A DNA stretch of 64,000 nucleotides from Archivesica marissinica. Its lineage: Eukaryota > Mollusca > Bivalvia > Venerida > Vesicomyidae. A program made the position numbers and the translations under genes. The notes beneath the pieces were generated by a model, which did not search any database, was not told the DNA's origin, and saw only the letters and a list, made by a program, of their open reading frames with translations. The stretch spans positions 42,081,983 through 42,145,982 of the forward strand of contig CM026400.1 in assembly GCA_014843695.1 (NCBI GenBank). Direction: 5' to 3'. Below, piece by piece: positions 1 to 64,000 of this stretch (position 1 is its first letter; the number at the start of each line of letters is the position of its first letter).

Positions 1-741
1 TCTATCACTTCTACCTGCGAGACGCCATCTTGCAAGACAAATTTAGCTCGAACAAATTTCAGAATCAAATAGTGTGAAACTTACACAACACTTCACATAA
101 ATGCTGGAGTTAACAAATAGTATAGATTACTAGGAATAATTACATATACGTTAAGGTTAGTAAATGTTAGTAGTTTTGTATAAATAATGCGGAACGAAAA
201 GTCTAGCCGACGTGGAATGAACGGATAGACTTTGAAAACATTGCGCGTTCGTAACTTTTGCTAGACATAAGCATGGAATATACATAATCAAAAACCATTA
301 GCATGAAATCTGAATCGGCAGAAGTTTGGCAAATACCTTTCGGTTAATGAAAATATGGTTGATTATCGTATGACTTTCTTGGAGTCCTACAGAACTGAAG
401 AAATACAATTCTAAGATGCGACCGGAAGTAGTTAGATTTGTCTTTCTGTGATTTGATTTCCCCAGGTGAAATAGTCATCCAAGAAAATCTGACGCGATTC
501 AACCATATTTTAGAGTAAGAAACACAATAAATATGCATGATATACCCAAATAAATGTCATAGAGCAAAGGAAAGTGATTGACTGTCCTGGATAAAGTGAA
601 AATGAGTGTAAACTATGTCTGTCAAAGTCTAGCCAAGGAAGATCCGACCGTTCTGTAACGGTATAAAAGTTGTGAAATGTTTGTTGACTGTCTTCAAGGT
701 TCTACTTAGTGATCATGTATAATACGAAAGTCCACATTATC
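1..741. other. AT-rich non-coding stretch, possibly one micro-exon
   Basis: I see no convincing gene here. The only candidate is a 32-bp minus-strand micro-exon at 15-46: a possible acceptor ending CGAG, eleven open codons if joined in phase 1 to the exon ending at 860, and a good donor (GCAG then GTAGAAG). The phase fits the gene to the right but the acceptor is weak, so this is only a possibility. Confidence 0.3.
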
Positions 742-860
742 ACATACCTACTTGCTCTTGGACCATAGGATATTGTGTTGATATGGGTTATTGTTTAGCA
801 TACCTACTTGCTCTTGGACCATATGATATTGTGTTGATATGGATTATTGTTTAGCATACC
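742..860 (-). repeat. Donor-site minisatellite: two decoy copies beside an exon end
   Basis: Two copies of a 56-57 bp unit lie directly downstream (minus strand) of the exon ending at 860. Each copy repeats about 28 bases of exon 3' end plus the GTATGC donor. The decoy donors are at about 798-803 and 741-746. The copies differ from the exon at several exonic positions, so they are old enough to have diverged. Confidence 0.7.
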
Positions 861-1137
861 TTCGCGTTCCCGGAGCATAGGATGTTGACCTATAATGGGT
901 CTGACGTTTGGCTGCGGATCATCTGAGTCGTTTGGCTGACTGGTATGGTGAAAGAAAATTCTATGACCAGGCCCAGGATTCCGAACCCTGGATCTGAACC
1001 CCGGATTGGGTCTGACACCGGGAAGCTGATCTACTATTGATTCTTGGCTCTCCGACGGTGATACACTGCTGTCACTTGAGGTCCCCCTCGGATTGACAAC
1101 ACCAGCCCCTCGGCGCCTGAATGGCCTTTCTGGTGAC
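860..1137 (-). CDS. Exon of the MIU-motif gene (most 3' clear exon)
   Basis: The acceptor is ACTTGTAG at 1138-1145 and the donor is GAAG then GTATGC at 859-854. The 278 bp are open throughout; the first base completes an AGG codon begun in the exon at 1830, and the exon ends in phase 1. The peptide is Ser/Pro/Arg rich, including SPERPFRRRG and VRPNPGFRSRV, with no recognised fold. Confidence 0.6.
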
Positions 1138-4100
1138 CTACAAGTGAACGATTATCTGATGCATATTTAACAATTTACTCTCCAACTTTTTGCTCGGGTT
1201 TTACGCCGCATACATCAGCACCATTTTGGGCTATATTGCCGGCAGGCAGTTTAACGGCTTCTTTTGGAGGTACATGTATTTCCCTTTGTTGAATCTAGGG
1301 TCAAACCTGTTTTTCGTGGTCACCTCTATTAAGCAGCCAACCTGTATTAAGCAGCCAGATTCTAGATTCCCAATTTGTTATTTTATTATACCTCTATTTA
1401 GCAGCCACCTGTGCTAAGCAGCCACTTTCTGTGATTCCCTTGGCTGGCTGCTTAAGGCGGGTTTGACTGTATTAACACTATATCACAGGGTCTTACAGAA
1501 GTATCTACAAACTACCAAATAAGAGATCTCATGTTTGCTATGTTCGGGTCTTACGCCTTCATCGGCATCATTTTGGGCTATATCGTCGGCGGGCAGTTTA
1601 CTTAACAACACCTTTCCTGGGCAAGCTCCAGCGGTTAACCAGCACTTGGTGCACCAACCTCCATAAGAAACTGCCAACTGTTTCATATAAATAGTCACGG
1701 CCTGTGCAGGGCTGGAACCCGTGACCATCAGTGATGATAGGTTATAGTGGTATACAAGTCAGCGACCGTAACCACTCGACCGAGGCGGACATACTTGATA
1801 ACTAAATAATCACATTTTAACTAGGGTACCTTGTGAGACCACCTCTTCGAGCCCTTTCTGGTGACCTTCCCGCCATTCTTCTAGCTGCCTGACCCCTTCC
1901 TTCTCCCCTTCCTGCTGCGACCCTAGATGTACTGATGACCATAGGTAGCCTAGGGGCTGTGACCCCTATTGCTGCTGTAGCACCGGATGCTTCAGGAGAC
2001 TCCGGGTTCATTGCCGGTGTTTCACTCTCACCATCCTCATCTTCCACCTCCAAACCAAATAATAAAGGTCAGACAACACTAGTACACTTGCTCTATTCCA
2101 TGCAGAAGTAGAGTTGCTATCAAATAGATAGAGAATATTAGGTTACTGTCCTATAAATTTTAATTTATTCGGCGAGGTGGAGAAAATATACAAGGCAAGG
2201 CTCTGCTGATCCTCGGACCGGGAAGTATTTGAGATGGTACAGTGGACGCCAGATCGGACAGGTGGGTTTTCTCCGGGTACACCGGTTTCCTCCCACACAA
2301 ATGACCACATATGCGCTTTCATCCACGCCAACGAGAGTGATTAATATAAGTTGTTAAAGCTTGTTTCGCAATCGATCTCAAATAAATAAAGTTTAAATTT
2401 TAAACAACGTCTACTTTTGAAGTTGAAGAATTAAACGCAAATTGGCTTTTAATCAATAACATTTGCTTGGCTTGCTTTTGTATTAACCAATGCTATATGT
2501 GTTTATATATGTGTGTGTATATTTCGTAAGTATGATTGAAGACTATCAAATTTTACAATTAAACTTTTACTGTAACATAGAAAATGCATTTAAATTAATT
2601 ATGTTTTTGATTAAATGAATAAATAGTTTAAAAAAAAACTTTTAAAAAAACCGCAAAGAAGTTAAAAGTATGAGTAGTTAAAAGTATAATTTAAGAAAGT
2701 AATGAAAATAAGTTGTGGTAAAAGTTTAAAAGCAGCTACGCAGAACAACTAGGGACTGGCATGATCAATATGGCAAACTGCCGTATTGAATTGCTCTATG
2801 GTAGGAAGATGGACAATGTCAGGAGGGAGATGGTTCCAATGGCAGATTGTTCTTGGAAAAAAGGAAAACTTGTAGTAGTCTGTAGTTGCTGTAATTAACC
2901 TATAGCTTAAGGAATGGCAATGGCGAGCAGGACGGGAGAGGGGAACTAGGTAATTTTCAATGTGAATAGCAACAAGATCATTATGAATTTTATACATAAG
3001 GGATAACCTATTGTCAATACGCCGTTGATCTAGTCTGCGTAGATTTAGGGAATGTAGCATGTCTGTAACACTAGAGGTACGATAGAAGTCAGCCTTTATC
3101 CAACGGGCTGCTCTTCGCTGGACACGTTCAATTTGGTCTATCAATGTTTGAGTATGGGGCGACCAGATCTCGGAGCCGTATTCAAGCTGGGGTCTCACTA
3201 GTGTCTGGTAAGCCATGGACTTAAGGGGTTCGGATTTGACCTGGAGGTTTCTACATAGAAATCCTAATGTTTGGTTTGCTTTCTTTGTTGACCTTTTTAT
3301 GTGAGTGTCCCACAACAGGTTATTTGAGATATCCACGCCAAGGTATTTGGCTGAGGTGACCGACTCACGTAGGACTCCATGGAGTTTATATTTACTGGGA
3401 ATAGGATGTTTCCTTCTGGTGACGTGGATAACTTGACATTTGGAGGGGTTAAATTCCATGTCCCACTCCAACTCTTCTAATCTCTTAAGATCGTTTTGGA
3501 GTGTGACCGATTCATTTGCAGATGTCAGTGATAGATAGACTGCAGTATCATCTGCAAAGATACGGACTTTGAAACTGATGTTTTGTGGGAGGTCGTTTAT
3601 GTAGGCTAGGAAAAGCAGGGGTCCAAGTACGGATCCCTGTGGGACTCCAGAGGACACCGGAATGGCCTCTGAACTAATACCATTAAGGACAACTGACTGG
3701 AGTCTATTATCTAGAAAACTCTTAATCCACCTTAATGTTTGACCTCTGACTCCATAGTCATGCATTTTTAGTAGTACTTTCTCGTGATTGACCTTATCGA
3801 AAGCCTTACTGAAGTCTAATAGGATGAGATCTACCTGATGCTTATTGTAGACAGAGGTAACCAAGTCATTGAATCAGGGTTCATTCTAGGTCAGAATTTT
3901 TGGGAGAAGTGAGAAAGCGCGTGATCACTTCCTTAAATGGTGTTCTTTAATATACTTCTGCAAAATAGGGTTAAAATGCACAGTACAACTATTAAATACA
4001 ACATTTGAATAGAAGGAGTGCTTTATAATGGGCCAGTGCATCTTACTAGACAAAATTTTGTTTGAAAATCGTAAAAACCAAAAAATAATTTATTTTTTTA

Positions 4101-6616
4101 GGGAGAAGGACGAGGGCGAAGTCAGGGTACCTAGGGCGACAATTTCGCCCACATCGCCTTTTAGAATGATCCCTGTTGACTAGCACTTGGTAACCTCTGG
4201 GTTTGAATCCCACTGTGGTGTTCAATCCTTTCATGTCATCCAATTGGCTTGAGGAAGGTCGGTGGCTCTACTTGGGCCCAAACAAAAGATGGCATAGTGG
4301 CTTATAGAGCAGACAGAGCAGGGCACCGCCATGGTTTTTAACCTGCCAATCAGGAGCATTTGCAAACAGCATAGAACCAGATCAGACGATTACGGCAAGG
4401 AATGTGCCATCTGATCAGGCTCTATGCTGTTTGCTATTCGGAGAGAGGAGCTAAATCACATGCCTGAATAGCAAACAATATAGATCCTGATCAGACACAA
4501 TGTTATGTCGTATCTGATCTGGATCTATGTTGTTTGCATTTCCGTCCAATTTATTCGGCAGGTTATGGGTTACAACAAACAGATGCTCAGCACAGAGCGG
4601 AGAGAACAGGGCACTGTGTGACTCTTCAAACAGACAGAGCAGGGAACCGTGTGGCTATCAATGGGCATCGAGTGAGGTTATAAACAGACAGGGCAGGGAA
4701 CTGTGTGGCTATCAACGGGCATCGAGTGAGGTTATAAACAGACAGGGCAGGGAACTGTGTGGCTATTAACGGGCACCGTGTGACTCTTTAAACAGACAGG
4801 GCAGGGAACTGTGTGGCTATTAACGGGCACCGGGTGACTCTTTAAACAGACAGGGCAGGGAACCGTGTGGCTATTAATGGGCACCGTGTGACTCTTTAAA
4901 CAGACAGGGCAGGGAACCATGTGGCTATTAATGGGCACCGTGTGACTCTTTAAACAGACAGAGCAGGGAACAGTGTGGCTATTAACGGGCACCGTGTGAC
5001 TCTTTAAACAGACAGGGCAGGGAACTGTGTGGCTATTAACGGGCACCGTGTGACTCTTTAAACAGACAGAGCAGGGAACAGTGTGGCTATTAACGAGCAC
5101 AGAGTGAGGTTTTAAACAGACAGGGCAGGGAACTGTGTGGCTATTAACGGGCACCGTGTGACTCTTTAAACAGACAGAGCAGGGAACAGTGTGGCTATTA
5201 ACGAGCACAGAGTGAGGTTTTAAACAGACAGGGCAGGGAACTGTGTGGCTATTAACGGGCACCAAGTGAGGTTTTAACCATGGTGCATTGCTAGTATACT
5301 AGTTAATCATTACCTCTAGGGCTTCCGGTTGTAAATGTAGTCCAAACATGGTCTGGAAAAGCTGCCGTATAGGAGTAGCACTCATGGGTCGTCCCGGCAC
5401 TTGATGGAATGGCAGCACCCTAGGCTGAAACAAGAACATTCCTAGATAATTAATGTGTCGGTTGTATAGTTTTGGGCGTCGGGATAACTATCTACATGTA
5501 TACTACACTTACCCGATGGTTCCGCTTGATGTATTTGTTGGTTGAGTCACGTCGGCAAAGGATTAACTACAGTCAAACCTGTGTTAGCGGTCAACTCCAT
5601 TAAGCAGTCAACCTGTATTAAGCAGCCAGATTCCATATTCCCAATATGTTGCTTCATTATACATTTGACCTCTAGTAAGCAGTCACCTGTGCTAAGCAGC
5701 CCCTTTCTGTGATTCCCTTGGCTGGCTGCTTAAACACAGGTTTGACTGTAGGTACATGCATAATTCAGTCAATCGATACTTACTCGGTTCCGCTTTCATG
5801 GAGTCATCAGGCGAGGTTGGCCAAGGGTTAACTAGGTACAGCCGTCATGTATAATTCACTCATCCTCTGTTTACCCTGAAACTTTTCATGAAGTTGTCGG
5901 GCGAGGTCAGCCAAGGAGGGTTAACTAGACACAACCAACATGTATAATTCACTCACCCTAAGTTTACCCTGTTCCTCTTCATGAAGTTGTCGGGCAAGGT
6001 CACCACGGGTTAACTAGACACAGCCAACATGTATAATTCACTCAGCCGATACTCGGTTCCGCATCATGAAGTTGTCGGCGAGGTCGGCCAATGGTTAACT
6101 AGACACATCCTACATGTATAACTCACTCACCCTCTGTTTACACGGTACCTCTTCATTAAGTTGTCGGGCGAGGTCGGCCAATGGTTAACTAGACACATCC
6201 TACATGTATAACTCACTCACCCTCTGTTTACCCTGTTCCTCTTCATGAAGTTGTCGGGCGAGGTCGGCCAATGGTTAACTAGACACAGCCTACATGTATA
6301 ACTCACTCACCCTCTGTTTACACGGTACCTCTTCATGAAGTTGTCGGGCGAGGTCTGCCAATGGTTAACTAGACACAGCCTACATGTATAATTCACTCAC
6401 CCTCTGTTTACCCTGTTCCTCTTCATGAAGTTGTCGGGCGAGGTCGGCCAATGGTTAACTAGACAAAGCCTACATGTATAATTCACTTACCCTCTGTTTA
6501 CCCTGTTCCTCTTCATGAAGTTGTCGGGCGAGGTCAGCATCTAAATCTTCTTGCTCTCTCAGTAGTTGTTCTTGTATCTGTCTGGCAAACTCCTCATCAT
6601 TGTCTGTGTTCTCATC
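860..6616 (-). CDS. Partial multi-exon gene, unidentified, MIU-like ubiquitin-binding motifs
   Basis: Four minus-strand exons chain in phase: 6491-6616, 5314-5424, 1830-2047 and 860-1137. All have AG acceptors and GT donors, and every junction keeps the frame, which is hard to get by chance. The 244 residues visible are internal: no start and no stop was found. The first exon here is acidic and helical, with two motifs of the MIU type (EEFARQIQEQL and DADLARQLHEEE), a class that binds ubiquitin in known proteins. The later exons are Pro, Arg, Ser and Gly rich and look disordered. A ubiquitin-linked role such as an E3 ligase or adaptor is inference. Upstream exons may lie in or beyond the satellite and gap to the right, downstream ones left of the window. 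Two exons are bordered by minisatellites built from their own splice junctions. Confidence 0.6.
1300..1471. mobile_element. Short inverted-repeat element, family M1
   Basis: About 180 bp with ends TACAGTCAAACCTG and CAGGTTTGACTGTA in good copies and internal repeats of the phrase TTAAGCAGCCA. The layout (terminal inverted repeats, no coding capacity, TA-like ends) is that of a MITE. Other copies lie at 5568-5750, 43428-43609 and 50270-50451, with a disrupted one around 29059-30214. Confidence 0.7.
1543..1790 (-). mobile_element. tRNA-headed SINE, family S1
   Basis: Read on the minus strand, the head GTGGTCGAGTGGTTACGG-like is an A box. The B box is degraded in this copy (GGGTTCCAGCCC) but reads GGGTTCGAGCCC in the copy at 35664. 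The body ends in a conserved tail resembling ATGGTGCTGATGCAGGCG. Other copies: 35664-35922, 49985-50222, a deleted one at 53056-53156, and tails at 1192-1257, 8680-8719 and 18367-18425. The tail shared with a different head at 18123 suggests SINE families that exchange heads. Confidence 0.75.
1830..2047 (-). CDS. Exon of the MIU-motif gene (acidic then Gly/Arg-rich)
   Basis: A 218-bp open exon with acceptor GGTTTGGAG and donor ACAAG then GTACCC. It begins in phase 0 (VEDEDGESETP), becomes Ala/Thr rich and ends with Arg/Gly-rich sequence (GRGEGRGQAARRM, SPERARRGG). The end leaves two bases that the next exon completes. The phrase GGTCACCAGAAAGG occurs both near the end of this exon and at the start of the next (1137), so the two exons may share a duplicated segment. 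Confidence 0.6.
2205..2400 (+). mobile_element. SINE tail, family S3
   Basis: It carries the conserved body GATCGGACAGGTGGGTTTTC and the tail AGAGTGATTAATATAAGTTG, ending in an AATAAATAAAGTTT A-rich terminus. The tRNA head is degraded. The next bases to 2748 are AT-rich with nothing recognisable apart from the probable 3' region of the retrotransposon. Confidence 0.65.
2749..3874 (-). pseudogene. 5'-truncated non-LTR retrotransposon reverse transcriptase
   Basis: A 371-residue open frame holds the C-terminal part of a non-LTR reverse transcriptase: LDFSKAFDKV, then GVPQGSVLGPLLF, then the catalytic FADDTAVY box, followed by thumb and C-terminal sequence with HWNHLPPD near the end. This is the CR1/Jockey type of arrangement. 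The endonuclease domain and the first RT motifs are absent, because the frame stops where the M2 element begins at 3875. The remaining frame has no internal stop, so the insertion or truncation is fairly recent. The short 3' UTR runs into AT-rich sequence. It lies in an intron of the MIU-motif gene, in the same orientation. Confidence 0.85.
3875..4175. mobile_element. Short inverted-repeat element, family M2 (CAGGG ends)
   Basis: The ends are CAGGGTTCATTCTAG and TTAGAATGATCCCTG with about 300 bp between, including the phrase GAAGGAGTGCTTTATAATGG. The flanks TTGAAT and TTGACT suggest a 6-bp target duplication with one change. Near-complete copies: 8014-8307 (flanks CATAGC on both sides), 49722-49980, 52033-52287; many partial copies lie further right. 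Confidence 0.75.
4335..4566. mobile_element. Palindromic element, family M3
   Basis: The ends TAACCTGCCAA and TTCGGCAGGTTA enclose two inverted copies of GCAAACAACATAGATCC-like sequence, so the strand can fold on itself at two levels. Related copies: 18490-18681, 24489-24719, 51141-51387 (bounded by TTAA), 55062-55204 (partial) and 58665-58797. It is non-coding. Confidence 0.65.
4605..5275. repeat. 54-bp tandem array
   Basis: About 12 copies of a 54-bp unit (core AAACAGACAGGGCAGGGAAC) in at least two alternating subtypes (CCGTGTGACTC versus CAGAGTGAGGT endings). It stops about 40 bp from the donor at 5313. The unit does not match that exon, so it is adjacent to the junction but not derived from it. 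The long open frames across it are a by-product of a period divisible by three. Confidence 0.9.
5314..5424 (-). CDS. Exon of the MIU-motif gene
   Basis: A 111-bp exon, 37 codons, phase 0 at both ends. The acceptor is TTCTTGTTTCAG and the donor GAG then GTAATG. The peptide includes RQLFQTMFGLHLQPEALE, a likely short amphipathic helix. I do not recognise the family. Confidence 0.65.
5500..6490 (-). repeat. 90-bp donor-site minisatellite (45 bp exon + 45 bp intron per unit)
   Basis: The unit repeats exactly the last 45 bases of the exon 6491-6616 (15 codons beginning DLARQLHEEE) plus the donor and the first 45 intron bases. The spacing is exactly 90 bp for the four units nearest the exon (starts of the shared phrase at 6131, 6221, 6311, 6401 and the real exon at 6491) and degenerates leftward through about five more copies. 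Most copies keep a GTGAGT donor. None begins with a good AG acceptor, so they are half-exons. An M1 element sits in the old end of the array at 5568-5750. Confidence 0.9.
5568..5750. mobile_element. Short inverted-repeat element, family M1
   Basis: Complete copy with TACAGTCAAACCTG at the left end and its inverse at the right. It splits the oldest part of the 90-bp exon-derived array, so that part of the array predates the insertion. Confidence 0.8.
6491..6616 (-). CDS. Exon of the MIU-motif gene with two MIU-like helices
   Basis: A 126-bp exon, 42 codons, phase 0 at both ends. The acceptor is TGTTTCTACAG and the donor AGAGG then GTAAGTG. The peptide is acidic and helical: EEFARQIQEQL and, 18 residues on, DADLARQLHEEE, matching the pattern acidic-x-x-L/F-A-x-x-L/I-x-x-x-E of MIU ubiquitin-binding helices. 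Both borders are taken up by tandem arrays: the 90-bp junction array on the donor side and the 27-bp array on the acceptor side. Confidence 0.7.
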
Positions 6617-7035
6617 CTGTAGAAACATTAAAGTGACACTATATCATAGAAACATTAAAGTGACACTATATCATAAAAACATTATAAAGTGACACTATAT
6701 CATAGAAATATTAAAGCGATACTATATCATAGAAACATTAAAGTGACACTATATCATAGACACATTAAAGCGACACTATATCATAAAAACATTAAAGTGA
6801 CACTATATCATAAAAACATTATAAAGCGACACTATATCATAGAAACATTAAAGTGACACTATATCATAAAAACATTAAAGCAACACTATATCATAGAAAC
6901 ATTAAAGTGACACTATATCATAGACACATTAAAGCGACACTATATCATAGACACATTAAAGTGACACTATATCATAGACACATTAAAGCAACATTATATC
7001 ATAGAAATATTAAAGCAACAACAATATGGAATACA
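6617..7035. repeat. 27-bp tandem array abutting a splice acceptor
   Basis: About 15 copies of a 27-bp unit (AGAAACATTAAAGTGACACT plus ATATCAT). On the minus strand the last unit runs into the acceptor of the exon at 6616, so its T-rich part (TTTAATGTTTCTA) serves as the polypyrimidine tract of the real CTACAG. Most other units read CTATGATATAG at the matching place. Confidence 0.85.
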
Positions 7036-7186
7036 AATATTATAAAATTTGAAATTTTACATACAATGCTACTACACATTAACTATACTTAAAAGCAATA
7101 TAATAAGAATATTTAATAATCAACATTGAACTTCAACGAATATAATTATTAATTTCATTATGTCAGTCTATGCATTAGATATTCAC

Positions 7187-7552
7187 AGGGCTCGACAAAT
7201 CCACTCGTCCGCTCGTAATTACGAGTGACTTTTCGATCTGGACGAGTAGAAATTCCAAGTCGCTTGCCCAGTCGGACGAGTGAAAATTTCAGCTAAATAT
7301 CCAATATAAATCGAAGGAACAAAATAAAATAATATCTGTTTTACTTTCTTCCAGGCGTGATAATGGGAAATCACCGAGGATATTTTAATGTGTTTATGCT
7401 GCCACATAATTGCATTCATTAATAAATTAAAGTGCAATTCTGACGATTTTTAATTTTCCTAAAATACATGGGACGAGTGATCTGGACGAGTGGAACAGTG
7501 GCATCACTTGCCCAGTAGGACGAGTAAGAAATTAAAAATTTGTCGAGGCCTG
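7187..7552. mobile_element. CAGGGCTCGACAAAT-ended inverted-repeat element
   Basis: The left end CAGGGCTCGACAAATCC and right end AATTTGTCGAGGCCTG are near-inverse, with repeats of GGACGAGTG inside. This is the layout of a non-autonomous hAT-like element. No coding capacity is seen. Confidence 0.6.
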
Positions 7553-8013
7553 ATTCACCTAAAATAATCCATTTCTCACATGTAATAATTCGCAGATAAA
7601 GTTTTTAATGCCGTATATATATACTTAGGAATAATTGTTTTCAGTCAGTAAACCGTGTTTGTTTTCCAATATAACAAACTGAAAGTGAAAGTATGTATGA
7701 CTTTCCTGAATCGGTTTGCCATGACAGGAATATAGATTCATTGTAGATTAATTAAACAGATCCGGGCATGCTCAGCGTACACATTCTCTATCAGTGATCA
7801 GAACAAACAAGTCAGCTGTTTCAACAGACAGTCTACACCCGTTATGTCAAATTCCGTCGGACCGAACAAAATACTTTGCGTTAACTGAAGTTTGACTGAA
7901 CGAAATTCGATATAAAGAGAGCCAGTTATATGTAACATGATAGTGTCTGAAGCGGGACTTTGATCCGACTTTGAGATAACCGGAGAATTCGACATAACCG
8001 ACTTTGACATAGC
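7553..8013. other. Non-coding stretch with dispersed-repeat fragments
   Basis: I see no exon. From about 7800 the sequence includes phrases such as GAATTCGACATAACC that look like parts of an inverted-repeat element, but I cannot define its ends. Confidence 0.4.
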
Positions 8014-8307
8014 CAGGGTTCATTCTAGGTCAGAATTTTTGGGAGAAGTGAGAAAGCGCGTGATCGCTTCCTTAAATGGTGTTCTTTCATATACTTCTGC
8101 AAAATAGGGTTAAAATGCACAGTACAACCATTAAATACAACATTTGAATAGAAGGAGTGCTTTATAATGGGCCAGTGTATCTAGACAAAATTTTGTTTGA
8201 AAATCGTAAAAAACAAAAAAACATTTTTTTTTAGGGAGAAGTGGGGCCCCCAGAGGGCGAAGTCAGGGTCCCTAGGGCAGCTATTTCGCCCACTAGAATG
8301 ATCCCTG
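8014..8307. mobile_element. M2 element with clean 6-bp target duplication
   Basis: CAGGGTTCATTCTAG at the left and CTAGAATGATCCCTG at the right, flanked on both sides by CATAGC. This is the best copy for defining the family ends. Confidence 0.8.
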
Positions 8308-8719
8308 CATAGCGGATGTAGATTGTACGTTGTTGTGTCACAAATGCACATTAAGCATTGTTTACATATGTTTGCTTAAGAAATAATATTTGTCTTTCAG
8401 TTAATTTGTTTATTGGCAAAGAAAACATGGCTTAGTGTTCTTGTAGGAATTCAACTAGGCAGGCCATAGGCCTAAGTGGTTAATTCCGGCGCTCAGAAAG
8501 ACAAACCATGTTTTATTCGACTATAAAGTAACGCAAATACAAATATTACCTGTGTAGAACCACCGACCATCCACAAGCCAGTTGGATAACATCAGCTTCC
8601 TCACATGAAAGAATTTGATATCCCAAGTAGGGCAAGTGCTTTTGAGTCAATGACTCTAACCACTTGGCCATTTTGTTTGCTTGTTCGGGTTTTACGTCTG
8701 CATCTTTGGGCTATATCGC

Positions 8720-9719
8720 NNNNNNNNNNNNNNNNNNNNNNNNNNNNNNNNNNNNNNNNNNNNNNNNNNNNNNNNNNNNNNNNNNNNNNNNNNNNNNNNN
8801 NNNNNNNNNNNNNNNNNNNNNNNNNNNNNNNNNNNNNNNNNNNNNNNNNNNNNNNNNNNNNNNNNNNNNNNNNNNNNNNNNNNNNNNNNNNNNNNNNNNN
8901 NNNNNNNNNNNNNNNNNNNNNNNNNNNNNNNNNNNNNNNNNNNNNNNNNNNNNNNNNNNNNNNNNNNNNNNNNNNNNNNNNNNNNNNNNNNNNNNNNNNN
9001 NNNNNNNNNNNNNNNNNNNNNNNNNNNNNNNNNNNNNNNNNNNNNNNNNNNNNNNNNNNNNNNNNNNNNNNNNNNNNNNNNNNNNNNNNNNNNNNNNNNN
9101 NNNNNNNNNNNNNNNNNNNNNNNNNNNNNNNNNNNNNNNNNNNNNNNNNNNNNNNNNNNNNNNNNNNNNNNNNNNNNNNNNNNNNNNNNNNNNNNNNNNN
9201 NNNNNNNNNNNNNNNNNNNNNNNNNNNNNNNNNNNNNNNNNNNNNNNNNNNNNNNNNNNNNNNNNNNNNNNNNNNNNNNNNNNNNNNNNNNNNNNNNNNN
9301 NNNNNNNNNNNNNNNNNNNNNNNNNNNNNNNNNNNNNNNNNNNNNNNNNNNNNNNNNNNNNNNNNNNNNNNNNNNNNNNNNNNNNNNNNNNNNNNNNNNN
9401 NNNNNNNNNNNNNNNNNNNNNNNNNNNNNNNNNNNNNNNNNNNNNNNNNNNNNNNNNNNNNNNNNNNNNNNNNNNNNNNNNNNNNNNNNNNNNNNNNNNN
9501 NNNNNNNNNNNNNNNNNNNNNNNNNNNNNNNNNNNNNNNNNNNNNNNNNNNNNNNNNNNNNNNNNNNNNNNNNNNNNNNNNNNNNNNNNNNNNNNNNNNN
9601 NNNNNNNNNNNNNNNNNNNNNNNNNNNNNNNNNNNNNNNNNNNNNNNNNNNNNNNNNNNNNNNNNNNNNNNNNNNNNNNNNNNNNNNNNNNNNNNNNNNN
9701 NNNNNNNNNNNNNNNNNNN
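8720..9719. other. Assembly gap of 1000 N
   Basis: Exactly 1000 undetermined bases, a conventional placeholder length. The left flank is an S1 SINE tail (8680-8719) and the right flank is already satellite, so the true satellite start and length are unknown. Confidence 0.95.
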
Positions 9720-12700
9720 CTATGTTTATTGGGTAGCAGTCTATGTTTATTGAGTAGCAGTCTATGTTTATTGGGTAGCAGTCTATGTTTATTGGGTAGC
9801 AGTCTATGTTTATTGAGTAGCAGTCTATGTTTATTGGGTAGCAGTCTATGTTTATTGGGTAGCAGTCTATGTTTATTGAGTAGCAGTCTATGTTTATTGG
9901 GTAGCAGTCTATGTTTATTGGGTAGCAGTCTATGTTTATTGGGTAGCAGTCTATGTTTATTGGGTAGCAGTCTATGTTTATTGGGTAGCAGTCTATGTTT
10001 ATTGGGTAGCAGTCTATGTTTATTGAGTAGCAGTCTATGTTTATTGAGTTGCAGTCTATGTTTATTGGGTAGCAGTCTATGTTTATGGGTAGCAGTCTAT
10101 GTTTTGGTAGCAGTCTATGTTTATTGGGTAGCAGTCTATGTTTATTGGGTAGCAGTCTATGTTTATTGGGTAGCAGTCTATGTTTATTGGGTAGCAGTCT
10201 ATGTTTATTGGGTAGCAGTCTATGTTTATTGGGTAGCAGTCTATGTTTATTGGGTAGCAGTCTATGTTTATTGGGTAGCAGTCTATGTTTATTGGGTAGC
10301 AGTCTATGTTTATTGGGTAGCAGTCTATGTTTATTGGGTAGCAGTCTATGTTTATTGGGTAGCAGTCTATGTTTATTGGGTAGCAGTCTATGTTTATTGG
10401 GTAGCAGTCTATGTTTATTGGGTAGCAGTCTATGTTTATTGGGTAGCAGTCTATGTTTATTGGGTAGCAGTCTATGTTTATTGGGTAGCAGTCTATGTTT
10501 ATTGGGTAGCAGTCTATGTTTATTGGGTAGCAGTCTATGTTTATTGGGTAGCAGTCTATGTTTATTGGGTAGCAGTCTATGTTTATTGGGTAGCAGTCTA
10601 TGTTTATTGGGTAGCAGTCTATGTTTATTGGGTAGCAGTCTATGTTTATTGGGTAGCAGTCTATGTTTATTGGGTAGCAGTCTATGTTTATTGGGTAGCA
10701 GTCTATGTTTATTGGGTAGCAGTCTATGTTTATTGGGTAGCAGTCTATGTTTATTGGGTAGCAGTCTATGTTTATTGGGTAGCAGTCTATGTTTATTGGG
10801 TAGCAGTCTATGTTTATTGGGTAGCAGTCTATGTTTATTGGGTAGCAGTCTATGTTATAGCAGTCTATGTTTATTGAGTTGCAGTCTATGTTTATTGGGT
10901 AGCAGTCTATGTTTATTGGGTAGCAGTCTATGTTTATTGGGTAGCAGTCTATGTTTATTGAGTAGCAGTCTATGTTTATTGGGTAGCAGTCTATGTTTAT
11001 TGAGTAGCAGTCTATGTTTATTGGGTAGCAGTCTATGTTTATTGGGTAGCAGTCTATGTTTATGGGTAGCAGTCTATGTTTATTGGGTAGCAGTCTATGT
11101 TATAGCAGTCTATGTTTATTGAGTAGCAGTCTATGTTTATTGGTTGCAGTCTATGTTTATTGGTAGCAGTCTATGTTTATTGGTAGCAGTCTATGTTTAT
11201 TGGGTAGCAGTCTATGTTTATTGGGTAGCAGTCTATGTTTATTGGGTAGCAGTCTATGTTTATTGGGTAGCAGTCTATGTTTATTGGGTAGCAGTCTATG
11301 TTTATTGAGTAGCAGTCTATGTTTATTGGGTAGCAGTCTATGTTTATTGAGTAGCAGTCTATGTTTATTGGGTAGCAGTCTATGTTTATTGGGTAGCAGT
11401 CTATGTTTATTGAGTAGCAGTCTATGTTTATTGGGTAGCAGTCTATGTTTATTGGGTAGCAGTCTATGTTTATTGGGTAGCAGTCTATGTTTATTGGGTA
11501 GCAGTCTATGTTTATTGAGTAGCAGTCTATGTTTATTGAGTAGCAGTCTATGTTTATTGGGTAGCAGTCTGTTTATTGAGTAGCAGTCTATGTTTATTGG
11601 GTAGCAGTCTATGTTTATTGAGTAGCAGTCTATGTTTATTGGGTAGCAGTCTATGTTTATTGAGTAGCAGTCTATGTTTATTGGGTAGCAGTCTATGTTT
11701 ATTGGGTAGCAGTCTATGTTTATTGAGTAGCAGTTATGTTTATTGGGTAGCAGTCTATGTTTATTGGGTAGCAGTCTATGTTTATTGAGTAGCAGTCTAT
11801 GTTTATTGGGTAGCAGTCTATGTTTATTGGGTAGCAGTCTATGTTTATTGGGTAGCAGTCTATGTTTATTGGGTAGCAGTCTATGTTTATTGAGTAGCAG
11901 TCTATGTTTATTGGGTAGCAGTCTATGTTTATTGGGTAGCAGTCTATGTTTATTGGGTAGCAGTCTATGTTTATTGGGTAGCAGTCTATGTTTATTGGGT
12001 AGCAGTCTATGTTTATTGAGTAGCAGTCTATGTTTATTGGGTAGCAGTCTATGTTTATTGGGTAGCAGTCTGTTTATTGAGTAGCAGTCTATGTTTATTG
12101 GGTAGCAGTCTATGTTTATTGGGTAGCAGTCTATGTTTATTGAGTAGCAGTCTATGTTTATTGGGTAGCAGTCTATGTTTATTGAGTAGCAGTCTATGTT
12201 TATTGGGTAGCAGTCTATGTTTATTGGGTAGCAGTCTATGTTTATTGAGTAGCAGTCTATGTTTATTGGGTAGCAGTCTATGTTTATTGGGTAGCAGTCT
12301 ATGTTTATTGAGTTGCAGTCTATGTTTATTGAGTAGCAGTCTATGTTTATTGGGTAGCAGTCTATGTTTATTGGGTAGCAGTCTATGTTTATTGAGTAGC
12401 AGTCTATGTTTATTGGGTAGCAGTCTATGTTTATTGGGTAGCAGTCTATGTTTATTGAGTTGCAATCTATGTTTATTGAGTTGCAGTCTATGCTTACTGG
12501 GTAGCAGTCTATGTTTATTGGGTAGCAGTCTATGTTTATAGCAGTCTATGTTTATTGAGTAGCAGTTTATGTTTATTGGGTAGCGGTCTATGTTTATTGG
12601 GTAGCAGTCTATGTTTATTGGGTAGCAGTCTATGTTTATTGGGTAGCAGTCTATGTTTATTGGGTTGCAGTCTATGTTTATTGGGTAGCAGTCTATGTTT

Positions 12701-15700
12701 ATTGGGTAGCAGTCTATGTTTATTGGGTAGCAGTCTATGTTTATTGAGTAGCAGTCTATGTTTATTGGGTAGCAGTCTATGTTTATTGGGTAGCAGTCTA
12801 TGTTTATTGGGTAGCAGTCTATGTTTATTGAGTAGCAGTCTATGTTTATTGGGTAGCAGTCTATGTTTATTGAGTAGCAGTCTATGTTTATTGGGTAGCA
12901 GTCTATGTTTATTGGGTTGCAGTCTATGTTTATTGGGTAGCAGTCTATGTTTATTGGGTTGCAGTCTATGTTTATTGGGTAGCAGTCTATGTTTATTGGG
13001 TTGCAGTCTATGTTTATTGGGTAGCAGTCTATGTTTATTGGGTAGCAGTCTATGTTTATTGGGTTGCAGTCTATGTTTATTGGGTAGCAGTCTATGATTA
13101 TTGGGTAGCAGTCTATGTTTATTGGGTTGCAGTCTATGTTTATTGGGTATCAGTCTATGTTTATTGGGTAGCAGTCTATGTTTATTGGGTAGCAGTCTAT
13201 GTTTATTGAGTAGCAGTCTATGTTTATTGGGTAGCAGTCTATGTTTATTGAGTTGCAGTCTATGCTTACTGGGTAGCAGTCTATGTTTATTGGGTAGCAG
13301 TCTATGTTTATTGGGTAGCAGTCTATGTTGATAGCAATCTATGTTTATTGAGTTGCAATCTATGTTTATTGAGTTGCAGTCTATGCTTACTGGTTAGCAG
13401 TCTATGTTTATTGGGTAGCAGTCTATGTTTATTGGGTAGCAGTCTATGTTTATTGGGTTGCAGTCTATGTTTATTGGGTAGCAGTCTATGTTTATTGGGT
13501 AGCAGTCTATGTTTATTGAGTTGCAGTCTATGTTTATTGAGTTGCAGTCTATGTTTATGGGTAGCAGTCTATGTTTATTGGGTAGCAGTCTATGTTTATT
13601 GAGTAGCAGTCTATGTTTATTGGGTAGCAGTCTATGTTTATTGAGTAGCAGTCTATGTTTATTGGGTAGCAGTCTATGTTTATTGGGTAGCAGTCTATGT
13701 TTATTGGGTAGCAGTCTATGTTTATTGAGTAGCAGTCTATGTTTATTGAGTAGCAGTCTATGTTTATTGAGTAGCAGTCTATGTTTATTGGGTAGCAGTC
13801 TATGTTTATTGAGTAGCAGTCTATGTTTATTGGGTAGCAGTCTATGTTTATTGGGTAGCAGTCTATGTTTATTGAGTAGCAGTCTATGTTTATTGGGTAG
13901 CAGTCTATGTTTATTGGGTAGCAGTCTATGTTTATTGGGTAGCAGTCTATGTTATAGCATCTATGTTTATTGAGTTGCAGTCTATGTTTATTGAGTTGCA
14001 GTCTATGTTTATTGGGTAGCAGTCTATGTTTATTGGGTAGCAGTCTATGTTTATTGGGTAGCAGTCTATGTTTATTGGGTAGCAGTCTATGTTTATTGAG
14101 TTGCAGTCTATGTTTATTGAGTTGCAGTCTATGTTTATTGGGTAGCAGTCTATGTTTATTGGGTAGCAGTCTATGTTTATTGAGTAGCAGTCTATGTTTA
14201 TTGGGTAGCAGTCTATGTTTATTGAGTAGCAGTCTATGTTTATTGGGTAGCAGTCTATGTTTATTGGTAGCAGTCTATGTTTATGGTAGCAGTCTATGTT
14301 TATTGAGTAGCAGTCTATGTTTATTGAGTAGCAGTCTATGTTTATTGAGTAGCAGTCTATGTTTATTGGGTAGCAGTCTATGTTTATTGGTAGCAGTCTA
14401 TGTTTATTGGGTAGCAGTCTATGTTTATTGGGTAGCAGTCTATGTTTATTGGTAGCAGTCTATGTTTATTGGGTAGCAGTCTATGTTTATTGGGTAGCAG
14501 TCTATGTTTATTGGGTAGCAGTCTATGTTTATTGGGTAGCAGTCTATGTTTATTGGTTGCAGTCTATGTTTATTGGGTAGCAGTCTATGTTTATTGGGTA
14601 GCAGTCTATGTTTATTGGGTAGCAGTCTATGTTTATTGAGTAGCAGTCTATGTTTATTGGGTAGCAGTCTATGTTTATTGGGTAGCAGTCTATGTTTATT
14701 GAGTAGCAGTCTATGTTTATTGGGTAGCAGTCTATGTTTATTGAGTAGCAGTCTATGTTTATTGGGTAGCAGTCTATGTTTATTGGGTAGCAGTCTATGT
14801 TTATTGGGTAGCAGTCTATGTTTATTGGGTTGCAGTCTATGTTTATTGGGTAGCAGTCTATGTTTATTGGGTAGCAGTCTATGTTTATTGGGTTGCAGTC
14901 TATGTTTATTGGGTAGCAGTCTATGTTTATTGGGTAGCAGTCTATGTTTATTGGGTAGCAGTCTATGTTTATTGGGTAGCAGTCTATGTTTATTGGGTAG
15001 CAGTCTATGTTTATTGAGTAGCAGTCTATGTTTATTGAGTAGCAGTCTATGTTTATTGGGTAGCAGTCTATGTTTATTGGGTAGCAGTCTATGTTTATTG
15101 GGTAGCAGTCTATGTTTATTGGGTAGCAGTCTATGTTTATTGGGTAGCAGTCTATGTTTATTGGGTAGCAGTCTATGTTTATTGGGTAGCAGTCTATGTT
15201 TATTGGGTAGCAGTCTATGTTTATTGGGTAGCAGTCTATGTTTATTGGGTAGCAGTCTATGTTTATTGGGTAGCAGTCTATGTTTATTGAGTAGCAGTCT
15301 ATGTTTATTGGGTAGCAGTCTATGTTTATTGAGTTGCAGTCTATGTTTATTGGGTAGCAGTCTATGTTTATTGGGTAGCAGTCTATGTTTATTGGGTAGC
15401 AGTCTATGTTGATAGCAATCTATGTTTATTGAGTTGCAATCTATGTTTATTGAGTTGCAGTCTATGCTTACTGGGTAGCAGTCTATGTTTATTGGGTAGC
15501 AGTCTATGTTTATTGGGTAGCAGTCTATGTTTATTGGGTTGCAGTCTATGTTTATTGGGTAGCAGTCTATGTTTATTGGGTAGCAGTCTATGTTTATTGA
15601 GTTGCAGTCTATGTTTATTGAGTTGCAGTCTATGTTTATTGAGTAGCAGTCTATGTTTATTGGGTAGCAGTCTATGTTTATTGAGTAGCAGTCTATGTTT

Positions 15701-18095
15701 ATTGGGTAGCAGTCTATGTTTATTGGGTAGCAGTCTATGTTTATTGAGTAGCAGTCTATGTTTATTGGGTAGCAGTCTATGTTTATTGAGTAGCAGTCTA
15801 TGTTTATTGGGTAGCAGTCTATGTTTATTGGGTAGCAGTCTATGTTTATTGGGTAGCAGTCTATGTTTATTGAGTAGCAGTCTATGTTTATTGAGTAGCA
15901 GTCTATGTTTATTGAGTAGCAGTCTATGTTTATTGGGTAGCAGTCTATGTTTATTGAGTAGCAGTCTATGTTTATTGGGTAGCAGTCTATGTTTATTGGG
16001 TAGCAGTCTATGTTTATTGAGTAGCAGTCTATGTTTATTGGGTAGCAGTCTATGTTTATTGGGTAGCAGTCTATGTTTATTGAGTAGCAGTCTATGTTTA
16101 TTGAGTAGCAGTCTATGTTTATTGGGTAGCAGTCTATGTTTATTGGGTAGCAGTCTATGTTTATTGAGTAGCAGTCTATGTTTATTGGGTAGCAGTCTAT
16201 GTTTATTGGGTAGCAGTCTATGTTTATTGAGTAGCAGTCTATGTTTATTGGGTAGCAGTCTATGTTTATTGAGTAGCAGTCTATGTTTATTGGGTAGCAG
16301 TCTATGTTTATTGGGTAGCAGTCTATGTTTATTGAGTAGCAGTCTATGTTTATTGGGTAGCAGTCTATGTTTATTGGGTAGCAGTCTATGTTTATTGGGT
16401 AGCAGTCTATGTTTATTGGGTAGCAGTCTATGTTTATTGGGTAGCAGTCTATGTTTATTGAGTAGCAGTCTATGTTTATTGGGTAGCAGTCTATGTTTAT
16501 TGGGTAGCAGTCTATGTTTATTGAGTTGCAGTCTATGTTTATTGGGTAGCAGTCTATGTTTATTGGGTAGCAGTCTATGTTTATTGGGTAGCAGTCTATG
16601 TTTATTGAGTTGCAGTCTATGTTTATTGGGTAGCAGTCTATGTTTATTGAGTAGCAGTCTATGTTTATTGGGTAGCAGTCTATGTTTATTGGGTAGCAGT
16701 CTATGTTTATTGAGTAGCAGTCTATGTTTATTGGGTAGCAGTCTATGTTTATTGGGTAGCAGTCTATGTTTATTGAGTTGCAGTCTATGTTTATTGAGTT
16801 GCAGTCTATGTTTATTGGGTAGCAGTCTATGTTTATTGGGTAGCAGTCTATGTTTATAGCAGTCTATGTTTATTGAGTAGCAGTCTATGTTTATTGGGTA
16901 GCAGTCTATGTTTATTGGGTAGCAGTCTATGTTTATTGGGTAGCAGTCTATGTTTATTGGGTAGCAGTCTATGTTTATTGGGTAGCAGTCTATGTTTATT
17001 GAGTAGCAGTCTATGTTTATTGGGTAGCAGTCTATGTTTATTGGGTAGCAGTCTATGTTTATTGGGTAGCAGTCTATGTTTATTGGGTAGCAGTCTATGT
17101 TTATTGGGTAGCAGTCTATGTTTATTGGGTAGCAGTCTATGTTTATTGGGTAGCAGTCTATGTTTATTGGGTAGCAGTCTATGTTGATAGCAGTCTATGT
17201 TTATTGAGTTGCAGTCTATGTTTATTGAGTTGCAGTCTATGTTTATTGGGTAGCAGTCTATGTTTATTGGGTAGCAGTCTATGTTTATTGGGTAGCAGTC
17301 TATGTTTATTGAGTAGCAGTCTATGTTTATTGGGTAGCAGTCTATGTTTATTGAGTAGCAGTCTATGTTTATTGGGTAGCAGTCTATGTTTATTGGGTAG
17401 CAGTCTATGTTTATTGAGTAGCAGTCTATGTTTATTGAGTTGCAGTCTATGTTTATTGAGTTGCAGTCTATGTTTATTGGGTAGCAGTCTATGTTTATTG
17501 AGTAGCAGTCTATGTTTATTGGGTAGCAGTCTATGTTTATTGGGTAGCAGTCTATGTTTATTGAGTAGCAGTCTATGTTTATTGGGTAGCAGTCTATGTT
17601 TATTGGGTAGCAGTCTATGTTTATTGAGTAGCAGTCTATGTTTATTGAGTAGCAGTCTATGTTTATTGGGTAGCAGTCTATGTTTATTGGGTAGCAGTCT
17701 ATGTTTATTGAGTAGCAGTCTATGTTTATTGGGTAGCAGTCTATGTTTATTGGGTAGCAGTCTATGTTTATTGAGTAGCAGTCTATGTTTATTGAGTTGC
17801 AGTCTATGTTTATTGGGTAGCAGTCTATGTTTATTGGGTAGCAGTCTATGTTTATTGGGTAGCAGTCTATGTTTATTGAGTTGCAATCTATGTTTATTGA
17901 GTTGCAGTCTATGTTTATTGGGTAGCAGTCTATGTTTATTGGGTAGCAGTCTATGTTTATTGAGTTGCAATCTATGTTTATTGAGTTGCAGTCTATGTTT
18001 ATTGAGTAGCAGTCTATGTTTATTGGGTAGCAGTCTATGTTTATTGAGTTGCAGTCTATGTTTATTGAGTTGCAGTCTATGTTTATTCAATGTCA
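9720..18095. repeat. 21-bp satellite, about 400 units
   Basis: Unit: GTCTATGTTTATTGGGTAGCA (21 bp, written here only once) with three main variants at the junction of units: GGGTAGC, GAGTAGC and GAGTTGC or GGGTTGC. Because 21 is divisible by three, long open frames run on both strands; they are not genes. Higher-order structure is visible: the marker cluster with GTTGATAGCAATC and CTTACTGG occurs at about 13327 and again at about 15413. The array ends abruptly at about 18100 beside a SINE. Confidence 0.97.
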
Positions 18096-18122
18096 ATCTA
18101 TGTGTATTTATTATAAGTCTAT

Positions 18123-18425
18123 GGGGCGGGCCTGTGGCCGAGTGGTTAAGGTCGTTGACTTCACATAACTTGCTCCGCACCGCTGTAGGTACTGGGGGTA
18201 TCGAATTATTTCATGTGAGGAAGTTATACAGCTGGCTTGCAGGAGGTCGGTGGTTCTACTCGGGTGTCCGTCCGTACTTGTCAAAATCAAAACTAGAAGG
18301 CTGCTACATATGCCCACCGTATGTCATGTTGAAAGTGTATGCATGTACGTTTGATCATGTACTATGCCCGCCGGCGATATAGCCCGAAAATGGTGCTGAT
18401 GCAGGCGTAAAACCCGAAATATAAC
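18123..18425 (+). mobile_element. tRNA-headed SINE with S1 tail
   Basis: The head GGCCGAGTGGTTAAGGTCG is an A box typical of tRNA-derived heads. The expected B box is poor (GGGTATCGAATTA). The body contains GGAGGTCGGTGGTTCTACTC, and the end GGTGCTGATGCAGGCG matches the S1 tail. It directly follows the satellite. Confidence 0.6.
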
Positions 18426-18489
18426 ATTGATTATGTACTAAACACAATATTACACATTACATATTACACAGCCCTAGCAAAACGCAGAG

Positions 18490-18681
18490 AACCTGATCAA
18501 ACAGAATAGAACTTGCCGTTTGTTCAGACTGTCTGCTGATAGCTCTTCAGATAGTGGAGCTGAAACACGTGTCGGAATAGCAAACAACATAGATCCTGAT
18601 CAGATGCGGCGTTACGCCGCGGCTGATCTGGATCTATGTTGTTTGCAAATGCTCTGAATTTATTCGGCGCTGAAAGAGTTA
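18490..18681. mobile_element. Palindromic element, family M3
   Basis: Contains the paired AACAACATAGATCCTGATC arms around a GCGGCGTTACGCCGC palindrome. It ends just before the open frame at 18689. Confidence 0.65.
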
Positions 18682-18688
18682 ATACAGT

Positions 18689-19240
18689 ATGTTGAATCTT
18701 GGAAGCATGGTATGGTGTATTGTGAACACTGTGTTTGTTCATTATATGGTTTCAGTTGTTCGTCAAGAGTTGAATGAACTGAAGAAGAACCTTGAGCTTC
18801 TGGAAATTAACAAGAACGGCGAAGAAAACATCGTAGAATTTCAAACTGTTGAAGATGACGAACTAACTGATTCAACAGTAACTACAAAACATAACACACT
18901 CGCAGAATCTATAGAAACTTTGTCAACAAGTCTGCATGCAACGGAAATGACGCCACATTCCGACACATCAACAGCAAGCATGCAAAAGATAGACGAGCAT
19001 GCACAGATAACAACGGACTCGTCAATGCCAACCGCAAGCACAATTAAACCTACCCCAAATGATGTTGTCGTAAAACAACCGAGTAGAAACATTAACCCAC
19101 TTGCCCAACATGAGGTTGTCGTAATTGAAAGGCCGATTACACTGACACCTGTCCCAACGCTGGTTATCGTAGTACAAAGCCACAAACCGGAAGACAAGTA
19201 CCAGCGTATATGGAATGTCCAACAAGACGACGAGCTTTAA
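18689..19240 (+). CDS. Hypothetical Ser/Thr-rich protein, or a terminal exon
   Basis: A 183-codon open frame that is not repetitive, so it is the best plus-strand coding candidate. Two readings fit. As a whole protein it starts with a hydrophobic stretch (SMVWCIVNTVFVHYMVSVV) that could be a membrane anchor, then a charged helix (RQELNELKKNLELLE) and a Thr/Ser/Pro-rich tail. As a terminal exon it would begin at about 18752 after TATATGGTTTCAG, an excellent acceptor, and the hydrophobic part would be intron. I slightly prefer the second, because the bases before the ATG are the end of an M3 element, leaving almost no room for a promoter. No upstream exons were found on this strand. No clear AATAAA was seen in the next 400 bases. 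No family recognised. Confidence 0.4.
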   Translation: MLNLGSMVWCIVNTVFVHYMVSVVRQELNELKKNLELLEINKNGEENIVEFQTVEDDELTDSTVTTKHNTLAESIETLSTSLHATEMTPHSDTSTASMQKIDEHAQITTDSSMPTASTIKPTPNDVVVKQPSRNINPLAQHEVVVIERPITLTPVPTLVIVVQSHKPEDKYQRIWNVQQDDEL

Positions 19241-20026
19241 CGACATTCCCGACAAATTGAAACAGCGAGATTATGAATAGGATATAAAGCCGAAAACGAT
19301 CCAATATCTAAAATATTGGAATTTGTGAGGGGCGTCGTGCCGTAGACAGTACCAATATTATACATATTGGATCCGTTTGAGGTTTATATCTTACTTAAGC
19401 ACACACTTATACAAGAAGATGTTAATTTTGTACATGTACGCGTAGGATTTAATATAATACTCTGGCTTTTTGACACCAGTCTAATATTAATAAGTACAAA
19501 GGTATGATGCCACAATAGTGTTTTAAGGAGGGATAACCGTTATCAACATATACACAACAAAAAACAAAGCACGATGCTTAGAATACGTTTCTTTGTGCAT
19601 TTTATTACAATACCTATGTTTGTATTTGATTTAGATAAAAGAATGTATTATTATTTACAGATTTGTCAAGAGTAAATTTTACACATACGGATCTGTAGTC
19701 CAGTTGTTAAGACGTTGGACTGGTAATCCGGGTATCGCAGGTTAGATCCACCTAATTAAATTAACAGTCTTTCAAGTGGGACGTTAAAACGAGGTCTCGT
19801 GTCGGTTACTTAGTTACTGCCCATGATTACTACTAAAAATAGATTGGTCCTCTTAATTGGATTCCTCTGTTTTTATTGTTGTTTCATCCGTTTTCTCATC
19901 TTATAATTCTTAAATTATTACATGTCGACAGATATCCTACAGCATATCCGCAATGGATGCGTTACGGTAAAAATTGGTTATCAATTAATTAACACGATTC
20001 TGACATTCATGATACCGCAACATCTG
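19241..20026. other. AT-rich sequence with a truncated S2 SINE (19687-19815)
   Basis: A tRNA-like head (ACGGATCTGTAGTCCAG, then GGTATCGCAGGTTAGATCC) and central block AGTGGGACGTTAAAACGAGG are present on the plus strand, after which similarity fades. Nothing else is recognised. Confidence 0.55.
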
Positions 20027-20368
20027 GTTAGAATACAACAGTAAAAACAAAGGATTCCAACTAAAAGCACCGCAACATCTGGTTAGAATACAACAGTAAA
20101 AACAAAGGATTCCAACTAAAAGGACCGCAACATCTGGTTAGAATACAACAGTAAAAACAAAGGATTCCAACTAAAAGGACTGCAACATCTGGTTAGAATA
20201 CAACAGTAAAAACAAAGGATTCCAACTAAAAGCACCGCAACATCTGGTTAGAATACAACAGTAAAAACAAAGGATTCCAACTAAAAGGACCGCAACATCT
20301 GGTTAGAATACAACAGTAAAAACAAAGGATTCCAACTAAAAGGACTGCAACATCTGGTTAGAATACAA
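20027..20368. repeat. 55-bp tandem array
   Basis: About six copies of a 55-bp unit (core ACCGCAACATCTGGTTAGAA). Copies alternate between AGCACC, AGGACC and AGGACT at one position, so the internal order repeats every three units: a small higher-order repeat. It runs directly into the next array through a shared CTGGTTAGAATACAACA. Confidence 0.9.
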
Positions 20369-20384
20369 CATCAAACTCTATGGA

Positions 20385-23170
20385 CTAAGCCAGCATGGAT
20401 TATATGGCATCCAAAACATCAAACACTAACATGGACTAGGCCAGCATGGATTATATGGCATCCAAAACATCAAACACTAACATGGACTAGGCCAGCATGG
20501 ATTATATGGCATCCAAAACATCAAACACTAACATGGACTAGGCCAGCATGGATTATATGGCATCCAAAACATCAAACACTAACATGGACTAGGCCAGCAT
20601 GGATTATATGGCATCCAAAACACCAAACACTAACATGGACTAGGCCAGCATGGATTATATGGCATCCAAAACATCAAACACTAACATGGACTAGGCCAGC
20701 ATGGATTATATGGCATCCAAAACACCAAACTCTATGGACTAGGCCGGCATGGATTATATGGCATCCAAAACATCAAACACTAGCATGGACTATATGGCAT
20801 CCAAAACACCAAACACTAACATGGACTAAGTCAGCATGGATTATATGGCATCCAAAACACCAAACTCTAGCATGGACTAGGCCAGCATGGATTATATGGC
20901 ATCCAAAACATCAAACACTAACATGGACTAGGCCAGCATGGATTATATGGCATCCAAAACACCAAACACTAGCATGGACTAGGCCAGCATGGATTATATG
21001 GCATCCAAAACACCAAACTCTAGCATGGACTAGGCCAGCATGGATTATATGGCATCCAAAACATCAAACACTAACATGGACTAGGCCAGCATGGATTATA
21101 TGGCATCCAAAACACCAAACACTAGCATGGACTAGGCCAGCATGGATTATATGGCATCCAAAACACCAAACTCTAGCATGGACTAGGCCAGCATGGATTA
21201 TATGGCATCCAAAACATCAAACACTAACATGGACTAGGCCAGCATGGATTATATGGCATCCAAAACACCAAACACTAGCATGGACTAGGCCAGCATGGAT
21301 TATATGGCATCCAAAACACCAAACTCTAGCATGGACTAGGCCAGCATGGATTATATGGCATCCAAAACATCGTCAAACACTAACATGGACTAGGCCAGCA
21401 TGGATTATATGGCATCCAAAACATCAAACACTAGCATGGACTAGGCCAGCATGGATTAGATGGCATCCAAAACATCAAACACTAACATGGACTAGGCCAG
21501 CATGGATTATATGGCATCCAAAACACCAAACTCTAACATGGACTAGGCCAGCATGGATTATATGGCATCCAAAACATCAAACTCTAACATGGACTAGGCC
21601 AGCATGGATTATATGGCATCCAAAACACCAAACTCTAGCATGGACTAGGCCAGCATGGATTATATGGCATCCAAAACACCAAACACCAACATGGACTAGG
21701 CCAGCATGGATTATATGGCATCCAAAACACCAAACACCAACATGGACTAGGCCAGCATGGATTATATGGCATCCAAAACACTAGCATGGACTAGGCCAGC
21801 ATGGATTATATGGCATCCAAAACACCAAACTCTAGCATGGACTAGGCCAGCATGGATTATATGGCATCCAAAACATCAAACACTAACATGGACTAGGCCA
21901 GCATGGATTATATGGCATCCAAAACATCAAACACTAGCATGGACTAGGCCAGCATGGATTATATGGCATCCAAAACATCAAACACTAACATGGACTAGGC
22001 CAGCATGGATTATATGGCATCCAAAACATCAAACACTGTAGCATGGACTAGGCCAGCATGGATTATATGGCATCCAAAACATCAAACACTAACATGGACT
22101 AGGCCAGCATGGATTATATGGCATCCAAAACATCAAATACCAACATGGACTAGGCCAGCATGGATTATATGGCATCCAAAACATCAAACACTAGCATGGA
22201 CTAGGCCAGCATGGATTATATGGCATCCAAAACATCAAACACTAACATGGACTAGGCCAGCATGGATTATATGGCATCCAAAACACCAAACTCTAACATG
22301 GACTAGGCCAGCATGGATTATATGGCATCCAAAACATCAAACTCTAGCATGGACTAGGCCAGCATGGATTATATGGCATCCAAAACATCAAACACTAGCA
22401 TGGACTAGGCCAGCATGGATTATATGGCATCCAAAACATTAAACACTAGCATGGACTAGGCCAGCATGGATTATATGGCATCCAAAACATCAAATACCAA
22501 CATGGACTAGGCCAGCATGGATTATATGATTTATATGGCATCCAAAACATCAAACTCTATGGACTACATCAGCATGGATTATATGGCATCCAAAACACCA
22601 AACACTAACATGGACTAGGCCAGCATGGATTATATGGCATCCAAAACACCAAACACTAACATGGACTAGGCCAGCATGGATTATATGGCATCCAAAACAA
22701 ACACTAGCATGGACTAGGCCAGCATGGATTATATGGCATCCAAAACACCAAATACTAACATGGACTAGGCCAGCATGGATTATATGGCATCCAAAACACC
22801 AAACACTAACATGGACTAGGCCAGCATGGATTATATGGCATCCAAAACATCAAATACCAACATGGACTAGGCCAGCATGGATTATATGGCATCCAAAACA
22901 TCAAACACTAGCATGGACTAGGCCAGCATGGATTATATGGCATCCAAAACATCAAATACCAACATGGACTAGGCCAGCATGGATTATATGGCATCCAAAA
23001 CATCAAATACCAACATGGACTAGGCCAGCATGGATTATATGGCATCCAAAACATCAAATACCAACATGGACTAGGCCAGCATGGATTATATGGCATCCAA
23101 AACATCAAATACCAACATGGACTAGGCCAGCATGGACTATATGGCATCCAAAACATCAAATACCAACATG
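20385..23170. repeat. 51-bp satellite, about 54 units
   Basis: Unit core: GGACTAGGCCAGCATGGATT then ATATGGCATCCAAAACA. Variants at CATCAAACACTAA, CACCAAACTCTAG and CATCAAATACCAA mark sub-blocks. A run of three-unit blocks at 20830-21350 repeats in the same order. 51 is divisible by three, which gives artefactual open frames (repeated WIIWHPKHQ). Confidence 0.95.
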
Positions 23171-23689
23171 ATCCACTGATTTTTCTACTTTTATTATGAA
23201 ATGTCTCATAGATCTACATACAACATTACAGTTACACAAATATGCTACACGATTTACAACAATCTCAATTAACTCTGTGTCTGGGACTGTATCTACATAA
23301 TATATTAAAACCAGTTACTCTAGTATTGCTTAAGTTAAACGTTCAAACAAGGGGGCACAAACAAGGTACAAGGATAGAACAACCTTCTGCGGGCCAGGTG
23401 CATAGCTTCCACATTTTGAAAACGTTTGTAAATGTAAAAAGTAGACTAGGAGGAAGTTGATCTTAAAAAATGTCTTCTATGTGAAAAACTTCTTTACAAC
23501 TACTTCACGCCACAATTAAACCCACACTTGGCTCGGCAAGAGAACCGCCAATAACTCGTATTACTATGGGATGGAAATCAGTGACATCACATACTTCAGG
23601 CCAGTTTAAATTAACTTGCTTTGTCAATTAATTGGAGAAGCGATAAGTAATAAGTTGATAACCAGTATAATGAAAACAATTTCAAGTGG
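23171..23689. other. Unique intergenic sequence, nothing recognised
   Basis: No splice-bordered open frame, tRNA or repeat family seen here. Confidence 0.5.
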
Positions 23690-24318
23690 AAGTCGTGATA
23701 GCGCAGTGGATGCGCGTTCGCTTCAGGTGCGAAAGGTCTGGAGTTTGAGCCCTGCTGGAGCCATTACGATTGTGCCCTTAGGGCATTTAAATTCCACATT
23801 GCCTCTTCTCTCTCCCTCGTGGCGATGGATTCCATCAGGAATGAGGTCTCGAGAGTGATTAATATAAGTTGTTAGAACTTGCCTCCTAATCGTTGTAAAA
23901 TAAATCAAGTTTAAATCAATGACCACATATACGCTTTCATCCGCGCCAACGAGAGTGATTAATATAAGTTGTTAGAACTTGCCGCCCAATCGTTGTAACA
24001 TAAATAACGTTTAAATGAATGATCACATTTACGCTTTCATCGGCGCCAACGAGAGTGATTAATATAAGTTGTTAGAACTTGCTTCGCAATCGTTGTAAAA
24101 TAAATAAAGTTTAAATGAATGACCACATTTACGCTTTCCTCCGTGCCAACGAGAGTGATTAATATAAGTTGTTAGAACTTGCCTCCCAATCGTTGTAAAA
24201 TAAATAACGTTTAAATGAATGATCACATTTACGCTTTCATCGGCGCCAACGAGAGTGATTAATATAAGTTGCTAAAACTTGCTTCGCAACCGTTGTAAAA
24301 TAAATAAAGTTTAAACTT
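23690..24318 (+). mobile_element. SINE (family S4) with a tandemly amplified tail
   Basis: Head GTCGTGATAGCGCAGTGGAT, then GGAGTTTGAGCCC (B box) and a body with TCGTGGCGATGGATTCCATC. The end is the same AGAGTGATTAATATAAGTTG tail as family S3. After the first end at about 23910 the last ~100 bp of the tail recur about four more times to 24318, each with TAAATAAMGTTTAAA. Another S4 copy lies at 50714-50935. Confidence 0.75.
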
Positions 24319-24488
24319 TTAATGGCGAGGTTCAGATTTGGCGGTATTGTTACTAATCGCCAATAAAGCCAAAATAAAACCTCCGCCAATAAATCTACTT
24401 ATACAGTATCTCCATAGAAACGGCTGGAAACTAATCATGATTGGATAAACAAACAATCAACCTACTAATCCCACCTCCGTAGATGTTA

Positions 24489-24719
24489 ACCCGTAACCTG
24501 CCAATCACAACTAAAGTCGCTTTTACAAACAGCAGAGAGCCAGTTCAGACGGAACATAATGTGCCATCTGATCAGGCTCTATGCTGTTTGCTATTCGGAT
24601 AGTGGAGCTAAAACACTTGTTGGAATAGCATAGATCCTGGACAGACGCGGTGCTACGCAACGGCTGATCTGGATCTATGTTGTTTGTACATTCTGACCAA
24701 TTGATTTGGCAGGTTAATG
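24489..24719. mobile_element. Palindromic element, family M3
   Basis: TAACCTGCCAATC at the left and TTTGGCAGGTTAA at the right with nested inverted AACATAGATC arms. The flanking bases 24319-24488 and 24720-24934 show nothing recognisable. Confidence 0.7.
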
Positions 24720-24934
24720 GTAATTATAAAGACTTTCATCAACTATGTTTCTCCAGCATTAATTAAGGTATTTTCGGTTTGTCTGATGATAAATGTGTTT
24801 CATGTGTCTACATCTGCAATGGCATCGACAGGCACTTCTATGGGAGAAGATTAAACACTTTCATACACATTCCATTTCCTACATCCCACAGTATTAATCA
24901 ACGATACATTTCCAAGCATTTTTGTCTACATTAA

Positions 24935-27900
24935 GATCAAATCTGTGTTTATTTTGTCCACATTAAAATCAAATCTTTGTTTATTTTGTCTACATTAAGA
25001 TCAAATCTTTGTTTATTTTGTCTACATTAAGATCATATCTTTGTTTATTTTGTCCACATTAAGATCAAATCTTTGTTTATTTTGTCTACATTAAGATCAA
25101 ATCTCTTTGTTTATTTTGTCCACATTAAAATCAAATCTGTGTTTATTTTGTCTACATTAAGATCATATCTTTGTTTATTTTGTCCACATTAAGATCAAAT
25201 CTTTGTTTATTTTGTCTACATTAAGATCAAATCTGTGTTTATTTTGTCTACATTAAAATCAAATCTTTGTTTATTTTGTCCACATTAAAATCAAATCTGT
25301 GTTTATTTTGTCTACATTAAGATCAAATCTTTGTTTATTTTGTCTACATTAAGATCATATCTTTGTTTATTTTGTCCACATTAAGATCAAATCTTTGTTT
25401 ATTTTGTCTACATTAAGATCAAATCTCTTTGTTTATTTTGTCCACATTAAAATCAAATCTTTGTTTATTTTGTCTACATTAAGATCAAATCTGTGTTTAT
25501 TTTGTCCACATTAAAATCAAATCTCTTTGTTTATTTTGTCTACATTAAAATCAAATCTGTGTTTATTTTGTCCACATTAAAATCAAATCTCTTTGTTTAT
25601 TTTTTTGTCCACATTAAAATCAAATCTCTTTGTTTATTTTGTCCACATTAAGATCAAATCTGTGTTTATTTTGTCCACATTAAAATCAAATCTTTGTTTA
25701 TTTTGTCCACATTAAAATCAAATCTTTGTTTATTTTGTCTACATTAAGATCATATCTTTGTTTATTTTGTCCACATTAAGATCAAATCTTTGTTTATTTT
25801 GTCTACATTAAGATCAAATCTCTTTGTTTATTTTGTCCCCATTAAAATAAAATCTCTTTGTTTATTTTGTCTACATTAAAATCAATTCTTTGTTTATTTT
25901 GTCCACATTAAGATCAAATCTCTTTGTTTATTTTGTCTACATTAAGATCAAATCTTTGTTTATTTTGTCCACATTAAGATCAAATCCCTTTGTTTATTTT
26001 GTCCACATTAAGATCAAATCCCTTTGTTTATTTTGTCCCCATTAAAATCAAATATCTTTGTTTATTTTGTCTACATTAAAATCAAATCCCTTTGTTTATT
26101 TTGTCTACATTCAAAATCAAATCTCTTTGTTTATTTTGTCCACATTAAAATCAAATCCCTTTGTTTATTTTGTCTACATTCAAAATCAAATCTCTTTGTT
26201 TATTTTGTCCACATTAAAATCAAATCTCTTTGTTTATTTTGTCTACATTAAAATCAAATCTTTGTTTATTTTGTCCACATTAAGATTAAATCTCTTTGTT
26301 TATTTTGTCTACATTAAGATCAAATCTTTGTTTATTTTGTCTACATTAAGATCAAATCTTTGTTCATTTTGTCTACATTAAGATCAAATCTTTGTTTATT
26401 TTGTCCACATTAAGAACAAATCCCTTTGTTTATTTTGTCCACATTAAGATCAAATCCCTTTGTTTATTTTGTCTACATTCAAAATCAAATCTTTATTTTG
26501 TCTACATTAAGATCATATCTTTGTTTATTTTGTCTACATTAAGATCATATCTTTGTTTATTTTGTCCACATTAAGATCAAATCTTTGTTTATTTTGTCTA
26601 CATTAAGATCAAATCTCTTTGTTTATTTTGTCTACATTAAAATCAAATCTTTGTTTATTTTGTCCACATTAAGATTAAATCTCTTTGTTTATTTTGTCTA
26701 CATTAAGATCAAATCTTTGTTTATTTTGTCTACATTAAGATCAAATCTTTGTTCATTTTGTCAACATTAAGATAAAATCTTTGTTTATTTTGTCCACATT
26801 AAGATCAAATCCCTTTGTTTATTTTGTCCACATTAAGATCAAATCTTTGTTTATTTTGTCTACATTAAGATCAAATCTTTGTTCATTTTGTCTACATTAA
26901 GATCAAATCTTTGTTTATTTTGTCCACATTAAGATCAAATCCCTTTGTTTATTTTGTCCACATTAAAATCAAATCCCTTTGTTTATTTTGTCTACATTAA
27001 AATCAAATCTTTGTTTATTTTGTCCACATTAAGATTAAATCTCTTTGTTTATTTTGTCTACATTAAGATCAAATCTTTGTTCATTTTGTCTACATTAAGA
27101 TCAAATCTTTGTTTATTTTGTCTACATTAAGATCAAATCCCTTTGTTTATTTTGTCCCAATTAAAATCAAATATCTTTGTTTATTTTGTCTACATTCAAA
27201 ATCAAATCTCTTTGTTTATTTTGTCTACATTCAAAATCAAATCTCTTTGTTTATTTTGTCCACATTAAAATCAAATCCCTTTGTTTATTTTGTCTACATT
27301 CAAAATCAAATCTCTTTGTTTATTTTGTCCACATTAAAATCAAATCTTTGTTTATTTTGTCTACATTAAAATCAAATCTCTTTGTTTATTTTGTCCACAT
27401 TAAAATCAAATCTATTTGTTTATTTTGTCTACATTAAGATCAAATCTCTTTTTTTATTTTGTCTACATTAAAATCAAATCCCTTTGTTTATTTTGTCTAC
27501 ATTAAAATCAAATCTCTTTGTTTATTTTGTCCACATTAAAATCAAATCCATTTGTTTATTTTGTCTACATTAAGATCAAATATCTTTGTTTATTTTGTCT
27601 ACATTAAAATCAAATCCCTTTGTTTATTTTGTCTACATTAAAATCAAATCTTTGTTTATTTTGTCTACATTAAAATCAAATCTCTTTGTTTATTTTGTCC
27701 ACATTAAGATCAAATCTTTGTTTATTTTGTCTACATTAAGATCAAATCTCTTTGTTTATTTTGTCTACATTAAGATCAAACCTTTTGTTTATTTTGTCCA
27801 CATTAAGATCAAATCTTTGTTTATTTTGTCCACATTAAAATCAAATCTCTTTGTTTATTTTGTCCACATTAAAATCAAATCCACTTGTTTATTTTGTCTA

Positions 27901-28207
27901 CATTAAGATCAAATCTCTTTGTTTATTTTGTCTACATTAAAATCAAATCCCTTTGTTTATTTTGTCTACATTAAAATCAAATCTTTGTTTATTTTGTCTA
28001 CATTAAAATCAAATCTCTTTGTTTATTTTGTCCACATTAAGATCAAATCTTTGTTTATTTTGTCTACATTAAGATCAAATCTCTTTGTTTATTTTGTCTA
28101 CATTAAGATCAAACCTTTTGTTTATTTTGTCCACATTAAGATCAAATCTTTGTTTATTTTGTCCACATTAAGATCAAATCTCTTTGATTATTTTGTCCAC
28201 ATTAAGA
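24935..28207 (-). repeat. 32-34 bp minisatellite derived from the NKRF-like stop codon and 3' UTR
   Basis: About 95-100 units. On the minus strand a unit reads GACAAAATAAACAAAGAG then ATTTGATCTTAATGTG, with a shorter variant lacking two bases. The last codons of the NKRF-like gene, GACAAAGTGAAAAAAGAG then ATTTGA, are the same sequence with three substitutions, so the array continues the coding end in register: each 34-bp unit repeats seven codons plus the stop. Each typical unit also carries AATAAA in the sense strand of the gene. Confidence 0.93.
28153..28158 (-). terminator. First candidate poly(A) signal, AATAAA
   Basis: The first exact AATAAA downstream of the stop codon at 28208 (minus strand), about 50 nt away; the unit closest to the stop has AATAAT instead. 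Dozens of equivalent signals follow in the array, so the real cleavage site cannot be told from sequence. Confidence 0.5.
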
Positions 28208-28723
28208 TCAAATCTCTTTTTTCACTTTGTCCTCTGCAGCCTTGATAGGTTCATCCACAGCTTTAGGAATCTCCTTCACAATATTGTCCAGTATATCTTC
28301 ATGCTTCGGTAGCTCGTCCTTGTCTACCAGCACAAACTTCCCGTATGGCCTCGACCGTCCCATCAGCACCTTGACCAATTCCTGCCATCCTAGCTTCTCG
28401 TAGATCAGCATATACGGCTCACCCTGGTGCTGCATCGTGTCACACTTCAACTTGAAGCTGCGTGCGTAGCTTCTCACCTCCCGGCCCTCCGTCAAACCGA
28501 TCCCCGGCCCAATGATAAGCTCGTCCTTATTGCTGTTCTTAATGAACTCGTCTAGTTTACCTTTCAAGATTGTCATAATAAATGAATCGGGCAATGGGTT
28601 TCCGTACTCGTCGTTTTTGACGGAGGGTTCTTCTACAGTACTTCCATTTCTCAGTTTGTCGCTAGCCGCTGTAATAGTATCCCATGGAATCCAGTTCATC
28701 TCGTCATCAATTCTTGGACAAAT
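28208..28723 (-). CDS. NKRF-like: NKRF-like last coding exon: R3H-like domain and stop
   Basis: Residues 695-865. The acceptor is TTGTGCATTTCAG and the exon begins ICPRIDDEMNWIPWD. A R3H-like block follows: DSFIMTILKGKLDEFIKNS, then EGREVRSYARSFKL, then MLIYEKLGWQELVKVLMG. In the R-x-x-x-H signature the His position holds Ser here (R-E-V-R-S), so nucleic-acid binding by this motif may be altered. The C-terminus is Lys/Glu rich and its last eight codons are the founder or a member of the adjoining minisatellite. Both exon borders are thus inside arrays. Confidence 0.85.
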   Translation of the reverse strand: MCPRIDDEMNWIPWDTITAASDKLRNGSTVEEPSVKNDEYGNPLPDSFIMTILKGKLDEFIKNSNKDELIIGPGIGLTEGREVRSYARSFKLKCDTMQHQGEPYMLIYEKLGWQELVKVLMGRSRPYGKFVLVDKDELPKHEDILDNIVKEIPKAVDEPIKAAEDKVKKEI

Positions 28724-31700
28724 CTGAAATGCACAACTAAACTAGAGAGTGTTTCATGGAATCCAGTGCATCTCGTCATCAATTCTTGGACAAATCTGAA
28801 ATGCAAAACTAAACTAGAGAGTGTTTCATGGAATCCAGTTCATGTCGTCACCGATTCTTGGACAAATCTGAAATGCACAACTAAACTAGAGAGAGTTTCA
28901 TGGAATCTAGTTCATCTCGTCACCGATTCTTGGACAAATCTGAAATGCACAACTAAACTAGAGAGTGTTTCATGGAATCCAGTTCATCTCGTCACCGATT
29001 CTTGGACAAATCTGAAATGCACAACTAAACTAGAGATTGTTTCTGAACAAAAACAACATACAGTCAAACATGTCTTAAGCAGCCAGCCAAGGGTAATAAA
29101 TTAACCCTTTCCCTCATAGAAGCACCTCTTGACGCCATTACCAATACGACATACATTGACAATGTAGTACCAAACCAATGTTCATAATAAAGGCCAGAAT
29201 CTCATGTAGTCCCAGTAATATCTATGGAGATGGGATAGATATGGCGACTACTTATCCACTGCATGATAGCTAAATGGCTGTCGTTTGTATGGAGATATAA
29301 TAGTATATTAACCTAAATCTCTATGTAGTCCCAGTAATATCTATGGAGGTGTGATAGATATGGCGACTACTTATCCACTGCATGATAGCTAAATGGCTGT
29401 CGTTTGTATGGAGATATAGTAGTATATTAACCTAAATCTCTATTAGTCCCAGTAATATTTATGGAGGTGGGATAGATATGGTGACTACTTATCCACTGCA
29501 TGATAGCTAAATGGCTGTCGTTTGTATGGAGATATAATAGTATATTAACCTAAATCTCTATGTAGTCCCAGTAATATATATATGGAGGCGAGATAGATAT
29601 GGCGACTACTTATCCACTGCATGATAGCTAAATGGCTGTCGTTTGTATGGAGATATAATAGTATATTAACCTAAATCTCTATGAAGTCCCAGTAATATCT
29701 ATGGAGATGGGATAGATATGGTGACTAATTATCCACTGCATGATAGCTAAATGGCTGTCGTTTGTATGGAGATATAATAGTATATTAACCTAAATCTCTA
29801 TGTAGTCCCAGTAATATCTATGGAGGTGGGATAGATATGGTGACTAATTATCCACTGCATGATAGCTAAATGGCTGTCGTTTGTATGGAGATATAATAGT
29901 GTATTAACCTAAATCTCTATGTAGTCCCAGTAATATCTATGGAGGTGGGATAGATATGGCAACTACTTATCCACTGCATGACAGCTAAATGGCTGTCGTT
30001 TGTATGGAGATATAATAGTATATTAACCTAAATCTCTATGAAGAAAAGGATTAAGCAGCCAGCCGAGGGAATCATGCAGCTGCTTTGCACAGATGGCTGC
30101 CTAATAGAGGGTCAATTATATAATAATAAAAACATATTGGAAATTTGGAAACTGGCTGCTTAATGCAGGTTGGCTGCTTAATAGAGATGACCACTAACAC
30201 ATGTGTTGACTGTATGTCTCCCCACTCACTGTTGCTTCAGTGGAATAAAAAAATAAAATAAAAATGAAATATATGAAGTAATAGAGATGAAAAGTCATAT
30301 GTTGTACTATGAAGTTCTGGAGATGAGGAACAGACATGCTTTGTGCGTTCAAACGGCTGTAAATCTGCAAAAAAAAGCATCCAACCGAAACAGGGCTACA
30401 ATATGCACAACTAGACATCATACCGATGCTTCCTGCCAAGGTTGGTGAAAATCCCCCCCCCCCAATAATTATTATCACCCAATGCTATTGTCCATTGTAT
30501 TTTAGATAGCAACCTGCTTCCAGTTCCTGCTTAATCTATCCCTGCTGTCCATTGCCCCTTTTGTCTCCCACAGCTGACCATTGTCTCTGTTGTCTGCTGT
30601 ACATTGCCCCTTTTGTCTCCCACAGCTGACCATTGTCCCTATTGTCTCCCACAGCTGACCTGTCTCTGTTGTCTGCTGTCCATTGCCCCTTTTGTCTCCC
30701 ACATCTGACCAATGTCTCTGTTGTCTGCTGTCCATTGCCCCTTTTGTCTCCCACAGCTGACCATTGTCTCTGTTGTCTGCTATCCATTGCCCCTTTTGTC
30801 TCCCACAGCTGACCATTGTCTGTTGTCTGCTATCCATTGCCCCTTTTGTCTCCCACAGCTAACCACTGTCTCTGTTGTCTGCTGTCCATTGCCCCTTTTG
30901 TCTCCCACAGCTGACCATTGTCTCTGTTGTCTGCTGTCCATTGCCCCTTTTGTCTCCCACAGCTGACCATTGTCTCTGTTGTCTGCTGTCCATTGCCACT
31001 ATTGTCTCCCACAGCTGACCATTGTCTCTGTTGTCTGCTGTCCATTGCCCCTTTTGTCTCCCACAGCTGACCATTGTTTCTGTTGTCTGCTATCCATTGC
31101 TCCTTTTGTCTCCCACAACTGACCATTGTCTCTGTTGTTTGCTATCCATTGCCCCTTTTGTCTCCCACAACTGACCATTGTCTCTGTTGTCTGCTATCCA
31201 TTGCCCCTTTTGTCTCCCACAGCTAACTACTGTCTCTGTTGTCTGCTGTCCATTGCCCCTTTTGTCTCCCACAGCTGACCATTGTCTCTGTTATCTGCTG
31301 TCCATTGCCCCTTTTGTCTCCCACAGCTGACCATTGTCTCTGTTGTCTGCTGTCCATTGCCACTATTGTCTCCCACAGCTGACCATTGTCTCTGCTGTCT
31401 GCTGTCCATTGCCCCCCACAGCTGACCATTGTCTCTGTTGTCTGCTGTCCATTGCCCCTTTTGTCTCCCACAGCTGACCATTGTTTCTGTTGTCTGCTGT
31501 CCATTGTCCCCCACAGCTGACCTGTCTCTGTTGTCTGCTGTCCATTGCCCCTATTGTCTCCTACAGCTGACCATTGTCTCTGTTGTCTACTGTCCATTGC
31601 CCCTATTGTCTCCTACAGCTGACCATGGTCTCTGTTGTCTGCTGTCCATTGTCCCATTTGTCTCCCAAAGCTGACCTGTCGCTGTTGTCTGCTGTCCATT

Positions 31701-34700
31701 GCCCCTATTGTCTCCTACAGCTGACCATTGTCTCTGTTGTCTGCTGTCCATTGCCCCTATTGTCTCCTACAGCTGACCATTGTCTCTGTTGTCTGCTGTC
31801 CATTGCCCCTATTGTCTCCTACAGTTGACCATTGTCTCTGTTGTCTGCTGTCCATTGCCCCTATTGTCTCCTACAGTTGACCATTGTCCCTCACAGCTGA
31901 CCTGTCTCTGTTGTCTGCTGTCCATTGTCCCTATTGTCTCCCACAGCTGACCATTGTCTCTGTTGTCTGCTGTCCATTGCCCCTATTGTCTCCTACAGTT
32001 GACCATTGTCTCTGTTGTCTGCTGTCCATTGCCCCTTTTGTCTCCCACAGCTGACCATTGTCTCTGTTGTCTGCTGTCCATTGCCACTATTGTCTCCCAC
32101 AGCTGACCATTGTCTCTGCTGTCTGCTGTCCATTGCCCCCCACAGCTGACCATTGTCTCTGTTGTCTGCTGTCCATTGCCCCTTTTGTCTCCCACAGCTG
32201 ACCATTGTTTCTGTTGTCTGCTGTCCATTGTCCCCCACAGCTGACCTGTCTCTGTTGTCTGCTGTCCATTGCCCCTATTGTCTCCTACAGCTGACCATTG
32301 TCTCTGTTGTCTACTGTCCATTGCCCCTATTGTCTCCTACAGCTGACCATGGTCTCTGTTGTCTGCTGTCCATTGTCCCATTTGTCTCCCAAAGCTGACC
32401 TGTCGCTGTTGTCTGCTGTCCATTGCCCCTATTGTCTCCTACAGCTGACCATTGTCTCTGTTGTCTGCTGTCCATTGCCCCTATTGTCTCCTACAGCTGA
32501 CCATTGTCTCTGTTGTCTGCTGTCCATTGCCCCTATTGTCTCCTACAGTTGACCATTGTCTCTGTTGTCTGCTGTCCATTGCCCCTATTGTCTCCTACAG
32601 TTGACCATTGTCCCCCACAGCTGACCTGTCTCTGTTGTCTGCTGTCCATTGTCCCTATTGTCTCCCACAGCTGACCATTGTCTCTGTTGTCTGCTGTCCA
32701 TTGCCCCTATTGTCTCCTACAGTTGACCATTGTCTCTGTTGTCTGCTGTCCATTGCCCCTATTGTCTCCTACAGTTGACCATTGTCTCTGTTGTCTGCTG
32801 TCCATTGTCCATATTGTCTCCAACAGCTGACCTGTCTCTGTTGTCTGCTGTCCATTGCCCCTTTTGTCTCCCACAGCTGACCATTGTCTCTGTTGTCTGT
32901 TGTCCATTGTCCCTATTGTCTCCCACAGCTGACCATTGTCTCTGTTGTCTGCTGTCCATTGCCCGTTTTGTCTCCCACAGCTAACCATTGTCTCTGTTGT
33001 CTGATGTCCATTGCCCCTCTTGTCTTGTCAATGCTGTTCACTGCCATTTTTGTCCCCCACCCTGCTGCCCGCTACCCCATATGTCTCCCGTCTCCTCTGT
33101 CCTTTGCCCCTTGTGTCTCCCCCTCCCCTCTGTCCATTTCCCCTTGTGTCTCCCCCTCCCCTCTGTACATTACCCCTCAGGTCTTGCCAATGCTGTTCAC
33201 TGCCATGTTTGTCCCCACGCTGCTGCCCATTTCCCCTTGTGTCTCCCCCCCCTCTGTACATTTCCCCTTGTGTCTCCCCCTCCCCTCTGTCCATTTCCCC
33301 TTGTGTCTCCCCCTCCCCTCTGTCCATTTCCCCTTGTGTCTCCCCCTCCCCTCTGTACATTTCCCCTTGTGTCTCCCCCCCCTCTGTACATTTCCCCTTG
33401 TGTCTCCCCCTCCCCTCTGTACATTTCCCCTTGTGTCTCCCCCTCCCCTCTGTACATTGCCCCTTGTGTCTCCCGCTCCCCTCTGTACATTGCCCCTCTT
33501 GTCTCCACATGCTTTATCATTTCTCTATTATGTAACAAGCACTTCCTTATAACAACCATTTTGCTCTATTTCGAAAATAGTGGAACTACAGTCTTTATTT
33601 AACACCTCAATAAACTGTCCGAACTGTTCGATTAGCGCAGTGGTTAGCACGCTGGCTTCTCACCAATGCATCCCTGCTTCGATCCTCGGCCTTGAAAGCA
33701 AGCAAGGTGGTATGGTGGTCGTGAGATCGGACACACAGGTTTTCTACGGGGAGGGGTGCTCCGCTTTCGTCCCACATGAATGACCACAACGAGTGATTAA
33801 TATAATTTGCTAATGCTCGTTTCATAATCAATGCAAAGTTAAAGCTAAACAAAAACGGTTAAATCGAGATCAACTTCCACCTATTGGAAAGGATAACAAC
33901 ACATAAATGAACAGCACCTTGATAACATTGTGTGTCTCGTACAGCTTGAAGAGAGCGTCCGTTGCGGCCAGGTTACGAGCATGATTCTTGTTAGTACCAT
34001 AACTTTCCCCAAGCTGCTGTCTCTGAATTGAGATCACGCATCTAAAAACAAGAAGATTCGGTTTAATAATTTATCTCTGTACAAAAAGATCACGCTTCAA
34101 AAATGGAAGCAATATCAGTTAATAATGTTTGCAACCCAATAAAAACGTTTTCTTTGAGAAATTGAGACCCTGTGTATGTGCAATGGATATCAAGTTCGCC
34201 TCATAATCGATCGCTAAAAGTTTGAACCTTACAAGAACCATGCTGGTCGTGCGTAAGACACTTACATACATACACATTGCCTCCTCTCTCTCTCTCTCTA
34301 ATATTCTCTCTCTCATGGTAATGGATTCCATCAGGTCTTGAGAGCAATCACTTCTCCCTCTTTTGGCAAACTTCTCCCTCTTTCCCCTCATTCCCATCAC
34401 ATCTCCCTCTTTCCGCAAACTTCTCCCTCTTTCCCATCACCTCTCCCTCTTCCTGTCACTTCTCCCTCTTTCCCATCACCTCTCCCTCTTCCTGTCACTT
34501 CTCCCTCTTTCCCATCACATCTCCCTCTTCCCGTCACTTCTCCCTCTTCCCGTCACTTCTCACTCTTTCCCGTCACTTCTCTCGCTTTCCCCTTACTTCT
34601 CCCTCTTTCCCATCACCTCTCCCCATCACTTCTCCCTCTTTCCTGTCACTTCTCCCTCGTTCATGTCACTTTCCCCTCTTCCCCTCACATCTCCCTCTTT

Positions 34701-37700
34701 CCCTCATGTCTCCCTCTTTCTCCTCACATCTCCCTCTTTCCCATCACATCTCCCTCTTTCACCTCATTTATCCCTCTTTCCACAAACTTTTCCCTCTTTT
34801 CAGCTGAGGGAGTTTGTCATACAGAACATAAAGATTTGGCTGATTCATCAAGCTTCTCGCTATTATAGGTACGGCCCTAATATGTACCGGTAGTCCACAT
34901 AACTTGGACAACTGAAGGAAGAATGTTCCTGTAAAGTGTCGGTGATGCTACAACTGCACTGGCAATGGGCCGTAACTTCACAAAGTCAACCAAGCAACGG
35001 TGTGAAAATATGTGTAAATAGTTAATACACTTCTTAGTAATCAGACACATAGCTCCTATAAGGCACTGAAGGCCCCGGCCTGAAGATTGCCATAGAAAAT
35101 GAAAAATCCAAATAGGCAAAACATGCTCATCTGGATCTACACTTTTTGTATCCCTATTTCAATGCCTGTAGCGTTGGAATGGTTAACTAGTTACCTTATG
35201 ATAACACGACGATCAAAATGATACGAACCTAAAATTGCTTTTGACCGATTCCGTCTCCCACTGCAAGATCATGCCATACTGGTTGCAACTAAACTGTAAT
35301 ATACAGAAGGCGTTCCTCGTGCGATCCTTCGACCAATTGTTGTGCTCCATGATAACCAGATCGTCAATATTATGCTCTTCCAGTTCGCTGATCTTGTACC
35401 CGAATCTTCTCAATCCGGCCATGTTTGACTCCACAGTTCTTCCTATTAAAAGATAAGTTTAGTTTAGTTAGGTCATATGACTACCCTGCAGCTAATATTT
35501 GTGGAGGAGGACCGCGGGTGCCACTCCGAGAAGTATGTCAGGTACCCAGGTAGAATCACCGACCTTCCTCAGGCCATGACATCATTCCACATCCCAAGTG
35601 AGATTCGTTATGCCAAAGAGCCCTGTGATCTGACCAGCTGCAGGCTTTGCTGAAACAGTTATGTTATATTTCGGGTTTTACGCCTGCATCAGCACCATTT
35701 TGGGCTATATCGCCGGCGGACAGTTTACCTAACAACACCTTTCCTGGGCAGGCTCCAGCGGTTAACCAGTACTTGGGTGCACCAACCTCCGTAAGAAACT
35801 GGCAACTTTTTCATATAAATGAGACACGGTCTGAGCGGGGCTCGAACCCGTGACCATCAGTGATGATAGGTTACAGTGGTATACAAGTCAGCGACCGTAA
35901 CCACTCGACCACGGAGGCGGACCAAGTGAGATTCGATTTTTTAATTGTACTCCATAGGCTAGGGAGAGCATTGCTATTTATAGGTACATGATAAGCATGA
36001 AAATGTTTGTAAAGCAGTCCGAGATATTAGTCACACGATTTTACCTGATATTTTACACATTTTCGCAGTTTTTATCATTTTCGCCAAACAGAGTTTTTAT
36101 TAGCCAATATTGCCATCTTTTAGCCAATGGCTACTCTGACGAATGCCAGCGTGGGCCCTGAACCAAGTGAGATTCGAACCTACAGCGGCGAGGGGTATAT
36201 GGTTTGAAGTAAACGACCTGCAAGACTCATCTCCAGACGCCTTTCTCACAAGACAAGACAGTCCAAATGAGTGTGGTATCAAGTACCTGCTCGGTGATGC
36301 AATCTATATGGTGTCCGACCCAGAGAGATAAATATTATTATTATAAAAAACAATTGCACTTGCTGATGAAAAAAATGAAAACCTTTCACTTTTTGGAATA
36401 ATTTCAGGGATCATTCTAGAGGGCGAAAGTCACCCTAGGGAACCTGACCTCGCCATCTAAGCACAAGATTGTACAGCGGTGCTCCTACATACAACCGAAA
36501 AATTGTGACGTTAGTTTATACAAATTGATTTTAATTCGATTGCGAAACAAGTTCTTACAACTTACGTTAATCACTCTTCGAGGCCTCATTCCTGATGGAA
36601 TACATCGCCACGAGGGAGAGAGAAGAGGTAATGTGGAATTTAAGTGTGTTGCTTAAGGACACAATCGTAACGGCTATAGCTGGGCTCAAACTTCTCAGAC
36701 CGGGAAGTATGCGAGATGGTACGATGGTCGCCAGATCGGACAGATGGGTTTTCTCCGGGTACTACAGTTTCCTCCCACATGAATGACCACATATCCGAGC
36801 CAACGAGAGTGATTAATATAAGTTGTTAAAACTTGCTTCGAAATCGTTGTAAAATAAATAAAGTTTTAAAAAAACAAACTCCGGGCCTTTCGCACCTGAA
36901 GCGAACGCTCAACCACGAATTGTGAAGTTGTTAACCAATATTATAGGGAAGAGTAATAAAGGGAGCTAATCCAAAGTTTACCTTTAGTACTGAAAACTTG
37001 TGTTACCTGATCCTTTTATAATGACATCTAACAGGGCCGGGTCCTTGACCTCCTCATCGGTGATGCGTTTGTGCTGAGTGACTAGCGTGTCCACACTCGT
37101 AGAGGTGAGCACCTCCCACGCTGAGCTGTATGCCTTCAACATGCAGTCACGCCTTGTTGTTCCCTCAACTACAACAAACATCATATACTGATTGTACATG
37201 TCAAACGGGTCAGCGACGGTAACCACCCCACCACGGAGGCATGCAGTCACGCCTTGTTGTACCCTCAACTACAACAAACATCATATACTGATTGTACATG
37301 TCAAACGGGTCAGCGACCGTAACCACTCGACCACGGAGGCATGCAGTCACGCCTTGTTGTTCCCTCAACTACAACAAACATCATATACTGATTGTACATG
37401 TCAAACGGGTCAGCGACCGTAACCACTCGACCACGGAGGCATGCAGTCACGCCTTGTTGTACCCTCAACTACAACAAACATCATATACTGATTGTACATG
37501 TACAGTCAAATGGGTCAGCGACGGTAACCACTCGACCAAGGAGGTGGACTGGTCTATTTGGAGTAGGTTTTTATTTGGACGTGGGGTCTTCAGTAAGCAT
37601 TCCGCACGTAACCTGTGCACATAACGCAATTTGTTTCCCCGCCAATACAAAAATTTGTTTGTACGTTTTGGCATTGGATACAAAACATACCCAAAAAATC

Positions 37701-40700
37701 TCCAATTTAAAATTCTAACGTACAAAAATGTGGATTCCAAATTTGTTGATGTTTTGTAAAAAGGCACTGTGAAATACGGTACGTACCAAAGTCTGAACAG
37801 TTTGTACCCTATGATTAAGGGTTAGTGTTAAGAGACATTTCGTACCCTAGTCTGGGTAGTTGGTACCCTATGATTAAGGGTTAGTGTTAAGAGACATTTC
37901 GTACCCTAGTCTGGGTAGTTGGTACCCTATGATTAAGGGTTAGTGTTAAGAGACATTTCGTACCCTAGTCTGGGTAGTTGGTACCCTATGATTAAGGGTT
38001 AGTGTTAAGAGACATTTCGTACCCTAGTCTGGGTAGTTGGTACCCTATGATTAAGGGTTAGTGTTAAGAGACATTTCGTACCCTAGTCTGGGTAGTTGGT
38101 ACCCTATGATTAAGGGTTAGTGTTAAGAGACATTTCGTACCCTAGTCTGGGTAGTTGGTACCCTATGATTAAGGGTTAGTGTTAAGAGACATTTCGTACC
38201 CTAGTCTGGGTAGTTGGTACCCTATGATTAAGGGTTAGTGTTAAGAGACATTTCGTACCCTAGTCTGGGTAGTTGGTACCCTATGATTAAGGGTTAGTGT
38301 TAAGAGACATTTCGTACCCTAGTCTGGGTAGTTGGTACCCTATGATTAAGGGTTAGTGTTAAGAGACATTTCGTACCCTAGTCTGGGTAGTTTGTACCAT
38401 ATCTGTATATCTTGGCAGACAAGATACATCCAACATGATATAAATGCGAAAAACACAGGACATAAAACATTTTGGTCAAATACAAAGTTATCCATGTAAT
38501 AAACAAACTGTTAATGAAACTAAATTACACGCATTATAATGGCTGTGTTACGACACTTAATCCTAGGGTACCAACTGTCAAGAATCATCTCAGAAATAGG
38601 GTACCAACTGTCCAGAATCATCTCAGAAATAGGGTACCAACTGTCCAGAATCATCTCAGAAATAGGGTACCAACTGTCCAGAATCATCTCAGAAATAGGG
38701 TACCAACTGTCCAGAATCATCTCAGAAATAGGGTACCAACTGTCCAGAATCATCTCAGAAATAGGGTACCAACTGTCCAGAATCATCTCAGAAATAGGGT
38801 ACCAACTGTCCAGAATCATCTCAGAAATAGGGTACCAACTGTCCAGAATCATCTCAGAAATAGGGTACCAACTGTCCAGAATCATCTCAGAAATAGGGTA
38901 CCAACTGTCCAGAATCATCTCAGAAATAGGGTACCAACTGTCCAGAATCATCTCAGAAATAGGGTACAAAACGCCTCAAGACATTAAGTACGAATCGTCT
39001 CAGACACTGGGTACGAATTGTCTCAGACATTGGGTACGAATCGTCTCAGACATTGGGTACGAATCATCTCAGACACTGGGTACGAATTGTCTCAGATATT
39101 GGGTACGAATTGTCTCAGACATTGGGTACGAAACGTCTCTTAACATTGTGTACGAATCGTCTCGTAAGATTGGGCACGAAACATCCAAACTGGCTAATGA
39201 AACGTCCGTCCAAGGTACGAAACGCCCAGGGTACAAAAAGCCCAGGGTACGAAACGTCCAAGGTACGAAACGTCCGTCCAAGGTACGAAACGTCTGTCCA
39301 AGGTACGAAACGTCCAAGGTACGAAACGCCCAGGGTATGAAACGCCCAGGGTACGAAACGCCCAGGGTACGAAACGCCCAGGGTACGAAACGTCCGTCCA
39401 AGGTACGAAACGTCCGTCCAAGGTACGAAACGTCGTCCAAGGTACGAAACGTCCGTCCAAGGTACGAAACGTCCGTCCAAGGTACGAAACGTCCGTCCAA
39501 GGTACGAAACGTCCGTCCAAGGTACGAAACGTCCGTCCAATGTACGAAACGTCCGTCCAAGGTACGAAACGTCCGTCCAAGGTACGAAACGTCCGTCCAA
39601 GGTACGAAACGCCCAGGGTACGAAACGTCCAAGGTACAAAAAGACCAGGGTACGAAACGTCCAAGGTACGAAACGTCCGTCCAAGGTACGAAACGTCCAG
39701 GGTACGAATTGACTGTAATTCAGAATAACATACTTACTAGTAGTGATGAGTACTTTCTCCAGATAGAGTTCACAGATGAAGTCGCGGCACTGCTCCCCTT
39801 TCTTCGGGTCAGGTTTATATATCAGCATTGGAGTGAGGCCGTTCTGCATTGCCGAGATATCTATCTGATTAATGTTACTCTCCTTGAATGACATCGTACC
39901 TAGGCAACGAATCAGCTCGCCAAATCGTTCCTCAATCGACAAATTCTGTTTAGCTTTGTTTGGCTGCCATCTCTCGCTTCCCTGGAAGATAAAGAGAGAA
40001 GCGTATTTATGTCCATTACCAAAGCAAGACTTTGGTCTCATGGCCATCAGTGCAACGAGACTTCAAAGTGATAAACAAGCTTTTACACTGGACACATGTC
40101 CGATTATCAGACCCATGGAATTTTAAATTGTCCATGACTAAATTCTAGTTGATGACCACTTCTTGACCGAACATGGTCTTAGACCTGTCCCGGGTGTCGG
40201 CCAATATGATTTGTCAAGCTCTGCAAACAACTAGTTATTACAAAATCATGGTTTTAGACATGTCCCGGGCGTCTGCCAATATGATTTCTCAAGCCCTGCC
40301 AATGACTCATACCTACAAAATCATGGTTTTAGACATGTCCCTGGCGTCTGCCAATATGATTTCTCAAGCCCTGCCAATGTCTCATACCTACAAAATCATG
40401 GTTTTAGACATGTCCCGGGCGTCTGCCAATATGATTTCTCAAGCCCTGCCAATGACTCATACCTACAAAATCATGGTTTTAGGGCGTCTGCCAATATGAT
40501 TTCTCAAGCCCTGCCAATGACTCATACCTACAAAATCATGGTTTTAAACATGTCCCGGGCGTCTGCCAATATGATTTGTCGAGCTCTGCAAACAACTAGT
40601 TATTACAAAATCATGGTTTTAGACATGTCCCGGGCGTCGGCCAATATGATTTGTCAAGCTCTGCAAACTAGTTATTACAAAATCATGGTTTTAGACATGT

Positions 40701-43700
40701 CCCGGGCGTCTGCAAATATGATTTGTCGAGCCCTGCCAATGACTCATACTTACAAAATCATGGTTTTAGACATGTCCTGGGTGTCGACCAATATGATTTG
40801 TCGAGCCCTGCCAATGACTCATACCTACAAAATCATGGTTTTAGACATGTCCCGGGCGTCGGCCAATATGATTTGTCGAGCCCTGCCAATGACTCATACT
40901 TACAAAATCATGGTTTCAGACATGTCCCGGGCGTCTGCCAATATGATTTGTCGAGCTCTGCCAATGACTCATACTTACAAAATCGGGTTCTGGTTCCTCC
41001 GGGACAGATTCCATTAATTCCGCTGGAGTCTTCGTTTTTAATCGTTCCAATGTTTTCTCATATGTTTCCGTTTTACACAGCTTCTTGGTGGTTCCGCCGC
41101 CCCGCCCAATCACGATGGGCCCGATGCTCAGTTTGCCCTTACAGTAGAGACGGCCGTTGACGAGCCTGGTTATGTCCACCTGATATTCGTGCTTTATGAG
41201 CACGTGCGCCTGGGTGGACGCCTGCTCCAAGATGGAGATAGGGCTTTCTGGTATGCTCTTCATGTTCTACAAGGGACATAAATCAGGTTATTTTAGGGGT
41301 TGTTATTTTTTTAACTTTATTTATTTTACAACGATTGCGAAGCAAGTCCTAACAACTTATATTAATCACTCTTGTTGGCTCGGATGAAAGCGTAAATGCG
41401 GTCATTCATGCGGGAGGAAACCGGAGTACCCGGAGAAAACCCACCTGTCCGACCTTGCGATCATCTCACATACTTCCCGGTCCGAGGATCGAACCCGTGT
41501 CGCATTGGTGAGAAGCAAGGGTTGTTAGGGTCAGTACTAGTTGCATCTGGTTATTGTCTTGTGGCATGTCGATCACAGTATTATAGTATAATGCGACATT
41601 GCACATGTCAGGGTTCCCGCTGTCGGTCACCAATGGTGCCAAAAAACAAATATTGGCGCTAATTTTGTGTGGCGAAAATATTTGGAGCAACATTTTTTTT
41701 GCACATGTTTTGTCAAATACATGGCTTCAAATATTTATTTGTGAACGATATGGCTTTTAGTTGGCTCTAAATTTTTGTAATTGTCTCCAGTGTTTTTCAA
41801 TAAAAGGCGACAGAAGTGGCGCAGACAAACATTCAGACAGAGGAACCCTGCATGTAATAAGGTATTCTCGTCACATAACCATAGTAGAAATGGTAAACAT
41901 ATATTTTAGGGATGGCAACAAACATTCGACTATTCGAATATTCGCTCAAACTATTCCAGTATTCGAATATTTGGAAAAAATATATATTATTTACAAAAAT
42001 GATATAAACTGTCATAAATCCGATAAGTTGCTTTCTTTTACAATTTGAAGCCATCATAAAACCTTCCAATACAAAAGAAATTGCCCCAGGATGTTTGAAT
42101 AAACAATGTTGTGGTCGCATCATTCTATGGCAAGTGTTAATTGCCATGTAATTGGATAATTACAGTAGGTGCTAAGGTGTTTAATTATGATGTCAAAACT
42201 GTTTAGACGAGAAAATTCCTTTGAAATATTACAGACAAGCTGCAACATCCACCCCGTGTTTCTTAAATTTATAATTAACTGCTCAATATTACCCAAAAGT
42301 ACTATATAAAATACGATCTTTATGATGTTGTCCTCAAAAAAATGCCGCCCACTCAGTCATACGTTTGGAAAGACAACAATCGAGGGAATAAGAAAACTGC
42401 TAGGTGTAAATTGGATTTAACAGATTCGGGTACAAGATCAATCTGAATAATCATTTGGTGCAAATTGGATTTAACAGATTCAGGTACAAGATCAATCTGA
42501 ATAATCATTTGAAAAACAAACACACTTCAACGGAAAGCAGTTCAAGTGACATCGGCTTCATTTGTGAAAACGCCCATAAATGTACAGGGGCCGATAACAA
42601 TAACTGAATGAATCGTTGTCATATTTGCATGGCCTTACAGGAAGAAGATGACGTTTAGTAATGTAAAAGTAGCTTAATTTGGCATTTCTTATAAGAGTTT
42701 GAGTGATTTTGAGTTTTTAATAGAAATAAACCGAATATTCGAATACCTTACTGACCAGATATTCGGATAGTGAAATCGCTATTCGTTGCCATCCCTAATA
42801 TATTTATATATATCTTAGACACCTTAGAAGTATACATGCACCGGATATTGTATTCACCCGGTCTACCCCCGACTGTAGCTGGCACAAATTCTTGTGTGAG
42901 CGACAGTTGGAGATATGAAAACCGAACACACACTGAGATTACAGCAGCCCTCATAGCCCTCTAAACATCTAGTTATAATAATTACAATAGGCAAAACCAT
43001 CAACTTTTAGATGATGTGTATTTTAATCATCTTAGAAAACTCAGTCGCCCAAATTCATTTATGCGGTGGCGACTTTTTATAAATTTATTAGTCAGTCAAC
43101 TGGTTAACCGGTTTAAAGTCGCAACAATAGCTTAGGTGATATGATAACTCTCCGGTTATTGGTGAAGGAAGACCCCCAAGGGCATTTCTCAGCAGTATTT
43201 CAGGCAGGGACAGACACCCTGGTAGAACCACCGACCTTCTGCATGTCAACGGAAACAACTGCTGTTTAACCATTGCAACAAACAAACAAGTATAAACTTT
43301 GCAAGGGGGGGGGTGTCGCAAAAATATTAGGATGACACGATAGGTCTGATTCCGGCCAGGACAGATTTGGTATTGAACATTTTTAGAAGCCCTGCCTACT
43401 ATGTTTACAACTTTACATAAAACTATATACAGTAAAACCTGTCTTAAGCAGCCAGCTAAGGGAATCACAGAAAGTGGCTGCTTAGCACAGGTGGCTGCTT
43501 AATATATGTCAAATATATAATAAAACTACATATTGGGAATCTGGAAACTGGCTGCTTAATACAGGTTGGCTGCTTAATGGAGGTGACCGCTAACACAGGT
43601 TTGACTGTATACATTTCGTACTCACCTGTATAGTACTGGCAAGTTGAGCTAGAATGGATGGAATGTCTCCGCCCACAAGACATTTTGCCTCGGCACAACT

Positions 43701-46700
43701 CGCGTCCGTCGCTTCAAATTCATTCTTCGTCGACTCTTCTTCAGCCTTCATTTGACGATCAAGCTCTTCTCTGTCAAATATTCAAATGTTCAATAAAGTT
43801 ACCACACAAGTTTGACATTCCATGAATTAAAATAAAAATAACACAAACATATAGTAGAGTGGTGGAACCTATGCTTGGCGTATTTCTATGCTAGGCGTAT
43901 TTGTCCATTTACAGCAGTATTTAAAATATTGATATAGTTCTAGGATAATTTCGCTGACAGAGCTGAAGCATGGTTCAATAGCATTCCGTAGCTTAGTTTA
44001 AACATTATGTATTTCATTGAATATACATAGTCTAGTATACATAATACGTACATACATATATACTTGTATCGGTAGCCTGATGCAACTGTCACATAAGTAG
44101 TTTCTATACCATTTCTGATTAAGACCAATAAGTGTTTTTATTCAATGATGTACTATGTCAAAATAAGATATTCAACAAGTTATGGTAGATAAATAAAAAA
44201 TAACAAGTATGCAGTGCATAGGTGCCCTGAAGTCTTGAGTTCCCCATATAAATGGGTGCCGACCCAACACTAATGAAGCTAACACTGTCAACAAAGAGTT
44301 TTTTTAAAGTTATTTTCACAACTTTAGAAAATAATAATATACGGCAGGTGCAATTAACATTTTATACTGGTCATTATATGTGGGATTTACGCCGAGCATA
44401 GGTTCCACCACTCTATGATGGCCATTATATGTGGGATTTACGCAGAGCATAGGTTCCACCACTCTATGATGGCCATTATATGTGGGATTTACGCCGAGCA
44501 TAGGTTCCACCACTCTATGATGGCCATTATATGTGGGATTTACGCAGAGCATAGGTTCCACCACTCTATGATGGCCATTATATGTGGGATTTACGCAGAG
44601 CATAGGTTCCACCACTCTATGATGGCCATTATATGTGGGATTTACGCCGAGCATAGGTTCCACCACTCTATGATGGCCATTATATGTGGGATTTACGCCG
44701 AGCATAGGTTCCACCACTCTATGATGGCCATTATATGTGGGATTTACGCAGAGCATAGGTTCCACCACTCTATGATGGCCATTATATGTGGGATTTACGC
44801 CGAGCATAGGTTCCACCACTCTATGATGGCCATTATATGTGGGATTTATGCGAGCTAGGTTCCCCTCTATGATGGCCATTTATGTGGATTTACGGAGCAT
44901 AGGTTCCTTGGGTTGTGGTGAGCATGTTCCACCACTCTATGATGGCCATTATAGTGGATTTACAGAGCATAGGTTCCACCACTCTATGATGGCCATTATA
45001 TGTGGGATTTACGCAGAGCATAGGTTCCACCACTCTATGATGGCCATTATATGTGGGATTTACGCCGAGCATAGGTTCCACCACTCTATGATGGCCATTA
45101 TATGTGGGATTTACGCAGAGCATAGGTTCCACCACTCTATGATGGCCATTATATGTGGGATTTACGCAGAGCATAGGTTCCACCACTCTATGATGGCCAT
45201 TATATGTGGGATTTACGCCGAGCATAGGTTCCACCACTCTATGATGGCCATTATATGTGGGATTTACGCAGAGCATAGGTTCCACCACTCTATGATGGCC
45301 ATTATATGTGGGATTTACGCAGAGCATAGGTTCCACCACTCTATGATGGCCATTATATGTGGGATTTACGCCGAGCATAGGTTCCACCACTCTATGATGG
45401 CCATTATATGTGGGATTTACGCAGAGCATAGGTTCCACCACTCTATGATGGCCATTATATGTGGGATTTACGCCGAGCATAGGTTCCACCACTCTATGAT
45501 GGCCATAGGAGCATAGGTTCCACCACTCTATGATGGCCATTATATGTGGGATTTACGCAGAGCATAGGTTCCACCACTCTATGATGGCCATTATATGTGG
45601 GATTTACGCCGAGCATAGGTTCCACCACTCTATGATGGCCATTATATGTGGGATTTACGCCGAGCATAGGTTCCACCATTCTACCCGTAGTTGTTAGTAT
45701 CGTTTTTCCATCGTTACTCCTGTTTCCTCCAACATTAATGACCACATATATGGTCTCATCCGCACCAACAAGTTCATAAAGCAGGGTTCCCGCTGCCGGT
45801 CGCCTAAGACGCCAACAACTAGATATTGACTAAATTTTGTGAATTGGCGGAAATATTTGGAAAACATTTTTTAAAAATTGTTTTTGTTTTGTCAAATATT
45901 TATCTGTGAACTAACTATATGGCTCTTAGTTGACTCCAAGTATTTTTAATTGGCTCCAGTGTTTTTCAATTGGTGACAGAAGTGGCGCAGACAAACATTC
46001 AGACAGGGAACAATTGTTGACGTTCGTTCTAGGTCACAGATTTTGTGAGAATAGAGAAAGTGTGTGTTTATCGTCGCTACCGGTTGCCCATATGAGCGAC
46101 GCCTCCTGAAGATATTAGTCATTTTAGATTTTTGGAGGATAGTGCAATGATACAGAGAGAGACCCATTCCAGAGTATCCTCTGGTTCTTTTACGTGCACG
46201 GTGTAAAGCACCGACACGAGACCTCGGTTTAACGTCCCATCTGAAAGACTGTTAATTTTATTAGGGTCAGACGGGTAATCGAACCTGCGATCCCTGGATT
46301 ACCAGTCCAGCGTGTTACCACTGGGCTATAGATCCGTCTGTAAAAAAAAAAATATATATAAAATTTAAATAGAAGGAGTGCTTTATAATGGGCCAGTGTA
46401 TCTACTGGACAAAATCTTGTTGAAAATTGTAAAATAAATAAATTTTGTTTTAGTATATTTTGATGAGTTGGAAGAGGTGGGGCCCCAGGGGGGAAGTCAC
46501 GGTCCCTAGGTCGATTATTTCGCCCAAGTCGCCCTCTAGCATGAACTCTGATCTGTTGTAAAAATAAATAACGTTTATACTTTACCTTATAGCATCAGCC
46601 CCGGGATCCACGAGGTTATATATCTCGGCAACGGTAGAACCCAGCATCACGTTGAAGGCTTTCTGGAACACTTCCTGTTTCAGTTCCTTCTTGTTCGGCC

Positions 46701-49700
46701 GTATCGCACGCGCTAGGAACACGGACTCCAGTTTCAACACCCCCGTGTACATGGCCTTCCCGCTCACCCGAGCAAGTTCTTCGGAGTCATACTCATACTG
46801 TACATTATATATATATAAGATAATTGTTTATTATAGTGACTTGTGTTTTCCAGCATATTTACAACATATATATAAATAACTTCTACCGTATACATGTAAA
46901 TAACTTCTAATATCCGCTTCCCACATAGATAGACACAATGCTTGGTGCAATACCCTCAGAGTCGTACAGCACATCACATATACTGAGTCAAAAAAGAAAC
47001 GATACCAAACTAAAAATGATGTAAAACGAATAAAACCATAGAAAGGTTTAATATATTATTACATATCGGTACCGGGTATCTTATTGCAACGTCAGCCAAC
47101 CATAAACACAGGTAAATAAACACCCGATAATCCTGGAACGCCGAATTTCCGATTTGCACGTGCTCCTCAACAAAGACAACTTCCTACACATGTACAAATC
47201 GGAAAACCGGTTTATTGTACTGGTATTGCATTATCATCGAGGAAAAACACCTTACATACCCATTGTTACCTCTAACAAAATGCCTAGGCTAAACCGCAAT
47301 CGGAGAATGCGTGCCATTGACATGATTGACGGCGGTTTACGTCAGCGTGACGTCGCAAATCGACTCGGGGTTACGCAGATCACGATAACACGTCTACTTC
47401 GACGATATCGAACACATGGATCGGTGGACGACCGTCCAAGATCTGGTCGACCACGTGTGACGACGCGTGAACAGGACCGTCACATTCGGACGTCACATTT
47501 ACGTGACCGGTTCCTACCTGCTACGCACACAGCTGCCGTTACTCCTGGGATGACCAACAATCGCATCAGTGCACAAACAGTCAGGAACCGGCTCGGTGAA
47601 CGTGGCATTCGTGCCTATCGGCCATACGTTGGACCCATCCTGACACGACGTCACCGTGACGTATGGCGGGAATGGACGACGGAACGTGCTCGCTGGACTC
47701 GGTTACAGTGGAATTCGGTGATGTTTAGCGATGAATCGCGGTTCTGTTTGCGTCGAGCGGATGGCAGAGAGCGGGTATATCGCAGACGCATGTGTACGTC
47801 AGGTCGATCTGTTCGGGGGCGGAAGCGTTATGGCGTGGGGCGGTATCACCGTCGGCAGTCGCACTGAACTGTTAGTGGTGGACGGGAACCTAAACGCCCA
47901 GCGGTACTGTGATGAGATCCTTGCGCCAGTTGTTGTGCCGTTCTTTAACGCCAACAGAAACGTCACACTGTTCCAACAGGACAATGCCAGTTGTCATACT
48001 GCTCGGATTTCCACCACATTATTGGAGCAGAACAATATTGAAATCCTGCTGTGGCCTGCTTTGTCACCAGACTTGTTGGGATACGTTAGACCGCCGCGTC
48101 AGACGACGTCAGCCGGTAACGTTAAACCAACTGAGGGATGTTTTGCGTCAGGAGTGGACAAGTATTGACCAGCAACAGATTCAGACAATCTTCCGTTCGA
48201 TGCGACGGCGGTGCATTGCAGTGAGAGACGCAAATGGTGCCCATACTCGGTATTGACGTCTGTGTGAAAACTCCATTAGACCCCTGTCCGACGAATTACG
48301 TCATCACGCAGCAGACAGTTTCGGAGGCTCATTATGCTTTATGTGCTCCTCTTTCAAACATGTTGGACTATCATCTTATGAATTTTCAAAGAATTTTCTT
48401 AATAAATGTTGAAATTATAGACACATACACACCAGGTATCGTTTCTTTTTTGACTCAGTATATATATATATATATATATAAATAACCTCTACCGTATACA
48501 TGTAAATAACTTCTAATATCCGCTTCCCACATAGATAGACACAATGCTTGGTGCAATACCCTCAGAGTCGTACTGTATGTTATATATATATATATATATA
48601 AATAACTTCTACCGTATACATATAAATAACTTCTACCGTATACATATAAATAACTTCTACCGTATACATGTAAATAACTTCTAATATCCGCTTCCCACAT
48701 AGATAGAAACAATGCTTGGTGCAATACCTTCAGAGTCGTACGGCACATCACATATATATATATATAAATAACTTCTACCGTATACATGTAAATAACTTCT
48801 AATATCCGCTTCCCACATAGATAGACACAATGCTTGGTGCAATACCCTCAGAGTCGTACTGTATGTTATATATATATATATATATAAATAACTTCTACCG
48901 TATACATATAAATAACTTCTACCGTATACATATAAATAACTTCTACCGTATACATGTAAATAACTTCTAATATCCGCTTCCCACATAGATAGAAACAATG
49001 CTTGGTGCAATACCTTCAGAGTCGTACGGCACATCACATATATATATATATAAATAACTTCTACCGTATACATGTAAATAACTTCTAATATCCGCTTCCC
49101 ACATAGATAGACACAATGCTTGGTGCAATACCTTCAGAGTCGTATTGTATGCTATATATATATATATGTAAATAACTTCTACCGTATACATATAAATAAC
49201 TTCTACCGTATACATATAAATAACTTCTACCGTATACATGTAAATAACTTCTAATATCCGCTTCCCACATAGATAGAGAAACAATGCTTGGTGCAATACC
49301 TTCAGAGTTGTACGGCACATCTGCTTGGTGCAATACCTTCAGAGTTGTACGGCACATCACATATATATATAACTCATATTAACCACTTCCTACATAGATA
49401 GAACATTGTATGTATCGTATACATATAAGGAATGAGTTCTCGAGAGTGATTAATACAAGTTGTAGGAACTTGTTTCGCAATTGAGCTAAAAAATGAATTT
49501 GTATAAACTAACCAGGGTTCCCACGCTTGCCCAATAACAAAATTCAAGGTATTTTCAATGCATTTTCAAGGTATTTTCTTCAAGTCCAATGTCTAAGTTA
49601 GTAACATAAACTCGCCATTCATGGTCCAAATTTTGGGGAAAACTTAGTTCTCCCTTTCTAGCAACACAGGGGTTTATGGAGAAGTGGGAGAAATGTAAAC

Positions 49701-52700
49701 GTCTTCCCCATAATTAATTGGCAGGGTTCATTCTAGGTCAGAATTTTTTGGAGAATTGAGAAAGCGCGTGATCGTTTCCTTAAATGGTGTTCTTTAATAT
49801 ACTTCTGCAAAATAGGGTTAAAATGCACAGTATTAAATACAACATTTGAATAGAAGGAGTGCTTTATAATGCTTTATAATGGGCCAGTGTATCTTACTAG
49901 ACAAAATTTTGTTTGAAAATCGTAAAACCTAGAAAATAGGGCGACAATTTCGCTCACATCGCCCTCTAAACTGATCCCTGATTGGTTGTTGTTTTACGCC
50001 TGCAGCAGCACCATTTTGGGCTATTTTGCAGATGGACAGTTTACCTAACAACACCTTACCTGGGCAGGCTCCAGCGGTTAACTAGTACCTGGTGCACCAA
50101 CCTCCTTAACAAACTGCCAACTTTTTCATATAAATGAGACACGGCCTGAGCGGAGCGCTCAAACTGATAGCTTACAGTGGTATACAAATCAGCGACCGTA
50201 ACCACTCGACCAAAGGGCGGACCCCATAATGTTCTACAAATTATCATATTATAAATGAACAATTGACCGTACAGTCAAACCTGTGTTAGTGGTCACCTCT
50301 ATTAAGCAGCCAACCTGTATTAAGCAGCCAGTTTCCAGATTCCCAATATGCTGTTTTATTATGCATTTGACCTCTATTAAGTAGCCACCTGTGCTAAGCA
50401 GCCACATTCTGAGATTCCCTTGGCTGGCTGCTTAAGACAGGTTTGACTGTATATTGCTGTAAGAATACCATATTGGATACTGACTCGAAAATGATAGATT
50501 GGTCTTACTTTCATTCCTAGCTTGGATCCAGTTATAGCGTTCATAATAGTCTGTATTGGGTTGATCTTGATCGATTCATCGCTGCGTAGGAACAAGCAAT
50601 ACCTATGTAGCTGAAAAATAGCGCAAACACATTACAATGACGAGGCCACCTGAATGGTTACCATCTTTGATGCAAGTCAGGAACGACATCTCTAGAGTGA
50701 TTAGAGTAAAGTTGTGGAAGTCGTGATAGCGCAGCTACTTCAGGTGTGAAAAGCCCTGAGTTTGCACCCAGCTGTAGACAGTTACGATTGTGCCCTTAGG
50801 CAAGGTATTTAAATTCCATAATTGATTCTTCTCTCTCCCTCGTGGCGATGGATTCCATCAGGAATGAGGTCTCAAGAGTGATTAAACTAATGTTGGAAAT
50901 CCTTGCTTAGCCACCGAGCTAAAATTAATTAGCTTACAAATTTGGCCATTGTAAAACATTTGAGTGCTTTATAATGGGCCAGTATATCTTACTGGACAAA
51001 ATTGTATGAAAATAGTAGTGGGCCCTAAAGGGCAAATTCAGGGTCCTTAGGCCGACTATTTCGCCCACATCGCCCTCTAGTGTGTAGTATCATTATACAT
51101 AAAATTTAAAATTTTATAATATTTTTATTTCATAATAATATTAACCCATTTCATTCTGGATACATTTAAAGGCTTTTGCAAACAACATAGATCCAAATCA
51201 GCCGCAGCATGATGCTGCGTGCTGATCAGGATCTATGTTGTTTGCTACATAGCCAAGTGTCTTAGCAAGATCATCTGAATAGCAAACAGCATTGAGCCTG
51301 ATCAGACGGTACGTTCCATGGCGGCTGATCTGGCTCTATGTTCTTTGCAAATACTATTTGAACGGTATCCAGAATCAAATGGGTTAAGACTACAGTCAAA
51401 CCTCTCCAGAGCAAACACCATCCGGATACACCTAAGATGGGTTGTTGTAGAGAGGTTGTTGTTCTAGGGAGGTTCAACTTGGAAATGCGGGAATAGTCAG
51501 TTTTGTGAGTTATGATTGCTCATACTGATTTGAATATAGAGTATACAGAATTCTACATGGCTGGGTGGGAAATTGACTGTCGTTGTGTGTTGTTGGGAGG
51601 TGTCGTTTATGAGAGGAGAAATTGTATTAAAACGCAACGGGTGGGAATAAAGGTGATGTTATAAAGAGGGTGTCACTCATGGGAGGTGACGTTTGGGGAG
51701 GTGGGACTGTATATTATAGTGGTCGCTTGAAAGCAGTAACTTAAATAAGTAAAATAAATCACGAATTAGTCTGTACCTTTTCTGCTACGGACATATTTTT
51801 CACGTCCGGGAACTCTGGCTGTGTCTTTGCAAGCGTGTGCACGGGGGGTACATTTGCTGAATTCTTACCTCCCCTGCCTCGCCCTCTACCATTGTTGAAC
51901 ATATTTGGCGGCATTCCTATAAGCATATAATTAATATAACAACAACACTCAAAGTCTTCCCTCTCCATGCCTGACATTTCTCTGGCCTCATGACGGAGAA
52001 TGCCGGCATTGAAATTGGCTTACCAGCTTAATCAGGTTTCATTCTAGAGGACAATTTGGGCGAAATAGTCGTCCTAGGGGCGCAGACATTGCCCCCTGGG
52101 AAGCCCATTTACTCCATAAAACATTTGAATAGAAGGAGTGCTTTATAATGGGCCAGTGTATCTTAATGGACAAAATTGTATGAAAATAGTTTAAACAAAT
52201 TTAGGGAGAAGTGGAGCCCCACCAGAGTGCGAAGTTAGGGTCCCTAGGGTGAATATTTCACCAACATCGCCCTCTAGAACAATCCCTGAAGTGGGTGCAA
52301 CAGGTCTTCTGCAGCAGTGTTTAGTACATAAGTATGTCACACTATGCTAGCATGGGCTACAGACGTAGTCCGGTGGTTAACATGTCAGACTTGTAATCCA
52401 GGGATCACAGGTTCGATCCCCCATCTGCCCAAGGCCCTAATAAAATTAACAGTCTTTCAGATGGGACATTAAACAGAGGTCTTGTGTTGGTGCTTTACGC
52501 CGTGCACATAAAAGAACCAGAGGAGACTCTGGAATGGGTCTCTCTCTGTATCATTGCATTATCCTCCAAAAATCTAAAATGACTAATCTCTTCAGGAGGC
52601 ATCGCTCATATGGGCAACCGGTAGCGACGATAAATAACGTAAAATACACACACATAGCGTGGGTTATTGGAAACGTGATCTGATTGGATAAATCAATATA

Positions 52701-55700
52701 CAAAGTGGACCAATCGATGACTAGTGGAATGCTAGATTTCCAATGTATTTCCAAAAATAACCCGCCCTATTGGAATTCTTGGAAACATCACATGATGGGA
52801 ATAATAATAAAATTTTGTAAACTGGCAGTTTCGGAGAATCAAGCGTGGAAAACAACTTATAAATTGTGAGAAAAACGTGCCGACAAATCCCAAAGTTTAC
52901 TTCAGGACTAGAACCACAACATGGCCGACCGCACAAGACAGCGAGGGGCTGTTTTATAATCCATGACTTATTTAAGCCTTTACACAACAATGTTTGGATC
53001 AACATATCTGCTTTTCCGAAAGCGGTAGAAAACGACAGAAGCTTCAGGTTTATTAATTGTTCACCTAACAACACCTTTCCCGGGCATGCTCCAGCGGTTA
53101 ACCAGCACTTGGGTATACAAGTCAGCGACCGTAACCACTCGACCACGGAGGCGGACTATTATAAATATGTATATATAATTATACTGTGCATTAGCCAAAG
53201 GCATGTATTATGTCAATTTGCTAAAATAACTTCTTTGTTATTGGATTTAGTGTCTTTCCAGCTAAACATGGTGAAAAAACGCAGGTGCCAGTCTGAAAAT
53301 TATTTTCAGACACAGGTAGACACCCAGATGCAACCACAAACCGTACCCAACCGGATAGCTTCTTCACATGGAAGAATTACAGACACCCATTGATTTCGGG
53401 AAGACTGGACACCCGGGTTGGATTCTAACCTACAACGGTTAGGTGCAAGCGATTTGAAGCCAACCAACATAACCACTAGGCAGAGCTGACTCAGGGTTCC
53501 CGCTGATTGGGGCTAAATTTGGTGAATTGGCGAAAATATGTGGCGCAACCTTTTTTTCTTTTTCGGCACATGTTTTGTCAAATATATGGCTTCATATATT
53601 TATTTGTGATATGGCTCTTAGTTGGCGCCAAGGTTTTTAAATTGGCTCCGGTATTTTTCAATTGGCGACAGAAATGGCGCAGACAAACATTCAGACAGAG
53701 GGAACCCTATGACTGTCTAAAACAAGCTGAGCGACTGCTTAATAGGTAACCGATAACACATGTTTTACTGCTGGCAAGAACATGCAGTGCCATATGTTGG
53801 CAACAAATAATCCGCCCACAAATATAAGTCTTTGAGAAATTATTATTCAAAATAGCAAGACACCGAGACTCTGTGAGGACCGTAAAAAAAATTTATTTAG
53901 TGTTGACATACCGCGTTGTCCGCCCCTTCCTCGTCCTCTGAAATCTCCTCTCTGGCCCCCTCTATTCCGTGGGTTGCCATAGCCCCTATTTTGGTTCCCT
54001 GGCCCCCTGTTCATATTTCCTTGGTTCCCAGAACTGCGACCACGACCTCTCTGATTTCCGCGACCTCTCTGACCTCCATTCTGAGACTCTACAAAACAAT
54101 GATCTTTATAACAAACATCTAAATGTAAGTGCACATCACGACTCGTCTGCAGATATTGAATGCTCTTCATATACCTACTGGTCGGTGACACGTGCATCCC
54201 AACAAATGCTTGGTATTGTAGCAGCTAGGAGAAATTAGGAGGAAATGTGCATAAGTGAGAAAGCGTGAGATCGCGTCCTTAAATGGTGTTATTTAATCAA
54301 TATCAACAAAATATGGTTAAAATGCACAGTATGTGTGTGTTTTACGTTTATTTATCGTCGCTACTGGTTGCCCATATGAGCGACACCTCCTGAAGAGATT
54401 AGTCATTTTAGATTTTTGGAGGATAGTGCAATGATACAGAGAGAGACCCATTCCAGAGTATCCTCTGGTTCTTTTACGTGCACGGTGTAAAGCACCGACA
54501 CGAGACCTCGGTTTAACGTCCCATCTGAAAGACTGTTAATTTTATTATGGTCAGACGGGGGATCGAACCTGCGATCCCTGTATTACCAGTCCAGCGTGTT
54601 ACCACTGGACTACAGATCCGTCTGTATTTACAGTATGACCATTAAATACTACATCTTACTGGATAAATTGTATGAAAATAGTTTAAAAAATAAAATTAAG
54701 GGAGTAGTGGGCCCCAGAGGGAATAGTCAGGGTCCTTAGGGCGACAATTTCGTCCACATCACCCTCTAATGTGTAGTACCATTATACATAAAATTTCCAA
54801 TTAGCGCAGTGGTTAGCGCGCTCACTTCTCACCAATGCAACCCGGGTTCGATCCACGGACCGGGAAGTATGTGAGATGGTACGGTGGTCGCCAGATCGGA
54901 CAGGTGGATTTTCTCCAGTTACTCCGGTTTCCTCCCACACGAATGACCACATTTACGCTTTCACCCGCGCCAACAAGAGTGATTAATATAAGTTGTTAAC
55001 ACTTACTTCGCAATCATTGTTAAATAAATAAAGTTGAAACTTAAACATAAAATTTCAAATGTTCATGTTGATCAGGATCTATGTTGATTGCTACATAGCA
55101 AACAGCATAGAGACTGATCAGAAGGCACGTTCCATGGTGGCTGATCTGGCTCTATGTTCTTTGCAAATACTGTTTGAACAGTATCCAGAATCAAATGGGT
55201 TAAGACTATATTATAGTGGTCGCTTTAAAGCAGTAACTTGCAAATAAATCATGATTTAGTCTGTATCTTTTCCGTATATATTTTTATATTTAAGGAGAAG
55301 TGGTGGCCCCATAGTGTGATGTTAAGGGTCCCTAGGGCGACTATTACACCACCCACATCGCCCTCAAGAATGATCCCTGTTCTTATCAGGAAACAATGCT
55401 GCCTCATACAAAATATATATAAATGGCATACCTTTGCCATAGAATGCCGAGTAGTCGTCAGTGAAGTCCACATTTGAGTTGTTGTTGTTATTCTGAAAGT
55501 TGTTATTCTGGTAATTCTGTGTGTAGTCGGGATTACCCCACCCACCATAGAAACCATATCCTGAATATTCTGAGCCCGCGCCAGTAAAGAAGCCAGACAT
55601 ATCTGTACCCGGGGCTCTTGGCTCCTTGGGTGGTCTGGGGTGCGAGTTCCAATCCCTGGGGAAGGGTCGCTTCATTGGGGGCGGTGGTGGAGGTCCATAT

Positions 55701-55705
55701 GACAT
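28208..55705 (-). CDS. NKRF-like: NKRF-like RNA-binding protein, 12 coding exons, 865 residues
   Basis: Twelve exons with AG/GT borders join in frame to 2598 nt, ATG to TGA. Exons: 55432-55705, 53912-54088, 51777-51916, 50509-50610, 46586-46797, 43626-43770, 40979-41266, 39738-39981, 37007-37168, 35229-35442, 33918-34041, 28208-28723. Residues 1-91 are Pro/Asn/Tyr rich, 92-170 RGG rich, 198-301 one NKRF-type module, 351-446 a dsRBD-like fold ending TTKKLCKTETYEKTL, 447-581 and 582-694 further modules, 695-865 an R3H-like end. The best match by eye is vertebrate NF-kappa-B-repressing factor: DLVIMEHN and LGESYGTNKNHARNLAATDA fit its DLVVYEN and GYGTKK blocks. NKRF acts in the nucleolus and nucleus in rRNA processing and repression; that role here is inference. 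I see no G-patch. Another protein of the same dsRBD group is possible. Confidence 0.85.
28724..29045 (-). repeat. 72-bp acceptor-site minisatellite
   Basis: Four further copies of the acceptor plus first ~41 exon bases of the last NKRF-like exon (ATTTGTCCAAGAAT onward to ATTCCATG) lie upstream of the real one. Each is joined to a 31-bp intron piece ending GTTGTGCATTTCAG. All keep the CAG acceptor. Exonic parts differ at a few positions (GATGAC versus GGTGAC). Splicing into any decoy would soon meet a TGA (ATTCCATGA). Confidence 0.92.
29101..30054. mobile_element. TTAA-flanked piggyBac-like MITE with an internally amplified 118-bp unit
   Basis: The left end is TTAACCCTTTCCCTCATAGA and the right end CTATGAAGAAAAGGATTAA. 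TTAA at both ends is the signature of piggyBac-type integration. Inside, a unit of about 118 bp (AGTCCCAGTAATATCTATGG ... GGCTGTCGTTTGTATGGAG) is repeated seven times, whereas the copy at 58973-60631 retains only single flanking parts. The element sits in a broken M1 copy (29059-30214). Confidence 0.75.
30055..30544. other. Remainder of a broken M1 element and AT-rich sequence
   Basis: The right half of the M1 element runs to 30214 (GTTGACTGTA). Beyond it lies intronic sequence with a C10 run at 30456. Nothing coding was found. Confidence 0.5.
30545..33010. repeat. 52-bp minisatellite with a 724-bp internal duplication
   Basis: About 47 units, core TTGTCTCCCACAGCTGACCA then TTGTCTCTGTTGTCTGCTG. 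On the plus strand the core looks like a polypyrimidine tract plus CAG acceptor, opposite to the host gene. Blocks 31290-32013 and 32014-32737 are near-identical, including rare short units (TTGTCCCCCACAGC), showing a recent tandem duplication 724 bp apart. Confidence 0.93.
33035..33500. repeat. About 32-bp pyrimidine-rich minisatellite
   Basis: Units resemble CTCTGTACATTTCCCCTTGT followed by GTCTCCCCCTCC. The plus strand is nearly pure pyrimidine, so triplex or R-loop structures are conceivable in the transcribed (minus) gene. It may have arisen from the neighbouring 52-bp unit, with which it shares CATTGCCCCTTnTGTCTCC. Confidence 0.85.
33629..33850 (+). mobile_element. tRNA-headed SINE, family S3
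   Basis: A box ATTAGCGCAGTGGTTAGCAC, B-box region GCTTCGATCC, body GATCGGACACACAGGTTTTC and a shortened tail GAGTGATTAATATAATTTGC. Other copies: 54798-55041 (+), 41312-41514 (-), 61035-61195 (+, partial), 36530-36866 (two halves, inverted). Confidence 0.75.
33918..34041 (-). CDS. NKRF-like: NKRF-like coding exon 11 (dsRBD C-terminal half)
   Basis: Residues 653-694. The acceptor is TTGTTTTTAG and the donor ATCAAG then GTGCTG, a weak donor. It encodes the second half of a dsRBD-like module: RCVISIQRQQLGESYGTNKN then HARNLAATDALFKLYE, where the GT-N-K-N-x-A-x-x-x-A pattern replaces the canonical G-x-S-K-K-x-A-K-x-x-A helix. The phase is 2 in, 0 out. Confidence 0.85.
34340..34800. repeat. Short pyrimidine-rich degenerate repeat (CTCCCTCTTTCC-type)
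   Basis: Units of 12-25 bp built from ACTTCTCCCTCTTTCCC and ATCTCCCTCTTTCCC. The plus strand has almost no G. It is intronic; the open frames across it are artefacts. Confidence 0.8.
35229..35442 (-). CDS. NKRF-like: NKRF-like coding exon 10 (DLV motif, dsRBD N-terminal half)
   Basis: Residues 582-652. The acceptor is TATCTTTTAATAG and the donor TTTTAG then GTTCGT. It contains the NKRF-type DLVIMEHNN signature, then an alternating strand region CILQFSCNQYGMILQWETES. The phase is 1 in, 2 out, and joins exactly to both neighbours. Confidence 0.85.
35664..35922 (-). mobile_element. tRNA-headed SINE, family S1 (full length)
   Basis: The clearest S1 copy: A box GGTCGAGTGGTTACGG, B box GGGTTCGAGCCCC, tail ATGGTGCTGATGCAGGCG then TAAAACCCG. 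It lies in the intron between exons 9 and 10. The following bases to 36529 hold only an M2 fragment (about 36406-36460). Confidence 0.8.
36530..36866. mobile_element. Inverted pair of SINE halves
   Basis: Bases 36530-36695 are an S4-type SINE on the minus strand. Bases 36696-36866 are an S3-type body and tail on the plus strand. The two share the ATTAATATAAGTTGTTAAAA end, so the pair could fold as a hairpin in the transcript. Confidence 0.65.
37007..37168 (-). CDS. NKRF-like: NKRF-like coding exon 9
   Basis: Residues 528-581. The acceptor is GTTTGTTGTAG and the donor GATCAG then GTAACA. The peptide EGTTRRDCMLKAYSSAWEVL aligns with the NKRF block SRDRATELAVKLL that closes its first module. 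The phase is 1 in, 1 out. The acceptor border is repeated in the adjoining 100-bp array. Confidence 0.85.
37169..37545 (-). repeat. 100-bp acceptor-site minisatellite fused to a SINE head
   Basis: Three further copies of GATGTTTGTTGTAG plus 29 bases of exon 9 (TTGAGGGTACAACAAGGCG onward to TGCATG) occur upstream of the real acceptor. In each, the exon piece is joined to CCTCCGTGGTCGAGTGGTTA, the head of an S1 SINE, and about 40 bp of intron. The SINE head therefore became part of the amplified unit. Confidence 0.9.
37800..38400. repeat. 59-bp minisatellite, near-identical copies
   Basis: Ten copies of a 59-bp unit (GGTACCCTATGATTAAGGG ... CATTTCGTACCCTAGTCTG) with almost no differences, which implies recent expansion or homogenisation. 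It shares the core CTAGGGTACGAAATGTCTC (reverse strand) with the arrays that follow. Confidence 0.95.
38566..38968. repeat. 33-bp minisatellite, 12 near-identical copies
   Basis: Unit: GGGTACCAACTGTCCAGAAT then CATCTCAGAAATA. Copies are identical apart from the first. It begins with the same GGGTACCAACT that appears inverted in the 59-bp unit. Confidence 0.95.
38990..39715. repeat. 23-bp then 20-bp GTACGAA minisatellites
   Basis: The first part uses GGGTACGAATTGTCTCAGAC (23-bp unit). The second uses GGTACGAAACGTCCGTCCAA (20 bp) and a shorter GGTACGAAACGCCCAG. It ends about 20 bp from the donor of coding exon 8 at 39737 but does not include it. Long frames across it (repeated VRNVRPRYETS) are artefacts. 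Confidence 0.9.
39738..39981 (-). CDS. NKRF-like: NKRF-like coding exon 8
   Basis: Residues 447-527. The acceptor is TTATCTTCCAG and the donor ACTACTA then GTAAGTA. The peptide includes SIEERFGELIRCLGTMSFKE and CRDFICELYLEKVLITT, aligning by eye with the NKRF segment CEVRCQNIYLTTG. The phase is 0 in, 1 out. Confidence 0.85.
40190..40978 (-). repeat. 75-bp donor-site minisatellite
   Basis: About ten copies downstream of exon 7. Each repeats GATTTT then GTAAGTATGAGTCATTGG, i.e. at least six exon bases with the donor. In the copies the donor reads GTAAGT, GTAGGT or GTAATA, so most would still be plausible 5' splice sites. The 75-bp period gives an artefact frame on the other strand. Confidence 0.88.
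40979..41266 (-). CDS. NKRF-like: NKRF-like coding exon 7: dsRBD-like domain
   Basis: Residues 351-446, phase 0 at both ends. The acceptor is GTCCCTTGTAG and the donor GATTTT then GTAAGT. The fold resembles a dsRNA-binding domain: helix SILEQASTQAHVLIKHEY, strands VDITRLVNGRLYCKGKLSIG and the end GGGTTKKLCKTETYEKTLER. The Lys pair in TTKK matches the dsRNA-contacting KKxAK loop, so RNA binding is plausible. Confidence 0.88.
41312..41514 (-). mobile_element. SINE, family S3, minus strand
   Basis: Tail CAACTTATATTAATCACTC inverse to the S3 end, body with CGGTTTCCTCCCGCATGAA inverse, and B-box GGGTTCGATCC near 41490. Confidence 0.7.
41609..41850. mobile_element. Short inverted-repeat element, family M4 (CAGGGTTCCCGC ends)
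   Basis: Ends CAGGGTTCCCGCTG and GAGGAACCCTG, with a 5-bp CATGT duplication at 41604-41608 and 41851-41855. The inside is rich in TTTGGCGCCA-like phrases. Other copies are at 45782-46010 and 53492-53708. Confidence 0.85.
41907..42797. mobile_element. hAT-type non-autonomous element with 8-bp target duplication
   Basis: Ends TAGGGATGGCAACAAACATT and CGTTGCCATCCCTA, with subterminal ATTCGAATATTCG repeats. The 8-bp target duplication ATATATTT is perfect (41899-41906 and 42798-42805). The 891 bp contain no transposase frame. End sequence, subterminal repeats and duplication length together identify hAT. Confidence 0.9.
43428..43609. mobile_element. Short inverted-repeat element, family M1
   Basis: Ends TACAGTAAAACCTGTC and AACACAGGTTTGACTGTA. 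It stops only 17 bp from the donor of coding exon 6 (43625). Confidence 0.8.
43626..43770 (-). CDS. NKRF-like: NKRF-like coding exon 6 (acidic linker)
   Basis: Residues 302-350. The acceptor is ATATTTGACAG and the donor ATACAG then GTGAGTA. The peptide is a Glu/Ala-rich helix (EELDRQMKAEEESTKNEFEA) ending IPSILAQLASTIQ. The phase is 2 in, 0 out. It links the first module to the dsRBD-like exon. Confidence 0.8.
44375..45690. repeat. 51-bp minisatellite, about 25 units, two alternating variants
   Basis: Unit: GGTTCCACCACTCTATGATG then GCCATTATATGTGGGATTTACGC split by CAGAG or CCGAG variants. A partly decayed stretch at 44840-44970 divides it. A single inverted match (AGAGTGGTGGAACCTATGCT) lies at 43856-43875. 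Frames on both strands are artefacts of the 51-bp period. Confidence 0.93.
45782..46010. mobile_element. M4 element beside an M2 copy split by an S2 SINE
   Basis: The M4 copy has CAGGGTTCCCGCTGCC and AGACAGGGAAC ends. It is followed by an M2 copy (46020 to about 46555) interrupted by an S2 SINE at 46067-46341. Confidence 0.65.
46067..46341 (-). mobile_element. tRNA-headed SINE, family S2
   Basis: On the minus strand: A box TAGCCCAGTGGTAACACGC, B box GGTTCGATTACC, central block AGATGGGACGTTAAACCGAG and an end GGGCAACCGGTAGCGACGAT. The central block recalls the V-SINE type known from molluscs (RUDI); I give this from memory and have not verified it. Other copies are at 52359-52635 (+) and 54334-54629 (-). 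Confidence 0.8.
46586..46797 (-). CDS. NKRF-like: NKRF-like coding exon 5 (first module)
   Basis: Residues 232-301. The acceptor is ATAATGTACAG and the donor ATAAG then GTAAAG. The peptide begins YEYDSEELARVSGKAMYTG, with strands VLKLESVFLARAIRPNKKEL and a final helix KQEVFQKAFNVML, the layout of a degenerate dsRBD. The phase is 0 in, 2 out. Upstream of its acceptor lie diverged acceptor copies followed by YDSEGIA-coding sequence. Confidence 0.85.
46905..46980 (-). repeat. Outlying unit of the exon-5-like array
   Basis: One unit of the array at 48480-49370, cut off from it by the Tc1-like transposon. On the minus strand it reads TACGACTCTGAGGGTATTGC after a CTG instead of CAG, so its acceptor is broken. 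Confidence 0.7.
46983..48458 (+). mobile_element. Tc1/mariner-type DNA transposon
   Basis: Terminal inverted repeats CTGAGTCAAAAAAGAAACG and its exact inverse, 24 bp or more, flanked by the TA target duplication (46981-46982 and 48459-48460). Length 1476 bp. It inserted in a TA-rich part of the tandem array at 46905-49370. It contains one broken transposase gene. Confidence 0.95.
47281..48256 (+). pseudogene. Tc1-type transposase, broken by frameshifts and a deletion
   Basis: Starts at ATG 47281 with the helix-turn-helix regions (RQRDVANRLGVTQITITRLL and the GRPR-type hinge SGRPRVT). The first catalytic Asp lies in VMFSDESRF. Near 47790 the frame shifts into GGGSVMAWGGITVGSRTEL, and the second Asp lies in QQDNASCHTA. 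Near 48075 a small deletion joins SPDL directly to the sequence before DTLDRRVRRR, removing the NPIEHLW block that normally holds the third catalytic residue (Glu) of the DDE triad, and shifts the frame again. The enzyme cannot be active. The intact terminal repeats could still be moved by a related enzyme. Confidence 0.93.
48480..49370 (-). repeat. 168/118-bp alternating tandem array resembling the exon-5 border
   Basis: The phrase CCGCTTCCCACATAG recurs at alternating 168 and 118 bp, i.e. a 286-bp dimer repeated about three times. On the minus strand units carry ACATACAG followed by TACGACTCTGAGGGTATTGC, coding YDSEGIAPS, compared with the real exon 5 start YEYDSEELA. Similarity to exon 5 is partial (about 15 of 23 bases over the compared stretch). 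Confidence 0.75.
49371..49721. other. Intronic sequence with repeat fragments
   Basis: Contains a SINE tail fragment at about 49436-49505 and an M4-like left end (CAGGGTTCCCACGC) at about 49513. Nothing coding. Confidence 0.5.
49722..49980. mobile_element. M2 element
   Basis: Ends CAGGGTTCATTCTAGG and CTAAACTGATCCCTG; flanks share ATTGG. An 11-bp internal duplication (GCTTTATAATG twice) is visible. An S1 SINE follows directly (49985-50222), then an M1 element (50270-50451). Confidence 0.75.
50509..50610 (-). CDS. NKRF-like: NKRF-like coding exon 4
   Basis: Residues 198-231, phase 0 at both ends. The acceptor is GCTATTTTTCAG and the donor ATGAAA then GTAAGA. The peptide is the start of the first module: SIKINPIQTIMNAITGSKLG, a helix like the opening helix of a dsRBD. 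Confidence 0.8.
50714..51090. mobile_element. S4 SINE followed by a partial M2 element
   Basis: The S4 SINE (GTCGTGATAGCGCAG, TCGTGGCGATGGATTCCATC) runs to about 50935. From about 50961 to 51085 lies the right part of an M2 element (TTTATAATGGGCCAGTATAT ... GCCCTCTAG). Confidence 0.65.
51141..51387. mobile_element. M3-type palindromic element bounded by TTAA
   Basis: TTAACCCATTTCATTCTGGA and TCCAGAATCAAATGGGTTAA are inverse ends; inside are inverted GCAAACAACATAGATCC arms. A further inverted-repeat element (ACAGTCAAACCTCTCC ... GGGACTGTA) follows at about 51393-51714. Confidence 0.75.
51777..51916 (-). CDS. NKRF-like: NKRF-like coding exon 3
   Basis: Residues 151-197. The acceptor is ATGCTTATAG and the donor GAAAAG then GTACAG. 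The peptide ends the RGG region (NNGRGRGRGGKN) and continues PPVHTLAKTQPEFPDVKNMS. The phase is 1 in, 0 out. Confidence 0.8.
52033..52635. mobile_element. M2 element (52033-52287) and S2 SINE (52359-52635, plus strand)
   Basis: M2: CAGGTTTCATTCTAGAGG to CTAGAACAATCCCTG. The SINE has A box AGTCCGGTGGTTAACATG, B box GGTTCGATCCC and the central AGATGGGACATTAAACAGAG. From 52636 to 53055 I see only unique intron sequence. Confidence 0.75.
53492..53708. mobile_element. M4 element
   Basis: CAGGGTTCCCGCTG at the left, GAGGGAACCCT at the right, flanks TGACT on both sides. An S1 SINE with an internal deletion lies just before it at 53056-53156. Confidence 0.75.
53912..54088 (-). CDS. NKRF-like: NKRF-like coding exon 2 (RGG-rich)
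   Basis: Residues 92-150. The acceptor is TTGTTTTGTAG and the donor CGCG then GTATGT. Nearly the whole exon is Arg/Gly/Asn rich (GGQRGRGNQRGRGRSSGNQG), an RNA-binding and condensate-forming low-complexity region. The phase is 1 in, 1 out. Confidence 0.85.
54240..54775. mobile_element. M2 element split by an S2 SINE (54334-54629, minus strand)
   Basis: The M2 halves read ACAGTATG on the left of the SINE and ACAGTATGACC on the right, an 8-bp target duplication of the host sequence GCACAGTATGACC known from other M2 copies. This gives the order of insertion: M2 first, SINE later. An S3 SINE (54798-55041) follows. Confidence 0.85.
55042..55431. other. Partial M3 and M2 fragments next to exon 1
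   Basis: An M3 half (55062-55204, ending TCCAGAATCAAATGGGTTAA) and an M2 right part (about 55290-55381, ending GAATGATCCCTG) fill the start of intron 2. Confidence 0.6.
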
Positions 55706-55712
55706 GCTTCAG
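55432..55712 (-). CDS. NKRF-like: NKRF-like coding exon 1 (start codon at 55705)
   Basis: Residues 1-91, beginning at the ATG at 55705-55703, only seven bases after an acceptor (TTGTCTACAG). The peptide starts MSYGPPPPPPMKRPFPRDW, is rich in Tyr, Gly and Asn (YTQNYQNNNFQNNNNN) and is probably disordered. The donor is GGCAAAG then GTATGC, phase 1. The first ATG of the exon is used. Confidence 0.85.
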
Positions 55713-56566
55713 CTGTAGACAACATAATATATAAATACAGCAAACAAATCATTTCGCGAAGGCATGACAATAACAAATATATTTTTATAGTTAACTATAA
55801 ATAAATCAAGTATAGTTATATATATATAAACATAAATATGAGAAAAATTAACGTGAAATGCTATGAACTGTATTTATTATAAAGGGTTAAAGCAGCGTTA
55901 CATCGTATGAAATAAAATATATTTGAAACATTCAATTTTTACGTATGGGTAGCAATGCTGCTACACATTCTAACATTATACTTTGTATGCTTATGTTCAT
56001 TTGGTAAACAGTTTTTTTTTGCGATAAAACAAACTCGAAACCAAAAGTAGGACTTTCCGAGTCGATCGGTCACGCACTTGTTTACAACCGTAACGCATCA
56101 TTCGCACTTGTTTACATTCAGAATGCATCGACCCCATTTGTCCCACGTTGTCTTTTTTAATTAAATTACTTGATATGTTTATTCATACCTCTGTTAGCTA
56201 AGTCTTTTAGGGACATTTCTACATCCCTGAGAGGGGTTCGACATTAGAGGAAGATAGATAGTATTTCATGTTCAAAATATATACGTTGTTTTCTACATCC
56301 TCTGTTGTTTCACGCAAGCGCACTGTGTGTGTTTACATTTCGTGTGTTGATAAACAAATTCGCGTATACAAGTAATTATAAATTTATTGGAATGTTAGCG
56401 TTTCTGAGCGACTATTTCAATTTTTGTAAACACACACATTAGTATTTATATTTTACCCAAAACATCCTTTATTACGATGTAATGCTGCTTTAATCAAAGT
56501 AAAGACTGTTGAATCGGGCGACACAATGTTGTAATTAACCATATATCAAGTATGTGTTACACTCAC
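55713..56566. other. NKRF-like: Intron 1 of the NKRF-like gene
   Basis: AT-rich and apparently free of repeats, unlike every other intron of this gene. Nothing further recognised. Confidence 0.5.
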
Positions 56567-56595
56567 CTTTCAATCGATTCACTCTCTATAAGGAG
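56567..56595 (-). other. NKRF-like: Probable 5' UTR exon end of the NKRF-like gene
   Basis: On the minus strand AATCGATTGAAAG is followed by GTGAGTGT, a strong donor, and exon 1 has only seven bases before its ATG, so a non-coding first exon is expected. Its 5' border is not defined; a tRNA-like SINE head starts at about 56590, so the exon is short or starts in that SINE. Confidence 0.45.
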
Positions 56596-56720
56596 CCTCC
56601 GTGCCAAAATGGATATGGTGTCGACCTCGTAACCATGGTGTTGCGAGTTCGAGCTCCGCCAGAACCGCATGGTGGTTCATAAATACCATTCTTAAAAAGG
56701 GGCAGTAATTCTGCCGAAAA
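56588..56720 (+). mobile_element. tRNA-headed SINE (fifth head type)
   Basis: AATGGATATGGTGTCGACC, then GTTGCGAGTTCGAGCTCC as a B box. It lies next to the start of the NKRF-like gene. Confidence 0.5.
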
Positions 56721-56914
56721 AATCAACCAAGCAGCAATTAATGAGGTTTTTTTCCTCACAAACTGGCTTGGAACTGTTCATTATCTTCGTCGAAAGGAGT
56801 TTTGTAATCTGGCCACGGGATTAGCAGATGAATTTTGAACAAACAAGATAAGTGTGATTATAATACACATAAACACACTTGGTACAGACCATACTCTTCA
56901 AGTATTGTTGAAAT

Positions 56915-57535
56915 AAATGTACGTCCACGGGTTTATGGAGAACTAGTCTGCTATTTCAATGGGTCGCAATTCTGTCCAAAATTAAGGCAGAGGAATATTG
57001 CACAAGTGCACAAGTATATCTTGAGCCCTGTTTAAAGAGCTGTAGAATCTACGTCCACGGGTTTATGGAGAACTAGTCTGCTATTTCAATGCGTCGCAAT
57101 TCTGTCCAAAATTAAGATAGAGGAATATTGCACAAGTATATCTTGAGCCCTGTTTAAAGAGCTGTAGAATCTATGTCGATGGGTTTACGGAGAACTAGTC
57201 TGCTATTTCAATGGGTCGCAATTCTGTCCAAAATTAAGGTAGAGGAATATTGCACAAGTGCACAAGTATATCTTGAGCCCTGTTTAAAGAGCTGTTGAAT
57301 CTATGTTGATGGGTTTACGGAGAACTAGTCTGCTATTTCAATGGGTCGCAATTCTGTCCAAAATTAAGGTAGAGGAATATTGCACAAGTGCACAAGTATA
57401 TCTTGAGCCCTGTTTAAAGAGCTGTAGAATCTATGTCGATGAGTTTACGGAGAACTAGTATTGTCTGCTATTTTAAAGGGTCACAATTATGTCGAAAATT
57501 AACGTATAGGGATGTCTTAATGAAGTGTACAAACA
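56915..57535. repeat. About 127-bp tandem array, 4-5 copies
   Basis: Unit phrases TTTATGGAGAACTAGTCTGC and CAAGTATATCTTGAGCCCTG recur about every 117-127 bp; the last copy (to 57535) is diverged. Confidence 0.9.
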
Positions 57536-57639
57536 TATCTTGAGCTCTTATTAAGGAGCTGTAAAAACTTCAGCCGGACTCAAGCTTGAAGCTAGAGTGT
57601 GATTTGGGAGCTGTGGATGTTTTGGATACGGACAATACA

Positions 57640-57870
57640 GACGACAGTTGCCTGAGTCAACAAACTACTCCAGACATTGAAGAGCTAGCTAGTTGAATCA
57701 TCAATGACATTCACTACGAACTACACTGCCGACGTAAACAGCAGATTTTGACAAATAAGTTATGGCACTTGCCCGAGTCAACAAACTACTCCAGAGCCAG
57801 CTAGTTGAATGACATTAACTACGAACTACACTGCCGACGTAAACAGCAGATTTTGACAAATAAGTTATCA
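57640..57870. repeat. Two-copy tandem duplication
   Basis: The phrase CTACACTGCCGACGTAAACA and surrounding ~110 bp occur twice (about 57645-57762 and 57773-57868) with a short deletion in the second. Confidence 0.85.
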
Positions 57871-58044
57871 CAGAGACTGACAGAGAGAGGTATACAATGC
57901 TGTGTAGTTCAGCGTGAACAGCTTCGTGACCGCTTTACAATATATACGGTAAGAGATAGATAGGATACGGCAAAATATATTTATCTCAGCCTCCTGTTAA
58001 GCATTGCAGAGTTGAATGGTTACTGAACGAGAAATCTACCTCAC

Positions 58045-58230
58045 TATAAAAAAACCTCTAAACCGAACAATACCTCTAATCCGGTGGCTGTTCGGTTTAG
58101 AGGGTTTCCCTGTAAGCCGGTGACTGTTCGGTTTAGAGGGTTCCCTGAAAGCCGGTGACTGTTCGGTTTAGAGGGTTTCCCTGTAAGCCGGTGACTGTTC
58201 GGCTTAAAGGGTTCCCTGTAAGCCCTTGTT
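58045..58230. repeat. About 38-bp tandem array
   Basis: Four copies of GCCGGTGACTGTTCGGTTTA with AGAGGGTTTCCCTGTAA. A related non-repeated phrase (CCTCTAATCCGG) lies at 62248-62259. Confidence 0.85.
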
Positions 58231-58972
58231 GCCAGATAAACTGACATAAATCCTCACAAGTTCTCATAACATGATTTAGTTCAGGGTTCATTCTAGAGGG
58301 TGACTTGGGCAAAGTAGTCGCCCTAGGGACCCTGACTTTGCACCCTGGGTGGTCCACTTCTCCCTAAATAACATGCAAAAAGTGTTGTTTATTTTTTACA
58401 ATTTCCATGCAACATTTTGTGCAGTAAGATACACTACACTGGCAATTGTAAATCACTCCTTATATTCACATGTTGTACTTAATGGTCATATTGTGTATTT
58501 TAATGTTTAAACTAAATAGTTTGTTGAAATTTATTAAATAATACCATTTAATCTAACTTCTCCCAACAATTCTGAGCTAGGATGAGCTACGTAGTTTTGA
58601 CAAAATGCTTTTCGCCATTCTGAGAAAGGGACATTTTCTAGTGGCAGATAAAATCACCTTTGCCAGATCAGACGGCATAAAATGCAGATAGTGGAGCTAA
58701 AACAATTGGCTGAATAGCAAACAACATAGATCCTGATCAGATTGTGGTGTTAAAAGTTATTTTATTTGCTCAGCAGGCAAAGAGTTAAACATGCTTAAAC
58801 AGTGTATCTAGTCACCAGGGCTCATCATACGATAGATTATTTGGGAGAAGCGTGAATGGGCGTGCTTGTGTTCTTTATTGGTATTATATAATAAATTATC
58901 ACAACATAGGGCTAAAACATACAATATGACCATTAAATACAACAGTGTAACATTTAAATAGAAGGAGTGTTT

Positions 58973-60631
58973 TTAACCCTTACCTTCATAGAGATTTAGG
59001 TTAATATACTATAATATCTCATGCAGTGGATAATTAGTCGCCATATCCAGGGCGTTCACTAGACTTTGAAACTCAAGAGTCGATGACCATTGAGGTCAAA
59101 ATCTCAAGAGTCAAACAGGAATTTTCAAGAGTCAAGCTAGAATTTTCAAGAGTCAAATATATGCATGTTGGTACTTTACGTACATGTAATTTTTGTAGGT
59201 TCGTGCTACCACTGTTAGTGAAGGGATTTTTCTTTTTAGCATCTCTACACCAAGTACAATACAACAGAATCTGATCATCAGTTTGTTTCATTTCCAGCCA
59301 CTCAAATTCATTAAGCCACTCAGACCTGAATTTTCTTTTCACTTTAGACTTACGAGTGTCACAGTCTACTTTATGGCGTTTAGGTGTCCCAGGTTCACTA
59401 ACACTATCACTCAGCTTACGTTTGCTGGGTGTGCCAATTCCGAAGTGACTAAGGCTTTTCTGAACCATATTTAAGATTTAATTTCTAAAACTGATACTCT
59501 TTAATTTTTTATCTCAGATCTGATTGAAAATATAACTAAGAATGATTTAGGAATATTCTCCAGAAAATGAAGGAATAATGTAGAAACAATGAAATGATTA
59601 ATGGGTGGTGCACACAATGAATACCCCATAGAAATCTGTAACAAACAATAGCAAAGGTCATCATCAAACGATTCCGGCGTATAATTTCTATATCAGTGGC
59701 CCACTATAAGCTTCTCAAATAGCAGACAACTTATTATTGACAATACACGTGTTACAAAAACACCGTTTTATCTATGCCGATTGTACATTGACAATACACA
59801 TAATGTCAACACCTACTTAAACTTCTCAGTTCTCATGATTAGCAGCACATATGATGGCAAACAACACAAACGTAATTGGTTGTTTGCAAAACTTGCTAAA
59901 GGTGTTTATTGTGACAATCAATAATAATTGTCTTTTGATAAAAACTAATTTTTACCGGAAAAATACCGAGCCGTACAGGTATTAGAGAAACGTTATTAAA
60001 GATTTATTTCCCTTTGATACTAAAGTTTGGGTAAGCCGTTTTTCTCAACCACCCAACTGAATAATGACATCAACCACGCGTTTTGAACATAACCCTGGGC
60101 AGCGCAAGTGATGAAGGCGCTTTATGCGTGGTTGATACTATATTCTGATCGGCTGGTTGAGATAAAGATTTTACGTAAAGTTTGCCTAGACGCCATTAAA
60201 TTTTTGTCCAATTGCGAGTCCCTCGTAAATCACGATCGTGTTCATAACGAAATGCAGCAGACTTTTGATGAAAATAACTGCGTTTTATATATGAACGATT
60301 ACGGTCTTCGACCTCGTAGACAGACATATTTTGATAATTACTCTGCTAAGAAAATATTTGATGACGCATGGCCGATCAACGCCCCGGGTCAAGTTGACTC
60401 TCAGGGCATTTTCACCAAGAGTCAAAAAGCGTCTTTATCAATTTTCGTGCGTCAAAACCCGGGAGTTCGGGTCAAATGAACGCCCTGCATATCTATACCA
60501 TCTCAATAGATATTACTGGGACTACTTGAGATTCTGGCCTATATTATGAACATTAGTTTGGCTACTACATTGTCAATGTATGTCATATTGGTAATGGCGT
60601 CAAGAGGTGCTTCTATGAGGGAAAGGGTTAA
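58973..60631. mobile_element. TTAA-flanked piggyBac-like MITE, interrupted
   Basis: TTAACCCTTACCTTCATAGA at the left and TCTATGAGGGAAAGGGTTAA at the right. Its two halves match the ends of the element at 29101-30054 in inverse orientation. The middle has been replaced by an insertion. Confidence 0.8.
59048..60487 (-). mobile_element. hAT-like element with degraded transposase remnant
   Basis: Ends CAGGGCGTTCA and TGAACGCCCTG, flanked by CATATC on both sides (59042-59047, 60488-60493), a 6-bp target duplication. On the minus strand 59468-59165 encodes WLNEFEWLEMKQTDDQILLY, CTWCRDAKKKNPF and GSTNLQKLH, the pattern of TTF/BED-type zinc fingers at the start of hAT transposases. The catalytic region is missing. 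A plus-strand frame of 123 codons at 60108-60479 is of unknown meaning. Confidence 0.75.
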
Positions 60632-60727
60632 AGGCCAAAAAAACTAAATGTTTTAGGGAGAAGTGTGGCTCCCAGGGGGACGAAGCCAGAGTCTATTTCT
60701 CCCATGTCGCCCTCGAGAATGAGCCGT

Positions 60728-61195
60728 AGTCTCTACAATTATTTACCAAGTGTTGAATTTTAATTCATCAGTTGCTTTCAGATTTACAAAATTTTTAAAT
60801 AAGTGCATTCACATTAACAATTTCTCCTTTAAGCCGCTAAACATTACTGGTAAATACAACACAGGTGTACAGCCACTACTCCTACATCTTCCATGTACAA
60901 TGTATTTCAGTTCGAACAAAAAAAGCATCTCAGACCACACGTTCAGACACAAACGGGCCGACCCCAAACATGGGACACAATGAAATCCAAACTGTCCATC
61001 CACATAATGATAATTAGTGAACAAAACTAGATACGGTGGTCGCAAGACCGGGCAGGTTGGATTTCTCTGGGTACTCCGGTGTCCGCCCACACGAATGACC
61101 ACATGTACGGTTTCATCCGCGCCAACGAGAGTGATTAACATAAGTTGTTAAAACTTGCATCGCAATTGTTGTAAATTAAATAAAGTTTAAACATT
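60728..61195. other. Unique sequence then a partial S3 SINE (61035-61195)
   Basis: 60728-61034 has no recognised feature. The SINE shows body and tail (GAGTGATTAACATAAGTTG, AAATTAAATAAAGTTT). Confidence 0.5.
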
Positions 61196-61274
61196 TTTTA
61201 GAAGCATCAGAACAATTCAGCAAAGATGAGAAATATCGCAGAACGCTTGTGTACATGTACAACTACACCTTATT

Positions 61275-61356
61275 CTAAGCAACGCCAACTGATTTGTTGA
61301 TTTTAGCCAGTTCTAAGAGCAAGCAGCGGAATGCCAAAATAATGAGCCGCTTGTCT
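61275..61356 (-). CDS. Candidate terminal exon of another minus-strand gene
   Basis: After the good acceptor TCTTGTTTTTACAG, an open stretch runs 27 codons to TAG: DKRLIILAFRCLLLELAKIN then KSVGVA. The one leading base completes an AGA codon with the exon at 61568-61610. The peptide looks like a real helical C-terminus but I do not recognise the family. No poly(A) signal is obvious within the next 100 bases. Confidence 0.4.
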
Positions 61357-61567
61357 CTGTAAAAACAAGAGATACAGCCAAGTAAATCAACACGTCAGCT
61401 GACACTGCTTGGAATAAAAAAAACCCACACCATCCGATAAGGAACACTGGACCTCCCCAATTCTGATAAATAACCTCAAAATAACATCAAACATAATTGG
61501 AAATTTTGTGTCATTTTCACTATTCTCAGAACCGGGTTGGAGCGAGCATTTCCCCCCAGACGTATAC

Positions 61568-61610
61568 CTCTCGATCTGACTCTGTGCTTGCGTGTCAAGT
61601 TCTCTCAAAC
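61568..61610 (-). CDS. Candidate penultimate exon, 43 bp
   Basis: The acceptor is ATTTATTATAG and the donor GAGAG then GTATAC. It codes LRELDTQAQSQIE plus two bases, phase-matched to the exon at 61275-61356 across a 211-bp intron. Without splicing, the same frame stays open to 61387, so a single longer terminal exon (ending QCQLTC) is an alternative. Confidence 0.4.
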
Positions 61611-62395
61611 CTATAATAAATAGAAAACAACATGTTTACACAAGTCATATTCATCACGTCACAACCTATAACAAACACAGTACCACGTAACAGATACCAA
61701 CGCTCGGCTAAAACCGTTTGTATTTTTCTTTAAAATAATTTGCAGCACTTTCAATTACAATCGGGAAATATGGACTATATTTTTGTTTAAAACAAACACT
61801 ATTATAACTTGACCATTTCGTAATACATATAATTTCTTAAATCAGATAATTAGACTTTATATTTACCACGGAGATGAATTTACATAAGCTTTGTATTAAG
61901 CTTGTTTTCAAATCCTATTTGTCTTACAATCATTTATAATAGTTGTATATGTATATATATGTAACAGAACAAATAAATAATGTTTAAACTAAAACAGTTT
62001 GCGACTGGTTAAATTATAATTATATACATTAATGTTAATCAATAGCGGGTAATATTGTCCGGGTAATATTGTCTGATGGCTTATTTTTCCTAGTGTTTTA
62101 CATGTACATGTATTTAGAAAATCTCCATTGTTAAATTTTGTACCAAATGTGACCTCCGTAAAACCACTCTTATCCGACATCCCCTCCAAACCGGACTTGT
62201 TTCCACAGCCGAATTTCCCCCTTTTATGTTCATTGTAATAAAAAAAACCTCTAATCCGGGAAAACTGGACGAAATTTCGTAACATTTTGTACAACCACAC
62301 AAACAACCGAGCTAAATATGAAGAACACATGAATTTATTCAGAACAATTTTTATTCACCAGTTTGAGAACATAGAAGCATATAGTAACAGTATCA
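61611..62395. other. AT-rich sequence, no gene recognised
   Basis: The part at 62130-62290 has phrases (CCTCTAATCCGGGAAAACTG) of a dispersed element also seen near 58045. Otherwise nothing is recognised. Confidence 0.4.
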
Positions 62396-63260
62396 CAGGG
62401 CTCAGACTAGACCCAAATGTTTGGGAGAAGTGAGAAAGCGCGCGATTGCGGTTATTATCCGTGGTTATTATTTTATAAATTTCAACATAATAAGGCTAAA
62501 ATAAAACAATATCAGGGTCCATTCTAGAGAGTGGTGTGTGCGAAATAGTCGCCCTAGGGACCCTGACTACGTCCTCTGTTGCATGGATATGAGTGCAAGA
62601 CTTTATTGTCTAGTGGCATGTCGATCACAGCATTATAGTATACATGTGACATTGCACATGTAACAAGATATTCTTCTGTCAGGGTCCATTCTAGAGAGTG
62701 ATGTGTGCGAAATAGTCGCCCTAGGGACCCTGACTACGTCCTCTGTTGCATGGATATGAGTGCAAGACTTTATTGTCTAGTGGCATGTCGATCACAGCAT
62801 TATAGTATACATGTGACATTGCACATGTAACAAGATATTCTTCTGTCAGGGTCCATTCTAGAGAGTGATGTGTGCGAAATAGTCGCCCTAGGGACCCTGA
62901 CTACGTCCTCTGTTGCATGGATATGAGTGCAAGACTTTATTGTCTAGTGGCATGTCGATCACAGCATTATAGTATACATGTGACATTGCACATGTAACAA
63001 GGTATTCTCGTCACATAACTGTAGTAGAAATGGTAAATATATATATATACAGTCTTAGACATCTTAGAAGGATAAATACACCGGGTATTATATCCACCCG
63101 GTCTACCCCCGACTGGCACAAATTCCTGTGTGAGCGGAGATATGAAAATGAACACATACCGAGATTACAGCAGCCCTCATAGCCCTATAACATCTAGTTA
63201 TAATAATTATGATAGGTAAAATCACCACTTTTAGATGATGTACAGTGTATTTTAACCACC
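62396..63260. repeat. 167-bp tandem chimera of M2 and repeat R, then the rest of repeat R
   Basis: Three units start at 62514, 62680 and 62847. Each joins an M2 piece (GGGTCCATTCTAGAGAGTG ... CGCCCTAGGGACCCTGACTA) to part of repeat R (TCTAGTGGCATGTCGATCAC ... ACATGTAACAAG). The last unit continues into the remainder of repeat R to about 63260, without the two insertions seen in the 41.5-43.0 kb copy. Confidence 0.88.
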
Positions 63261-64000
63261 TTAGAAACCTATGCGGCGGCGACTTAAAATATATTTAACA
63301 GAACAGTCAGTCTGCATTTAATTTGTTACAACCATGTAATCACAGTTAATCCCTTGTTCCACGGGCATGTCGATCATTACTGATTGGATAACAATTGATG
63401 ATTTAACATATTTGATGCCTCAAGGGTTTCAACTGGAACAATGGAATATGCGAGTCATACGTGACCTATATAAACATATATTTTAACATTGGTGAATTAG
63501 TGTTTCCCCCTAAAGTAATCGGCTAAGGGATTATACTCGTGTACAGAAACCTAGATTAGATGTATGGAAATCGTGATAACGCAGTTCTGAGGTTCGCCTA
63601 TAAAAACGATGAAGATATACAGAATGGCTTGTGCCAAATTAAATGTGTATTTGCATTATCTCGATGTACCCTTTGATCACCGCACACAGGAGTGCATATT
63701 CGTGTTGAATAATGTTTTTAAATGACGCAATCACTGTGGCAGATTTGGAATTGATGGGTCCTGGGTTCGATACACATGTAGCAACACGTATGTAGTGTCC
63801 TTGAGCAACTCAAGGCACCTCACACACATTTCTTAGTATTGGTTAACCGCTTATTGGATAAGCATGACTAGGGAAGTCATGAGGTGGTTGACATTGTGTA
63901 AACAGGTAAATACATGATCAAGATTAATCAGTAAATTATTGAATTTAATTATGTATTCTGTCCGAAAACAATGCATGTTTCAGATCAACAAATCTGCATA
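63261..64000. other. Unique sequence with a SINE-like fragment (about 63740-63830)
   Basis: GGGTCCTGGGTTCGATACAC followed by GTGTCCTTGAGCAACTCAAG resembles a tRNA-derived SINE with a B box. No gene seen. Confidence 0.4.

Follow-up and report, generated by a model that had tools for sequence, protein, structure and literature searches.

The 64,000 nucleotides of bivalve DNA analysed here (the window, that is, the whole stretch) carry minisatellites anchored at authentic exon–intron borders, and in genes sampled independently from other parts of the genome, 8 of 39 called donors have a long array beginning at them or spanning them, compared with 4.2 % of array-free control intron positions (P=1.7e-4). 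These structures are probably mirage-type minisatellites, here in a bivalve, that arose by tandem duplication at the exon–intron border, mostly the donor. New are the bivalve host and the controlled count over unrelated genes; the junction array as a kind of structure is known from lancelets.

Arrays at the splice junctions of two genes

The arrays lie in two genes on the reverse strand. Gene B (28208..55712) encodes a double-stranded RNA-binding (dsrm) protein that has its nearest named homologues in bivalves and is 63 % identical to the Mercenaria protein P0001. Its borders were derived from tblastn comparison with five homologues, four of them assigned to bivalves, with the GT/AG positions set by eye; the first six exons are 55712-55432, ~54087-53912, 51916-51777, 50610-50509, 46797-46586 and ~43772-43626, and the last six are 41266-40979, 39981-39738, 37168-37007, 35442-35229, 34041-33918 and 28723-28208. 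Homology with bivalve proteins extends up to the true junctions of this gene. Gene A, a homologue of RING-type E3 proteins, is partly contained in the window (860..6616), with exons 6616-6491, 5424-5314, 2047 to about 1843, and 1137-860, and continues to the left of it at about -2051..-2151, -2968..-3063 and -6583..-6822; here, tblastn with a single homologue provided the borders, and GT/AG were again placed by eye. A PDB search with two exons gave no match, and an initial Pfam scan of ten frames matched a reverse transcriptase and a zinc finger and no other domain.

Copy-level alignment identified exon-containing repeat copies at five junctions in the window, all in arrays on the reverse strand. 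The array at donor 6490 of gene A (5780..6535) has a 90 bp unit composed of 48 nt of exon and intron sequence with the donor; seven further copies contain 48-49 nt of exon, and there are two weaker ones. At donor 40978 of gene B (40172..40984, 75 bp unit), the unit joins only 6 nt of exon to the donor, and there are 10 further copies. Two acceptors of gene B are covered in the same manner, namely 28724 (28683..29043, 72 bp unit), with four further copies that include 41-48 nt of exon, and 37169 (37140..37544, 100 bp unit), with three further copies that include 29 nt. The fifth case, donor 859 of gene A (743..861, TRF period 56), is degenerate: the nearest copy holds 41 nt of exon at 70 % identity, and a related array of period 55 continues to the left of the window (-1068..-358). 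Just outside the window on this side, 11 overlapping alignments to positions 780-887 include 28 nt of exon at 85-89 % identity. All five junctions had been singled out in the preliminary description, which is thus largely confirmed; all now stand on exon-containing copies within homologue-backed gene models, 859 in degenerate form.

The array leading towards acceptor 46798 of gene B (46870..49370, TRF and copy alignment), which had been described as probable, is also degenerate and is interrupted at about 47000-48455 by an insert that resembles a transposon. In several alignments, with 68-74 % identity, 26 nt of the exon stand next to an AT-rich intron part; this array is a probable mirage. 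Two other arrays were rejected as mirages. In the array at acceptor 6617 of gene A (6620..7020, TRF and copy alignment), the copies end 3 nt before the exon and contain no exon bases, such that the array abuts the junction, as originally proposed. The array 24920..28232 overlaps the end of the coding sequence of gene B, including its stop codon at 28208, again as proposed, with the overlap seen by TRF alone, but this is not a splice junction. Two more cases in gene A lie outside the window: near -2051, the unit consensus comprises an acceptor and 8 nt of exon, and a further array is found at the donor at about -3063, as recognised by eye. A second assembled copy, located 42.4 kb leftward and identical to positions 1-8719 of the window at 100 %, was not accepted as independent evidence; given this identity and the N gap at which both copies end, it is probably an assembly duplication.

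A donor excess in independent genes

Arrays occupy 28258 of the 64000 bases of the window (44 %), with exons depleted, and the mere presence of a junction inside an array was therefore rejected as a test in favour of array edges. Junctions in the window are inside arrays no more often than other bases; what gathers at donors is the array edges. Of 25 arrays, five reach 1-50 bp into an exon, compared with a mean of 1.21 in 4000 random placements, 17 of which gave at least five. Similarly, six arrays cross or abut junctions against a random mean of 1.57, with at least six in 11 of the 4000 placements. The exon ends of gene A used in these placements deviate from the final borders by 1 bp in three cases and by ~19 bp in one, with no array nearby.

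Because this calculation was made after the fact, a small independent sample was taken from two gene families elsewhere in the genome, the chaperonin (CCT) and myosin genes. The sequences of 60 of the 131 matches listed yielded 51 distinct exons after removal of eight loci with an identical matched exon and of L075, a repeat of L076 truncated at the end of its contig; close paralogues, such as L052 and L057 (95 % over 180 bp), remain in the sample. Donors with a call score under 4, at 12 of the 51 loci, were omitted, leaving the 39 called donors, and two positions were corrected by hand after the first count and before the figure of 8/39 was obtained (the L073 donor and the L070 acceptor). Edge density predicts 1.77 hits at these donors rather than the eight observed. 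With four different TRF thresholds, the excess ranges over 4.5-7.4 fold and P over 1.7e-4 to 2.2e-5 relative to array-free controls; it persists when two hits of one gene are counted once (7/38, P=0.0009) and when all 51 loci are included (8/51, P=0.0011). Settling the weak calls by eye adds eight donors and one further hit (9/47, P=0.00012): on reading, L055 is a spanning case, and no array is listed near the donors placed at L048, L050, L056, L060, L067, L070 and L072. The donors of L039, L043, L044 and L076 were left out of this count; at L039, an array is found at +2 of the called site, but a long frame suggests that there is no real donor, and the locus is excluded from the hits.

Acceptors in the CCT and myosin sample show no array excess (1/51 against 5.0 % of control positions). 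Thus, the earlier proposal that arrays strike junctions more often than random intron sites finds support at donors but not at acceptors, at least in the partial count of arrays against junctions made here on 51 CCT and myosin exons. Given that 3 of 16 acceptors are crossed or abutted in the window compared with 1 of 51 sampled (Fisher P=0.040), the window is an unfair picture of the genome.

The eight sampled donor hits have 10-57 copies with a match of 91-98 %. In four of them the array extends across the donor by 2-38 nt; in the other four it begins 2-7 nt past the donor, without a donor copy in the unit as judged by eye. Where decoy donors were found, GT is largely kept (9/9 at L041, 25/25 at L023, 5/6 at L069, 5/6 at 6490, with the sequence GTGAGT, and 7/7 at 40978), and many decoys keep strong donor scores, those of L041 being equal to the true site; the same scan yielded no close decoys for either 859 or L046. 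At all eight donors examined, a reading frame that runs on beyond the true donor reaches a stop within 18-63 nt, so that use of a decoy would usually truncate the protein.

Possible origins of the arrays

We infer a duplication mechanism, normal splicing and a reason for the donor bias as follows. A short stretch covering or touching the exon–intron border, mostly at the donor, would be duplicated in tandem, and later copies, produced by slippage or unequal exchange, would end up within the intron. With the true splice site retained in the copy nearest the exon, splicing and the protein would be unchanged, and the inner copies would become decoys. The donor bias most likely stems from tandem duplications arising at a higher rate where exon meets donor, together with selection against acceptor-spanning cases, since there the decoy precedes the true acceptor and would be reached sooner. 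The observations support the hotspot idea for donors and not for acceptors. More tentatively, there could be a genome-wide donor hotspot in the clam lineage, coupled to transcription or splicing (R-loops or nicks at the junction of exon and donor, for example), which would seed minisatellites at about one-fifth of the donors of conserved genes and thereby supply decoy donors and raw material for new introns.

A genome so rich in minisatellites might touch junctions by chance, spanning duplications being harmless and tolerated, with no hotspot involved. The array density of the window, the array coverage of 0.25-0.42 at distances of 200 bp and more into the sampled introns and the lack of an acceptor excess are in line with this view, but the donor excess, at each TRF threshold and over all 51 loci, makes it rather unlikely. 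Alternatively, junction arrays could be no more frequent at birth and simply last longer or stay recognisable because purifying selection preserves the edge copy. That copy does contain conserved exon and splice site, and the copy numbers of the junction arrays exceed the median of 4 for donor-side intron arrays; however, their match is close to the intron median of 95, giving no older look, and equal protection would be expected at acceptors, so we consider such differential persistence unlikely as well. Selection for the decoys themselves, with donor arrays regulating splicing or yielding poison transcripts, would fit the strong decoy scores and the stops met on read-through; nevertheless, with half of the sampled hits beginning after the donor and with units that vary between genes, this is very unlikely.

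Two further sources appear highly improbable. Relics of intron birth through tandem duplication of exon sequence with AG/GT, proposed for the amphioxus mirages after the model of Rogers and presented in PMC3087553, would explain why introns repeat pieces of exons, but the hits are in conserved genes and the arrays look young judging from the match of their copies. Minisatellites carried by mobile elements and inserted at junctions have counterparts in dispersed intron arrays, such as a 119-bp family (29198-30040) with at least 148 matches, and in the ~34 nt intron piece of the 37169 unit that is dispersed elsewhere in the genome. Yet the full unit of 37169, the only mirage array searched, occurs at its own locus alone and not, as in dispersed mobile minisatellites, at many unrelated loci. 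The exon within a mirage unit is that of the host gene itself, which implies that the arrays arose in place, and for exon-containing units a mobile-element origin was rejected.

Relation to amphioxus mirages and other intronic repeats

The preliminary description regarded junction arrays as an undescribed class, but the amphioxus mirages, reported for Adh3, the globins BflGb6 and BflGb9, TnC and PGBD5 (PMC3087553, PMC3902484), anticipate them. According to PMC3087553, the mirage unit consists of exon and intron across the boundary, with AG/GT in many but not all copies; regular splicing is undisturbed by RT-PCR, length is unstable between haplotypes or somatically, and the hosts are cephalochordates. 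The clam arrays likewise are tandem repeats over exon–intron boundaries, at both donors and acceptors, with the authentic junction at the edge. Exon and intron are combined in the units at 6490, 28724, 37169 and 40978, at the degenerate 859, and at L041, L023 and L069; GT is present in many copies, only donor copies having been scored in the clam; and exon-containing units of 31-100 bp compare with 10-160 bp in amphioxus. The clam arrays differ in their host, a bivalve rather than a lancelet, which we treat as a matter of range and not of structure, and in having been counted over unrelated genes with a control, revealing an excess at donors and none at acceptors; they are known from DNA alone. 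We therefore regard the two as the same kind of structure and claim no common origin.

The Rogers model, in which introns are gained when AG/GT proto-splice sites are duplicated in tandem (as cited in PMC3087553), has in common with the clam arrays that exon sequence bearing splice signals is tandemly duplicated; in the clam, however, the introns pre-exist and the arrays are inside them. Intronic minisatellites of molluscs, such as the 27-bp array in intron 3 of an abalone TSSK1-like gene (PMC6905558), resemble the clam arrays in being tandem, intronic and variable in length; the available portions of this report and of one on earthworm metallothionein describe no array covering a junction. 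Should the donor excess hold genome-wide, the birth of minisatellites would be tied to gene architecture, the old question of whether splice-site duplication feeds intron gain and decoy sites could be addressed by direct counting in clam genomes and RNA data that already exist, and a structure that we found reported in the literature only for lancelets would gain a second, distant lineage.

Host genes and the arrays at their junctions

Gene B, the dsRNA-binding protein gene, runs on the minus strand from 55712 to 28208 with 12 recognised exons and matches uncharacterised bivalve proteins, including Mercenaria mercenaria LOC123548699 (63% identity, 96% of the query covered) and proteins of Mya, Dreissena, Mactra and others, with one gastropod low in the match list; a dsrm domain was detected with Pfam. 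Judging by these homologues, the host is probably a bivalve with affinity to Mercenaria but distinct from it. Its exons are backed by tblastn with five homologous proteins, four of them from bivalves, an extra exon at about 43772-43626 was revealed by tblastn with homologues, and the exact GT/AG positions were placed by eye. Gene A, the RING-type E3 homologue, also on the minus strand (860..6616), extends leftwards beyond the window and has one protein match, 39% identical, with domains PF13639 (RING) and PF17123. A reverse transcriptase-like frame (RVT_1) lies on the minus strand at 2749-3873, within a gene A intron. The sequence GGTCACCAGAAAGG occurs near the end of one gene A exon (about 1860) and recurs where the next exon begins (about 1138), so that a short stretch of exon is directly repeated on either side of the intron between them. 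Positions 1-8719 of the window are 100% identical to C15:42039562-42048280 on the contig (8.7 kb), both copies end at a gap of 1000 N, and the arrays of this segment repeat further left at the same offset, 42421; the pair is probably an assembly duplication.

The window contains 25 merged TRF arrays of at least 100 bp, covering 28,258 bases. The 160 bases around each true junction were aligned back onto their own intron side, and exon was found repeated together with intron at donors 6490 (48 nt of exon) and 40978 (6 nt) and at acceptors 28724 (41-48 nt) and 37169 (29 nt), in agreement with the preliminary description, which had placed both exon and intron in these four array units. Its inclusion of donor 859 was also borne out, with 41 nt of exon repeated with intron at 70% identity; immediately beyond the window edge there are eleven overlapping alignments to window positions 780-887, and the second assembled copy has eleven more. 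The array at 28208, which had been described as repeating the stop codon region, extends into that region, and another adjoins acceptor 6617, as had been claimed, the alignment of the latter junction to its intron side yielding zero repeated exon bases. At acceptor 46798, about 26 exon bases reappear in alignments of 68-74%. A transposon-like insert at 47000-48455, carrying a frame that presumably resembles a Tc1/mariner transposase, is located inside the array beside this acceptor and splits one copy from the others. Left of the window (negative positions), gene A contains two further cases, absent from the preliminary description: one array, at -2058..-1078, has the acceptor and 8 exon bases in its unit consensus, and there is another at -5361..-3067 that adjoins a donor at about -3063 with a unit similar, by eye, to the exon end.

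Among 4000 random non-overlapping placements of the window arrays, 17 reach the observed count of at least 5 arrays crossing 1-50 bp into an exon (5/25, against a random mean of 1.21), and 11 reach at least 6 arrays crossing or lying within 15 bp of an exon (6 against 1.57).

Donors and acceptors in an independent sample

Because the window had been picked for carrying junction arrays, an independent sample was drawn from profile matches to Cpn60_TCP1 (57) and Myosin_head (74) in the 1.54 Gb genome searched. Of sixty loci taken with up to 1.5 kb of flank on each side, 51 were kept; 8 were dropped because their matched exons were identical, and one because it was a truncated duplicate. The profile-match edge together with consensus scores defined the splice sites (two calls were corrected by eye), giving 51 acceptors and 39 donors with a score of at least 4. 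Array edges were counted in an interval reaching 60 bp into the exon and 15 bp into the intron, and intron positions with 140 bp of array-free sequence behind them served as the control.

In this sample of two gene families, small numbers and one individual, 8 donor edges were found where 1.77 are expected given the density of edges at 16-1000 bp (P=0.0005), and 1 acceptor edge where 3.16 are expected; under stricter array thresholds the donors remain 8 with an expectation of 1.08, and the acceptors fall to 0. The proposed preference of arrays for splice junctions is thus supported for donors (8/39 versus a control rate of 4.2%, P=1.7e-4) but not for acceptors, which show no excess among the sampled CCT and myosin loci (1/51 versus 5.0%; donors versus acceptors, Fisher P=0.009). 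The donor result persists when two array-bearing donors in one CCT gene are counted once (7/38, P=0.0009), over all loci (8/51, P=0.0011) and with weak calls resolved by eye (9/47, P=0.00012); counting 52 acceptors gives the same outcome as 51. Window acceptors (3/16) differ from the sampled ones (1/51; Fisher P=0.040).

The array-bearing donors, four in CCT (L041, L023, L046, L034) and four in myosin loci (L069, L073, L068, L074), fall at seven genome places. In L041, the donor and last exon bases are repeated about ten times; in L023, a 42 bp unit of 35 exon and 7 intron bases is present in about 26 copies. At four of these donors the array starts 2-7 nt into the intron, and no copy of the donor is seen by eye. 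Around the acceptors, edges in the sampled introns (L017-L076) are common 16-165 bp upstream (6, 3 and 4 for the three nearest 50 bp bins), as if halting before the branch point, and almost none occur at the acceptor itself.

Arrays of dispersed families and a long 21-bp array

Some intron arrays are members of dispersed families: the 119-bp unit array at 29198-30040 has 148 matches listed across many contigs, and L074 holds a 119-bp array of, by eye, the same appearance. The 37169 unit also has, in its intron portion, a stretch of about 34 nt that is dispersed. For the exon-bearing units such an origin is excluded, since they contain host exon. A 21-bp unit array at 9720-18087 (8.4 kb, about 400 copies) is open in several reading frames and adjoins the gap.

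The donor excess and amphioxus mirages

Duplication across an acceptor would place a decoy, that is, an inner copy carrying the splice site, ahead of the true acceptor; duplication across a donor would place decoys after the true donor and should be better tolerated. This order would explain the donor/acceptor asymmetry, though not the excess of donors over introns, which requires that arrays either arise more often at donors or last longer at them; no greater age of junction arrays is apparent from the match percentages. An in-frame stop follows within 63 nt of the true donor in 8/8 donors examined, so that use of a decoy would usually yield truncated products, and we infer that the true donor is the one used.

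The original paper on mirages, minisatellites with a unit crossing an exon-intron boundary, reportedly dealt with amphioxus Adh (Nucl Acids Res 2002, 30:2871). Among the titles and abstract openings listed, bivalve and mollusc literature included, no further case of junction arrays was found, which does not imply absence from print. Intron minisatellites, without junction spanning in the portions of text available, are described in PMC12783039 and PMC6905558. The class had been proposed as undescribed; however, the structure of the junction arrays analyzed here is that of the amphioxus mirages, as presented in the available portions of PMC3087553 and PMC3902484.
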